Source: Ianthella basta (taxonomy: Eukaryota > Porifera > Demospongiae > Verongiida > Ianthellidae). Taken from it: 64,000 nucleotides of DNA. A program made the translations under genes and the position numbers. The notes below the pieces were generated by a model, which was given only the letters and a program-made list of their open reading frames with translations, did not search any database and was not told the origin of the DNA. Location of the stretch: contig OZ025875.1 of assembly GCA_964019415.1 (NCBI GenBank), positions 6,092,806 through 6,156,805 on the forward strand. The letters are read 5' to 3'. Position 1 is the first letter of the stretch; each line of letters begins with the position of its first letter. Shown one piece after another: positions 1 through 64,000 of the stretch.

Positions 1-649
1 TCTTGCTGATATAACAGAGGCAGACAATGGGCACAATGATGCTGACAAGGACAGGTGTGAGCCCTCCAAAGATGGTCCATGTAGCTAAGAAAACATAACG
101 AGCTTGACGAATAATGGTACTGTTAGTATCAGGGAAACAGGCCACACCGTGGACAAACTGGGCTTCATAGACATAAGGAAGTATGACATAGAGGCTTAAA
201 ATCATGGGCACAAGCCACAGGATAGGAATGATGACTGCAGCTGTACACCAGTTAATGGTCTTCTTGCCGAACCTCACTATGGCCAGAATTGAAAATGAAA
301 ATGCTGCCAGACTCCACAGTCTTGCTATCACTCCTGTGGCAAAACTCCACAGGTACATTCTGCATAGGTACCGTGGTGAGGGGGAATGTGTGCTCACTGC
401 TATAAGGACAGTAGCAGTGCACATCATAAACATCAAACTCACTGCCACGAGAAGCCCTGCCAGCAGAAGGTTGATGAGGAACAGGCGAACTAACCTGGGA
501 ATTGATGTGGCCATCAGGAGTGCTAAGATAGTGAATACAATCAGGGCACCGGCCACAGCTGTTGTCAAAGCTAACAGAATGGAGTAGGCCATGAAGCCGG
601 GGCTGTTGAGGGAAGTGTCAATTGCTGATGAGGTGGTAGAGTTGTTCAT
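1..649 (-). CDS. GPCR-1, type I seven-pass receptor, 3' end outside window
   Basis: A rhodopsin-like G-protein-coupled receptor is predicted at the plasma membrane. The ATG is at 649-647 and the frame stays open to base 1, giving about 216 residues (TM1 to TM5), so the C-terminal third lies off the left edge. The start MNNSTT matches the MDNSS starts of the other loci and is followed by the shared NSPGFMAY block before TM1. The TM3 cysteine (RYLCRMY), the second-loop cysteine (ACFPDTN) and the TM5 proline block (IIVPIVCLCYISK) are visible. Where class A receptors have DRY this family has VRF. It is closest to GPCR-5, 7, 11 and 13. The family assignment rests on topology and loop cysteines; the ligand is unknown. 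Confidence 0.8.
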   Translation of the reverse strand, partial: MNNSTTSSAIDTSLNSPGFMAYSILLALTTAVAGALIVFTILALLMATSIPRLVRLFLINLLLAGLLVAVSLMFMMCTATVLIAVSTHSPSPRYLCRMYLWSFATGVIARLWSLAAFSFSILAIVRFGKKTINWCTAAVIIPILWLVPMILSLYVILPYVYEAQFVHGVACFPDTNSTIIRQARYVFLATWTIFGGLTPVLVSIIVPIVCLCYISK

Positions 650-1560
650 ACTGGTGTTCGTGTGAATATCTCAAGCTCTATACTGTGTCTTTTCTCTTGC
701 TTCAACTGACGCTTTCAAAGAGGGCAATAGTTATACAGGTTTGGGTGTGTGGCAGAATGCGAGCCCTCTCCATATAAGGAGAGAGAACCTTGTACCTGCT
801 ATTGTTGCCTGCTTACCGCATGGTTAACTACATGGCAAAGTTTATACACAAACATAACCTACACAGCTGCTCAGACAATTATGTATTCCTTACAAGGTTA
901 CCAATACAATACTGTTATGAAATGCCTTCCCAAGTATCACAGCACCCTTACATACATAGACAAGCCTCTAGTCCCTACTTAGTTATCTGTGCCCTATAGC
1001 TGTGTACCTACGCATGGGTGACATAATAACAGAGTGGGCTACAACAGCCAGACTATAATAATATTTGTATTGGCAGTTGAGAATATGGCAGTTGAGTTTT
1101 CATAAAGGAACCTTTGCCGTTAATATCATCAGCACACTATGAATATCATTACTGTATTAGATTTGAGTCTGCCCTCAACCCATTTACATATTTGTATACA
1201 AGACACTCAAGGAGTGTGCTCATGCAGTTACAGCTGTTACTAAGTTGAGACCCGGTGCCCCTGTCTCCATAGCTACCGCAACATTATTTCTTCCTCAGTG
1301 TGTCCAGTGAAGGCCTGTGTTGTCCATATATATATGGAAGGTCTGAAGATGGTCTTGCAGAACTAGGTCACAACTCTGGGGCTCACACCAGAGTTGTGGC
1401 AACATGTCCTGTCCTGCAAGGCTTATAGGTGGGACCCACACTGCAACATGTGGGAAGAGTATACATACAGAGTGACATTGTCAGTCAGTTACACTCCTAA
1501 AAGTTAACAGCCTCAACATTCCAACCTCAAATATATATGGGAACAGAATGGGCTTCTTAT
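650..1560. other. 5' flank of GPCR-1 and spacer
   Basis: The first 170 bases repeat the upstream flank seen at most loci: a stretch like GAGGGCAATGGTTCTTATACAGG, then a TATATGGA-like box and AGAGAACC. It probably carries the receptor promoter. The rest shows no gene; the short ORFs here have no family resemblance. Confidence 0.4.
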
Positions 1561-1567
1561 GAATCTT

Positions 1568-1569
1568 TT

Positions 1570-1638
<69 letters not shown>

Positions 1639-1650
1639 CGTGTGCATGTG

Positions 1651-1722
<72 letters not shown>

Positions 1723-1765
1723 GTGTGTTGTGTGTGTGTGTGTCAGTGAGTGTGTGTGTGTGCAT
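1568..1765. repeat. (TG)n microsatellite
   Basis: About 190 bases of TG dinucleotides, interrupted by short GCATG and TATG units. Long His/Thr or Val/Cys ORFs across it are translations of the repeat. Confidence 0.95.
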
Positions 1766-2903
1766 TTGTGTGGGGGAAGACTGTACATACAGAGTGACAA
1801 TGTCAGTCAGTTACACTCCCTAATGTATTGCATTACTGTATGATTGTAGTATTAACACTTTCACATGGAGTATACAATAACTGTACACACAAATACATGT
1901 AGTATAAAAGCAGATAACGACCTGCATATCATGGCTGCATGCATGCCTGAGTACATAACTAATATATAGAATTACCTTACGGCCATTCTAAAGTAATTGG
2001 GCTGCATCCGTTGTCATTCTTTTCACCATATCAGTTTCCAGTACACAAAATGCCCTCCATTCATGCCTACAAATTGCTTGCATGCCTCACGTACTGTGCA
2101 CCACAGCTAGAACTGTATATAATGTATATTATAATAGGGTGTACAGTGCTATAGTATAATTAATACTTATATATATTTCAGTTTGTTTGTTTGTTTGTTC
2201 GTTCGCGATTCGGGCAAAAGCTACTGCACAGGGCGCCACCAAACTCTCAGACATTATAAACTAGGGCTCTAGAAGTGTCCTCCATGGGTTGAAATCACCC
2301 ATGGCCAGCTTGCAGTTCCTGAAGAGATATCCTTCAATTCACACAAAAAGCATACCAATAGTAGCTGAGTAAAGGGACTATAAATTTGCTGTATCCTACG
2401 TATATATCACAACTGCAGTAGGTGTGAGTGACATGCAAGAAATGAACACTTGTCACAGCCCAGTCGGTGATTTGGACCATGCCATGCCATGCCATACCAT
2501 ACTGTGTCATGCCATACCAAATAAGCAAGTTTTCATATACTGTAGCTATTGAAAAGATCCTTAGGGCAAGAAGTGCAATATTATGCAGAATAGTGTTGGC
2601 ATGAGTGCGATATACTAATGGAAGTATATACAACTTGCTGATATCATGAGTACATACTGTATATTCCATATGTATAATACACTGTGGTGGATATGTGTGT
2701 ATACCACCTGTTATGGTAAAGTGGACAGAACTTTGTCAACATTCAATAACTCAAACACAGGACTGCTAAAGAGTGAGAGGTACAGGGACATGTACACAGT
2801 TGGTGAAATAGCTGCATGCACACAGGTAAGTCTATTCCTTCTTGATATTTGTGTCTATTGCTTGACTACTGTCAGTGCTTGTGATTCTTTACTGTGTAAC
2901 AGC
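1766..2903. other. Spacer downstream of GPCR-2
   Basis: No gene is seen. At about 2,480-2,522 is a short CCATG/CCATAC pentamer run that is greatly expanded at the matching place beside GPCR-4 and GPCR-10. From about 2,580 to 2,903 the sequence is nearly the same as the 3' flanks of GPCR-4 and GPCR-10 (11,400-11,700 and 26,570-26,885), so it probably contains the shared 3' UTR. Confidence 0.5.
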
Positions 2904-3821
2904 TTATCTATGCAGCCAACTACAAGTGATAATTTTCTTGACCTGTTCTCGCACAGGTTTCAAGTAGACCATGATGATGATGGGAGTGGGGAGGAGGGAG
3001 ACAGTAGCAGAGCCATAACCTAGATACACTCCAGGTGCTTCTGAGTTGAAACTCAGTAGGGCTGGGAGGGCCTGACCTGCAAAGTTGATGCCACCACCAA
3101 CCACAAGGAAGAGGGAGAGCTTGGCCATTGCCCTTCGGTACTTTGTCCCTTCTGTGACAATGTTCTTTCGTACGTAACAGAGACAGACAATGGGTACAAC
3201 AATGTTGACTGTCAGTGGTGTGAGCCCTCCAAAGATGGCTAGCACGGTAAAGAAAGTGTGACGAGCTTGAATGATGATGGTGTTCTCTCTATCAGGGAAG
3301 CAGACCACACCGTGGACAAACTGCACTTCATAGACGTAATGAATAAAGACACAGATGCTTACGATCATGGGTCCTAGCCACAAGATAGAAATGATAACTG
3401 CAGCACAATGTAAGCTGATGGTCTTCTTGCCAAACCTCAGAATGGCCAAGATTGTGAACGAAAATGCAGCAAGGCTCCACAGTTGTGTTGCCGTACTTGT
3501 GACAAAGCCCCACAGGTACACTCTACACATGTACAGGTGAAGTGGTCCGGGGTGAAGTGCACTCATATTGATGAAGGCAATAGAAGTGATGTCTATCATC
3601 ACTAAACTTGCTGCCGTTTGAAGCCCTGCTATCAGAAAGTTGATGAGGAAGAGACGAACTGGTCTGGGAACTGAGGTGGCCATCAGGAGTGCTATGATGG
3701 TGAATCCAGTCATCACACAAGCCACAACTGTTGCTATGGTCAGCACAATACTGTAGGCCATGAAGCCAGGGCTGTTGAGTGAAGTGTCATTTGCTGGCAG
3801 AGAGGCAGTGGAGTTGTCCAT
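2904..3821 (-). CDS. GPCR-2, type II seven-pass receptor
   Basis: This intronless ORF of 305 residues begins MDNSTASLPANDTS, with NST and NDT glycosylation sequons before TM1. Seven hydrophobic segments follow. Cysteines before TM3 (HLYMCRVY) and in the second loop (VVCFPD) could form the class A disulphide, and TM5 has IVVPIVCLCYV. The DRY position reads LRF and the NPxxY position reads TPIIIMVY. The tail ends near a cysteine (ITCSWLHR) that might be palmitoylated. Length matches the other loci (305-323). It keeps a CGA arginine codon in the YRRAMAKL motif that is a stop in its relative GPCR-4. It is probably functional; the ligand is unknown. Confidence 0.85.
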   Translation of the reverse strand: MDNSTASLPANDTSLNSPGFMAYSIVLTIATVVACVMTGFTIIALLMATSVPRPVRLFLINFLIAGLQTAASLVMIDITSIAFINMSALHPGPLHLYMCRVYLWGFVTSTATQLWSLAAFSFTILAILRFGKKTISLHCAAVIISILWLGPMIVSICVFIHYVYEVQFVHGVVCFPDRENTIIIQARHTFFTVLAIFGGLTPLTVNIVVPIVCLCYVRKNIVTEGTKYRRAMAKLSLFLVVGGGINFAGQALPALLSFNSEAPGVYLGYGSATVSLLPTPIIIMVYLKPVREQVKKIITCSWLHR

Positions 3822-5570
3822 AATGGTATATATACATGTGAAGAATGTAAGTTCTACACTGTATACTCTCCCTCAAAGAGGGCAATGGTTCTTATACAGG
3901 TGTGAGTGTGCACCAGAATGTCAGCCTCTCCGTATATGGAAAGAGAATTTGAAACTTGCAGCAGCTGCTATTGTTGCCTGCTTATATGCAGTTATGACCT
4001 GGCTAACATAGTGAAGTTAATAGTATACATATTCATATACCCACACAGCTACAGATCCATTCATTCATGTCTGAATTCCTCGAAAGCTATGCAATATAAT
4101 GTTATATGTCATTGTATGCTGTGAATGCCTTTCCAAATATCTCTGCACCCACCAGGGCTAGCACTTGCAGACTTGTATGTATGCATATTATATGTAGTTA
4201 CAATTATTGTAGTTGCAGTTAATATATAGTAATATAATTTAATTAGTCATAAAGCTGTATCATTAATACACAACAGATCTAAATGTTATGGCTATTGCAT
4301 AGGGAGATGATTATATAGTATAGAGAATACATGACTTGTACTATCTGTAAAATGCTATAATTATATAAAGCATATTATTATTGGAAATCTCTTAACACAG
4401 TTTACTAATTGATATCATGTGAATATATATATACATCAACATCGCTACTCCTACACGTTAACACTTCTCATGTTCCAGGCAAGGAAATACAACATGATCT
4501 TGTCATATGAACCTCACTAATTTTATCACATGAACATGCACGGCAGTTGCAGTACCATATATATCCACTACAAATGCGAATGAATATATCAGATATATAA
4601 AATAATGCAGCTGTAAATATATGCAGTCTGTATGCAGTAGAATACTAAACCTTCTGTCCCTGAGCACACTCCATAGTGTGCATTGATCTAGACTCCTTTA
4701 TCTACAGATAGTTAGGTGCTATATTTCTTTTATCAGATGTGCGGTAGGGTTTATTAACTACCAGGTTTGTACTACTTCATGTGTCCTTGTTCCTTCCCTT
4801 GATCCTAGTTGCTACGTTACAGGGAATATATAGAAGATGGTGTACATAGACCACATTACAAGCACGTAATTGACCACTTCCTACTGTAGAACCTGATTGT
4901 ATTAACCCTCCTACCCTCCCATATACATTGTATATTCAAACATATATGCTTTTTAGGGCACATTTCCTTCCATAGAGTAAGGCAGACTACTGAGTTTGGT
5001 ATCATTTTGTTCACAGAAAAATGGAGTATCTGCTCATGAGGATGATTTTTGGTTTCCAATGACAACCGAGATGCAATCATACTAATACACAAAAATCTAA
5101 CGCAAAAAAAATACAGGCGATATATTTCAGAATTTTTGTAAGCTTTGTGGACAGGTGTGGAAGCATTTCAGTTACTTGTTGCATGCAGTCATGCACCTTT
5201 GAAATTCCCATATGCATGGGCATACATACGTAGGATGTTTTAGCACTGGTGTAGGTTGTGTCAGCTAGTTGGGAGACTGAAGGAAGATTTAGTACTATAA
5301 CAATTCTGAGCAAAAGAATCAATGTCTATTACTGATGGCCTTCTTGTATGGCTCCATCCATTTCTGACTGAGCTTCTGAATCAGATATTATCCCAATGAA
5401 CTTTGCACACATGTATGCTAACATTCCAAACGTGTTTAAAGCAGAAAGTGTAAATGTCGTGAAATTCTCTCTAAGTATCTCTACACAGGTCAACTGATTT
5501 GTGTATGCTTAGACAAGATTACTGTAGATTGATGATTGTAGCTGAAAGATGCAAACCATTTGAATTTGTT
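3822..5570. other. AT-rich spacer between GPCR-2 and the LINE
   Basis: The first 150 bases are the common GPCR upstream flank. From about 4,010 to 5,180 the sequence is AT-rich and not seen elsewhere in the window. From about 5,190 to 5,565 it again matches the spacer upstream of type II genes (compare 12,840-13,190 and 17,600-17,980). No convincing gene is seen. Confidence 0.45.
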
Positions 5571-7137
5571 ATGTAGTGACAACAGTACTAGAAGGTGATC
5601 TGGAGATGATGAAAGAGGAAGTAAGAAGTGTAAGGAGGTTGAAGATGAGAAAGGCACCTGGCATATGTGGGATAGTGTCAGAAATGCTAAAAGCAGGTGG
5701 TGAAGTGATGGTAGAGTGGCACGTGGATGGTGAAGATATTCAATCTGGTGTAGAGAGAGGGGGTAGTCCCAGAAGATTGGATAAAGGCAGTAATCATGCC
5801 TATTTTCAAGAAGGGCAGCAAACTAGATTGTGCAAACTACAGGGGAATAAGTCTATTGAGCGTTGTTGGCAAGGTGTTTGGGCGGATACTGAATGAGAGG
5901 GTGAAGGCAATAACAGATGTTAAAGTGATGGATGAGCAAGGAGGTTTCAGGGCTGGAAGAGGTTGTAATGATCAAATCTTTGTGGTGAAGCAAATTGTGG
6001 AGAAGACAACTGAGAAGAATAAGAAGACTTACATGGCTTTTTTGGATCTGGAGAAAGCTTACGACAATAGGGAGAAAGGGGGAGAAGATGTGGGTAGTGT
6101 TGGACAAGTATGGGATAAAGGGGAAGTTGCTTAGAGCTATTCAGGCATTGTATGTGGGCAGTAAGGCATGTGTAAAAGTTAGAGAATTAACATCAGAGGA
6201 GTTCGAGGTACGCAAGGGAGTGAGGCAGGGACGTACGCTGTCTCCACGGCTTTTTAATCTGTTTATGGACAATGTTATGAGGGAGGCAAGAGGACGTTTT
6301 GTGGGTGAGGTACAACTATCTACTGGTGAGGTTGGTGTACTACTGTTTGCAGACAACATGGTGGTGATGGCAAATTCTGAAGAGGGGCTGCAACATAACT
6401 TAAAGACAGTCAGTGACATGCTGAACAAATGGGAATTGAAAGTAAACTGGAAGAAGACTAAAGTGATGAGGGTAGCAAGGGACAGGGAAGAGTTTGAGGT
6501 GAAAATAGGAGATGAGGTCATTGAGCAGGTGGACACAATGAAGTACCTGGGAGTGATGGTTAGTAATGATGGAAGTATGGAGAAGGAAATAGAGGCTAGG
6601 ATAGGAAATGCAACACGAGTGATTGGAGGGATGAATGATGCCATCTTGAGAAGGAAGGAATTGAGTCAAAGTACCAAGATCAAAGTAGTGAATGCCACAA
6701 TGATGCCAGTGCTGATGTACGGGTGTGAGACGTGGAGCCTAACAAAGAAGCAACAATCAAAGGTACAAGCCTCACAAATGAATGTGCTAAGAGGATTGAA
6801 GGTGTGAATAGATTGGACAGAGTAAGGAATGCAGATATTAGGGAGAGGTTGAATCAAGAAGGTGTTTTAGATCTGGTGAAAAGGAGACAGGAGAGTTGGA
6901 AGGGCAGACTAGAATAAATGAGCTTTGAGAAGACAACGAAGAAAGTGTTTGTTGGAGAGATGGAGGGGAAAAGAGGAAGACCACGCTTAAGATGGATTGA
7001 CAATTTTAATTAACTATATGATAGCTACCTATTCTTTATGCTAACTCACTGTCTGCACTGTTTTAGTGTAAGAGGGATGACCTCCAGCATTGGAGATAAA
7101 TCCACTTTTGTGATTGATTGATTGATTGATTGATTGA
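5571..7137 (+). mobile_element. Degraded non-LTR retrotransposon (LINE), reverse transcriptase part
   Basis: Reverse-transcriptase motifs appear in order on the plus strand but in shifting frames. They are KAPG (about 5,655), PIFKKGS and NYRGISLL (5,796-5,860), GGFRAGRG (5,940), FLDLEKAYD with the first catalytic Asp (6,038-6,065), RQGRTLSP (6,220), FADNM (6,346), YLGVMVSNDG (6,545) and YGCETW (6,718). At least three frame breaks separate them, near 5,800, 6,065 and 6,800. The catalytic pair normally written FADD is FADN. No endonuclease domain is present, so the copy is 5'-truncated. It ends in a GATT/ATTG tandem tail (about 7,112-7,139), a common kind of LINE 3' end. It interrupts a spacer sequence that is continuous at 13,185-13,210 and 17,970-18,000. 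It cannot be active. Confidence 0.88.
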
Positions 7138-7139
7138 TT
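7112..7139 (+). repeat. (GATT)n tail of the LINE
   Basis: About seven GATT units directly follow the LINE 3' sequence, and the interrupted spacer resumes right after them. Confidence 0.85.
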
Positions 7140-7485
7140 CAATCTGAATGCCACAATACAGTACATATATAATCTGCCTATTGTGTTAATAGAATGAAAT
7201 TGCAATCTTAAACTATTGTACATTTGCACATGATGAAAGACATGCACGTACACAATGATCTGTTGTTAGTACACACAACAGAGATAATATTGAATGTGAA
7301 CCCTATACATAGTTGTATAATTGAACGAACATAGTATTCAGTGCCCGGGTATGTACTTGCAATCACAACTGTATTGATGTGCAGCCAGTATTATGCTGAA
7401 CATTAAACTAAGGAAGGTCTTTGAATAGCTTATAACAGCAAGACACATGTCATACAAGTCCATTCACACAAACACACCAATTGAA

Positions 7486-8203
7486 ATCAGTCAGCCTCAG
7501 TTAGCCACTGATAGACAAACGAGTATGCACACATACTATTAATATAGCAACACTACACATGAGTAGTTAAGGAACAATTGCATATAAGGAAGAGAGAATA
7601 TGCATAGCGCATGTCTGAGTGGGACAGCTCCATGTCTGAGAAGGAAACCTATACTATGCTAAATTAATCTGCATACTATTTAATGCTGTGCCATATTGCA
7701 CAGTTCAACATACTCAGATCTTTGCGTCCACTGATTGAATTACCTAATTATTCTGTCAGTACTTGTTGCACTTTCCATTCATTGTGTACCCACAATAGAT
7801 TTACTAAATCGGCCTGTCAATTTACTAAATCAGTCCGTCGATTTACTAAAACAGCCCGTCAATTTACTAAGTCTATGGTGTTTCCTGTAAATCGACAGCT
7901 TCGTCACCATTTTGGTACAAATGGCGCCCCATATCAGTCAGCCTCAGTTAACCACTGATAAACAAAGGAGTATGCACACATACTATTATTATAGCAACAC
8001 TACACATGAGTAGTTAAGGTACAACTGCTTATAAGTAAGAGAGAATATTTATAGCGCATGTCTGAGTGGGATGGCTAGATGTCTGAGAAGGAAACCTATA
8101 ATTATGCTAAATTAATCTGCATACTATTAAATGCTGTGCCATATTGCACAGTTCAGCATACTCAGATCTTTGCATCCACTGATTGAATTATGTAATTATC
8201 TAA
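7486..8203. repeat. Duplicated GPCR 3' flank with short tandem repeats
   Basis: The stretch 7,486-7,797 repeats as 7,935-8,240, starting TCAGTCAGCCTCAGTTA and running into the last codons of GPCR-3 (ACTTTCC-ATCATTGTGTACC). The first copy is therefore a severed GPCR 3' end with no receptor body. Between the copies, at about 7,798-7,880, are four imperfect units of roughly 20 bases built on TTTACTAAATC-GCCCGTCAA. Related TTTAGTAAATTGACTG units occur at about 23,065-23,100, the matching position beside GPCR-9. Confidence 0.75.
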
Positions 8204-9136
8204 TTACTTGTGGCACTTTCCAATCATTGTGTACCGTTGGTTGCAAGTCACAATCTTCTTGGCCTGCTCTCGCAATGGCTTCAGGTAGGCCATGATGATG
8301 ATGGGAGTGGGGAGGAGGGAGATGACAGCAGAGCCGTAGCTGAGATGCACTCCTGGTGCTTCTGAGTTGAAACTAAATAGGGCTGGAAGGATTTGACCTG
8401 CAATGTTGATGATGCCTCCCACTGCGAGGAAGAGGGAGAACTTGGCCATTCCCTTTCTGTACTGTGTCCCTTCAGTGACAATGTTCTTTTTGATATAACA
8501 GAGGCAGACAATGGGCACGATGATGCTGAGAATCAGTGGTGTGAGCCCTCCTAGAATGGCCCATGTGGCTAAAAAGGCATGAAAAACTGGCAGGATAATG
8601 GCGCCGTCAGTATCAGGAAGACATGCCACACCGTGGACCAACTGTATTTCATAGACATAAGGAAGTAAGATGTAAAGGTTTATAGTTATGGGTACAAGCC
8701 ACAAGATAACAATTGCAACTGCAGCACTCCACCAACTGATGGTCTTCTTGCTAAACCTCACAGTGGCCAAGATCATAAATGAAAATGCAGCCAGGTTCCA
8801 CAGTCTTGCCACCACTCCTGTACCAAACATCCATATATACACTCTGCACAGGTACTGTAGTTCACGATGATGTGGACTCACTGCTATGAATACAGTAGCA
8901 GTGCACAAAATGAGCATCACATTCACTGCCACTAGAAGTCCTGCCAGCAGAAGATTAATGAGGAAGAGGCGAACTGGTCTGGGAATTGATGTGGCCATCA
9001 GGAGTGCTAAGATAGTGAATCCAATCATCACAATGGCCACAACTGTTATCATAGTCAGCAGAATACAGTAGGCCATGAAGCCAGGACTGTTGAGGGAAGT
9101 GTCATTTGCTAGCAAAGTGGTAGAGGAGTTGTCCAT
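8204..9136 (-). CDS. GPCR-3, type III seven-pass receptor
   Basis: Intronless, 310 residues, beginning MDNSSTTLLANDTS. It has seven membrane segments, the TM3 cysteine in LQYLCRVY, the loop cysteine in VACLPDTD, and TM5 with IIVPIVCLCYIKK. It differs from the other subtypes by the first extracellular loop (SPHHREL), the SWWSAAVAIVILW block in TM4, and FSKK in place of FGKK after TM3. The tail ends VTCNQRYTMIGKCHK. It is the positional partner of GPCR-9 (about 15.2 kb to the right), with few amino-acid differences. It is intact and likely functional; the ligand is unknown. Confidence 0.85.
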   Translation of the reverse strand: MDNSSTTLLANDTSLNSPGFMAYCILLTMITVVAIVMIGFTILALLMATSIPRPVRLFLINLLLAGLLVAVNVMLILCTATVFIAVSPHHRELQYLCRVYIWMFGTGVVARLWNLAAFSFMILATVRFSKKTISWWSAAVAIVILWLVPITINLYILLPYVYEIQLVHGVACLPDTDGAIILPVFHAFLATWAILGGLTPLILSIIVPIVCLCYIKKNIVTEGTQYRKGMAKFSLFLAVGGIINIAGQILPALFSFNSEAPGVHLSYGSAVISLLPTPIIIMAYLKPLREQAKKIVTCNQRYTMIGKCHK

Positions 9137-9229
9137 AGCGATTGATGACTTGTATAAGCTCTGTATAAACTTGTTCTTCTAAGCTTGTTCTCCTGTTTTA
9201 AGGGACTATTTCATGGAGGGCAATTGTTC

Positions 9230-9480
9230 TTGCACAACTGTGGGTGTGTGCCAGCATACCAGCCTCTCCATATATGGAAGAGAACCTTGCAACTGATTTC
9301 AGAATGGTTCGCCAAAATGACAAATGAAAAATGGCAAATGGTAAATGGCAAATGGCATGACACCATAGTACAGTGTCTTAGTGTGATTGTCCTTAGTGGT
9401 GCATGTGAACGAGATGACATGGTGTGACCTAGGCCATTTGCTATTTACCATAAAATTTGATACTAAGTCTTACATTTGCC
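9230..9480. repeat. Left arm of an inverted repeat with AAATGGCA units (MITE-like)
   Basis: The arm begins with the GPCR upstream flank (GTGCCAGCATACCAGCCTCT), followed by CAGAATGGTTCGCCAAAA and several AAATGGCA/AAATGGTA units. It recurs in reverse orientation at about 10,228-10,453. The whole arrangement is repeated at 24,460-24,710 and 25,458-25,683. Confidence 0.8.
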
Positions 9481-9545
9481 AATCAGAATATTGCACAGAA
9501 GGGTATGTTTTGTGTAGTAGTTACGATATTATCACATTCACAAGT

Positions 9546-9749
9546 ATGAACAACTCTACCTTGCTGTCAGGTAATGACGCTTCCCTCAACAGCCCTGGCT
9601 TCATGGCCTACTGCATTCTGATGGCTGTGGTAACATATGTGGCCAGTCTCTTCATTGGAATCACCTACTTATCACTCCTGATGGCCACCTAAGTTCCAAG
9701 ACCACTCCACCTCTTCCTCATCAACCTTCTGCTGGCAGGGCTCCTATAG
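9546..9749 (+). pseudogene. Plus-strand GPCR 5' fragment, broken
   Basis: This is the only receptor sequence on the plus strand in the first copy. It reads MNNSTLLSGNDASLNSPGF, then TM1, and stops at TAA 9,690-9,692, where the other copy (24,776-24,979) has a serine codon. Homology to the TM2 block LFLINLLLAGLL continues to TAG 9,747-9,749 and then ends, so about 240 residues are missing. Its sequence is nearest to GPCR-15 (MDNSTLLPVNDTSLN). It lies head to head with GPCR-3 between the arms of an inverted repeat. Confidence 0.85.
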
Positions 9750-10227
9750 CATGCACAATGCCATTCATCAGGTCAGTGACTGTGCACATCTGATAGAAAT
9801 TATATACAGCTGCTGTACCAATGATATGTGCATGCATGAGCACAACTCTTCCATTCAGTCATGTATGTGTGTGTGAAAATCAATTGAGGTGACATTACTT
9901 GTGAATAAATTAATAATTGTAGGCATCAAAAATTATTCACGTTGAGCTGATTGTATTCATGAAAAAATTCTCTTATGATATTTATTGAAAACTAAACTGC
10001 CATGTATAGTGTGTGTGTACGTAACTCACCATGTTGTTAGACAGATCATGATCACATCAGTGCATATGATAAGCAGGTGTACAGTCAATTTCGGAATGGC
10101 TGGCAAAATGACAAATGGCACAAATGGCAAACACACAATGGCAAATGTAAGTACCTGGGTATATCAATATTTATGGCAAAGAGCAAATGGTGTAGGTCAT
10201 GATCATTGCACAAAGTCATAATATTAT
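9750..10227. other. Spacer inside the inverted repeat
   Basis: AT-rich, with no gene recognised. It is nearly base for base the same as 24,980-25,457. Confidence 0.4.
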
Positions 10228-10453
10228 AGTGTCCCACTTACCATGTCATTTCATTCACATGCACCACTGAGTACAATCGCATTAACACATTGTACTATGG
10301 TGTCATGCCATTTGCCATTTACCCTTTGCAGTTTTCCATTAATTTTGCCATTAATTTTGGCGAACCATTCTGAAATCAGTTGTCAGTATAGGTGTTGCAA
10401 GGTTCTCTTCCACATGGAGAGGCTGGTATGCTGGCACCCACCCACAGCTGTAT
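10228..10453. repeat. Right arm of the inverted repeat (reversed GPCR upstream flank)
   Basis: Reverse complement of about 9,238-9,420 with indels. TTTTGGCGAACCATTCTG and AGAGGCTGGTATGCTGGCAC mirror the left arm. In this orientation it would precede a plus-strand receptor, but none follows. Confidence 0.8.
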
Positions 10454-10641
10454 AAGAACAAACATACCGCAAAATACAAACAAGCCCATGCACCACCCTT
10501 AAGTACCACTCCTGTGTTCCTTGTGAATTATGGTATTCATGCAAAGCAAAATTGCAGGACATTCCTTGATCATCCTGTTCTTGTGCAGTGTCCTAACCAT
10601 TGCACTTGTGCATGAACACACACGCTGCCACTCAGTAGACA

Positions 10642-10647
<6 letters not shown>

Positions 10648-10699
<52 letters not shown>

Positions 10700-10706
10700 C
10701 ACACAT
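10648..10706. repeat. (CA)n microsatellite
   Basis: About 28 CA units. It recurs at 25,878-25,941 with a few more units. Confidence 0.95.
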
Positions 10707-11068
10707 GAATGATGGCTCAGGGAATTGCCAGCTAGGAGTTACTGTGCATTAATGATAACGTATCAATTCAGAGGGGCTCAAAGGTAGAATAAATGCACTT
10801 TCAGCAACCATCAGACCGTGTAGCGACATATCAAGTTCAATCAAGTCTCATGCACCTACCAACCTACACTGCTTACTGCCACTTACTATATTACAGTATG
10901 TAATACAGTACATGTATATACAACTATGTGGGCTTTTCTTCCCCCTTCCCCTCCTTTCCCTTATACTGTGTGTGTGTTGGTACTGATCTGCATGAGTGCC
11001 TTTTAAAGTAGCCCAAGGTGAAATATATAGGATGTCCATATATGGAGGTTTGTGCATAACATATACAC

Positions 11069-11338
11069 CATACCGTACCATACCCATACCATGCCATACC
11101 ATACCATACAATACAATACCCATACCATGCCATACAATACAATACAATACAATACCCATACCATGCCATACAATACAATACAATACCCATACCATGCCAT
11201 ACAATACAATACAATACCCATACCATGCCATACAATACAATACAATACAATACAATACCCATAGCATGCCATACAATACAATACAATACAATACAATACA
11301 ATACATTACAATACATTACAATACCCATACCATACCAA
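11069..11338. repeat. Pentamer satellite ACCAT/ACAAT
   Basis: About 270 bases of CCATAC/AATAC pentamers arranged as CCATACCATGCCATACAATA supra-units. This gives long MYCIVLYCI and MPYNTIQYN ORFs on both strands that are repeat translations. The matching place beside GPCR-2 has only about 40 bases. Confidence 0.95.
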
Positions 11339-11701
11339 ATATACAAGTTTTCATATAGCTAGTAAAGGTTCTTAGGGCACGAGAAGTGCAAAAATATGCA
11401 GAATAGTGTTGGCATGAGTGCAATATACTAATGGAAGTATATACAACTTGCTGATATCATAAGTACATACTGTATATTCCATATGTATAATACACTGTGG
11501 TGGATATATGTGTATACCACCTGTTATGGTAAAGTGGACAGAACTTTGTCAACATTCAATAACTCAAACACAGAACTGCTAAAGAGTGAGAGGTACAGGG
11601 ACATGTACACAGTTGGTGAAATATCTGCATGCACACAGGTAAGTCTATTCCTTCTTGATATTTGTGTCTATTGCTTGACTACTGTCAGTGCTTGTGATTC
11701 T

Positions 11702-12628
11702 TTACTGTGTAACAGCTCTTCTATGCAGCCAACTACAAGTGATAATTTTCTTGACCTGTTCTCGCACAGGTTTCAAGTAGACCATGATGATGATGGGAGT
11801 GGGGAGGAGGGAGACAGTAGCAGAGCCATAACCTAGATACACTCCTGGTGCTTCTGAGTTGAAACTCAGTAGGGCTGGGAGGGCCTGACCTGCAAAGTTG
11901 ATGCCACCACCAACCACAAGGAAGAGGGAGAGCTTGGCCATTGCCCTTCAGTACTTTGTCCCTTCAGTGATGATGTTATTCCGTATGTAACAGAGGCAGG
12001 CAATGGGTACAATGATACTGACTGTCAGTGGTGTGAGCCCTCCAAAGATGAATAGCACGGTAAGGAAAGTGTAACGAGCCTGAATGATGATGGTATTTTT
12101 GCTATCCGGGAAACAGGCCACACCGTGGACAAACTGCACTTCATAGACATAGGTAATTAAAACATTGATGCTTAGAATCATGGGTCCAAGCCACATGATA
12201 GGAATGATAACTGAAGCACAGTGTAAGCTGATGGTCTTCTTGCCAAACCTCACAATGGCCAAGATTGCAAACGAAAATGCAGCAAGGCTCCACAGTCGTG
12301 CTGCCACTCCTGTGGCATACACCCACATGCTCATTCTACATAGGTAAAGTGGTCTGGGATGAAGTGCACTCATATTTAGGAAGACAATAGAAGTGACGCC
12401 TATCATCACATAACTTGCTGCCATTTGAAGCCCTGCTATCAGAAGGCTGATGAGGAAGAGACGAACTGGTCTGGGAACTGAGGTGGCCATCAGGAGTGCA
12501 AAGATGGTGAATCCAATCATCACACAAGCCACAACTGTTGCTATGGTCAGCACAATGCAGTAGGCCATGAAGCCAGGACTGTTGAGGGAAGTGTCATTTG
12601 CTGGCAGAGAGGCAGTGGAGTTGTCCAT
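11702..12628 (-). pseudogene. GPCR-4, type II receptor with one premature stop
   Basis: The ATG (12,628-12,626) opens MDNSTASLPANDTS and the frame runs through TM1 to TM5 to TGA at 11,950-11,948. The same frame then continues through TM6, TM7 and the tail (ending CSWLHRRAVTQ) to a stop at 11,702. The stop replaces the arginine codon in KYRRAMAKL; GPCR-2 has CGA there, so one C-to-T change explains it. Apart from this codon the gene would be 308 residues and intact. Translation to the stop would lack TM6 and TM7. It is the positional partner of intact GPCR-10. A sequencing error, or polymorphism, is possible. Confidence 0.85.
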
Positions 12629-13871
12629 AATGGTGTACATGTGATTCTGAAGCTCTACATTTGCATACTCTCTACGTTTGCATACTCTCCTTAAGCTTCA
12701 AAGAGGGCAATGGTTCTTATACAGGTGCGAGTGTGCTTCAATATGTTCAATATCCGGCCCATGTGAATGGAGAAGACTGGACACAATTTGCATTGTGTCT
12801 TATGATTGCTGTCACGGGTCACTTGGCACTTCATGTGTATGAGATTCCCATATGCATGGGCATACATACATAGGATGTTTTAGCACTGGTGTAGGTTGTG
12901 CCAGCTTGTTGGGAGATTGAAGGAAGATTAAGTACTTTGATTAACAATTCTGAGCAAAAGAATCAATGTATATAGTATTGATGGCTTTCTTGTATGGCTC
13001 CATCCATTTCTGACTGTGCTTCTGATTCAGATAGTATCCCAATGAACTTTGCACACATGTATGCTAACATTTCAAATGTGTTCAAAGCAGAATGTGTCTT
13101 TACATATGCAGGTCAACTGATTTGTGTACGGTTAGACAAGATTGCTGTAGATTGATGATTGTAGCTGAAAGATGCAAACGGTTTGGATTTGTTATGAATT
13201 GATGCATGACATGGTGTATGTGCCAATCTGAATGCCATAATACAGTACGTACATAATCTGCCTACTGTGTTGATAGAATGAAATTGCAATCTTAAACTAT
13301 TGTACATTTGCACATGATGAAAGACGTGCACTCACAATGATCTGTTGTTAGTACACACAACAAAGATATATTGAATCTGAACCCTATACATAGTTGTGTA
13401 ATTGAATGAACATAGTAATTGTATTCAGTGCCCTGGTACGTACTTGCCAGCACATCTGTATTGATGTGCAGTATTGTGAGGCCAGTGTGTTATGCTGAAC
13501 ATTAGACTAAGGGAAGTCTTTGAATAGCTTATAACAGCAAGAAACATGTCATACAAGTCCATTCACACAAACATCCACCAATTGAAATCAGTCAGCCTCA
13601 GCCAATTATTAGCCACTGATAGACAAACGAGTATGCACACATACTATTATTATAGCAACACTACACATGAGTATATAGAAAGGAACAACTGCTTATAAGT
13701 AAGAGAGAATATGCATAGCGCATGTCTGAGTGGGAGGGCTTCATGTCTGAGAAGGAAACCTATAATTATGCTAAATTAATCTGCATGCATGCTATTTAAT
13801 GTTGTGCCATATTGCACAGTTCAACATACTCCGATCTTTGCGTCCACTGATTGAATTATCTAACTATTCTG
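12629..13871. repeat. Spacer between type II and type I genes (first copy)
   Basis: No gene is seen. This spacer of about 1.2 kb recurs almost unchanged at 17,391-18,626, 22,126-23,430, 27,813-29,042 and 32,519-33,775, and in part at 5,190-5,565 plus 7,137-8,203, where the LINE splits it. It holds the upstream flank of the type II gene, a recurrent segment beginning CATATGCATGGGCATACATA, and the 3' flank of the type I gene. Conservation follows from duplication and is not by itself evidence of function. Confidence 0.7.
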
Positions 13872-14813
13872 TCAGTACTTGTGGCACTTTAAAATCATTG
13901 TGTACCGTTGGTTGCAAGTCACAATCTTCTTGGCCTGCTCTCGCAATGGCTTCAGGTATGCCATGATGATGATGGGAGTGGGGAAGAGGGAGATGACAGC
14001 AAGGCCATAGCTGAGATACACTCCTGGTGCTCCTGAGTTGAAACTAAATAGAACTGGAAGGATTAGACCTGCAAAGTTGATGTTGCCCCCCACTATGAGG
14101 AAAAGGGAGAGTTTGGCTATTGCCTTTCTGTACTGTGTCCCTTCAGTGACAACGTTCTTGCTGATATAACAGAGGCACACAATGGGCACGATGATGCTGA
14201 CAAGGACAGGTGTGAGCCCTCCAAAGATGGTCCATGTAGCAAAGAAAGCATAACTAGCTTGACGGATAATGGTACTGTTAGTAACAGTAACAGGGAAACA
14301 GGCCACACCGTGGACAAACTGGGCTTCATAGACGTAAGGAAGTATGACATAGAGGCTTACAATCATGGGCACAAGCCACAAGATAGGAATGATGACTGCA
14401 GCTGTGCACCAGCTAATGGTCTTCTTGCCGAACCTCACTATGGCCAAAATTGAGAATGAAAATGCTGCCAGACTCCACAGTCTCGCCGCCCCTCCTGTGG
14501 CAAAACCCCACAGGTACACTCTACATAGGTACAGCGGTAAGGGGGAATGTGTGCTCACTGCTATAAGGACAGCAGCAGTGCACACCATAAGCATCAAACT
14601 CGCTGCTACCAGAAGTCCTGCCAGCAGAAGGTTGATGAGGAAGAGGCGAACTGGTCTGGGAACTGCAGTGGCCATCAGGAGTGCTAAGATAGTGAATACA
14701 ATCAGGGCACCGGCCACAGCTGTTGTCATAGCCAACAGTATAGAGTAGGCCATGAAGCCAGGGCTGTTGAGTGAAGTCTCATTTGCTGGCAGAGAAGCAG
14801 AGGAGTTGTCCAT
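13872..14813 (-). CDS. GPCR-5, type I seven-pass receptor
   Basis: Intronless, 313 residues from MDNSSASLPANETS. An upstream in-frame ATG at 14,858 would add 15 residues (MLTQCRGCVLHTYNI), but those are not a leader found at every locus, so the MDNSS start is preferred. It has seven hydrophobic segments, SPLPLYLCRVYLWGF before TM3, VACFPVTVTNST in the second loop with an extra NST sequon, IIVPIVCLCYISKN in TM5, and PTPIIIMAYLKPL in TM7. The tail is VTCNQRYTMILKCHKY. It pairs with GPCR-11, which shares the two-residue-longer second loop. Likely functional. Confidence 0.85.
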   Translation of the reverse strand: MDNSSASLPANETSLNSPGFMAYSILLAMTTAVAGALIVFTILALLMATAVPRPVRLFLINLLLAGLLVAASLMLMVCTAAVLIAVSTHSPLPLYLCRVYLWGFATGGAARLWSLAAFSFSILAIVRFGKKTISWCTAAVIIPILWLVPMIVSLYVILPYVYEAQFVHGVACFPVTVTNSTIIRQASYAFFATWTIFGGLTPVLVSIIVPIVCLCYISKNVVTEGTQYRKAIAKLSLFLIVGGNINFAGLILPVLFSFNSGAPGVYLSYGLAVISLFPTPIIIMAYLKPLREQAKKIVTCNQRYTMILKCHKY

Positions 14814-16408
14814 AATGTTGTACGTGTGAAGAACGCAACCTCTACACTGTGTTAGCATGCTCCATCTCTTTCAAAAAGGGCAGTGGTTCTTATACAAGTG
14901 TGAGTGTGCTTCAATATAATTATGTTTACTATTGATCCGTCCCATGTGAATAGAGAAGACTGGGCACAATTTGCTTTCAATTGCTGTCACGGTCATGCAC
15001 CTGGCACTTCGATCATGTGTATGATGCTGATTGGCCACTATATCATTCATAATCATTTTCAAAACTGTTTGAGTGGATCATATAGGTGTATTGTACACGT
15101 CCTGATCATGACTTGGGCAGCACCCGCTAGCCTTTGTAGCCCAATAATTGTTCAAGTGTGGAATTCGAAAGTTCATGAATATGCTCCACCATTGTGATGT
15201 ACCATAAGTGGATATATAGTGAAGTAATGAAATCCATGTGGTGCTATAAGTGATGTTCACCCTTGGCCTTTGTTCTTGGGTGGATATCGCATATGCACCA
15301 CATGCACTTTAGTGTGGTATAATTAATGCAATCATAACACTTAGAGTACTTTTAATACAATTATATATCTTACAACACATGCACAGAGATGCCCTTGAGA
15401 GGTTGTCTGCTGAGTGAACTCAATGAGAAAGTTATTGAATGCATGGCGCCAGCAAAGTACGCTGCACTGATGTGCTCCAACAGAGCTAGAGAGGCAATTT
15501 TATAATGCCATGCTGACTGCAGTTCTCTGTCCATTCATGAACTTAAGTGTGTACATGCATGCACATGTGGCTTGGTAACTAAGCAAGACGTCAACGCAAA
15601 TGAAAATAGCTACACACTGCACAAAAGTCATCTAAATCACAATTGGCACACATACATAGAACTTTACTGTACATACGAGGACAAGCAGCCACACAGACCA
15701 GCACACGCAGAGAGCCATTTACATATATAATCATGCCTCCTCAATCTCCTTCATCCATTATCCTGATATTGCATCATTGACCATTTTACCAAAGTGCCAT
15801 ATGAATATGATTGTCACAGCCATGAATATGATTATAGCATGTATATAGGTGGCAAACCTGTATTCAGACCACATTCAACTATGAAACATGTCCGGATACA
15901 GGGCTGCTTAGAGATGTTTGGGGCCCAGGGTCTATTACGAATTTGGAGGGCCCCTGCACATTAGTAGTGTCCCTCACAGTGGCCCTCGCTGCTTGCCAAC
16001 TGCCTTTTGCCTATACCTTACTTGGCATGCAGTCCCATAGACACATGACATTTATGTATGCCTTATATACAGTGCAGGACTACTCAGTCAGGCAAATTAT
16101 ATAGCTGTACATGATCAGTAGCATATGGCACCCTAACATGTTGACATTCTAGAATGTGCATAAGGCGCTGCTTGTCTCTTTCCACCACTCATGACCGTAC
16201 TCCTCCTTGGCATATGCATGCTCAGTGAATGGATGAGTGGTATATATACTGCATTGCAGTTGGTGAGCATAAACCACCAGTGTTCTTAAAGTGGATTACT
16301 AGAGCACAATCAAGCAAACGCAGGACTGGGGTTGTGTCACCTGCTTAAGACTGAGAGATACAGAGACATGCATAGATGGTAATACAACTATTAGTGAAAC
16401 TATAAGTA
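14814..16408. repeat. Spacer upstream of type I genes (first copy)
   Basis: This spacer of about 1.5 kb recurs at 19,563-21,149, 29,985-31,548 and 34,712-37,830; the last carries a transposon insertion. It contains the upstream flank of the type I gene (TTGATCCGTCCCATGTGAAT), the 38-codon ORF listed separately, and a GC-richer stretch starting GGGCCCAGGGTCTATTACGA. No established gene is seen. Confidence 0.7.
15389..15505 (+). other. Repeated 38-codon ORF in the spacer
   Basis: The ORF starts MPLRGCLLSELNEKVIEC and ends NRAREAIL. Each copy follows a good splice-acceptor-like ACATGCACAG. Identical ORFs lie at 20,131-20,247 and 35,378-35,494. The fourth copy at 30,563 has lost four bases (AAAG) and is out of frame. 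I recognise no family. It may be a trapped exon fragment carried by the duplication rather than a gene. Confidence 0.2.
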
Positions 16409-17390
16409 TTAAATTTTTGTGTCAGTTATTTGCGTACCATCAGTGCTTGTGATGCTTTCCATTCTAACAGCTCTTCTATGCAGTATGCCACAAGTGACAA
16501 TCTTCTTGGCTTGTTCTCGCACCGGCTTAAGGAAGACCAAGATGATAATGGGAGAAGGGAGGAGGGAGATGAAGGCTATACCATAGCCGACATATACTCC
16601 TGGTGCTTCTGAATTGAGTGATATTAAGACTGGAAGTATTTGACCTGCAATACCGATGCCACCACCAACCACAAGGAAGAGGGAGAGCTTGGCCATTGCC
16701 TTTCGGTACTTTGTCCCTTCAGTGACAATGTTCTTTCGTATGTAACAGAGACAGACAATGGGTACAACAATGCTGACTGTCAGTGGTGTGAGTCCTCCGA
16801 AGATGGACCACACAGCAAAGAATGTGTAACGAGCCTGAATTATAATGGTGTTATTTCTGTCAGGGAAGCAAGCCACACCGTGGACAAACTGCACTTCATA
16901 GACATAAGGAAATAAGACATAGATGCTTAGAATCATGGGACCAAGCCACATGATAGGAATGATAACTGCAGCACAGTGTAAGCTGATGGTCTTCTTGCCA
17001 AACCTCACAATGGCCAAGATTGCAAACGAAAATGCAGCAAGGCTCCACAGTCGTGCTGCCATTCCTGTGGCATACACCCACACGCTCATTGTACATAGGT
17101 AAAGTGGTCTGGGGTGAAGTGCACTCATGTTTAGGAAGACAATAGAAGTGACGCCTATCATCACAATACTTTTGGCTTACCGCCATTTGAAGCCCTGCCA
17201 GCAGAAGGTTGACGAGGAAGAGGCGAACTGGTCTGGGAACTGAGGTGGCCATCAGGAGTGCAAAGATGATGAATCCAATCATCACACAAGCCACAACTGT
17301 TGTCATAACCAGCAGTATAGAATAGGCCATGAAGCCAGGGCTGTTGAGGGAAGTGTCATTTGCTGGCAGAGAGGCAGAGGAGTTGTCCAT
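16409..17390 (-). pseudogene. GPCR-6, type II receptor with frameshift in TM2
   Basis: The ATG at 17,390 opens MDNSSASLPANDTS and the frame is normal up to LLLAGLQMA in TM2. Near 17,171-17,181 there are seven extra bases compared with the other type II loci (GCGGTAAGCCAAAAG where the others have GCGGCAAG). This shifts the frame, after which TM3 to the tail continues in another frame to 16,409 (ending TQITDTKI). GPCR-12, its positional partner, has the identical insert. The GTAAG it creates resembles a splice donor, but no intron of such length can be removed. A protein starting at an internal ATG (17,164) would lack TM1 and half of TM2. Non-functional as a full receptor. Confidence 0.85.
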
Positions 17391-18626
17391 AATGGTGTAC
17401 ATGTGATTCCAAAGCTCTACACTGTTTGCATACTCTCCTTAAGCTTCAAAGAGGGCAATGGTTCTTATACAGGTGCGAGTGTGCTTCAATATGTTTACTA
17501 TTGATCTGGCCCATGTGAATGGAGAAGACTGGGCACAATTTGCATTGTGTCTTATGATTGCTGTCACAGGTCACTTGGCACTTCATGTGTACGAGATTCC
17601 CGTATGCATGGGCATACATACGTAGGATGTTTTAGCAATGGTGTAGGTTGTGCCAGCTTGTTGGGAGATTGAAGGAAGATTAAGTATTAGTGTTAACAAT
17701 TCTGAGCAAAAGAATCAGTGTATATATTACTGATGGCTTTCTTGTATGGCTCCATCCATTTCTGACTGAGCTTCTGAATCATATAATATCCCAATGAACT
17801 TTGCACACATGTATGCTAACATTCCAAATGTGATTAAAGCAGAAAGTGTAAATGTCGTGAAATTCTTTACAACTATCTTTACATATGCAGGTCAACTGAT
17901 TTGTGTATGCTTAGACAAAATTACTGTAGATTGATGATTGTAGCTGAAAGATGCAAACCGTTTGGATTTGTTATGAATTGATGCATGACATGGTGTATGT
18001 GCCAATCTGAATGCCATAATACAGTACGTACATAATCTGCCTACTGTGTCGATAGAATGAAATTGCAATCTTAAACTATTGTACATTTGCACGTGATGAA
18101 AGACGTGCACACACAATGATCTGTTGTTAGTACACACAACAAAGATAATATTGAATGTGAACCCTATACATAGTTGTGTAATTAAACGAACATAGTAATT
18201 GTATATTCAATGCCCTGGTACTGCCAGCTCAACTGTATTGATGTGCAGTATTGTGGGGCCAGTGTGTTATGCTGAACATTAGACTAAGGAAGGTCTTTGA
18301 ATAGCTTATAACAGTAAGAAACATGTCATACAAATCCATTCACACAAACATCCACCAATTGAAATCAGTCAGCCTCAGCCAATTATTAGCCATTCATAGA
18401 CAAATGAGTATGCACACATACTATTATTATAGCAACACTACACATGAGTATATTGCACATGAAAGAAACAACTGCATGTAAGGCAGAGAGAATATGCATA
18501 GCGCATGTCTGAGAAGGAAACCTATACTATGCTAAATTAACCTGCATATTATTTAATGCTGTGCCATATTGCACAGTTTAACATTACTCAGATCTTAGCG
18601 TCGACCCACTGATTGCATTAATTCTG

Positions 18627-19562
18627 TCAGTACTTGTGGCACTTTACAATCATTGTGTACCGTTGGTTGCAAGTCACAATCTTCTTGGCCTGCTCTCGCA
18701 ATGGCTTCAAGTAGGCCATGATGATGATGGGAGTGGGGAGGAGGGAGATGACAGCAGAGCCATAGCTGAGATACACTCCTGGTGCTGCTGAGTTGAAACT
18801 AAATAGGGCTGGAAGGATTTGACCTGCAAAGTTGATGCTGCCCCCCACTACGAGGAAGAGGGAGAGCTTGGCCATTGCCTTTCGGTACTGTGTCCCTTCT
18901 GTGACAATGTTCTTGCTGATATAACAGAGGCACACAATGGGCACGATGATGCTGACAAGGACAGGGGTGAGCCCTCCAAAGATGGTCCATGTAGCTAAGA
19001 AAGCATAACGAGCTTGACGAATAATGGTACTGTTAGTATCAGGGAAGCAGGCCACACCGTGGACAAACTGGGCTCCATAAACATAAGGAAGTATGACATA
19101 GAGGCTTATAATCATGGGCACAAGCCACAGGATAGGAATAATGACTGCAGCTGTACACCAGTTAATGGTCTTCTTGCCGAACCTCACTATGGCCAAAATT
19201 GAGAATGAAAATGCTGCCAGATTCCACAGTCTTGCAACCACTCCTGTGGCAAAACCCCACAGGTACACTCTACACAGGTACCGCGGTAAGGGGGAATGTG
19301 TGCTCACTGCTATAAGGACAGCAGCTGTGCACACCATAAGCATCAAACTTGCTGCTACCAGAAGTCCTGCCAGCAGAAGGTTGATGAGGAAAAGGCGAAC
19401 TAACCTGGGAATTGATGCGGCCATCAGGAGTGCTAAGATGGTGAGTACAATCAGGGCACCGGCCACAGCTGTTGTCATAGCCAACAGTATAGAGTAGGCC
19501 ATGAAGCCGGGGCTGTTAAGTGAAGTCTCATTTGCTGGCAGAGAAGCAGAGGAGTTGTCCAT
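18627..19562 (-). CDS. GPCR-7, type I seven-pass receptor
   Basis: Intronless, 311 residues from MDNSSASLPANETS; as in GPCR-5, an upstream in-frame ATG at 19,607 is possible. Visible are SPLPRYLCRVYLWGF before TM3, LAIVRFGKKTINW after it, VACFPDTNST in the second loop, IIVPIVCLCYISKN in TM5, SINFAGQILPALFSF in TM6 and PTPIIIMAYLKPL in TM7. The tail ends NQRYTMIVKCHKY. It is the positional partner of GPCR-13. Likely functional; the ligand is unknown. Confidence 0.85.
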   Translation of the reverse strand: MDNSSASLPANETSLNSPGFMAYSILLAMTTAVAGALIVLTILALLMAASIPRLVRLFLINLLLAGLLVAASLMLMVCTAAVLIAVSTHSPLPRYLCRVYLWGFATGVVARLWNLAAFSFSILAIVRFGKKTINWCTAAVIIPILWLVPMIISLYVILPYVYGAQFVHGVACFPDTNSTIIRQARYAFLATWTIFGGLTPVLVSIIVPIVCLCYISKNIVTEGTQYRKAMAKLSLFLVVGGSINFAGQILPALFSFNSAAPGVYLSYGSAVISLLPTPIIIMAYLKPLREQAKKIVTCNQRYTMIVKCHKY

Positions 19563-21149
19563 AATGTTGTACGTGTGAAGAACGCAACCTCTACACTGTG
19601 TTAGCATGCTCCATCTCCTTCAAAAAGGGCAGTGGCTCTTATACAAGTGTGGGTGTGCTTCAATATATGTTTACTATTGATCCGTCCCATGTGAATGGAG
19701 AAGACTGGGCACAATTTGCTTTTGATTGCTGTCACGGGTCATGCACCTGACACTTCGATCATGTGTATGATGCTGATTGGCCACTATATCATTCATAATC
19801 ATTTTCAAAATTATTTCAGTGGATCATATAGGTGTATTGTACACGTTCTGATCATGACTTGGGCATCTCCAGCCTTTGTAGCCCAATAATTGTTCAAGTG
19901 TGGAATTCGAAAGTTCATGAATATGCTCCACCATTCTGATGTACCATAAGTGGATGTATAGTGAAGTAATGCAATCCATGTGGTGCTATAAGTGATGTTC
20001 ACCCTTGGCCTTTGTTCTTGGGTGGATATCGCATATGCACCACATGCACTTTAGTGTGGTATAATTAATGCAATCATAACACTTACAGTACTTTTAATAC
20101 AATTATATATCTTACAACACATGCACAGAGATGCCCTTGAGAGGTTGTCTGCTGAGTGAACTCAATGAGAAAGTTATTGAATGCATGGCGCCAGCAAAGT
20201 ACGCTGCACTGATGTGCTCCAACAGAGCTAGAGAGGCAATTTTATAATGCCATGCTGACTGCAGTTCTCTGTCCATTCATGAACATAAGTGTGTACATGC
20301 ATGCACATGTGGCTTGGCAACTAAGCAAGACGTCAATGCAAATGAAAATAGCTACACACTGCACAAAAGTCATCTAAATCACAATAGGCACACATACATA
20401 GAACTTTACTGTACATACGAGGACAAGCAGCCACGCAGACCGGCACACACAGAGAGCCATTTGCATATATAATCATGCCTCCTAAATCTCCTTCATGCTA
20501 TATCCTGATATTGCATCATTGACCATTTTACCAAAGTGCCATATGAATATGATTGTCACAGCCATGAATATGATTATAGGATGTATATAAGTGGCAAACT
20601 TGTATTCAGGCCACATTCAACTATGAAACATGTTCGGATACAGGGCTGCTTAGAGATGTTTGGGACCCAGGGTCTATTACAAATTCAGAGGACCCTTGCA
20701 CATAAGTAGCGGCCCTCACAGTGGCCCTCGCTGCTTGCCAACTGCCTTTTGCCTATACCCTTACTTGGCAGTCCCATAGACACGTGACATCTATGTATGC
20801 CCTATATACAGTGCAGGACTACTCAGTCAGGCAAACTATATAGCTGTACATGATCAGTAGCATGGCACCCTAACATTTTGACATTCTAGAATGTGCATAA
20901 GGCGCTGCTCGTCTCTTTCCACCATGCACTCATGACCGTACACCTCCTTGCCATACGCATGCTCTGTGAATGGATGAGTGGTATATATACTGCATTGCAG
21001 TTGGTGAGCATAAACCACCAGTGTTCTTAAAGTGGATTGCTAGAGCACAATCAAGCAAACGCAGGACTGGGGTTGTGTCACCTGCTTAAGACTGAGAGAT
21101 ACAGAGACATGCATAGATGGTAATACAACTATTAGTGAAACTATAAGTA

Positions 21150-22125
21150 TTAAATTTTTGTGTCAGTTATTTGCGTACCATCAGTGCTTGTGATGCTTTC
21201 CATTCTAACAGCTCTTCTATGCAGTATGCCACAAGTGACAATCTTCTTGGCTTGTTCTCGCACCGGCTTAAGGAAGACCAAGATGATAATGGGAGAAGGG
21301 AGGAGGGAGATGAAGGCTATACCATAGCCGACATATACTCCTGGTGGTTCTGAATTGAGTGATATCAAGACTGGAAGTATTTGACCTGCAATACCGATGC
21401 CACCACCAACCACAAGGAAGAGGGAGAGCTTGGCCATTGCCTTTCGGTACTTTGTCCCTTCAGTGACAATGTTCTTTCGTATGTAGCAGAGACAGACAAT
21501 GGGTACAACAATGCTGACTGTCAGTGGTGTGAGTCCTCCAAAGATGGACCACACAGCAAAGAATGTGTAACGAGCCTGATTTATAATGGTGTTATTTCTG
21601 TCAGGGAAGCAAGCCACACCGTGGACAAACTGCACTTCATAGACATAGGTAATTAAAACATTGATGCTTAGAATCATGGGTCCAAGCCACATGATAGGAA
21701 TGATAACTGCAGCACAGTGTAAGCTGATGGTCTTCTTGCCAAACCTCACAATGGCCAAGATTGCAAACGAAAATGCAGCAAGGCTCCACAGTCGTGCTGC
21801 CACTCCTGTGGCATACACCCACGTGCTCATTGTACATAGGTAAAGTGGTCTGGGGTGAAGTGCACTCATATTTAAGAAGACAATAGAAGTGACGCCTATC
21901 ATCACAATACTTGCCGCCATTTGAAGCCCTGCTATCAGAAGGTTGATGAGGAAGAGGTGAACTGGTCTGGGAACTGAGGTGGCCATCAGGAGTGCAAAGA
22001 TGATGAATCCAATCATCACACAAGCCACAACTGTTGTCATAACCAGCAGACTTAGAATAGACCATGAAGCCAGGACTGTTGAGGGAAGTGTCATTTGCTG
22101 GCAGAGAGGCAGAGGAGTTGTCCAT
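21150..22125 (-). pseudogene. GPCR-8, type II receptor with early frameshift
   Basis: The expected ATG (22,125) gives MDNSSASLPANDTS and then shifts near 22,048-22,060, where one extra base (AGCAGACTTAGAATAG against AGCAGTATAGAATAG) breaks the frame just before TM1. The rest, TM1 to the tail, is one open frame to 21,150. An ATG in that second frame at 22,094 gives a 314-residue product with an altered N-terminus (MTLPSTVLASW) but all seven membrane segments. It may therefore be a receptor with a replaced N-terminus or simply a pseudogene. It shares with GPCR-14 the residues NSEPPGVY, where GPCR-6 and 12 have NSEAPGVY. Confidence 0.75.
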
Positions 22126-23430
22126 AATGGTGTATATGTGATTCCAAAGCTCTACACTGTTTGCATACTCTCCTTAAGCTTCAAAGAGGGCAATGGTTCT
22201 TATACAGGTGTGAGTGTGCTTCAATATGTTTACTATTGATCTGGCCCATGTGAATGGAGAAGACTGGGCACAATTTGCATTATGCCTTATGATTGCTGTC
22301 ACGGGTCACTTGGCACTTCATGTGTACGAGATTCCCATATGCATGGGCATACATACGTAGGATGTTTTAGCACTGTTGTAGGTTGTGCCAGCTTGTTGGG
22401 AGACTGAAGGAAGATTAAGTATTAGTGTTAACAATTCTGAGCAAAAGAATCAGTGTCTATATTACTGATGGCTTTCTTGTATGGCTCCACCCATTTCTGA
22501 CTGAGCTTCTGATTCATATAATATCCCAATGAACTTTGCACACATGTATGCTAACATTCCAAATGTGTTTAAAGCAGAAAGTGTAAATGTTATGAAATTC
22601 TTCTAAGTATCTTTACATATGCAGGTCAACTGATTTGTGTACGGTTAGACAAGATTGCTGTAGATTGATGATTGTAGCTGAAATATGCAAACCATTTGGA
22701 TTTGTTATGAATTGATGCATGACATGGTGTATGTGCCAATCTGAATGACATAATACAGTACGTACATAATCTGCCTACTGTGTCGATACAATGAAATTGC
22801 AATCATAAACTATTGTACATTTGCACATGATGAAAGACGTGCACTCACAATGATCTGTTGTTAGTACACACAACAGAGATAATATTGAATGTGAACCCTA
22901 TACATTGTTGCATAATTGAATAAACATAGTAATTGTATGTATTCAATGCCCTCAGTAATACTTGCTAGCACAACTGTATTGATGTGCAGTATTGTGGAGA
23001 TAATGTTATGCTGAACATTATAATAAGGGAAGGTCTTTGAATAGCTTATAACAACAAGAAAGATTTAGTAAATTGACTGACCAATTTAGTAAATCTATGG
23101 TGTGTCCTGTAAATTGACAGCTTTGCGCAGGTCACCATTTTGGTACAAACGGGGCATTCCATATATATCAGTCAGCCTCAGTTAGCTACTGATAAACAAA
23201 TGAGTATGCACGCATACCACTATAGCAACACTGCACATGAGTAGTTAAGGAACAATTGCATAATAAGGAAGAGAGAATATTCATTGGCATGTCTGAGTGG
23301 GACAGCTCCATGTCTGAGAAAGAAATCTATACTATGCTAAATTAATCTGCATACTATTTAATGCTGTGTCATATTGCACAGTTCAGCATACTCAGATCTT
23401 TGCGTCCACTGATTGAATTACGTAATTCTG

Positions 23431-24366
23431 TCAGTACTTGTGGCACTTTACAATCATTGTGTACCGTTGGTTGCAAGTCACAATCTTCTTGGCCTGCTCT
23501 CGCAATGGCTTCAGGTAGGCCATGATGATGATGGGAGTGGGGAGGAGGGAGATGACAGCAGAGCCATAGCTGAGATACACTCCTGGTGCTTCTGAGTTGA
23601 AACTAAATAGGGCTGGAAGGATTTGACCTGCAATATTGATGATGCCTCCCACTGCGAGGAAGAGAGATAACTTGGCCATTGCCTTTCTGTACTGTGTCCC
23701 TTCAGTGACAATGTTCTTCCTGATGTAACAGAGGCAGACAATGGGCACGATGATGCTGAGAATCAGTGGTGTGAGCCCTCCTAGAATGGCCCATGTGGCT
23801 AAAAAGACATAAAAAGCTGGCAGGATAATGGCGCCATCAGTATCATGAAAACAGGCCACACTGTGGACAAACTGTATTTCATAGACATAAGGAAGTAAGA
23901 TGTAAAGGTTTATAGTTATGGGCACAAGCCACAAGATAACAATTGCGACTGCAGCACTCCACCAACTGATGGTCTTCTTGCTAAACCTCACAGTGGCCAA
24001 GATCACAAATGAAAATGCAGCCAGGTTCCACAGTCTTGCCACCACTCCTGTACCAAACATCCATATATACACTCTGCACAGGTACTGTAGTTCACGATGA
24101 TGTGGACTCACTGCTATGAATACAGTAGCAGTGCACAAAATGAGCATCACACTCACTGCCACTAGAAGTCCTGCCAGCAGAAGATTAATGAGGAAGAGGC
24201 GAACTGGTCTGGGAATTGATGTGGCCATCAGGAGTGCTAAGATAGTGAATCCAATCATCACACCGGCCATAACTGTTATCATAGTCAGCAGAATACAGTA
24301 GGCCATGAAGCCAGGACTGTTGAGGGAAGTGTCATTTGCTAGCAAAGTGGTAGAGGAGTTGTCCAT
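23431..24366 (-). CDS. GPCR-9, type III seven-pass receptor
   Basis: Intronless, 311 residues, the near-identical partner of GPCR-3. It starts MDNSSTTLLANDTS, has the SPHHREL first loop, SWWSAAVAIVILW in TM4 and FSKK after TM3, and ends QRYTMIVKCHKY. Differences include HSVACFHDTD in the second loop, where GPCR-3 has HGVACLPDTD; the loop cysteine is kept. Likely functional. Confidence 0.85.
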   Translation of the reverse strand: MDNSSTTLLANDTSLNSPGFMAYCILLTMITVMAGVMIGFTILALLMATSIPRPVRLFLINLLLAGLLVAVSVMLILCTATVFIAVSPHHRELQYLCRVYIWMFGTGVVARLWNLAAFSFVILATVRFSKKTISWWSAAVAIVILWLVPITINLYILLPYVYEIQFVHSVACFHDTDGAIILPAFYVFLATWAILGGLTPLILSIIVPIVCLCYIRKNIVTEGTQYRKAMAKLSLFLAVGGIINIAGQILPALFSFNSEAPGVYLSYGSAVISLLPTPIIIMAYLKPLREQAKKIVTCNQRYTMIVKCHKY

Positions 24367-24457
24367 AGCGATTGATGACTTGTATAAGCTCTGTATAAAC
24401 TTGTTCTTCTAAGCTTGTTCTCCTGTTTTAAGGGACTATTTCATGGAGGGCAATTGT

Positions 24458-25690
24458 TCTTGCACAACTGTGGGTGTGTGCCAGCATACCAGCCTCTCCA
24501 TATATGGAAGAGAACCTTGCAACTGATTTCAGAATGGTTCGCCAAAATGACAAATGAAAAATGGCAAATGGTAAATGGCAAATGGCATGACACCATAGTA
24601 CAGTGTCTTAGTGTGATTGTCCTTAGTGGTGCATGTGAACGAGATGACATGGTGTGACCTAGACCATTTGCTATTTACCATAAAATTTGATACTAAGTCT
24701 TACATTTGCCAATCAGAATATTGCACAGAAGGGTATGTTTTGTGCAGTAGTTACGATATTATCACATTCACCAGTATGAACAACTCTACCTTGCTGTCAG
24801 GTAATGACGCTTCCCTCAACAGCCCTGGCTTCATGGCCTACTGCATTCTGATGGCTGTGGTAACATATGTGGCCAGTCTCTTCATTGGAATCACCTTCTT
24901 ATCACTCCTGATGGCCACCTCAATTCCAAGACCACTCCGCCTCTTCCTCATCAACCTTCTGCTGGCAGGGCTCCTATAGCATGCACAATGCCATTCATCA
25001 GGTCAGTGACTGTGCACATCTGATAGAAATTATATACAGCTGCTGTACCAATGATATGTGCATGCATGAGCACAACTCTTCCATTCAGTCATGTATGTGT
25101 GTGTGAAAATCAATTGAGGTGACATTACTTGTGAATAAATTAATAATTGTAGGCATCATAAATTATTCACGTTGAGCTGATTGTATTCATGAAAAAATTC
25201 TCTTATGATATTTATTGAAAACTAAACTGCCATGTATAGTGTGTGTGTATGTAACTCACCATGTTGTTAGACAGATCATGATCACATCAGTGCATATGAT
25301 AAGCAGGTGTACAGTCAATTTCGGAATGGCTGGCAAAATGACAAATGGCACAAATGGCAAACACACAATGGCAAATGTAAGTACCTGGGTATATCAAAAT
25401 TTATGGCAAAGAGCAAATGGTGTAGGTCATGATCATTGCACAAAGCCATAATATTATAGTGTCCCACTTACCATGTCATTTCATTCACATGCACCACTGA
25501 GTACAATCGCATTAACACATTGTACTATGGTGTCATGCCATTTGCCATTTACCCTTTGCAGTTTTCCATTAATTTTGCCATTAATTTTGGCGAACCATTC
25601 TGAAATCAGTTGTCAGTATAGGTGTTGCAAGGTTCTCTTCCACATGGAGAGGCTGGTATGCTGGCACCCACCCACAGCTGTATAAGAACA
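24458..25690. repeat. Second copy of the inverted-repeat module
   Basis: Offset by 15,230 bases from 9,228-10,460 and almost identical. Its arms are about 24,468-24,650 and 25,458-25,683, with the plus-strand GPCR fragment between them. Confidence 0.85.
24776..24979 (+). pseudogene. Plus-strand GPCR 5' fragment, second copy
   Basis: It codes 67 residues from MNNSTLLSGNDAS to NLLLAGLL, then TAG at 24,977-24,979. It lacks the premature stop seen at 9,690 (SIPRPLRL is readable here) but is cut at the same point in TM2. The truncation therefore predates the 15-kb duplication and the TAA is later. It cannot make a receptor. Confidence 0.85.
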
Positions 25691-25871
25691 AACATACCGC
25701 AAAATACAAACAAGCCCATGCACCACCCTTAAGTACCACTCCTGTGTTCCTTGTGAATTATGGTATTCATGCAAAGCAAAATTGCAGGACATTCCTTGAT
25801 CATCCTGTTCTTGTGCAGTGTCCTAACCATTGCACTTGTGCATGAACACACACGCTGCCACTCAGTAGACA

Positions 25872-25877
<6 letters not shown>

Positions 25878-25935
<58 letters not shown>

Positions 25936-25941
25936 CACACA
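25878..25941. repeat. (CA)n microsatellite
   Basis: Partner of 10,648-10,706, a few units longer. Confidence 0.95.
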
Positions 25942-26303
25942 TGAATGATGGCTCAGGGAATTGCCAGCTAGGAGCTACTGTGCATTAATGATAACGTATC
26001 AATTCAGAGGGGCTCAAAGGTAGAATAAATGCACTTTCAGCAACCATCAGACCGTGTAGCGACATATCAAGTTCAATCAAGTCTCATGCACCTACCAACC
26101 TACACTGCTTACTGCCACTTACTATAATACAGTATGTAATACAGTACATGTATATACAACTATGTGGGCTTTTCTTCCCCCTTCCCCTCCTTTCCCTTAT
26201 ACTGTGTGTGTGTTGGTACTGATCTGCATGAGTGCCTTTTAAAGTAGCCCAAGGTGAAATATATAGGATGTCCATATATGGAGGTTTGTGCATAACATAT
26301 ACA

Positions 26304-26519
26304 CCATACCGTACCATACCCATACCATGCCATACCATACAATACAATACAATACCCATACCATGCCATACAATACAATACAATACCCATACCATGCCAT
26401 ACAATACAATACAATACCCATACCATGCCATACCATACAATACAATACCCATACCTGCCATACAATACAATACAATACAATACAATACATTACAATACAT
26501 TACAATACCCATACCATAC
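26304..26519. repeat. Pentamer satellite ACCAT/ACAAT, second copy
   Basis: Same CCATAC/AATAC pentamers as at 11,069-11,338, but about 50 bases shorter. Confidence 0.95.
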
Positions 26520-26885
26520 CAAATATACAAGTTTTCATATAGCTAGTAAAGGTTCTTAGGGCATGAGAAGTGCAAAAATATGCAGAATAGTGTTGGCATG
26601 AGTGCAATATACTAATGGAAGTATATACAACTTGCTGATATCATGAGTACATACTGTATATTCCATATGTATAATACACTGTGGTGGATATGTGTGTATA
26701 CCACCTGTTATGGTAAAGTGGACAGAACTTTGTCAACATTCAATAACTCAAACACAGAACTGCTAAAGAGTGAGAGGTACAGGGACATGTACGCAGTTGG
26801 TGAAATAGCTGCATGCACACAGGTAAGTCTATTCCTTCTTGATATTTGTGTCTATTGCTTGACTACTGTCAGTGCTTGTGATTCT

Positions 26886-27812
26886 TTACTGTGTAGCAGC
26901 TCTTCTATGCAGCCAACTACAGGCAATAATTTTCTTGGCCTGCTCTTGCACCGGTTTCAGGAAGGCCATGATGATGATGGGACTGAGAAGAAGGGAGACA
27001 ACAACGGAGCCATAGCTGAGGTACACTCCTGGTGCTTCTGAGTTGAAACTCAGTAGGGGTGGAAGGATTTGACCTGCAAAGTTGATGCCACCACCAACCA
27101 CAAGGAAGAGAGAGAGCTTGGCCATTGCCTTTCGGTACTTTGTCCCTTCAGTGACAATGTTCTTTCGTATGTAACAGAGACAGACAATGGGTACAACAAT
27201 GCTGACTGTCAGTGGTGTGAGTCCTCCAAAGATGGCTAGCACGATAAGGAAAGTGTAACGAGCCTGAATGATTATGGCATTTTTGCTATCTGGGAAACAG
27301 GCCACACCGTGGACAAACTGCACTTCATAGACATAAGGAATTAAGGCATAGATGCTTAGAATCATGGGTCCAAGCCACATGATAGGAATGATAACTGCAG
27401 CACAGTGTAAGCTGATGGTCTTCTTGCCAAACCTCAGAATGGCCAAGATTGCAAACGAAAATGCAGCAAGGCTCCACAGTCGTGCTGCCACTCCTGTGGC
27501 ATACACCCACAAGCTCATTCTACATAGGTAAAGTGGTCTGGGGTGAAGTGCACTCTTATTTAGGAAGACAATAGAAGTGACGCCTATCATCACAATACTT
27601 GCTGCCATTTGAAGCCCTGCTATCAGAAGGTTGATGAGGAAGAGACGAACTGGTCTGGGAACTGAGGTGGCCATCAGGAGTGCAAAGATGGTGAATCCAA
27701 TCATCACAGCGGCCACAACTGTTATCATAGTCAGCAGAATACAGTAGGCCATGAAGCCAGAGTTGTTGAGGGAAGTGTCATTTGCTGGCAGAGAGGCAGA
27801 GGAGTTGTCCAT
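26886..27812 (-). CDS. GPCR-10, type II seven-pass receptor
   Basis: Intronless, 308 residues from MDNSSASLPANDTS; the four-codon extension MYTI is disregarded because the other loci start at MDN. It has SALHPRPLYLCRMSLWVY before TM3, LAILRFGKKTISLHC after it, VACFPDSKN in the second loop, IVVPIVCLCYIRKN in TM5 and LSPIIIMAFLKPV in TM7. The tail ends ACSWLHRRAATQ. It is the intact partner of GPCR-4 and retains the arginine-lysine pair (KYRKAMAKL) at the site of the GPCR-4 stop. Likely functional. Confidence 0.85.
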   Translation of the reverse strand: MDNSSASLPANDTSLNNSGFMAYCILLTMITVVAAVMIGFTIFALLMATSVPRPVRLFLINLLIAGLQMAASIVMIGVTSIVFLNKSALHPRPLYLCRMSLWVYATGVAARLWSLAAFSFAILAILRFGKKTISLHCAAVIIPIMWLGPMILSIYALIPYVYEVQFVHGVACFPDSKNAIIIQARYTFLIVLAIFGGLTPLTVSIVVPIVCLCYIRKNIVTEGTKYRKAMAKLSLFLVVGGGINFAGQILPPLLSFNSEAPGVYLSYGSVVVSLLLSPIIIMAFLKPVQEQAKKIIACSWLHRRAATQ

Positions 27813-29042
27813 AATGGTGTACATGTGATTCTGAAGCTCTACACTGTTTGCATACTCTCCTTAAGCTTCAAAGAGGACAGTGGTTCTTATACAGGTGCGA
27901 GTGTGCTTCAATATGTTCAATATCCGGCCCATGTGAATGGAGAAGACTGGACACAATTTGCATTGTGTCTTATGATTGCTGTCACAGGTCACTTGGCACT
28001 TCATGTGTACGAGATTCCCATATGCATGGGCATACATACGTAGGATGTTTTAGCACTGGTGTAGGTTGTGCCAGCTTGTTGGGAGACTGAAGGAAGATTA
28101 AGTACTAGTGTTAACAATTCTGAGCAAAGAATCAATGTATATATTACTGATGGCTTTCTTGTATGGCTCCATCCATTTCTGAATGAGCTTCTGATTCAGA
28201 TAGTATCCCAATGAACTTTGCACACATGTATGCTAACATTTCAAATGTGTTCAAAGCAGAATGTGTCTTTACATATGCAGGTCAACTGATTTGTGTATGC
28301 TTAGACAAGATTGCTGTAGATTGATGATTGTAGCTGAAAGATGCAAACGGTTTGGATTTGTTATGAATTGATGCATGACATGGTGTATATGTGCTAATCT
28401 GAATGCCATAATACAGTACGTACATAATCTGCCTACTGTGTCGATAGAATGAAATTGCAATCTTAAACTATTGTACATTTGCACATGATGAAAGACGTGC
28501 ACTCACAATGATCTGTTGTTAGTACACACAACAAAGATATATTGAATCTGAACCCTATACATAGTTGTGTAATTGAATGAACATAGTAATTGTATTCAGT
28601 GCCCTGGTACGTACTTGCCAGCACATCTGTATTGATGTGCAGTATTGTGAGGCCAGTGTGTTATGCTGAACATTAGACTAAGGGAAGTCTTTGAATAGCT
28701 TATAACAGCAAGAAACATGTCATACAAGTCCATTCACACAAACATCCACCAATTGAAATCAGTCAGCCTCAGCCGATTATTAGCCACTGATAGACAAACG
28801 AGTATGCACACATACTATTATTATAGCAACACTACACATGCATGAGTATATGGAAAGGAACAACTGCTTATAAGTTAGAGAGAATATGCATAGCGCATGT
28901 CTGAGTGGGAGGGCTCCATGTCTGAGAAGGAAACCTATAATTATGCTAAATTAATCTGCATACTATTTAATGCTGTGCCAAATTGCACAGTCCATCATAC
29001 TCCGATCTTTGCGTCCACTGATTGAATTATCTAACTATTCTG

Positions 29043-29984
29043 TCAGTACTTGTGGCACTTTAAAATCATTGTGTACTGTTGGTTGCAAGTCACAATCTTC
29101 TTGGCCTGCTCTCGCAATGGCTTCAGGTATGCCATGATGATGATGGGAGTGGGGAAGAGGGAGATGACAGCAAGGCCATAGCTGAGATACACTCCTGGTG
29201 CTTCTGAGTTCAAACTAATTAGAACTGGAAGGATTAGACCTGCAAAGTTGATGCTGCCCCCCACTATGAGGAAAAGGGAGAGTTTGGCTATTGCCTTTCT
29301 GTACTGTGTCCCTTCTGTGACAACGTTCTTGCTGATATAACAGAGGCACACAATGGGCACGATGATGCTGACAAGGACAGGGGTGAGCCCTCCAAAGATG
29401 GTCCATGTAGCAAAGAAAGCATAACGAGCTTGACGGATAATGGTACTGTTAGTACCAGTAACAGGGAAACAGGCCACACCGTGGACAAACTGGGCTTCAT
29501 AGACGTAAGGAAGTATGACATAGAGGCTTACAATCATGGGCACAAGCCACAGGATTGGAATGATGACTGCAGCACTCCACCAGCTGATGGTCTTCTTGCC
29601 AAACCTCACTATGGCCAGAATTGAGAATGAAAATGCTGCCAGATTCCACAGTCTTGCCACCGCTCCTGTGGCAAAGCCCCACAGGTACACTCTACATAGG
29701 TACAGCGGTAAGGGAGAATGTGTGCTCACTGCTATAAGTACAGCAGCTGTGCAGGCAACTAACAGTGAAATCACTGCCACGAGAAGTCCTGCCAGCAGAA
29801 GGTTGATGAGGAAGAGGCGAACTGGTCTGGGAACTGCAGTGGCCATCAGGAGTGCTAAGATAGTGAGTACAATCAGGGCACCGGCCACAGCTGTTGTCAT
29901 AGCCAACAGTATAGAGTAGGCCATGAAGCCGGGGCTGTTGAGTGAAGTGTCATTACCTGGCAGAGAGGCAGAGGAGTTGTCCAT
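29043..29984 (-). CDS. GPCR-11, type I seven-pass receptor
   Basis: Intronless, 313 residues from MDNSSASLPGNDTS; an in-frame upstream ATG at 30,050 would add 22 residues. It pairs with GPCR-5 and shares the longer second loop (VACFPVTGTNST). TM2 is divergent (LLAGLLVAVISLLVACTAA), whereas other type I genes read VAASLMLMVCTAA, a local difference that may reflect gene conversion. TM5, TM6 and TM7 motifs match type I, and the tail ends NQQYTMILKCHKY. Likely functional. Confidence 0.85.
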   Translation of the reverse strand: MDNSSASLPGNDTSLNSPGFMAYSILLAMTTAVAGALIVLTILALLMATAVPRPVRLFLINLLLAGLLVAVISLLVACTAAVLIAVSTHSPLPLYLCRVYLWGFATGAVARLWNLAAFSFSILAIVRFGKKTISWWSAAVIIPILWLVPMIVSLYVILPYVYEAQFVHGVACFPVTGTNSTIIRQARYAFFATWTIFGGLTPVLVSIIVPIVCLCYISKNVVTEGTQYRKAIAKLSLFLIVGGSINFAGLILPVLISLNSEAPGVYLSYGLAVISLFPTPIIIMAYLKPLREQAKKIVTCNQQYTMILKCHKY

Positions 29985-31548
29985 AATGTTGTACGTGTGA
30001 AGAACGCAACCTCTACACTGTAATTGCATGCTGTCATTCAAAAAGGGCAATGGTTCTTATACTGCAGGTGTGAGTGTGCTTCAATATATGTTTACTATTG
30101 ATCCGTCCCATGTGAATGGAGATGACTGGGCACAATTTGCTTTCGATTGCTGTCACGGGTCATGCACCTGGCACTTCGATCATGTGTATGATGCTGATTG
30201 GACACTGTATCATTCATAATCATTTTCAAACCTATTTGAGTGCATCATATAGGTGTATTGTACACGTCCTGATCATGACTTGGGCAGCACCCGCTATCCT
30301 TTGTAGCCCAATAATTGTTCAAGTGTGGAATTCGAAAGTTCATGAATATGCTCCACCATTCTGATGTACCATAAGTGGATATATAGTGAAGTAATGCAAT
30401 CCATGTGGTGCTATAAGTGATGTTCACCCTTGGCCTTTGTTCTTGGGTGGATATAGCGTATGCACCACATGCACTTTAGTGTGGTATAATTATATTATAA
30501 TGCAATCATAACACTTACAGTACTTTTAATACAATTGTATATCTTACCACACATGCACAGAGATGCCCTTGAGAGGTTGTCTACTGAGTGAACTCAATGA
30601 GTTATTGAATGCATGGCGCCAGCAAAGTACGCTGCACTGATGTGCTCTAACAGAGCTAGAGAGGCAATTTTATAATGCCATGCTGACTGCAGTTCTCTGT
30701 CCATTCATGAACTTAAGTGTGTACATGCATGCACATGTGGCTTGGCAACTAATCAAGACATCAACGCAAATGAAAACAGCTACACTGCACAAAAGTCATC
30801 TAAATCACAACAGGCACACATACATAGAACTTTACTGTACATATGAGGACAAGCAGCTACGCACATGCGGAGAGCCATTTACATATATAATCATGCCTCC
30901 TAAATCTCTTCATCCATTATCCTGATATTGCATCATTGACCATTTTACCAAAGTGCCATATGAATATGATTGTCACAGCCATGAATATGATTATAGCATG
31001 TATATAGGTGGCAAACCTGTATTCAGACCACATTCAACTATGAAACATGTCCGGATACAGGGCTGCTTAGAGATGTTTGGGGCCCAGGGTCTATTACGAA
31101 TTTGGAGGACCCTTGCACATAAGTAGCGTCCCTCACAGTGGCCCCCACTGCTTGCCAACTGCCTTTTGCCTATACCTTACTTGGCAGTCCCATAGACACG
31201 TGACATCTATGTATGCCCTATATACAGTGCAGGACTACTCAGTCAGGCAAATTATATAGCTGTACATGATCAGTAGCATATGGCACCCTAATATTTTGAC
31301 ATTCTAGAATGTGCATAAGGCACTGCTTGTCTCTTTCCACCACTCTTGACCGTACACCTCCGTGCCATGTGGGTGGTATACGTATATACTGCATTGCAGT
31401 TGGTGAGCATAAACCACCAGTGTTCTTAAAGTGGATTACTAGAGCACAATCAAGCAAACGCAGGACTGGGGTTGTGTCACCTGCTTAAGACTGAGAGATA
31501 CAGGGACATGTATAGATGGTAATACAACTATAAGTGAAACTATAAGTA

Positions 31549-32518
31549 TTAAATTTGTGTCAGTTGTTTGCGTACCATCAGTGCTTGTGATGCTTTCCAT
31601 TCTAACAGCTCTTCGATGCAGTATGCCACAAGTGACAATCTTCTTGGCTTAAGGAAGACCAAGATGATGATGGGAGAGGGGAGGAGGGAGATGAAGGCTA
31701 TGCCATAGCCGACATATACTCCTGGTGCTTCTGAATTGAGTGATATTAAGACTGGAAGTATTTGACCTGCAATACCGATGCCACCACCAACCACAAGGAA
31801 GAGGGAGAGCTTGGCCATTGCCTTTCGGTACTTTGTCCCTTCAGTGACAATGTTCTTTCGTATGTAACAGAGACAGACAATGGGTACAACAATGCTGACT
31901 GTCAGTGGTGTGAGTCCTCCAAAGATGGACCACACAGCAAAGAATGTGTAACGAGCCTGAATTATAATGGTGTTATTTCTGTCAGGGAAGCAAGCCACAC
32001 CGTGGACAAACTGCACTTCATAGACATAAGGAAATAAGACATAGATGCTTAGAATCATGGGACCAAGCCACATGATAGGAATGATAACTGCAGCACAGTG
32101 TAAGCTGATGGTCTTCTTGCCAAACTTCACAATGGCCAAGATTGCAAACGAAAATGCAGCAAGGCTCCACAGTCGTGCTGCCACTCCTGTGGCATACACC
32201 CACACGCTCATTCTACATAGGTAAAGTGGTCTGGGGTGAAGTGCACTCATGTTTAGAAATGTTTAGACAATAGAAGTGACGCCTATCATCACAATACTTT
32301 TGGCTTACCGCCATTTGAAGCCCTGCCAGCAGAAGGTTGACGAGGAAGAGGCGAACTGGTCTGGGAACTGAGGTGGCCATCAGGAGTGCAAAGATGATGA
32401 ATCCAATCATCACACAAGCCACAACTGTTGTCATAACCAGCAGTATAGAATAGGCCATGAAGCCAGGGCTGTTGAGGGAAGTGTCATTTGCTGGCAGAGA
32501 GGCAGAGGAGTTGTCCAT
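31549..32518 (-). pseudogene. GPCR-12, type II receptor with three lesions
   Basis: The ATG at 32,518 opens MDNSSASLPANDTS. Three defects are visible. First, the same seven-base insert as GPCR-6 lies near 32,297-32,308. Second, six extra bases near 32,252-32,268 bring an in-frame TAA (relative to the TM3 frame). Third, a 16-base deletion near 31,647, between GGCT repeats, shifts the tail so that it reads FLKPRRLSLVAY. Body sequence from MSALHPRPLYLC to TM7 is otherwise open. It is clearly dead, and older damage is shared with GPCR-6. Confidence 0.9.
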
Positions 32519-33775
32519 AATGGTGTACATGTGATTCCGAAGCTCTACACTGTTTGCATACTCTCCTTAAGCTTCAAAGAGGGCAATGGTTCTTATACAG
32601 GTGCGAGTGTGCTTCAATATGTTTACTATTGATCTGGCCCATGTGAATGGAGAAGACTGGACACAATTTGCATTGTGTCTTATGATTGCTGTCACAGGTC
32701 ACTTGGCACTTCATGTGTACGAGATTCCCGTATGCATGGGCATACATACGTAGGATGTTTTAGCAATGGTGTAGGTTGTGCCAGCTTGTTGGGAGATTGA
32801 AGGAAGATTAAGTATTAGTGTTAACAATTCTGAGCAAAAGAATCAGTGTATATATTACTGATGGCTTTCTTGTATGGCTCCATCCATTTCTGACTGAGCT
32901 TCTGAATCATATAATATCCCAATGAACTTTGCACACATGTATGCTAACATTCCAAATGTGATTAAAGCAGAAAGTGTAAATGTCGTGAAATTCTTTACAA
33001 CTATCTTTACATATGCACGTCAACTGATTTGTGTATGCTTAGACAAGATTACTGTAGATTGATGATTGTAGCTGAAAGATGCAAACGGTTTGGATTTGTT
33101 ATGAATTGATGCATGACATGGTGTATGTGCCAATCTGAATGCCATAATACAGTACATACATAATCTGCCTACTGTGTCGATAGAATGAAATTGCAATCTT
33201 AAACTATTGTACATTTGCACATGATGAAAGACGTGCACTCACAATGATCTGTTGTTAGTACACACAACAGAGATAACAATGAATGTGAACCCTATACATA
33301 GTTGTGTAATTAAACGAACATAGTAATTGTATATTCAATGCCCTGGTACTGCCAGCTCAACTGTATTGATGTGCAGTATTGTGGGGCCAGTGTGTTATGC
33401 TGAACATTAGACTAAGGAAGGTCTTTGAATAGCTTATAACAGTAAGAAACATGTCATACAAATCCATTCACACAAACATCCACCAATTGAAATCAGTCAG
33501 CCTCAGTTAGCCATTCATTAGCCACTGATAGACAAATGAGTATGCACACATACTATTATTATAGCAACACTACACATGAGTATATTGCACATGAAAGAAA
33601 CAACTGCTTATAAGTAAGAGAGAATATGCATAGTGCATGTCTGAGTGGGAGGGCTCCACGTCTGAGAAGGAAACCTATATGCTAAATTAACCTGCATATT
33701 ATTTAATTCTGTGCCATATTGCACAGTTCAACATACTCAGATCTTTGCGTCGACCCACTGATTGCATTAATTCTG

Positions 33776-34711
33776 TCAGTACTTGTGGCACATTCCAATC
33801 ATTGTGTACCATTGGTTGCAAGTCACGATTTTCTTGGCCTGCTCTCGCAATGGCTTCAAGTAGGCCATGATGATGATGGGAGTGGGAAGGAGGGAGATGA
33901 CAGCAAGGCCATAGCTGAGATACACTCCTGGTGCTTCTGAGTTGAAACTCAATAGAGTTGGAAGGATTTGACCTGCAAAGTTGATGCTGCCCCCCACTAC
34001 GAGGAAGAGAGAGAGCTTGGCCATTGCCTTTCTGTACTGTGTCCCTTCAGTGACAATGTTCTTCCTGATGTAACAGAGGCAGACAATGGGCACGATGATG
34101 CTGACAAGGACAGGTGTGAGCCCTCCAAAGATGGTCCATGTAGCTAAGAAAGCATAACGAGCTTGACGGATAATGGTACTGTTAGTATCAGGGAAACAGG
34201 CCACACCGTGGACAAACTGGGCTTCATAGACATAAGGAAGTATGACATAGAGGCTTACAATCATGGGCACAAGCCACAAGATAGGAATGATGACTGCAGC
34301 TGTGCACCAGCTAATGGTCTTCTTGCCGAACCTCACTATGGCCAGAATTGAGAATGAAAATGCTGCCAGACTCGACAGTCTCGCCGCCCCTCCTGTGGCA
34401 AAACCCCACAGGTACACTCTACATAGGTACCGTGGTAAGGGGGAATGTGTGCTCACTGCTATAAGGACAGCAGCAGTGCACACCATAAGCATCAAACTCG
34501 CTGCTACCAGAAGTCCTGCCAGCAGAAGGTTGATGAGGAAAAGGCGAACAAACCTGGGAATTGATGCAGCCATCAGGAGTGCTAAGATAGTGAATACAAT
34601 CAGGGCACTGGCCACAGCTGTTGTCATAGCCAACAGTATAGAGTAGGCCATGAAGCCAGGGCTGTTGAGTGAAGTCTCATTTGCTGACAGAGAAGCAGAG
34701 GAGTTGTCCAT
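33776..34711 (-). CDS. GPCR-13, type I seven-pass receptor
   Basis: Intronless, 311 residues from MDNSSASLSANETS. It has SPLPRYLCRVYLWGF before TM3, then ARLSSLAAFSFSILAIVRF (Ser where the other type I genes have Trp or Asn), VACFPDTNST in loop 2, IIVPIVCLCYIRKN in TM5 and PTPIIIMAYLKPL in TM7. The tail ends NQWYTMIGMCHKY. Partner of GPCR-7. Likely functional. Confidence 0.85.
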   Translation of the reverse strand: MDNSSASLSANETSLNSPGFMAYSILLAMTTAVASALIVFTILALLMAASIPRFVRLFLINLLLAGLLVAASLMLMVCTAAVLIAVSTHSPLPRYLCRVYLWGFATGGAARLSSLAAFSFSILAIVRFGKKTISWCTAAVIIPILWLVPMIVSLYVILPYVYEAQFVHGVACFPDTNSTIIRQARYAFLATWTIFGGLTPVLVSIIVPIVCLCYIRKNIVTEGTQYRKAMAKLSLFLVVGGSINFAGQILPTLLSFNSEAPGVYLSYGLAVISLLPTPIIIMAYLKPLREQAKKIVTCNQWYTMIGMCHKY

Positions 34712-36271
34712 AATGTTGTACGTGTGAAGAACGCAACCTCTACACTGTGTTAGTATGCTCCATTTCTTTCAAAAAGGGCAGTGGTTCTTATACAAGTGTG
34801 AGTGTGCTTCAATATAATTATGTTTACTATTGATCCGTCCCATGTGAATGGAGATGACTGCATGGGCACAATTTGCTTTCGATTGCTGTCACGGGTCATG
34901 CACCTGGCACTTCGATCATGTGTATGATGATGATTGGACACTGTATCATTCATAATCATTTTCAAACCTATTTGAGTGTATCATATAGGTGTATTGTACA
35001 CGTCCTGATCATGACTTGGGCATCTTCCGCTAGCCTTTGTAGCCCAATAATTGTTCAAGTGCGGAATTAGAAAGTTCATGAATATCCTCCACCATTGTGA
35101 TGTACCATAAGTGGATATATAGTGAAGTAATGAAATCCATGTGGTGCTATAAGTGATGTTCACCCTTGGCCTTTGTTCTTGGGTGGATATCGCATATGCA
35201 CCACATGCACTTTAGTGTGATATAACTAATACAATCATAACACTTACAGTACTTTTAATACAATTATACTGTACATGAATACACATGAAAACAGTAGCCC
35301 AACACGTACAGCAGCACACCAGAGACGCTGGATCCAGCACCGCATGTATGTATATATCTTACAACACATGCACAGAGATGCCCTTGAGAGGTTGTCTGCT
35401 GAGTGAACTCAATGAGAAAGTTATTGAATGCATGGCGCCAGCAAAGTACGCTGCACTGATGTGCTCCAACAGAGCTAGAGAGGCAATTTTATAATGCCAT
35501 GCTGACTGCAGTTCTCTGTCCATTCATGAACTTAAGTGTGTACATGCATGCACATGTGGCTTGGTAACTAAGCAAGACGTCAACGCAAATGAAAATAGCT
35601 ACACACTGCACAAAAGTCATCTAAATCACAATAGGCACACATACATAGAACTTTACTGTACATACGAGGACAAGCAGCAACGCAGACCAGCACACGCAGA
35701 GAGCCATTTACATATATAATCATGCCTCCTCAATCTCCTTCATCCATTATCCTGATATTGCATCATTGACCATTTTACCAAAGTGCCATATGAATATGAT
35801 TGTCACAGCCATGAATATGATTATAGCATGTATATAGGTGGCAAACTTGTATTCAGACCACATTCAACTATGAAACATGTCCGGATACAGGGCTGCTTAG
35901 AGATGTTTGGGGCCCAGGGTCTATTACGAATTTGGAGGGCCCTTGCACATTAGTAGTGTCCCTCACAGTGGCCCCCACTGCTTGCCAACTGCCTTTTGCC
36001 TATACCCTTACTTGGCAGTCCCATAGACACGTGACATCTATGTATGCCCTATATACAGTGCAGGACTACTCAGTCAGGCAAACTATATAGCTGTACATGA
36101 TCAGTAGCATATGGCACCCTAACATTTTGACATTCCAGAATGTGCATAAGGCGCTGCTTGTCTCTTTCCACCACTCATGACCGTACTCCTCCTTGGCATA
36201 CGCATGCTCAGTGAATGAATGAGTGGTATATATACTGCATTGCAGTTGGTGAGCATAAACCACCAGTGTTC

Positions 36272-37711
36272 TTAAAGGTCCACTGTCACGGTTATACAAG
36301 TTGCCTTTATATGATAGATTATCCTCTAAAACCACCGAAAATCGCTGTTAGAGCGATTCGAAATTCTCTGGCAGAGGAATAATGGCTCACTTCCGGAAAA
36401 TCGGCCGTAGTAATCCGCCATATTACTGTGACGTCACAGTAGGCTTGCCGTAACTTGGCCTATGCTTGAACGTGTCACACGCGTGTGGAAAGACAATCGC
36501 CGACTGGCTATTCACGTCCCTCTTGCTGATGAACTCGCCCCGATGCATCGCAAATGCGTTGCTGAAGGATGTAGTAGGGCCAGTGGAGGCATAGATCTAT
36601 GGTGGAGGCAACGGTCGCTGCTTCATTTCGCAAAGAGCGATAGTCTGAAGAAGCGATGGCCAGCAGCTGTTGGCAGGGTCTTTCTGTGCTTGGTAAGACT
36701 CTCCCGTAAGTTAGAGCGCCTTTCGGATTGCGACTGATGCCCTACCTGCCATTTCGCTGTTTCTTGGTGTAAATATTCTAGCAACAACCATTTTGCTCAC
36801 TTCTAGTACATCCGTCAGAATCCGAATGGCGCTTTAACTTACAGGAGAGTCTTTCCTAGCACAGAGAAAGCCAATCGAGAAGACGACAAACCGCTACAAA
36901 GGACGAAAGGGTGAGTAGTAGCTTTAGGATGACGAAAAGGGCGTCCCAGGGCCATTTTGATGCCCCCACCTCCTGGTGTTCTGCGCAGCCGTTCTCGGTA
37001 GAGAGCAGGGGACGGTTTTCCTCTGAATCTTATGCTGTGACCAGAGCTTGTGTGTGCCCTACTACCTAGCAAGTAGGAGTAGAGAGATGCTTACGTCTCG
37101 CGATGTGCGAGCCAGTGACCTGAAATACGTGCCGAGTGCTCCGAAATATGTTTTCGGCACACTTCGTATTTCAGCTGTTAGGACTTGTAGGTGACAAATC
37201 AGCTCTAGGCTAGTGTACCATCTCTGTTTCGTATGCTCTTGTAACAGTCCAAGAATGGTGCGAATCGGCGTTTGTAGGGCTGAGAACGGGCGTCACCGTA
37301 TTATTGGTCGTGTCGCAAAATTGATGTCTTGCCGTACGGCTGCGCAACCCGCATGCCCAGATCTATTTCAGAATCAGCAGGGGTATCTCCTTCATTGCCT
37401 CAAGAAGTTTCGCCTTCATCGTAAGATAAAGACTCGCAGGAGATAACGATTTCTTGTTCAGTCCGTTGCCTGGCCTACTCTCCTCCATACTTGTGCAAAC
37501 ATTCCGGAGCCTACTGTGACGTCACGACGTTTTAGCATTGTTAGGACCGGAAAACCGGAAACGCCCACGCATAATTGGTCTTTTTTGCAACTTTGCGCCC
37601 TCGTAACTCCCCCATCGTGAGGCAGAGCACACTGAAATGGGTATCATTGAAGATGTTTCACAAAGCACTATCAATATGAAAAGTAAAAAAAATGCGACAG
37701 TGGACCTTTAA
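36272..37711. mobile_element. TTAA-flanked DNA transposon, Kolobok-like, with THAP-like remnant
   Basis: The element spans 36,276-37,707 (1,432 bases) with TTAA at 36,272-36,275 and 37,708-37,711. Its ends are a perfect 12-base inverted repeat, AGGTCCACTGTC and GACAGTGGACCT. A second inverted pair, GTGACGTCACAGTAGG and CCTACTGTGACGTCAC, lies about 150-200 bases inside each end. Three paralogous spacers (16,284, 21,023 and 31,414) have the uninterrupted site GTTCTTAAAGTGGATTA, which proves insertion. TTAA duplications fit Kolobok or piggyBac families. A 91-residue plus-strand ORF (36,462-36,737) has KCVAEGCS and LHFAKSDSLKKRWPAAVGR, resembling the start of a THAP zinc finger, and THAP domains occur in Kolobok elements. 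No full transposase is present, so it is non-autonomous. Confidence 0.85.
36462..36737 (+). pseudogene. THAP-like zinc-finger fragment in the transposon
   Basis: A 91-residue ORF with two closely spaced cysteines (KCVAEGC) followed by LLHFAKSDSLKKRWPAAVGR. This resembles the first cysteine pair and the FP-K-RW block of THAP domains. The later C-x2-H pair of the domain is not readable in this frame. It could be the first exon of a spliced protein or a decayed remnant. Confidence 0.35.
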
Positions 37712-37830
37712 AGTGGATTACTAGAGCACAATCAAGCAAACGCAGGACTGGGGTTGTGTCACCTGCTTTAGACTGAGAGATACAGAGACATGTATAGATG
37801 GTAATACAACTATAAGTGAAACTATAAGTA

Positions 37831-38802
37831 TTAATTTTTTGTGTCATGATCAGTTATTTGCGTACCATCAGTGCTTGTGATGCTTTCCATTCTAACAGCT
37901 CTTCTTTGTAGTATGCCACAAGTGACAATCTTCTTGGCTTGTTCTCGCACCGGCTTAAGGAAGACCAAGATGATAATGGGAGAGGGGAGGAGGGAGATGA
38001 AGGCTATGCCATAGCCGACATAGACTCCTGGTGGTTCTGAATTGAGTGATATTAAGACTGGAAGTATTTGACCTGCAATACCGATGCCACCACCAACCAC
38101 AAGGAAGAGGGAGAGCTTGGCCATTGCCTTTCGGTACTTTGTCCCTTCAGTGACAATGTTCTTTCGTATGTAACAGAGACAGACAATGGGTACAACAATG
38201 CTGACTGTCAGTGGTGTGAGCCCTCCAAAGATGGACCACACAGCAAAGAATGTGTAACGAGCCTGAATGATGATGGTGTTATTTCTGTCAGGGAAGCAAG
38301 CCACACCGTGGACAAACTGCACTTCATAGACATAAGGAACTAAGACATAGAGGCTTAGAATCATGGGCCCAAGCCATAGGCAAGGAATAATGAGTGCAGC
38401 AACGCGTAAAGTGATGGTCTTCTTGCCAAACCACACTATGGCCAAGATTGTAAATGAAAAAGCTGCCAGGCTCCACAGCCTAACTACCACTCCTGCGGCA
38501 AAACCCCACAGGTACACTCTACACAGGTAAAGTGGTCTGGGTTGATGTGCACTCACATTGATGAATACAATAGAAGTGCCTCCTATTACCACCATGCTTG
38601 CTGCCATTAGAAGACCAGCTAATAGAAGGTTGATGAGAAAAAGACGAACTGGTCTTGGAATTGCAGCCTTCAGAAGTGCCAAGATGGTGATTCCAATCAT
38701 CACACTGGCTGCTATTGTTATCACAAGCACCAGAATGGCGTAGGCCAAGAAGCCAGGACTGTTGAGAGAAGCATCTTCTGGCAGGGACGTGGAATTAGCC
38801 AT
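37831..38802 (-). CDS. GPCR-14, chimeric type II seven-pass receptor
   Basis: Intronless, 323 residues, starting MANSTSLPEDASLNSPGF. The N-terminal half, to about residue 150, is unlike the other type II genes (ILALLKAAIPRPVRL, SAHQPRPLYLCRVYLWGF, WFGKKTITLRVAALIIP). From about residue 153 the C-terminal half (YVLVPYVYEVQFVHG to the tail) is almost identical to GPCR-6, 8 and 12. It shares NSEPPGVY with GPCR-8 alone. The switch lies near 38,340. The tail ends GTQITDHDTKN. It has all seven segments and both loop cysteines, so it is likely functional, and it probably marks one end of the 15-kb duplication. Confidence 0.85.
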   Translation of the reverse strand: MANSTSLPEDASLNSPGFLAYAILVLVITIAASVMIGITILALLKAAIPRPVRLFLINLLLAGLLMAASMVVIGGTSIVFINVSAHQPRPLYLCRVYLWGFAAGVVVRLWSLAAFSFTILAIVWFGKKTITLRVAALIIPCLWLGPMILSLYVLVPYVYEVQFVHGVACFPDRNNTIIIQARYTFFAVWSIFGGLTPLTVSIVVPIVCLCYIRKNIVTEGTKYRKAMAKLSLFLVVGGGIGIAGQILPVLISLNSEPPGVYVGYGIAFISLLPSPIIILVFLKPVREQAKKIVTCGILQRRAVRMESITSTDGTQITDHDTKN

Positions 38803-39569
38803 ATTGGTGCACTACACACGAGGAGACCAACTCTCAACAGCTGTCCATGTGATCTAGCATACCAGCTTACCATATATGGAATGGACACCTTGCAGATTAT
38901 ACATTATTTATAAGTAACTTGCGTACACAACTTGGCTAACAACAAGGTGCAGTGTAGGTAACAAACATGCCCACCTGCTCACTATCCAAACATGTCTGCA
39001 CGTGCCAGTTGGGTTTTTACCTTATCATGAATATAATCAGCATCATGTTGGTGACCATGAATATAATTATCATCCTCTTACAGTTAGAGAACCTTGGCCT
39101 TTTCAAAATACCTGAATGTAGCTACTGCTATAACAGTGCTGTAAGTGGTCTCGTCCTGCAGGTACATATACATAAGTAGTCGCCCTGACATGAGTGCATG
39201 CATGGCTCAGCATGCTATAACGCCCAGAGGCATTACTTCTTGGAACTGCACATGAATTACAGTTTATCGTGTATCTGGAAAACCTATATACATAGCCCAA
39301 AGCAGAAGGCTAGTATAGCCACATTCTAGGCACCCAGACAACACACATGCACAATGTAGACAACACTGAGAGCGAGAGATGCAGTTATTAGATACAAAAT
39401 TTAATACACCATGCATAGTCCAAGCAATAGTTAAAAGGAATTGGTATGTATGTATGATACACATGCAGAGGGCATAAGGCATGCAAGCATGCAATGATGT
39501 AGTTAAAGAAAGAAAATTTGGAATTTACATGTGTAGCATTGGCATAATTATATGAAATTAAGGAGACGG
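38803..39569. other. Spacer between GPCR-14 and GPCR-15
   Basis: Contains the GPCR-14 upstream flank (ACCATATATGGAATGGACACC). No gene is seen in the remainder. Confidence 0.4.
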
Positions 39570-40853
39570 TCAAAAAGTGCCAGTGCCAGGTGTCTGATTT
39601 TCAGCAACAAGTCGCATGGTTAACGGATTTGATATTTCATGACGTTTGCACAATGAAAACTGCCCACAAGTGATAATCCTCTTGGCCTGCTCTTGCACTG
39701 GCTTCAAGTAGGCCATAATGATGATGGGAGATGGGAGGAGAGAGACAACAGCGATGCCATAGCCAAGATACACTCCTGGTGCTGCTGAGTTGAATGACAG
39801 CAGACCTGGAAGGACTTGACCTGCCATACTAATAACAGCACCCACCACAAGGAATAGGGAGAACTTGGCTAAGCCCTTTCTATACTTAGTCCCTTCACTG
39901 ACACTATTCTTTCTTATACAACAAAGACAGACAATGGGTACAATGATACTGACTGCCAGTGGTGTGAGCCCTCCGAAAATGGTCCATGATGCGAAGAAGG
40001 TGTATCGAGCTTGAGGAATGCTGGCGCTGTCGGTATCAGGGAAACAGGCCACACCATGGACAAACTGTGCTTCGTAGACATAAGGAATTAAGACGTAGAG
40101 GATTATAGCTACAGACACAAGCCACAAGATAACCGTGATGACTGCAGCACTCCACCAACGGATGGTCTTCTTGCCAAATATCGCTATGGCAAATACGGAT
40201 ATAGATTGCTTGTAGAAACTATAACATTTTGTCCACTATTATGTCAATGTGGTATGCTCGGTTTGGCAAGTTTTAATTGAGACTCTATGTGTTGTTCTCA
40301 TCTCTTGCCCACTCCTGATGTAGTCACAATGGTACAACACTTTTTCCTGTTAGCTATGGCACATGTCCTGATTAACTCATCAACTGACTATTTACATGAT
40401 GTTTCTTATGTTTGTGTGTGCTACATTGGACCACAGTGAGTCCTAGTGCCACCATGTGGCATGGTGCACGTTAATAATTGAATTGAATTGAATTGATATA
40501 GAGAATGCCGCCAGGCTCCACAGTCTCGCCACCACTCCTGCACCAAATCCCCACAGGTACACTCTACACAGGTACCGCGGCAAAGAGGGACGTGTGCTCA
40601 CTGCTATAAGGACGATAGCAGTGCACACCATAAACATTAAACTTACAGCTATTAGAATAACCGCCAGGAGAAGGTTGATGAGGAAGAGACGCATGGGTCT
40701 TGGAACTGAGGTGGCCATCAGGAGTGACAAGAAGGTGATTCCAATGAACAGACCAGCCACAACTGTTACCACAGCCATCAGAATGCAGTAGGCCATGAAG
40801 CCAGGGCTGTTGAGGGAAGTGTCATTAACTGGCAGCAAGGTAGAGTTGTCCAT
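39570..40853 (-). pseudogene. GPCR-15, receptor split by a SINE-like insertion
   Basis: The 5' part (40,853 to 40,503) starts MDNSTLLPVNDTSLNSPGF and runs through TM1, TM2 and into TM3 (RYLCRVYLWGFGAGVVARLW). The 3' part (40,197 to 39,570) resumes in TM3 and continues with TM4 to TM7 and the tail (ending AENQTPGTGTF). The 297-base interruption contains stop codons. The flanking coding sequence aligns base for base in length with the intact genes when the insert and one target repeat are discounted, so no other lesion is evident. The insertion looks recent. This locus is the outgroup of the array and the nearest relative of the plus-strand fragments. Confidence 0.88.
40206..40494 (+). mobile_element. 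SINE-like insertion in GPCR-15 with 8-bp target duplication
   Basis: About 289 bases flanked by GATATAGA at 40,198-40,205 and 40,495-40,502. The 3' end is a tandem AATTG/TTGAA tail, the same style as the LINE tail at 7,112-7,139. There is no open frame of note. The tail and target duplication indicate retroposition in plus orientation. No A-box or B-box was confidently identified, so it could equally be a 5'-truncated LINE end. Confidence 0.8.
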
Positions 40854-41836
40854 AGCTAGCTACCGGTGCACATGTGCCGCGAACTCTTGTACGTAGCTAC
40901 GCCGTACACGCCTGGAAACGTACAGTCTAGCCAGCTACCGTTCGAAGTTTAGTAGCTATAAGTATACGTTATATACGTAGTTAGACCTGTTCGCTCTCCT
41001 ACCTGTTTCCTTACGCTGCTCTTAAAGCTTCCCTGCAAGCTTTCCTGTCTCAAGTGAAAGTAGTCAACATGGGACTAGCGCTGCTCTCCCTAATGGGGTC
41101 CCGCTCGTTATAGCTGCTCTCCTCAAGGCCTTATAGAACTGAAACCAGTCACGTGTTTATAACGGACAGGACATCGATAGTATTGGGGCTGCTAGGGGTA
41201 TAATTTAGTTATACCATCCCTACATAGACAGCACTACCGTGTACACCTTACCACACTTTCTCATCTTACTACCGTGCTGTCTGATAATATACGGCTTTAC
41301 GTACATCTGTGGAAAGCACCTGGCAGATGTTTGAAGCAGCTGCATGTGTTCTCCACACAGCTACTTCACAGTTACTTCCCCTGCAAACAAGTACCGCTTG
41401 CATTCAAGTCATGGCCGTGCGTTGCCTGGTGCGAGCTATATGTAGCTCCTGAGTATACGAAGGGGGGCAAACTATATGGCTGTCTTAGAATTAATGCAAT
41501 CCCTAACATTCAACATAACACAGTAACTAGCTATTGTAGATCACCTATACCATGCAACTACGTACAATTGTTCACAAATCACCTAAGGTATTGAAATTTT
41601 ATGGCTAGGTATTTTAAGCAACACGTACGGTACCTTACATTTAGACACACATTACATTTATAGAAATGCAACTATAGGCAGGCATTTTCACATTATGACT
41701 GATCCGTAATGACATCAGATGCCCCTCTCTAGTACTGCTCACGTATAAAGTGCTAAACACACATTGATGCATGCACTGATGCGTACATTGCAGCAAAAGG
41801 TACTAATTAAATTTCCATCAATCCGTCTTTAAAGAG
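40854..41836. other. Intergenic region after the GPCR array
   Basis: Marks the end of the array. No gene is recognised; a 106-residue plus-strand ORF (41,274-41,594) has no family resemblance. Confidence 0.4.
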
Positions 41837-42415
41837 TTATGACTTGACTCCAATGTAGCTACACTCTCTGCCTGTCTTCTTGAGCACATCCAACAACTCC
41901 TGCCCAGAGAGAGATGCAGTCACATACACACGCTGTGCGTCCATGTCTATCTCAACCTTGCTCACTCCTTTGTGGCAAGAGTGAGAGGGGAGGGGACGGG
42001 GGGGGGGGAGAGAATAGGGAAACAAAAGATGATCGAAGAGGATGTCATCGGATGAGAAGGAATAAGGTGTGTTAGCAAAGGATGCACAGACCATGGCTGG
42101 AGGCTAGAATACAATGAAATCCTGTGACGCCTATAGGCACAATGTCATATGAGACGAAGAACACCGTGTTATATATGGGTCATTCTTTACCAAGCATCGC
42201 ACACGTACGTAGCTACGTACGTACATACGTACGTAATATACAGATGTGACAACGCTGAAATGGAGACATTACATGGCAGTTCTACGCCCGGACAAATTTA
42301 GATCTACTACTGTCGTCGTACCTTTGTCTTTCATTCGTCCGAGGACGCGCTCCACTGCTCCCGAACAACCAGAACAAGTCATGGTTACTTGAAACTCGTG
42401 AACCTGGTCGGCCAT
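41837..42415 (-). CDS. ATOX1: ATOX1-type copper chaperone, 2 exons
   Basis: This small cytosolic copper carrier would deliver Cu(I) to P-type copper ATPases. Exon 1 is 42,415-42,322 and exon 2 is 41,967-41,837; the intron has GTACGA and a CACAAAG acceptor, and the joined phase is correct. The product is 74 residues: MADQVHEFQVTMTCSGCSG, with the MTCSGC metal-binding motif at residues 11-16, then VSKVEIDMDAQRVYVTAS and a lysine-glycine region near the end (LKKTGRECSYIGVKS). Size and layout match a single heavy-metal-associated domain. The start is taken at MADQ because longer in-frame ATGs add unlikely hydrophobic sequence. Confidence 0.92.
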
Positions 42416-42611
42416 TTTCTCATTTGTCATTAGACAGACATATAACATAGCCATGTATAATATGCATGCCATACGTACAAGTACAAACTGCAGCTGTCTA
42501 GTACACCGTGCAAATGCTAGTACTATGCTATACAAATTAAAGTCTATGCGAAGTCTACTTTAATCTTTAGCCTGTACCATTAATGCTACAATACGCACAC
42601 ATCAAGATTAG

Positions 42612-43023
42612 CTAAGCTACGGAGAAGTTGTCAAACTGAGCAGGGAAGAAACCAGAAGTGCCAAAGGCCACAAATCCCTTTTGGCTACTTGAGGGGAGTT
42701 TGCTGCTTCCCACTTTCATTCCATTTATCTGAAATGTGACCACCTCACCCTGTAGGAGAGCAAAACATAAGTGAAGAACACAAACACAAAGATGTACTGT
42801 ATTGTAAAGTGGTGTTCACACACTAGGTAAGTCCACTAGTGTTTGCACAACTTGCTGGGCCCATGTAAGGCTTGAGGCATGACACAACTAACTGCTAATT
42901 TGTAGCTATCTGAATTGAAAGCAATGTAACATTTTTCAGCTACTGACCCATACATATATAAGGTGTAATATTGTAACATTCTAATTAGAACTTAGGTGAA
43001 ATGGAGGGAGTAGCGGTTGGTAC

Positions 43024-43113
<90 letters not shown>

Positions 43114-43213
43114 CTTGCTTACAGTGACCATGACAGTCAGAGTGTACCACTCATCTACTTTAGCTGTGAAATCTCCCATTGTGATCACGTCTTTACCAGC
43201 TGTGTGTGCGTGC

Positions 43214-43291
<78 letters not shown>

Positions 43292-46200
43292 TTAGCATGT
43301 GATGAGTGCAGTGTACAGCGTAGCAATAGAGAGACCACACAAGAACAGAATAATGAACGTGACTAATGGCACATAAATATTTGAGAATGATAAAGAATAA
43401 CAAATGGTGCTTTGGCAAAGCGTCAGTTTTCACTATCACCCAGTCCACTGCTACCACAACAGCCAACACCTCCTTTCAGCTTGCTGTGTCATCAGTATGT
43501 GGAATGTCATTCAAATCACAAGTTAAGAAGAGTCTCTTTGGTGCAGCTGTGAAATGCGACCATTCAAGGCAGACACTTGTCTATATGTCATTGTTAGCTC
43601 CATTCGGTCCAATTCTATGCAATACACCCTCTTACAGCTACTTGTCTATCTAGCAGCCAAGTCAGATGTGACTGTAGATAACCACTTTAAACAGGTTCTA
43701 CTGTACTGTGTCTGTCTGTTCATCACTTTGCCTATTGGTTCCAATGAGTAAACAGAACTGATCACTATAATACACACAAGCCAGGGTAATGGCATGCCAG
43801 TGCATTCAACCATACATACGTACAAAGCATGTGAGTCCCTCTCACTCATTGCACTCACATATGTCTGTTGTCGCTGTCCACTTGCCCTGTCCCACGAGCA
43901 ACCAGAAGAAGACACCCTTTGCATTTCTCACGCCACATCCTCCTTGGTCCACTTGGAAGGCAACAAACACACCTCCCTGTACCTCTGCCAGGGCATCGAC
44001 TGTCACATTCCGAGGGCCCCTAAACATGAAATTTATTAAGGGGTGAACAGTGTCATGTGACAATCACATGACTAGGCATGGACATTGGCGATTGTCAAAT
44101 GGTTAGAAATTGGTATTGAGTAAGCACTGGGCTGAGTCAACATATACAAGTGTGTTCTATTATGTAGTCAACAAGATCACGCATTGGACAGTGTGATGAC
44201 ATTACCAAGTGTTCTGTCCAATAATTGTGATGGTCTGATCGGCATCATCACACCAGGTGATGGGCCGTGATGGAACCATCTGCATACATGGTGTATGTGA
44301 TGGAAGAGACATGAAGTTAAACAACACATGCTATCATTTGTCAATCAATTGTTACAGCCTCACCAGTGTTGGTATAAGTACATGAAGCTTCCCTCCATTC
44401 ATTATACCTACATATATATACCTCTTTCACACCTCCCTCACACCCATCACACCCCTCAACCCACACCTCCCTCACACCCATCATGCACACACCTCAGCCC
44501 ACACCTCCCTCACACCCACACACCCCTCAACCACACCTCCCTCACACCCACACATCCCTCAGCCCACACCTCCCTCACACCCACACACCCCTCAACCCCA
44601 CCTCCCTCACACCCATCACACCCCACAACCCACACCTCCCTCACACCCACACACCCCTCAGCCCACACCTCCCTCACACCCATCACACCCCTCATCCCAC
44701 ACCTCCCTCACACCCACACACCCCTCAACCCACACCTCCCTCACACCCATCACACCCCTCATCCCACACCTCCCTCACACCCACACACCCCTCAACCCAC
44801 ACCTCCCTCACACCCATCACACCCCTCATCCCACACCTCCCTCACACCCATCACACCCCTCATCCCACACCTCCCTCACACCCATCACAACCCTCATCCC
44901 ACACCTCCCTCACACCCATCACACCCCTCATCCCACACCTCCCATACACCCATCACACCCCTCAGCCCACACCTCCCTCACACCCATCACACCCCTCAAC
45001 CCACACCTCCCTCACACCCTTCACTCAACAAACCTGCCTCATCACATTCCCTCGGGAGACATCTGCTGCCTTCACAATCTCATACACTCCAGTTTGGTCA
45101 GCAAAGTATTGTGCCTCGCTGTTCAGGGAGTAGGCTGGAGGGGAAAGGGGAGGGGTGGGGGAGGGGTGGGGGAGGGGGAGAGAGTGGGAAGGGAGGAAGA
45201 GAAGTGGAGGAGGGGAGGGAGAGGGGAGGTGGAGGAGGTGGAGGAGACAGAGAGTTCATGATGTGGCAGACAGTGGAGAACACTTTGACAACAAAGTTGT
45301 ACACAGGCAAAGTTGAAACTGATTTCTACCAGGATATGCATAATTTATGAAATGAGCAGAAAACAGAAGTCCCATAAACACACACACATGCAGAAAGCAA
45401 TTTAGAGAAGCACTGTACAATAAACAGCACATAACCCAGAGCACACTTGCCGTTGAAGTCATCCTTGTAGGGCAAAGGGAAGGGCTGGCTGGCAGGGACG
45501 GGATAGCTGCCCTTTTCCCCATTTGAGCTGGTTGTCAAGGTTACCACAGTGTCCACAGGCAGATTGACTGTGACAGTACTTCCTGTCACCTGTGAACATA
45601 AGCGGTTAATCCATATACTGTACATGAAAACACATACACACATACGTACATACGTACAGTACACATACATACATAAAACACACATGCAGATACATTATAC
45701 ACAATATTGCAGATGTTGCTGATGAATTGATGATGCTGAGTATGTATGTATGTATGTATGTATGTATGTATGTATGTATGTATGTATGTATGTATGTATG
45801 TTCAGTGTTCTTGCCAGAGTGTTTCTGAAGGGTACAGAACCCTTCTTGCTCCCTTAAGAACCCTCCTTGAGGCTGTAAACACTGCACCGTACCCTCCTTG
45901 AAAGGCACAGTGCCACTAGCCATGTGGTGTTGGCAATAGTGTTTGCATGCATACACACTGTGTCACAAGGCTCTCCCTGTATTCAGCTAATGCACTTTGC
46001 ACGTGAAAGTGACACCCTCTCCCACACCCAACCATCCACTAGCCACTCCTCACATTACTATTGGTCAAAATGTACCCTTCTTGTATTCTTATCTGGGGAG
46101 AACACCAGTATGTATGTATGTATAAACAGATGTTGGACAGTGTCTGTTGGTCCAGGTGATTCGATCAGTATAATTGCTCACTTGAACTGGGGTCATCTTT

Positions 46201-46475
46201 TTAAAGTATACATCCTCTCCACCCTTGAAGTTAGGCTGGGAGACCCACATCTGCAACTCCTTCACTCCAGCCTGCATTCATGGGGGGGGGGGGGGGGGGG
46301 GGGGGGTACAGATACCAGGGTGTTCTAATGTACACACACACTCACTGACCACTCAGCACTAACAATGAGCTATGGTGCTTACAAAAGTTCCTTTGAACGT
46401 GAAGGTAGCATTCTGCTCCTCAACAGTGTATGGAGGTAGGGACGGACGGATGCACTTGGAGTGGTCATGAGTCTA

Positions 46476-46508
<33 letters not shown>

Positions 46509-48309
46509 TAAAAAGACAGATGGATAGACAAATAGACAGACAGATGGACAGGCATATGGACGATGGACGGATGGATGGATGGGCATACGTAAAAACGGAT
46601 GGATGGACAGACAGACAGACAGACAGATGGACGGACGGACAGATCAATGGACAGATAGATGTATCATATACATCATTTCATGTCACCACACACCAGTGTG
46701 TCTGTAGACACCTTATCCATGTAACAGTACTCACCATGGTTTCCATGACGATGGTGAAATCAGTCTTGTTGCTAGGGTTGACGAGAGTGACATAGCTGCC
46801 CCCCTTTGCAAGGTGTCCCACTCCAGATCCATGCTGGAGGTACTGGAAGCCGGGAGTAGTGAACTGAGTAGTGTGGGCTGCAAGTAAGAGAATATAGGGC
46901 CACAAATAAGAGCCCACACGTCCATACATCAACAACAAACACTAAACCAGGTGGTAATTACGGCACTGCAAGAATGAACATACCTAATATCACTCATGCT
47001 ATGTGTTAGGCTAGTTGCCATAGTAACATAATCATATTCATACCTGCAAGCCATATTGGTCCATTGACAGTATAGTTCCCAGACCAAGGCTCTATAGCGG
47101 TCATGAGGCCATCTCTGAAGAAGGGCAGTCCATTGTAGTAGCTGGCAATGAGGTTCCACGAGATGGTGGCTGTCATGTTGCCATTCACATAGTTTTGATT
47201 CAAGATCTGTACAGATGGTCACATACAAAGTACGAGTGTAGTGCGTAGCAGTGTCTACTGGTGGTTGGGCCCAACTCTAAGTAGCTCACACATCATTCAT
47301 ATCTTATATACTCCAATGCACAATGACCACACTACAAGCATATGCTACTTCTGATTCTGCCCTACCACTATGGACAATACAAACAGTTCTGCTGCATCTA
47401 TCCTATCCTTAATATGTACAGTGACCTTACTACACACAGTTCTGCTACTGCTGTCAATCTATATGTACAGTGACCTCAGTACGTAAATGTAGTAGGTAAT
47501 AGTGTAGACCCACCTACCCTGGCCCAGCACCCTGCTCCAACGTTGTCATTGAAAGTGCTGTAGTCTTCTGAAGCCCAAAGCTGTTTACCAGTTTTCATGG
47601 CACTACTGTCGCTATGGGTACCAGGATAGTGGGCACTAGAGGGGGTCCGAGGGGAGGTGGAGGAGGAGTGGGAAGGAAGGTAGGGAGGAAATGGAAGGTG
47701 GTAGGCCAGGTTAGGGAGAGGGATGTGAAAAAGAGGGAAGGAGAGGAGGAGACATGGAAGGACTTGGTATAAAAGTGACCCATGGACTAGCAGGAAGTAC
47801 CAGTTACAAGTCCACAGCTACACACGTCCATCATCATGTGTGCTCCCTCACCCAATGATGCTGACTGCCTTGCTCAAGGTAGGGTCACTGAGAACATCAG
47901 AGGAAATTGGTTCAAAGCCATTGTCATTGGCCACAATCTGCACATTGGTCAGTCCAGCACTGTCCAGAGCACTTCGCAGGGTCTATGCAGTAGATGGTGA
48001 GAGTTATGTGCCCAAGTTTATGACTGTGGGGGTGCACGTTTGCATGTATAGACATATTTACATACAAGAATCAAGTAAACTAATGAATACTTGTGTAGTA
48101 TGCTTACTTCAACGTATTCCTTGCTGTATGATCGTTCATTCCAAATCTGAGATGACAAGGTACAAGTAACTTGCTCATGCTCACATCAATACACACACAC
48201 ACACACACACACACACAGCACCCCAACTTACTCCAACATAGTCAATATCAAGGTTACACATGCACACACATACACACACATGCACACACACACACATGCA
48301 AATGCACAT

Positions 48310-48405
<96 letters not shown>

Positions 48406-49816
48406 CACCCCAACTTACTCCAACATAGTCAATATCAAGGTTGTAGTGCTGCTTGGCTCCAGTAATCCACTTGACAATGTAGCCAGCAGTCACACTGGGG
48501 TACTTGTAGGGATCCCCACTGCCTTGTCCCACCCAGGAGGGGAAACCCCAGGACAGACCGTACAGCTTGATGTCAGGGTTTCGCTGCACACAAAAAGCAC
48601 ACTGGCAAACTTGATCCACACGTTACTAAGGATGTACAATGACACAGTGATTTTAAAATGGTTGTTCAAAATGGCAAATTAATGGGCGAATGACCAAATG
48701 GTGTGACGTCACTGTTAGTGTTGCTGCTTGTCACTACGTCACACCATTTGCTTTTACCATTTGGAAATCCTGGTCCATTCTGACATCGAATGTACGAATG
48801 CTAGTTATAACAACAACACTAAAATGTCAGAGAAATGACAATGGTGATGATGATGCTAACATCAAAAGGATAATGTTTGTACATCTGTCAATGCATCATA
48901 TGCTTCTTCTGTCCCTTACCTTTTTGGCCTCCATCATCAGCCACCACTCATATCCTCGGTTGTAGTTCTCATCATCTGCACTGTGCATGTGGGATGACTC
49001 AGTACCATCTACGTGAGGTGGATGAGGAGGAAGGTGTGAGTGAAAAAGATGAAGAAAGTGAGCATAAACTTGAGAGTTGCTGAGCTTTCACGTAGCAATA
49101 GAGGAACAACTGTAAGACATTGCAACTGCAAAAGTCTTCGTTAGTTACAAAACAGTGTACGTACGTATAATTATAGATAGTATAGCAGAAAAACAGCACA
49201 TTCTGGATACTCTATATATTGGCCACAACATACCAAGCACTAGGTAGTATACATCAAAGTGCTATAGATGCCACACAACAATATATGAACACAGGCACTT
49301 GCACACATACACACATCACAATACAACACAATTTTCCGCTGCATGCATGCACAGTTCGCAAAAACGTGCAACTACCTGTGCTCTGAACATCTCCTCCAAT
49401 CTCCACTTTGCATATGTGCAGAGAAGCACCAAAGTTCGGCTGTGCACAGTAAACATATTAACACAGTTCAGTGTTATTCGTTTGCAGTATCGTTTAGCCT
49501 ACGTAATCCTTACAGTGAAGAGAAGGTCCAAGATGTGACCCCTCTGGGGCTCTGGGTAGCTCACAAGGAGTCTGGAGGTAGCCTGCAGGAGGGGAGTCAA
49601 CACCACGGTAACTCAGTGCCGTCTAGGACCATGACAGCAAAATAATTGCACACTGCAAAGCGGCCGGCTCACTCCCCCGCCGCTGAGTCCTCCAATCCCG
49701 TCGAACCGCCTGCCCAGTCCTACGCTGTCGTCCACAACGTACTGCGCAGATACGGAAATCAGCATGAAAGGGAGCAGGCGAAGGAAGACGAGAGCAACTC
49801 TGCTGAAAGCAGCCAT
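42612..49816 (-). CDS. GALC: Galactocerebrosidase (GH59), 18 exons, 655 residues
   Basis: This lysosomal enzyme removes galactose from galactosylceramide and related lipids. Exons, high to low: 49,816-49,673; 49,582-49,514; 49,439-49,376; 49,008-48,920; 48,583-48,419; 48,146-48,108; 47,982-47,852; 47,635-47,518; 47,206-47,044; 46,877-46,735; 46,472-46,383; 46,271-46,182; 45,589-45,451; 45,134-45,034; 44,279-44,206; 44,019-43,886; 43,199-43,123; 42,749-42,612. All phases agree. A signal peptide (about residues 1-25, ending ISVSAQ) precedes [25 protein letters not shown] carries the likely acid/base Glu and LWASEDYST the likely nucleophile. [13 protein letters not shown] starts the C-terminal part, and a lectin-like end closes with AQFDNFSV. 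An in-frame ATG at 49,831 is also possible. Introns after exons 13 and 16 use GC donors. Confidence 0.93.
43026..43112. repeat. (GT)n microsatellite in last GALC intron
   Basis: About 43 GT units, ending 11 bases before the exon 17 donor. Confidence 0.95.
43201..43290. repeat. (TG)n microsatellite in GALC intron 16
   Basis: About 43 TG units that begin immediately beside the exon 17 acceptor, so this 77-base exon lies between two long TG tracts. Confidence 0.95.
44051..44076. promoter_or_regulatory. Paired TCATGTGA / TCACATGA boxes in a GALC intron
   Basis: TGTCATGTGACAATCACATGA holds two copies of the MiT/TFE M-box in opposite orientation, between exons 15 and 16. Binding is inferred from the motif alone. 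Confidence 0.3.
44425..45025. repeat. Minisatellite of about 34 bases in GALC intron 14
   Basis: About 17 units built on CCCACACCTCCCTCACACCC followed by ATCACACCCCTCAT or ACACACCCCTCA. It ends about 10 bases from the exon 14 donor. The long Pro/Thr/His ORF over it is a repeat translation. It is not a CRISPR array, because there are no unique spacers. Confidence 0.95.
45133..45250. repeat. Purine-rich G tract beside GALC exon 14
   Basis: GGGGAGGGGTGGGGGAGGGG-type sequence on the plus strand, which is the polypyrimidine tract of the acceptor on the gene strand. It is long enough for a G-quadruplex. Confidence 0.7.
45739..45801. repeat. (TATG)n microsatellite
   Basis: About 15 TATG units in a GALC intron. 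Confidence 0.95.
46281..46306. repeat. Poly-G run of about 25 bases
   Basis: Uninterrupted G, i.e. poly-C on the gene strand, just outside the GALC exon 12 acceptor. The length may be unreliable in sequencing. Confidence 0.9.
46475..46660. repeat. (GACA)n / (GATG)n tetranucleotide tract
   Basis: Imperfect GACA, GATA, GATG and GACG units in a GALC intron, right next to the exon 11 acceptor. Confidence 0.9.
48188..48402. repeat. (CA)n tracts with a duplicated exon end
   Basis: CA repeats at 48,189-48,219 and 48,262-48,402 surround a copy (about 48,216-48,257) of the last bases of GALC exon 5 and its donor. CACCCCAACTTACTCCAACA occurs here and again at 48,406-48,425. Confidence 0.9.
48640..48790. 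mobile_element. MITE-like foldback in GALC intron 4
   Basis: A perfect 15-base inverted repeat, CAAATGGTGTGACGT (48,695-48,709) and ACGTCACACCATTTG (48,736-48,750), has looser outward similarity. The outer parts (AAAATGGTTGTTCAAAATGG) resemble the AAATGGCA-type arms near 9.3 and 10.3 kb. Confidence 0.6.
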
Positions 49817-49831
49817 CTTGTTCTGGTACAC

Positions 49832-50419
49832 ACCCCCATGGCCACGCCCTGCGCTGTTTAACTATGCAAATTTTCTTCATCTCTAGATGTCCACATCAAC
49901 TACACCAACCCAGAGCACAAAGCAAATTATTTACAAATGGTGAACTTGTATCAGAATACATAATAACTTGAAGAGCATGCACTAGAGACAGCCACTTGAG
50001 CAGAATAAGTGCTCCATACACATAAACAATTGCATTACTTTTTGTGATTCAGAACGTTACTACCGTCAGTGATGCGTATATAGTTTTAATACTCATTGTA
50101 GTCACAATCATTAAACATTCACTCATGCATGCATACAGCTAAATATACAGTGTAACCATATGCTAAGGCCACACAGCTATTAACATTAAATTTAGTGCCA
50201 CTTTATCGTTCAAAACATATGTGTATGGGGCCTGCATTGATGGTGCAAGGGACCGATCAATTCATTGCAAGCATTGTATTGGCATGCAGTCTCTCAAGTA
50301 ACATTCAATAGCCATCAGTTTGCGATAAAATCAAAATGTCAATAACGGAATAAAGAGAGTTGAGTAGATGAAAGCCAACACAACAGTTACACTGCAATGA
50401 ACAGGTGATGGCAGCAACA
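49832..50419. other. Intergenic region upstream of GALC
   Basis: Should hold the GALC promoter and the 3' end of the SH3/zinc-finger gene. No TATA box or exact MiT/TFE box is visible. No gene is seen. Confidence 0.4.
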
Positions 50420-51732
50420 TTAGCTGTTGGCATAAGTCTCTTGTGCTTCCACCTCCTCTCGATGGCCCTTGGAAGCCATGTGCACTTTGTAGGGAATCGG
50501 ACCGTTGAACTCTCTCTTACAGATATCACAGTAATTCTGTTTACCTGAAGTCGACAATGCCTTACCGACAGATTTGGCCTGGTTGTACGAGTGGTCTTCC
50601 CGAGGTGCAGGACCAAAACCCTTCCCTCCTGCAGCCAGCTTCACTTGATTCAGTCTTACAGCTCTCTCCTTTCTCTCCTCCTCTGCTTGCTGCAGCACCT
50701 GCTGACCCAGCCATGGAAGGGAAGCTGAAGCGGTTTCCCGAACCATTACATATGAAGCAGGAACAAAGCCAGTCACACCATCTTCATTCTTCACCTCCCA
50801 CCAGTGTTCGTTCAAAGGGTGCTCTTTAACTAGAACAACTTCTTGTCCTAAAACATCGGAGCATACAGACTTCCCTACTTGCACGAGTGAAGGTGTATTA
50901 TTTAGTGACATTAAATTACATATGCACTTGTCATAATGTGTGTGTGTGTGTGTGTATGCTGATGCATGTTTCAAATGTGTATGCAGTGATACTGATGATG
51001 ACACACACCTTTAACTATGCTGAGCTCCTTGAACCCTCCAGGCTGGTTTGGGTTAGCATCATACTTGTGCCTCACCAACAAGACTCTGCCATCTGAAAGA
51101 GGGAGATATACCAACTAACACTACATACAGGACTTTACACCTCACTTCCTTGGGCATTCCATCACTAACACAGCAGTACACAAAATACACTCCCAGCAGT
51201 ATTGCAGTGTATATTCATGAATGTACTGGCAACACATACTCTTAACAGAAATCTAGCTACACAAAAGACATTACAGCAAGTAATGTGTTCTATAAATAGG
51301 CATAATAGGATCGGACCCCCTGAAGTGGTTCTCCCAGTCCAAATATTCAAATATTGGACCGGGGAACGTTTTTCAGGGGTCCAAATTTCACGTGATCATG
51401 ACAGGATATGGCCATGGGTAGTGGCTACTATTGGCTACGCAAAGCACACGCCACATTGCTAGCGATGCAGTACTGCTACAGGACCAATAAACAATAACTA
51501 TGATTACTTATACCAACAGCATTGGCACTCAGGACACTGAATCCAACATTCAAACGTTTGCACCTGAAGTGTTTTCGCTGTTGTCAACGCTTCTGTCATT
51601 GTTGTTCACATTCACCTCTGCAATACAACCAGGTCTCCTGCAGGGAACATACTCTTTAAGACCAAGAATGCCTCTTCCACGTCCTCTGGTTTTGTAGGTA
51701 TAAGGAGCTCGCGTAGCATCTGGTGCAGCCAT
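50420..51732 (-). CDS. SH3 plus C2H2 (U1/JAZ-type) zinc-finger protein, 3 exons
   Basis: Not recognised as a named gene. Exon 1 is 51,732 to about 51,616-51,627 (MAAPDATRAPYTYKTRGRGR, a basic Arg/Gly start). Exon 2 is 51,092-51,009 and exon 3 is 50,875-50,420. Exons 2 and 3 encode an SH3-like domain: HKYDANPNQPGGFKELSI, HWWEVKNEDGVTGFVPASYV. A charged helix follows (QQAEEERKERAVRLNQVKLA), then a zinc finger YCDICKREFNGPIPYKVH-MASKGH of the C-x2-C-x12-H-x5-H type found in RNA-binding proteins, and the end TYANS. The strong donor of exon 1 (GAG/GTGAAT) is in phase 0, but exon 2 needs phase 1. Either the weaker CCTG/GTTGTA donor is used or a small exon is missing. A role in RNA metabolism is only a guess from the finger type. 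Confidence 0.75.
51385..51398. promoter_or_regulatory. TCACGTGA palindromic E-box
   Basis: Exact CLEAR-core octamer at 51,388-51,395, in intron 1 of the SH3/zinc-finger gene. The motif alone is seen. Confidence 0.25.
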
Positions 51733-51759
51733 TTTCCCCCGCTGCATAAAATTACGCAA

Positions 51760-52706
51760 CTGAGCAGTTGATGGATTGTTACGTCATCGTCGCACGGATT
51801 TTACCCCCTTGTAGCAAGAAGTGGATACCTTGCCTGGATATGGAGAGTCATCTAACGTGTACTGGTTGCAAGCCGTTCATGAATCAAATCTTGGACCATA
51901 CACAGAAGAGTTGGGGTCCAATTATGTACCTTGTACTCATAGCTACCAATCATTCAGCCAAACATTGTACATGTATCCACCCCGGAGGCAGTGTTAGTTG
52001 GGAAGCAAAGTAGCAAGCTAAGCTGACTGTTAACGTTACATCATGCAATAGCTAGCTACCCATGTCTTTACTTGCTTCAAGCTAACCAGCTACATATAAT
52101 TATCTCCACATGAATCTTGTTGTTTCACGTTCAGTTGTGAGGCACATGTACACATTCTGGATTTGGTATTACTCTAAGTTGTAGATCTCAGCACACCTCT
52201 ATATGATTGTAATTATTCATAAGTCTGTACATGTACTTATATATATGTTGTTACCTAACACATCTCTTATCTACTCTTGCTAACACTGAAATACATACAG
52301 GACCAATCAAATTTACTTCCACAGTATACAATACCTGCTAGAATGCAGGTGATGCCCTTGTCACCTGTTGATCATATCATGCATGAATAGAGCAATAGCT
52401 AGACAATTGCAACCATGCCAATGTCATTGGGGGATCCATGCTTGATATAAGTATAGTAGTAAGAGTTGGTCACTCAAGATCAATTGCATCAAAGAGTTGC
52501 ATACAAAACACAACATTTGTAGGACATAGCTGCAATATGACTATTGAAGTATGACTTTGTGGTACAGTAGATAAAGAGCGAATAATTGAATGCTAAAAGT
52601 CTGAACAAACGAAGCAGCTAAGAATGACAAAAAAGTTAGATGATGTGTGTGTTACAGAACATTGCATACAGTGTTATGATTACTTGTACGCTTCTAGAAG
52701 CACTTG
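51760..52706. other. Intergenic region
   Basis: No gene or repeat of note is seen. Confidence 0.4.
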
Positions 52707-52812
52707 CTACAGTCCACCCACTGACATTACAAGGCCTACGACAAAGCCATACAGACCTACAGGAGGAAGAGGAGGGGGAAGAATTTAGTCATAGCACATA
52801 GCACACATACCA

Positions 52813-52911
<99 letters not shown>

Positions 52912-54269
52912 TGTGCATGTGCGTGTATGTGTGTGCATGTGTGTGTGTGTGTGGGTGTGAGTGGGTGTGCATTTGAATGTGTGTGTGTGTGCATGAGGGT
53001 GCGTGTGAATGTGTACACTTGTGCAAACACACAATTGCTTGTCCACACACACAGTTAAGCCTCACCCAGAGCTTCAGCAAAGATCAAGATCAGGATCATC
53101 CCGATAAACATTCTCGGCTCCTCAGCAAGAGTTCGAATTGCAGAGTTTGCGACAGTGCCAATGGCAATGCCAGATGCAAGACAACAGAGCCCAGCAGTCA
53201 GACCACCAGCAAAGGACCCCAAAGACCTGACACACACAGAGGGAGGAACAGAGTTCATGATGAGTGAGTCTGTGATTGACAAGATATCATCTAATGCAAT
53301 CTAGGCCATGCACAGTGCCAGAAAATTAAGCAGAAGTTCCCCCTCATCCAAATATCTTGAGGCTAGTGTGTGTATGTGTGTGTGCGCGCGCACGTGTGTG
53401 TGTGCATGTGTGTGACTCACTGGGCTAGTGTCATTCCACCGTGAACTGTGAACAAGAAGAGAGTTATGGAATATAAAATAGGAACAGGTTCATTGCTTGT
53501 TACAGCGCAATCGCATGAAAACGAAACTACATTTCATTGAATACAAGCAAATCTAGTCTCTGGTGCGCTTGACCCAACTTCTCATTATTGTGCAGGGGTT
53601 GAGGAGGAGAGAGAGAGAGAGAGAGGAGGGAGAGAGTTGGTCCCTACACGACAATGAGAAGCTGGGTCTAGTGCGTCAGACTAAGGCAAACCATGCTCCA
53701 ACAACATATACTCAATGTATTAAAGCCTACATTGGTTATTGAGAGCAGCACACACACACACACACACACAGCCTTGTACAATTGACCCTTGCTCCCACTG
53801 TTTCTCTGTCCTTACCATTAGCAGTCATGATAACTGATAGGATGATCCCATAGAGGGACAGGACTCCCGACATCACAACGGGGATCATGCTCCGCATCAC
53901 AAAGTCAGGCTTCTTGAGTGCCAAGGCAGAGATGCCCATGGCACTCCTTGCCGTACCAAAGGCAGATCCAGCAACTGTACAAGGGTCAAACAGAGACATA
54001 CCGACAGTAAAGTGGAACTTCCTTCTATATAAGGAACACACTGAAGTCAAGGCACCTCTCAAATACATGCATACCCTGCCTACTATCCCATCTACATGAA
54101 GCACTTCTTAAAGAAAGTCTCTAATGAGGAAGCTGCATAAACAGTCACACACCTCTCTACTACGTTATATAACTGAACATTGTACACTGTTGGTACACTC
54201 ACCACTAAGTACCAGAGCTGAGGCAGCCCCAGTCAAAGCGAACAGGGGTGTGAAGTCAGTTGCATTCAT
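52707..54269 (-). CDS. Divergent V-ATPase proteolipid subunit c paralogue, 5 exons
   Basis: Exons: 54,269-54,203; 53,974-53,816; 53,445-53,421; 53,226-53,066; 52,756-52,707. The product is 153 residues with four membrane helices and would sit in the proton-translocating ring of the vacuolar ATPase. It starts MNATDFTPLFALTGAASALV. Helix 2 has GISALALKKPDFVMRSMIPVV. Helix 4 reads [17 protein letters not shown], with the proton-carrying Glu present. It departs from the canonical protein where MRPD is usual (KKPD) and where [12 protein letters not shown] is usual (ANSAIRTLAEEP). Intron positions and phases equal those of the plus-strand gene at 58,605. It may be a specialised isoform; a purely c' or c'' identity is less likely given its length. 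Confidence 0.88.
52813..53010. repeat. (TG)n microsatellite in the V-ATPase paralogue
   Basis: Long TG tract with GCATG interruptions, in the last intron. Smaller TG/CA tracts lie at 53,367-53,413 and 53,748-53,770. Confidence 0.95.
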
Positions 54270-55545
54270 CTTAAACGTCTACTCTGCAAAGAGAATGCAT
54301 GGAATACTACAGTAAACACAGGATAGAATGCTGCAAACCTTTGCAGAAAAGACACCCTTACTAAAGGGCACGTGTCTCTCTACTGAGAACACAGTCTCTC
54401 TCCAGCTTCATAGCTAGAGATGTATACTTCTCCGGAAGAGAACATGCCTCGCTACTCTAGGCAGTGGTGTACATATGCCCCAAGATGCCCAGAAGAGACA
54501 AGTTCTGCAGGACTGTCTCTGTAGAGCTGCTTATGACAGTCTCTGTCTGCTTACTGGATATGGAGTTCTTCAAATCTGGTTCACTTGCAATGATTGAAGT
54601 TGTTGTTCTCACTACCGCGAGCAGCTCGTTATATATAGCACTTGGCTATTGATTGCCTGAGGCCAAAGACTTATTGCATCATACCACAGAGTAAATACTT
54701 CAAAGTATAGACAGTATTATATACACCCGCGGTCATGTGACATTACACAGTGTGGTGCAATACCCATCCCACATTAGAAGCCCGCTCTGCACCAGGCACA
54801 AGATCAGGTGACTGTCATCTCACATAGCATACGTACGTACCATCATGCACAAGCTACCGTAACACACACATCAATCAATATAAACAAATGTAATAGTAAT
54901 TTATACAGTATGCCACAGCATTATACTGCCCCTTACTCTAGTAATATACACACTTACAGTGCTAGGCTTGTAATCTGCCCAGAGGACTCCACAGCACATG
55001 CATGCAGGTTGTATGCAGCTTATTGAGCATTGGTAATATAACCATATTCACTGTAATGATACACTGCAAGAATTGTCGTAAGCTCTAACAAAGTGTGCGG
55101 TATTTTGTGTTTTACATTGAAACTGTACGACTTCAGTGAAAAGCCTGTACTGTGTACACATAGTTGATCAGTATTGCATCATAAAGCCGCTGGCTTCAGT
55201 GTACTGTAAAGGTATGAATACCGCCCAGTCACATGATATGTGACACAGTGTGGTGCAATACCCGTCTCACGTCTAGACGTCTCCATAGCAGACACGTGAC
55301 TGGGACAATACAGACGGTGCATACGTATGTCATGCAAGGCGTGCATGATCTGGACAAATAGGACAACGCATGTGCAGGAGATAATGTACTAAGCTTCAAC
55401 AGAGCTATATATGTAAGTAGAGAAGATACAAGGTGCATCCAACATGTCAGCTTCATTACATGTAGCTAGCTCAGCTAACACAGGGCATTTTCAGGTGTCG
55501 CGGGGTAGCCAGCTATCAGTGACACAGTGTGGTTATCGTTTCCAG
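54270..55545. promoter_or_regulatory. Shared upstream region with MiT/TFE-type boxes
   Basis: Lies upstream of the minus-strand V-ATPase gene. It contains TCATGTGA (54,733-54,740), TCACATGA (55,229-55,236) and CACGTGAC (55,293-55,300). A block CACAGTGTGGTGCAATACCC occurs twice, near 54,747 and 55,245. No gene is recognised. Regulation by MiT/TFE factors is inferred from motif and gene type. Confidence 0.35.
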
Positions 55546-58362
55546 AATTGAAGGGGGAAGGGGAGAAAATAGCTAATGGAGGTAAGGTTCAGTGCCTCTC
55601 CATGTTCCCCTCAACTCAAGAGTGAGGACATTGTAAAAATTGCTAGGCAACAATAAAATAGCTCAATTTCTTAACCCACTTCCGCTTAGTGTAGCTAAAC
55701 ATGTACACAGACAGTGCAGTTTATTACAGACCTTTCAGTTGGTTGTCCACACCGGGCACCAGGTACCGAAGCGAAATGGTATTATGCCTAAACATAAGCA
55801 GTATTGCTGTATAAAATCTTCAACTCACAAACTGTGTCAACACTAGATTTGCAATTATACTGTAAGTACGTGTATGAATCCATATACATAATATCGTGAA
55901 AGCGCTTGTCGGATACCCGTACGCGGTTAGTCTCGTTCCCAGCCCCCCAAAAGGTGGTCTGGCACATTTGCTCCGATTATATATTCCCGGGGCTGGGAAC
56001 GAGACTAGTACGCGGTGTGAACAAGCGATTCAAAAAGGGTTGTATTGCACAACTATTGCTCAATCAGTCACATGATGGGGTGACAATATTGCATCAGCAC
56101 CCACAAAACCGCAAGAATTCTGTCTAGCCTATTAAACAATAGCTGGGAAGACACAAAACCATCACAAGGCAGCCACTTGCATGATGCAACACCACGGCAA
56201 CACCTGTCATGTGATGTATGTCCTTCTTTGATATTCTTTGATAAACATCTACCTTTGAGTTGCGCACCGGTGGTGCAATCTTTTCACTTTGTAGACTAGT
56301 TGGTGACTAGATCTGGAATAAAAATTCTATTATGGAAGCACTACAGTCAATGAGCAGACAACTGCACATACTTCAGCCCAGCAGTGAGCATTATAGCTAC
56401 ACGTTTGTAGCTACGAATGCAAGAGTGTATAGCAGCTAGCTAAACATACTCAGTGCCCACCAACAGAGTGGCTAACGGCTGCCCTGTTGGTGGGCACAAT
56501 AAGTTGGCTCAATGGACACCTGGCTATGGGTTCCATGTATTTATACACATTACCACACGGTCTTACAATATCATAAAACTGCTAATGGCAGGTATGGAAA
56601 TGGCCACTTGGCTATGGGGTTCCGTGTATTTATACACATTACCACACGGTCTTACAATACCATAAAACTGCTAATGGCAGGTATGGAAATGGCCACTTGG
56701 CTATAGGGTTCCATGTATTTATACACATTACCACACGGTCTTACAATACCATAAAACTGCTAATGGCAGGTATGGAAAATGCCTACATGTGCCGCTCACG
56801 ATATTGCAGCTGGTTTGTGTGACTTGTAGCTTTATTGGCGCAATGTGGTTCCTCCTTGACTAGAGCCGAGTAAGTCTGCCCTGAAGAACAAGAAAAAACG
56901 CGCCAGGAAACATGCAAACGCGGTAGAGAACAGCGCTAGTGAGACGGGAGGGGAGGTGTCCGAACCTGCTCTGCTAGAAAGCAGCTCTGTGTCTGAAAAG
57001 TCGAGTCCTGTTGACCGTTTGAAAGAGCAGATTGAAGAGGCAAAGGCAGCTAAAGTTAGCTTGTGTGTGTGTGTGTGTGTGTGCGTGTGTGTGTGTGTGT
57101 GTGCGTGTGTGTGTGTGTGTGTGTGTAAGTGTGCATGCATTATATGTTGTGTGTGTCTGCATGTGATATGCATTTCAATCCGCTTATGGGCACCATCATT
57201 CCTTAAAGGACCACAAAAGAGCCCAAGCATTGAGAGAGCAGCTGTGGAAGATCGAAGACACCACAGTGCTGGGAGTGGTGGGGTTAGCTTGCATGGTCTC
57301 TTTGCATACATCACTACCACAGTGCACTATATTGTATACCCACCCATGGAGTATATGGCATTGTGTGCCTATTCAACAGGCAGTAATTGGGATTAGTATT
57401 GTTTTCATGTATTGCAATGTGTATTAATGGAAAGATATGTACACCTGTCATGCTATTTTGTACAGTAACTCTTGTCTGTGATGAGCTCTGTGTGAACTAG
57501 TGAACTTGCTGCATTACTTCAAGTGCACTGCATAGTCTAAAGCCTTTTACACTAGAGTTGGCCATCTCAATAGGTATTACAATTGAGTCTTATAATGAAG
57601 CCAGTGCCGCATTGAACGTAGTTGGGTCCGTAGAGTTTTGAAACATAGGATTTTGCTCGACACTAATCAGTTAGACCTACGAGATACAGAAACAGGAAGT
57701 AATTCGTACGTGCGAGCTGTGAGACCTGAGTGCTTCGGACAGGCAGCATTGCATAAGCCCAGTGCAATGTGTTGGTACTGTTTGGGTTAGGGGAGCTGGA
57801 CAGAGACTGATTTAGTTTGCATCCTGCCCCCCTCCTTCTCTACGAGTTGATTATTGTGCAATTGTGCGCCATAAAGAGCTTTCGGAGAAAATACATATTG
57901 GTTGGAAGTGAGGTTATCTGTTAACTGCAGTTATCAGTGACCACTATAGAAAGGCTGACCATTTAGCTTCATTGTATGTCACTCTGTGTTCCACGCATTA
58001 GGGAAAATGCCCCTGAGACTGACACTGCACTGCTGCACCAACTGGTGGGCACCTCACCACAGCAGCCCAAGATGGCCGCCTCCAGTGGTGGCCTGATAGA
58101 CAAGAGACTGCGGGCACTGGAGAAGAAGTTGAGGCAGATTGAAGAGTTGAAGGAAAGGGCAGCCAAAGGAGAGAAACTGGAAGCAACTCAGGTATATAGC
58201 TAGCTGAGCAACATCTTTGTATTGGAGCAACTCTACTTATGGTGTAAGCTGTAATGCTAAGCATTCTGAGTTAGTATGTTGCTTCTTTTCATCTTGCAGA
58301 TGGAAAAGATTGCTAAAGAGTCTGAAATTAGACAAGAAATTGCAGAAATGAACCCACTGTAA
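55546..58362 (+). CDS. eIF2A-like C-terminal exons (5' part not found)
   Basis: Exons read as 55,546-55,581 (tentative), 56,864-57,054, 57,209-57,282, 58,002-58,191 and 58,300-58,362; phases join cleanly. The protein reads EPSKSALKNKKKRARKHA, then acidic serine-rich sequence, VDRLKEQIEEAKAAKDHKRA and LREQLWKIED. The end is a coiled coil: LRALEKKLRQIEELKERA, AKGEKLEATQ, MEKIAKESEIRQEIAEMN. This order and the spacing in the last helix fit the C-terminus of translation factor eIF2A better than the related PYM protein. The beta-propeller that precedes it in eIF2A, and any start codon, were not found upstream, so either 5' exons were missed or this is a short relative. Confidence 0.6.
55919..56016. 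mobile_element. 80-bp foldback MITE with 9-bp direct repeats
   Basis: Arms TAGTCTCGTTCCCAGCCCC (55,928-55,946) and its reverse complement (55,989-56,007). The element is flanked by GTACGCGGT at 55,919-55,927 and 56,008-56,016. It would lie within an intron of the eIF2A-like gene. Confidence 0.8.
56515..56785. repeat. Three tandem units of about 90 bases
   Basis: Each unit contains TGTATTTATACACATTACCA and AAACTGCTAATGGCAGGTAT and is followed by GGAAATGGCCACTTGGCTAT. The units are almost identical, so recent. Confidence 0.9.
57062..57127. repeat. (TG)n microsatellite
   Basis: Begins within 10 bases of the donor of the second listed exon of the eIF2A-like gene. Confidence 0.95.
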
Positions 58363-58456
58363 TTTATTGCATATTTCTTTTGACGGAACAGGAAGTAGTA
58401 TACCACGCGCGACTGCGCATGCGCAGTTTGACTCCCATATGTTTGTTACAGCTTCA

Positions 58457-58464
58457 TCACATGA
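58457..58464. promoter_or_regulatory. TCACATGA box before the V-ATPase c gene
   Basis: Exact M-box octamer 141 bases upstream of the ATG at 58,605. Further boxes lie at 56,068-56,075 (TCACATGA), 56,207-56,214 (TCATGTGA) and 60,345-60,352 (TCACGTGA, in intron 3). Confidence 0.4.
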
Positions 58465-58604
58465 CCAAGAGCAGGCTGTACTAAGCTGTGCTTGTGAGAG
58501 ATCTCAATGTAAGGAGTGCGTACAGCCACTGAGCGCACCGCTGAGTGTACTCCGCGACAACTATCAGGTACTGTATCCTCTTCTCCTTGTAGAATACCCT
58601 CGAA

Positions 58605-59808
58605 ATGGCCACACCCGACGCACAATCCCCCGTGTATTCGTCCTTCTTTGCCGTAATGGGCGCGGCGTCTGCTATCATATTCACTTGTGAGTTATCTGAT
58701 GAGGAGAGGTACTTGTGCATGTAGCGAGTGAGAGAGATTGTGAGTAACACGGTTGTACGATCGCCTTGGCTGTCTTTACTGCTCATTTCGTTCTTATAAT
58801 ATTATCATTAGTTTTCTCTGGTAAGTACCGAGTGATGTTCAGTTAGAACTGCAAGAGTTGTTTACTTGTGGCTGTGGCTGTACTTACATGAATCGAATCT
58901 GTCTCCCCATTCCCATGGTATTTTTATACAAGAAAGTGTCCAATACACAGGGCACGACAGTAGTAATGCCAAAGTGTTGATTAAGCTATCACTCACTTTC
59001 ATATGTCAGCAAATTTCTCTTTTCTTAGCAACAGTTAGGGGCAACCCTGAAAGTACGTTGTTGTGTTGATTTATAGTCTCCTCCCCCTCCCCCCCTCCCG
59101 GATAGCAATTGGTGCTGCCTACGGCACTGCGAAGAGCGGAGTGGGTATCTCAGCAATGGCCGTGATGAGGCCCGACCTCATCATGAAGTCAGTCATCCCT
59201 GTTGTCATGGCTGGTATCATTGGGATCTACGGACTGGTGGTGTCGGTTGTCATAGTGAACAGTAGTAAGTGGAGTACTAGGGACACTTATGTCTACACTT
59301 ACTTAGTCCTATACTTACGTACATCTGTGACTGAAGTATGAAGGGGGTTTGGGGGATGGGCTTGTTGTGGACGTGTCTTTGATTGTTGCTTGCTGGCCAT
59401 CATCCACTGTCCTCATTTGACTCGAGTATGGGGCGTAATGTGTAGTGTGTGTTGGGTCTACTGCTGGCATTGTGTGCTAGGTACAGGAGTGCTGGATGAC
59501 ACAAGTGCCAGGGTATGGCCATCTCTGTGTTGGGTTTGGGCCTAGCTTGACTATTCTGAGGAGGGCATTGCACTGTAGACCTTTCAGAGTGGTTAATTTT
59601 AACTGGAGATGAGTGGACAACAGTGTGTGGATGTGTGTTACGGAGTGTACAGTGAAATGATGACTCGGACAGTAGGGGGGGGGGGGGGGGGCTCCAACAT
59701 GTGTCCATTGCATGACTCTTTTGATTGCATCTGTGTTTCATTCATTCCTTGTGTTTCCTTTCTTTAGTGAGTTCTACTATGACACTTTACAAGTAAGTGT
59801 GTGTCTGC

Positions 59809-59887
<79 letters not shown>

Positions 59888-61392
59888 TGCGTGTGCATGT
59901 TTGCATAAACGACCACTTCAGCATGTCATTTGCAGTATTACTATGTGAATATGGTTACTCATTTGTAAAATTAATGTGTTCTGTTTGTGAGTTTCATAGT
60001 CAGTCGAATACTGAACTCGACATGCCTGTGTTTGACTGATTCTTTGTTGTACAAGCATTAATCGTCTCCTTTGTATGTACACACACATCACCTCTAGCAC
60101 ATGCTCACACATAAGTACGTAAACACATACACAAATGTAAACGGACACTGCTACACTACATACAAAACACACCCATGCACCCACAAATACACACTGGTAA
60201 TCGGTTCAGCTGGGCAAGATGCCATTGTGTAGTGAGCAAACCCTTCAATGCGTTAAGACTAATGCCTGGTTCACAATATGACGCAGGAAACCATAGCGTC
60301 GCATCACGTCAATGTGGTCTTCGTATATATTACCATGTACCAATTCACGTGACTCGTTCCAGTAATTTGATTGGCTGATAGAAACGTCGTCGAATGTTGC
60401 TGGCGTTGAGATAGAACCTTTATGTAGACATCTTAGAGTTGGGTGTAGTGTACACACTGCACGTGTAGTCCACTTGAGTGTAGGGACCCATGTTACTGAT
60501 CAATGCACTGTACACGGTTGCAGGGCCTTCCTCGATCTTGGAGGCGGTTTGTCAGTTGGTTTCAGTGGTCTCTCGGCTGGGTTTGCAATTGGGATTGTCG
60601 GTGATGCTGGTGTTCGTGGTACGGCTCAACAGCCAAGGCTCTTTGTGGGAATGATCCTCATTCTCATCTTTGCTGAAGTGTTAGGTGAGCCTTTGATCAA
60701 CACCCCTACCCATGCAGTGATGGTTTATGATGGAATGTTCTTGACTGATTGTGAATGGTGTTGCAGTAGTAATGTCTGAATGTACATTGTACCCACCGCA
60801 TGTACTTGTTGTCTATGGATGGCCTCTCTTCTGTCATTGGCACCCCTGTAAGGGGGATGGACCAAACTAGCCTGCTGTGTATTGATGATGATGATGATGT
60901 AATCCCAGACTAGATCGAATGACATATTTATGCACTAGCTTTTGATACAGGCCCAAGTGTCCTGATTGACTAAAGGTGTCCTTATTTCAGAGGTGGTTTG
61001 GACACATCTCAATATTGCTGGGATTGTAGGCACAGGCTTCAATGTGGAAGTGTCCAATTTTCAGATACGTAGTTTTGTACCTTTCTAATAGACAAATGTC
61101 CTGAAAATGTGGTGTCATTTCAAAAAGGTTCTTTGTCAGTTTCTGTGCACTTTCACTCTCTCTCGTGACTTCTCTAAGAGCACTCTACACCTCTTCCATT
61201 CGTGATCTGATGCATACATTCATGCACACAGCCATGTGTTTGCACGTTAGGAAGGTCACACGTACTACCCATGGGCTCTCAAGTGTTGCCCTGAATCCCA
61301 TCCTTTATAAATTTCATCTGTTTTCTTTCTTTATATTCTCTGCAGCGTTGTACGGTCTCATTGTGGCGCTCGTGTTGACGACCAAGGGCTGA
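58605..61392 (+). CDS. ATP6V0C: V-ATPase 16-kDa proteolipid subunit c, 5 exons
   Basis: Exons: 58,605-58,686; 59,106-59,264; 59,768-59,792; 60,524-60,684; 61,346-61,392. The product is 157 residues and forms the rotating membrane ring that moves protons in lysosomal and other acidic membranes. It begins [20 protein letters not shown]. Then come [20 protein letters not shown] and [20 protein letters not shown], the lumenal link [38 protein letters not shown], and [15 protein letters not shown] with the essential Glu of helix 4. It ends TTKG. Length and motifs match animal subunit c closely. The 25-base third exon is shared with the minus-strand paralogue. Confidence 0.95.
59676..59691. repeat. 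Poly-G run
   Basis: About 16 to 18 G in intron 2 of the V-ATPase gene. Confidence 0.85.
59810..59890. repeat. (GT)n microsatellite
   Basis: About 38 units, starting about 18 bases after the exon 3 donor of the V-ATPase gene. Confidence 0.95.
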
Positions 61393-62530
61393 AGGAGAGA
61401 ATATGCACACCACCTTATGCACACAACACTTTGCTGTTACTTATCTAACCTTAGGGTGTTTTGGTATCATGTTCCATGCTGGATAGGCGTTAACTATATA
61501 TAAAAGTAATTCATAATTCAGAAAATAATTGGCAATGTGTGAATGCGAGTTGGTTGTGTTGGAGATTATACAGTATTTTGGTTCTGCCGAGCAGTCTATT
61601 GATGCGTGTGGAGAGGAGAGAAGTTGCGTCATGTAGTTGTTTGCCTTGTCAGTCGGTCGGTGATTGGGTGACACAAGGTTGCAATTTGCTTCCATGCGTG
61701 GACCATAGATAGTAAAAACCACATGTGTGGTTTTTACTATCTATGCGTGGACCGATCAAGCGGCCATTTTGTTATGAGGGATTTTTTAAACTGACAACAA
61801 AATTTCATAATTTTCATGACCCTCAACACGCGACACCTGCATGACTAAGATCGGCTGCAGTTCCCTGCTGCACAGCGCTTAACCATGTGTGGGAATCCAC
61901 ACGTGGAGGGCCAGCGCTTTGCACGCTATACAGTTTCGCTTGCTACACACATTCTTACATTTTACGCCAGTGCTTCTGCAGGCGGACATATTTTCGCGCC
62001 CCATTTTCGACGGTTACACTTTCCAGAGCATCAAAGGCACTGCACGACACGTTGACGCAGTGAGCTCCATTGCGTGATAGACCACGCATTCCGTGAAGTG
62101 CTTAATCAAAGCCACTAATCGCGAGAGACAATTATCGCTCAGACTTATAATTCATACCGTCAAGTTTTGAGTCACTGAAATAAATAGTAACGTCGTCGTG
62201 GAAACGGGGTTTCAAGTGTTCATTGAGTACAGCTCTTCAGAAGGACGCGCGGTAAGCAGCTGCAGCGATGTTGAGAGCTTATTAGAGTTTGCGCATGTGT
62301 CTGTGACAGGTGTATGATATTGCGTCCAATAACTCGACTATAGCTTAATTGCGAGTGTTCCCAGGTTTGTGAGCCAGCAGCTGTCTGTACACTCTAGATC
62401 TACGCATGCATTATGACACAATTTCTAGTGTAATTGTGTGTATAAACTATATTAAGCTACGTACATTCCACCCCAAGCCATGTTTTAATGCTCTTAGCCG
62501 AACGCTGCATAATTTTGCATTTTACAGAAT
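61393..62530. other. Intergenic region
   Basis: Contains the small foldback at 61,694-61,753 and probably the promoter of the next gene. No gene is seen. Confidence 0.4.
61694..61753. mobile_element. Tiny perfect foldback with direct repeats
   Basis: CATAGATAGTAAAAACCACA (61,704-61,723) is followed by two bases and its exact reverse complement (61,726-61,745). GCGTGGACC, extended to ATGCGTGGACC, flanks it at 61,694-61,704 and 61,743-61,753. It could form a strong hairpin. Confidence 0.75.
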
Positions 62531-63985
62531 ATGACTTCAGTGATGGCCACCAGTCCTCTGACACCCTCTGGACGCTCACACCAGCCCAGTAAAGGGAGTT
62601 CCCCATACCTCAGTCCATCCAGAAAGGCTGCAGCTATCAATTTTCTACCTCCATCAACTGAAGCAGATGTGAACGGTATCACAAAGACGGCCCCAAGTGC
62701 TAGAAAAGACAACCCTGCAGCCACCAAGAAGACATCCTATTCCACCAGTATTGCTGAAGAGAAAGAAGAACTGCTTTCACTTCTGGAAGACATCCCTCTG
62801 CCTCACCAATCCATGCATGCTTCATATACCATCCTCCCGTGGACCTACAAGCTCTACTTGGCCTTGGATCGCTCTGAACCTTCTGAGATGGCAAAGGTAT
62901 ACTATGGCAGCACATCCAGTGGTAGTGACCCTGCAGACGAAGAGGGCAGAGAAGACAAGGAAGAAAGTCCTCAGCTGGAAGACACTGCACTACCTTCATC
63001 GCTCTCTTCAGAAGATAAGAGGAAGATCTACCAAATGGTGCACTCTGCACTACCATGTAAGTGTCAGGTTCAGCCTACCAGCACACACTGTTTACACATT
63101 GAGCTGAAGAGCCACTTAGTCTTTGCTTTATATACACATCTTCGCTGCATGCACACTATACAGCCCCATAAAATAGAATGCTTTTTGACCCTTTATTGTA
63201 TAGCCTTATAGGTATATGTGTATACCTTATGTGTTGCCGTTTCATTGTGTCTGTTACAGATGTTGTACAGACGCATATACTTGGTGCATGGCTGCATGTT
63301 GTCATCTATTAACAAGTGGATAGTGTACATTCAGCTACAAAGAGCTAGTGGCAGTTACACCTATGACTCACACCTACTTGAGTGCACTTACTGTGTGTGC
63401 ACTCCTGGGAATGTTGTTATAATCAACACCCCCAGTGATACTTGTGAATATCCCACTAGTATTCATCTGTTAAATTTTTCATGTGCCTTCCCTTTATCCA
63501 GTGACAGAGATCATTGACCAACTACTGGACGAAGCACACTTTTACTACAAGAACAAGCACTTGTACTGCCATGAGAAGTTAGTCCGACTCATGACTTATA
63601 ACTTCCTCCAGAGCAAGTGCGCTGTGAAACCACCCACGTTTGATGATGGGACAACCCCTAATGCCCATGGACTGAGCGACAGCATTGTCCAAGTTGCAGA
63701 AGTGAGTTCCTTCAGGAGTAGTGCAGAGTGTGACTTTTGAGAATTTTAATTCTTATGTAAATTGTGTCTGACTGTTATCTACTGATTTCTTCTCCTTCCC
63801 TATAGAGCTTATGGAAGATCCGTGTTAAACTGAATGGTGCACTTGCCAAACAGAGGGTGCAGCGTGGTGTGGAGGGCCTCACTGGTCTGCTGTCAGGAGA
63901 CAAGAAGCAGTCTTTTGTAGCAGCGCAGTCCCTCACACAACATGCTAGAGTGGTGGTGCCAGATGGCAAGCCAGAAGAGTGCATG
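62531..63985 (+). CDS. Unrecognised spliced gene, 5' three exons, continues past window
   Basis: Exon 1 is 62,531-63,056 (MTSVMATSPLTPSGRS; a second ATG at 62,543 is possible), preceded by an acceptor-like TTTTACAG. Exon 2 is 63,502-63,701 and exon 3 is 63,806-63,985, the last ending at a good donor (ATG/GTGAGA). The first 80 residues are rich in Ser, Pro and Lys and probably disordered. Helical sequence follows (EEKEELLSLLEDIPLP), then an acidic stretch. Exons 2 and 3 are globular: TEIIDQLLDEAHFYYKNKHL, YCHEKLVRLMTYNFLQSK, SLWKIRVKLNGALAKQRV and a repeat-like helix pair KKQSFVAAQSLTQHARVV. I do not recognise the family. Confidence 0.75.
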
Positions 63986-64000
63986 GTGAGAGCACACACC

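Follow-up and report, generated by a model that had tools for sequence, protein, structure and literature searches.

Rhodopsin-fold receptors without the usual class A switch residues in tandem arrays of the sponge Ianthella basta: likely environmental sensors

At the start of a 64,000-nucleotide stretch of the genome of the sponge Ianthella basta (GCA_964019415.1, contig OZ025875.1, positions 6,092,806 to 6,156,805 of the forward strand; hereafter the window), genes for putative seven-helix receptors lie in a tandem array. Mitochondrial features likewise point to a sponge, most likely a non-calcareous one. This locus raises the question of what these receptors are, how many the genome holds, and how they could work without the residues by which class A receptors are switched. 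Hundreds of intronless tandem loci with a rhodopsin-like fold and none of the usual switches are likely to serve as environmental sensors that signal in an unusual way.

Receptor array and its recurrence in the genome

Fifteen receptor loci and two fragments are located within positions 1 to 40,853 of the window; 10 of the 15 loci are intact and five are broken. The numbers of loci and fragments agree with a preliminary description of this DNA, as do the shared strand of the receptors (15 of 15 minus, the two fragments being plus) and the lack of introns in the sequence of the loci. The features are as follows.

2..649, minus: receptor locus 1, truncated at the window edge; with the adjoining bases on the left included, the ORF is complete at 321 aa (L016); CArG-like box at 770
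2904..3821, minus: intact receptor, 305 aa; Gln replaces Arg at 3.39; end about six residues short of the ends of its relatives
7860..20107: 12.3-kb segmental duplication, left copy; 95.0% identity to the right copy (23082-35268)
8204..9136, minus: intact receptor, 310 aa; a CArG-like box lies at 9268, 141 bp before the ATG
9549..9704, plus: N-terminal receptor fragment, 52 aa, on the strand opposite to the receptors
11658..23064: nested duplication; 11658-18324 versus 16413-23064, 92.3%
11705..12628, minus: receptor locus interrupted by an in-frame stop; 230-aa ORF
13872..14858, minus: intact receptor; ORF of 328 aa; MDNS start at 14816
16469..17390, minus: broken receptor locus with a frame change
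18627..19607, minus: intact receptor; ORF of 326 aa
21210..22125, minus: receptor locus with a frame change near the N terminus; ORF of 314 aa left
23082..35268: 12.3-kb segmental duplication, right copy
23431..24366, minus: intact receptor, 311 aa; CArG-like box at 24498
24779..24934, plus: 52-aa N-terminal receptor fragment in the corresponding position of the second 12-kb copy
26886..27824, minus: intact receptor, 312 aa; input of the structure model (308-aa form) and search query
29043..30029, minus: intact receptor; ORF of 328 aa
31607..32518, minus: broken receptor locus with two frame changes
33776..34711, minus: intact receptor, 311 aa
37831..38802, minus: intact mosaic receptor, 323 aa; CArG-like box at 38870
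39573..40853, minus: receptor locus interrupted in TM3; the insert, about 290 bp long (40206-40494), is flanked by 8-bp repeats TCTATATC

No family matches were found to the right of 40,853, either in the window or further along C8. To the left, matches reach as far as C8:6,006,679, and the C8 array comprises 30 or more loci over 126 kb. The family recurs far above chance, as a single query (the locus at 26886) gave 128 matches at E <= 0.001. The superfamily amounts to at least 276 loci, intact or broken, with 22 arrays of 3 or more and the largest arrays holding up to 38; this lower bound was obtained by joining search matches with starts within 1 kb, leaving out seven C7 rows already counted. 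A search of viral contigs with profile A2 gave 60 pattern matches and no relative among them.

The repeated gene birth and death previously proposed for this place is supported by the segmental duplications, by one mosaic gene and by the broken copies. In the mosaic at 37831, residues 156-300 are nearly those of the locus at 21210 (142 of 145 identical), whereas only 86 of 125 agree over residues 30-155. Unequal exchange inside the arrays would generate new receptor types. It is very improbable that the arrays are an assembly artefact inflated by haplotypic duplication. Two C8 members, L023 and L024, are one change apart and scores are identical at some C2 and C1 places, in line with such an artefact. 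However, the 12.3-kb copies have diverged by 5%, dS is 0.04-0.59 between the other C8 pairs computed, and several distinct clades are present inside the C8 array.

Visual inspection of 18 upstream regions revealed a CArG-like box, which was next counted in 45 regions, most of the 18 among them. It occurs within 300 bp in 15 of the 45, compared with a mean of 0.75 and a maximum of 4 over 300 shuffles, and in none of 17 3' flanks. As a general promoter element it is weak: a new set of 20 regions (400 bp) has three, equal to the shuffle maximum (mean 0.55), and of the six perfect boxes in the window, two lie elsewhere than upstream of a receptor. At best, the box is an element of some lineages, the counts being taken over related, non-independent genes.

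Rhodopsin fold and class A switch positions

The GPCR identity of the receptors is supported by both profile and model. The family profile matches 5-HT2B with an E value of 3.1e-10, and the structure predicted for the 308-aa form has a class A seven-helix fold with a loop-2 hairpin and helix 8 (pLDDT 87.1; a model from the shallow alignment A1 had a pLDDT of 45). In fold comparison, 50 of the 50 rows listed are class A, and in a further listing every row naming a receptor is class A. Sequence and prediction together give a layout of a short N-terminus with N-glycosylation sequons, seven helices and helix 8. A non-GPCR seven-helix protein is rejected on the profile match and the predicted fold. 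The preliminary description had proposed to judge its claim by structure prediction and by orthology; the predicted fold is that of class A, the opposite of the refuting outcome, and no orthology to a studied family was found in the libraries searched. In a single-sequence Pfam search, only 7 of 43 members matched 7tm_1 even at E <= 1 (best 1.5e-8), and therefore Pfam-based surveys may undercount sponge receptors. The TAS2R, V1R, SR and olfactory models are absent from the 14 Pfam families matched by the 43 members at E <= 1. Sequence homology and the model thus support a reading of these proteins as rhodopsin-fold (class A) GPCRs minus the usual switch residues.

Residues were tabulated for 60 of the at least 276 loci, a sample picked across arrays. 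The table omits the broken or partial loci W11951, W16412, W31552, L033, L072 and L073, the non-family loci L001-L008, loci with upstream DNA only, and the C11 member L079; W21153, with a frame change near its start, was retained. Cys3.25 of TM3 and the loop-2 cysteine are each present in 60 of 60 members and the TM5 proline in 53, as had been claimed. None of Asp2.50, Asp3.49, Arg3.50, Tyr5.58, Trp6.48 and Tyr7.53 is found at the aligned position in any member, but in TM5 and TM6 the register relies on proline anchors and may be shifted, the canonical rows being one residue out of step at 6.48 and also lacking Tyr5.58 and Tyr7.53 in the same alignment. Position 2.50 is Gly or Cys in 49 members, and position 3.50 is V in 42, I in 16, A in one and T in one. 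A Trp occurs elsewhere in TM6 in three members, and an Arg at 3.52 in two. Asn7.49 is present in one member, and TPIII (of TPIIIMAY) occupies the aligned site of NPxxY, as had been proposed. Of the proposal that VRF/LRF replaces DRY, the loss of DRY holds but the register does not. VRF/LRF is rejected as a DRY equivalent because alignment to the 5-HT2B profile and a gap-free count from Cys3.25 both place it at 3.54-3.56. Despite the wrong register, the residues aligned at 3.49-3.50 make the case for DRY loss stronger.

Position 3.39, the place of the sodium-site serine, is Arg in 57 of 60 members. L051 is the only member with Ser3.39, the only one with Asn7.49, and also has Asn2.50, a combination that hints at a coupled exchange at these positions; L041 combines Asn2.50 with Lys3.39, and L047 combines it with Arg3.39. 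In engineered receptors, Asp2.50 is the partner of Arg3.39 and is needed for the engineered lock.

Selection, variability and candidate roles

Overall neutral decay of the arrays is rejected because dN/dS is 0.23-0.64, and no pair tested is above 1. Purifying selection is weaker in the outer half of the receptors. In the C8 set, entropy is 0.59 in the inner helix halves, 0.98 in the outer halves and 0.36 in the intracellular loops, where 61% of 18 sites are invariant; helix 8 with the C-terminus is the most variable region (1.31). The 28 positions that we take as the usual ligand-contact set show no significant excess of variability over other outer positions (p 0.10 in C8, 0.075 in C7-like and 0.17 in all members; with residues grouped by type, 0.39, 0.53 and 0.64). 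Among 21 C8 members, position 3.32 is always F, L or Y and never an acid, and amine ligands are therefore disfavoured.

The array probably belongs to a large sponge rhodopsin-fold superfamily of surface chemoreceptors with altered switches and tandem turnover. A sensory role is suggested, in which the receptors would sense waterborne or microbial small molecules at the cell surface; judged by the pocket positions, the ligands would be mostly uncharged or hydrophobic. It is rather unlikely that they are instead immune or symbiont-recognition receptors, which, on the body cells of the sponge, would read metabolites of microbes and separate food from symbionts rather than guide larvae or behaviour. 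In favour of such a role, dopamine and trace amines are products of the bacterial symbionts of the sponge Amphimedon, whose larvae alter their swimming when exposed to trace amines and receptor drugs (PMC10570526), but the lack of an acid at 3.32 in C8 disfavours amines as ligands. Recognition of symbionts is also a sub-case of chemosensation that sequence does not tell apart from it, and a big, variable receptor set under purifying selection is compatible with either role.

That the receptors are signalling-dead, held inactive by the loss of class A switches and a sodium-mimicking Arg3.39, and serve as scavengers, decoys or adhesion proteins, is unlikely. The S3.39R change stabilises inactive human receptors (PMC10282093), Arg3.50 is missing from all 60 members, and the C-terminal region is the most variable one. 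However, the low entropy of inner halves and intracellular loops relative to outer halves in C8 would be unexpected if the receptors had no inner partner. Moreover, the Asp2.50 needed by the engineered lock is absent. Decidedly unlikely is a set of drift-expanded receptors for internal signalling in development, cell sorting or allorecognition-like individuality, with no environmental ligand. Every pair tested has a dN/dS below 1, and a genome search with 7tm_1, by which intron-split genes are poorly seen, gave only 35 matches, many of them within superfamily arrays (in the C8 array, three members above the cut-off and one below); because there are so few matches and many are in arrays, duplicated receptors may hold internal roles. 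In contrast, at least 276 loci, repeated duplication and five of 15 copies broken in one place point away from internal ligands, for whose receptors such expansion and breakage are unusual, and so does variability on the outer side.

Arg3.39, a proposed mechanism and known receptor families

In this register, Arg3.39 would act as a built-in cation in the sodium site. On activation, TM6 would shift with no part played by an Arg3.50-Tyr5.58-Tyr7.53 network. A G protein or another transducer would be contacted by the conserved face on the inner side (Arg/Lys3.55, GKK in ICL2, YRKAMAKF at the base of TM6 and KP opening helix 8). It is possible, though doubtful, that the whole superfamily has swapped the class A activation machinery, with Arg3.39 in place of sodium, hydrophobic residues and a proline near 5.58 in place of the network, and the inner helix ends and loops kept. 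If true, this would be a natural, sodium-independent way, free of an ionic lock, by which a rhodopsin fold couples to a transducer, and an animal lacking neurons would use it to sense its environment. The S3.39R change has been used to stabilise alpha1A-adrenergic and other human receptors in the inactive state (PMC10282093). Both these and the sponge receptors carry Arg at 3.39, the aligned place of the sodium site. The engineered change, however, is a laboratory one with the other switches present, whereas that of the sponge is natural and accompanied by loss of Asp2.50.

The preliminary description called this system little described, which is half right, as tandem sponge-specific rhodopsin-family expansions were published for Amphimedon in 2014, with 126 curated rhodopsins collected by Pfam search (PMC4302439). 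In that account, the AqRho receptors, which form five clades (AqRho-A to E), are of the rhodopsin family without orthologues in the other animals compared, and grow by gene duplication; neighbours on one contig are grouped 2 to 8 at a time and share 51-74% identity (PMC4302439). Tandem clusters of close copies were likewise found here, as 22 arrays of 3 or more, but the Ianthella set, with 276 or more loci (counting broken ones) and arrays of up to 38, is larger than the 126 curated Amphimedon rhodopsins (PMC4302439). A search of that text for NPxxY, intron and tandem gave no match (PMC4302439). A literature search that covered few subscription journals found no published DRY-less sponge superfamily or natural Arg3.39.

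Class A olfactory receptors of vertebrates and cnidarians resemble the sponge family in being intronless, about 310 aa long, with a short glycosylated N-terminus, tandem arrays, and birth and death. However, they retain DRY and NPxxY-like motifs, which are found in 0 of 60 sponge members. Vertebrate TAS2R and V1R and nematode SR are chemoreceptor families with altered or missing DRY; like the sponge family, they are expanded, turn over fast and have a rhodopsin-like fold with altered switch motifs. Unlike them, the sponge family has no match to their Pfam models (43 members, E <= 1), and to our knowledge Arg3.39 is not a signature of TAS2R, V1R or SR. Chemical and microbe sensing in neuron-less sponges is an open field, to which this adds a receptor set of hundreds of loci with a residue-level candidate mechanism. 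The family also lets one ask, in nature, how much class A switch loss the rhodopsin fold tolerates, and Arg3.39, engineered in the laboratory for inactive-state structures, is the natural residue in nearly all of its sampled genes.

The receptor array and its fold

Six-frame reading, alignment and a tblastn map of the window (G000:C8:6,092,806-6,156,805, in an assembly of 209,087,449 bp and 96 contigs) place 15 receptor loci between 2 and 40,853, all of them on the minus strand, along with two N-terminal receptor fragments on the plus strand. The array reported in the preliminary description is borne out and is larger than stated there. Ten of the 15 loci are intact, including the one at 2-649 that is cut by the window edge and is complete in region L016; each intact receptor is encoded by one open frame, 305-328 aa long. 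Of the other five, which are broken, one has an in-frame stop, three carry frame changes and one holds an insert. This insert, at 40206-40494, is about 290 bp long, has 8-bp repeats TCTATATC at its flanks and interrupts its receptor locus in TM3; it looks like a small mobile element. The window also carries the following features.

5989-6804, plus strand: retroelement reverse-transcriptase fragment inside the array, between receptor genes 2904 and 8204 (RVT_1, E 3.2e-23)
50423-51010, minus strand: open frame right of the array with an SH3 domain (SH3_9, E 8.6e-8) and a C2H2 zinc finger
53739-54107, minus strand: open frame right of the array with an ATP-synthase subunit C domain (E 2.1e-8)

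Scanned singly against Pfam, ten window proteins gave 7tm_1 in one case, below its cut-off, and 43 members gave it in seven at E <= 1 (best 1.5e-8). Taken as a profile, the family is clearly rhodopsin-like, matching 86 chains of solved structures at E <= 1 with 5-HT2B as the best (3.1e-10). An AlphaFold2 model from a diverse alignment of 43 members (pLDDT 87.1, pTM 0.85) has the seven-helix fold together with a loop-2 hairpin and helix 8; a shallow alignment of the window copies alone gave a poor model (pLDDT 45). Every one of the 50 structures in the Foldseek listing is a class A receptor, and among the 50 matches listed by VIA-align, those whose title names a receptor are class A. The GPCR identity proposed at the outset is well supported by the family profile, the seven-helix fold and these class A matches, as that of rhodopsin-fold receptors.

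Class A switch positions and the sodium site

VRF had been regarded as the equivalent of DRY. In the profile alignment, S-V-S-V-L-A-V-V of the family pairs with S-V-D-R-Y-I-A-I of 5-HT2B, gap-free from Cys3.25, and none of 60 members sampled across arrays has a gap in that stretch. Because of this register, VRF occupies 3.54-3.56, and the equivalence is not upheld.

Residues at switch positions in 60 members (numbering is our own, anchored on Cys3.25 and the prolines of TM5, TM6 and TM7)
2.50: G 41, C 8, N 3, S 3, I 2, A 1, E 1, V 1
3.50: V 42, I 16, A 1, T 1
5.58: P 50, L 7, three others
6.48: I 26, V 15, A 10, L 3, T 3, M 2, F 1
7.49: T 51, S 4, A 3, N 1, F 1
7.53: I 45, V 13, M 2

Judged from the aligned residues, the class A switches are missing across this sample. 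The TM3 and loop-2 cysteines are kept in 60/60. In the same alignment, Asp3.49-Arg3.50 is present in all five canonical receptors of the genome. Beyond 3.49-3.50 these receptors are a poorer control, being out of step at 6.48: C-W in TM6 is present in four of the five, and Tyr5.58 and Tyr7.53 are also missing from them in this alignment. The two choanoflagellate rhodopsins described in 2025 likewise lack E/DRY (PMC12716839).

Arg3.39 replaces the sodium-site serine in 57 of the 60 members, the exceptions being Gln (window 2904), Lys (locus L041) and Ser (locus L051). L051 is the sole member with Asn7.49 and also has Asn2.50, which recurs in L041 and in locus L047. Engineered Arg3.39 pairs with Asp2.50. 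In the alpha1A-adrenergic receptor, S113R at 3.39 was introduced to stand in for the allosteric sodium ion and has its side chain in the putative sodium site; according to the same paper, the mutation served for other inactive-state structures as well (PMC10282093). The family resembles this engineered receptor in having Arg at 3.39 but lacks Asp2.50; therefore, the likeness is one of place rather than of proven chemistry.

Family size, duplication and variability

One window protein used as a query found at least 128 places at E <= 0.001 (best 127 of 510 candidates scored). Adding three more distant members and one member of the C2 arrays gave at least 276 distinct loci, intact or not, a lower bound because each search scored its best candidates only. 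The loci found lie on 19 contigs, and 233 of these loci are grouped into 22 arrays with at least three members each.

Family arrays
C2: 38 loci, 169 kb, the largest among the arrays found
C8 (partly in the window): 30 loci, 126 kb
C7: 20 loci
C11: 18 loci

In a tree of 51 rows, the family splits from the five canonical receptors and the 23 rows from C8 group together as a single clade, each with support of 100/98. The places C2:10943542 and C1:15534279 score identically against one query, as do C2:10949045 and C1:15528773; this hints at very recent copying from one chromosome to another, or else at a fault in the assembly. L079 (C11:7560306-7562300), the only member of C11 that was read, carries ahead of TM1 an N-terminus that is longer than in C8 members and rich in cysteine, so the superfamily may be variable in its parts outside the membrane.

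Within the window, 7860-20107 and 23082-35268 are copies with 95.0% identity, and 11658-18324 and 16413-23064 with 92.3%. Gene 37831 is a mosaic relative to the 21210 locus, 142/145 identical in the second half and 86/125 in the first. Tandem repeats with units of ACCAT and about 31 bp sit at corresponding positions in the two 12-kb copies (11067-11337 and 26303-26521), each preceded at about 360 bp by a CA run; these repeats could promote unequal exchange.

dN/dS is 0.23-0.64 in 28 of 29 pairs, which share members and include one broken locus (21210); the remaining pair has no synonymous change. By sequence measures, the outer halves are evolving faster than the inner halves (pN/pS 0.50 vs 0.36, p 0.025, 11 pairs; entropy 0.98 vs 0.59, p 8e-6). 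Within the outer half, the usual ligand-contact positions show no significant excess of variability. The most variable region is helix 8 with the C-terminus (entropy 1.31). In the C8 members, most pocket positions hold hydrophobic, small or aromatic residues.

Relation to known receptors, and other observations

For Amphimedon, Krishnan et al. 2014 count 126 rhodopsins and describe AqRho-A to E as clusters specific to sponges, with neighbouring receptors that occur in groups of 2 to 8 and are 51-74% identical (PMC4302439); tandem, sponge-specific rhodopsin expansion is therefore already known. Oscarella has about 50 rhodopsin receptors, and a domain search of Halisarca yielded six (PMC12665527). 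Amphimedon larvae respond to trace amines and receptor drugs (PMC10570526), and tandem clusters are widespread in chemoreceptor families according to a review (PMC11526382). By analogy, chemosensation is the likeliest role for the family.

A CArG-like box, CC(A/T)6GG and often CCATATATGG, occurs 77-290 bp ahead of the start codon ATG in 15 of 45 upstream regions, in part of which the motif was first found (shuffle mean 0.75; 3' flanks 0/17), and in 3 of 20 of a later set. In some lineages it may serve as a promoter element.

CArG-like box sites
Window: 770, 9268, 24498, 38870
Other loci: L021, L023, L024, L035, L036, L037, L076, L078, L091, L092, L093, L096, L097, L105

COX1 on the mitochondrial contig C96 has nine in-frame TGA codons, read as tryptophan under code 4. 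Almost all tRNA genes have been lost from cnidarian mitochondria, so the tRNA genes present on C96 make a non-calcareous sponge the probable source. The frames of C96 presumably run in the order nad6, nad3, nad4L, cox1, cox2, atp8, and around COX1 lie tRNA genes for Arg, Asn and Lys together with a tRNA of anticodon UCA, which the program labelled SeC and which is Trp under code 4.
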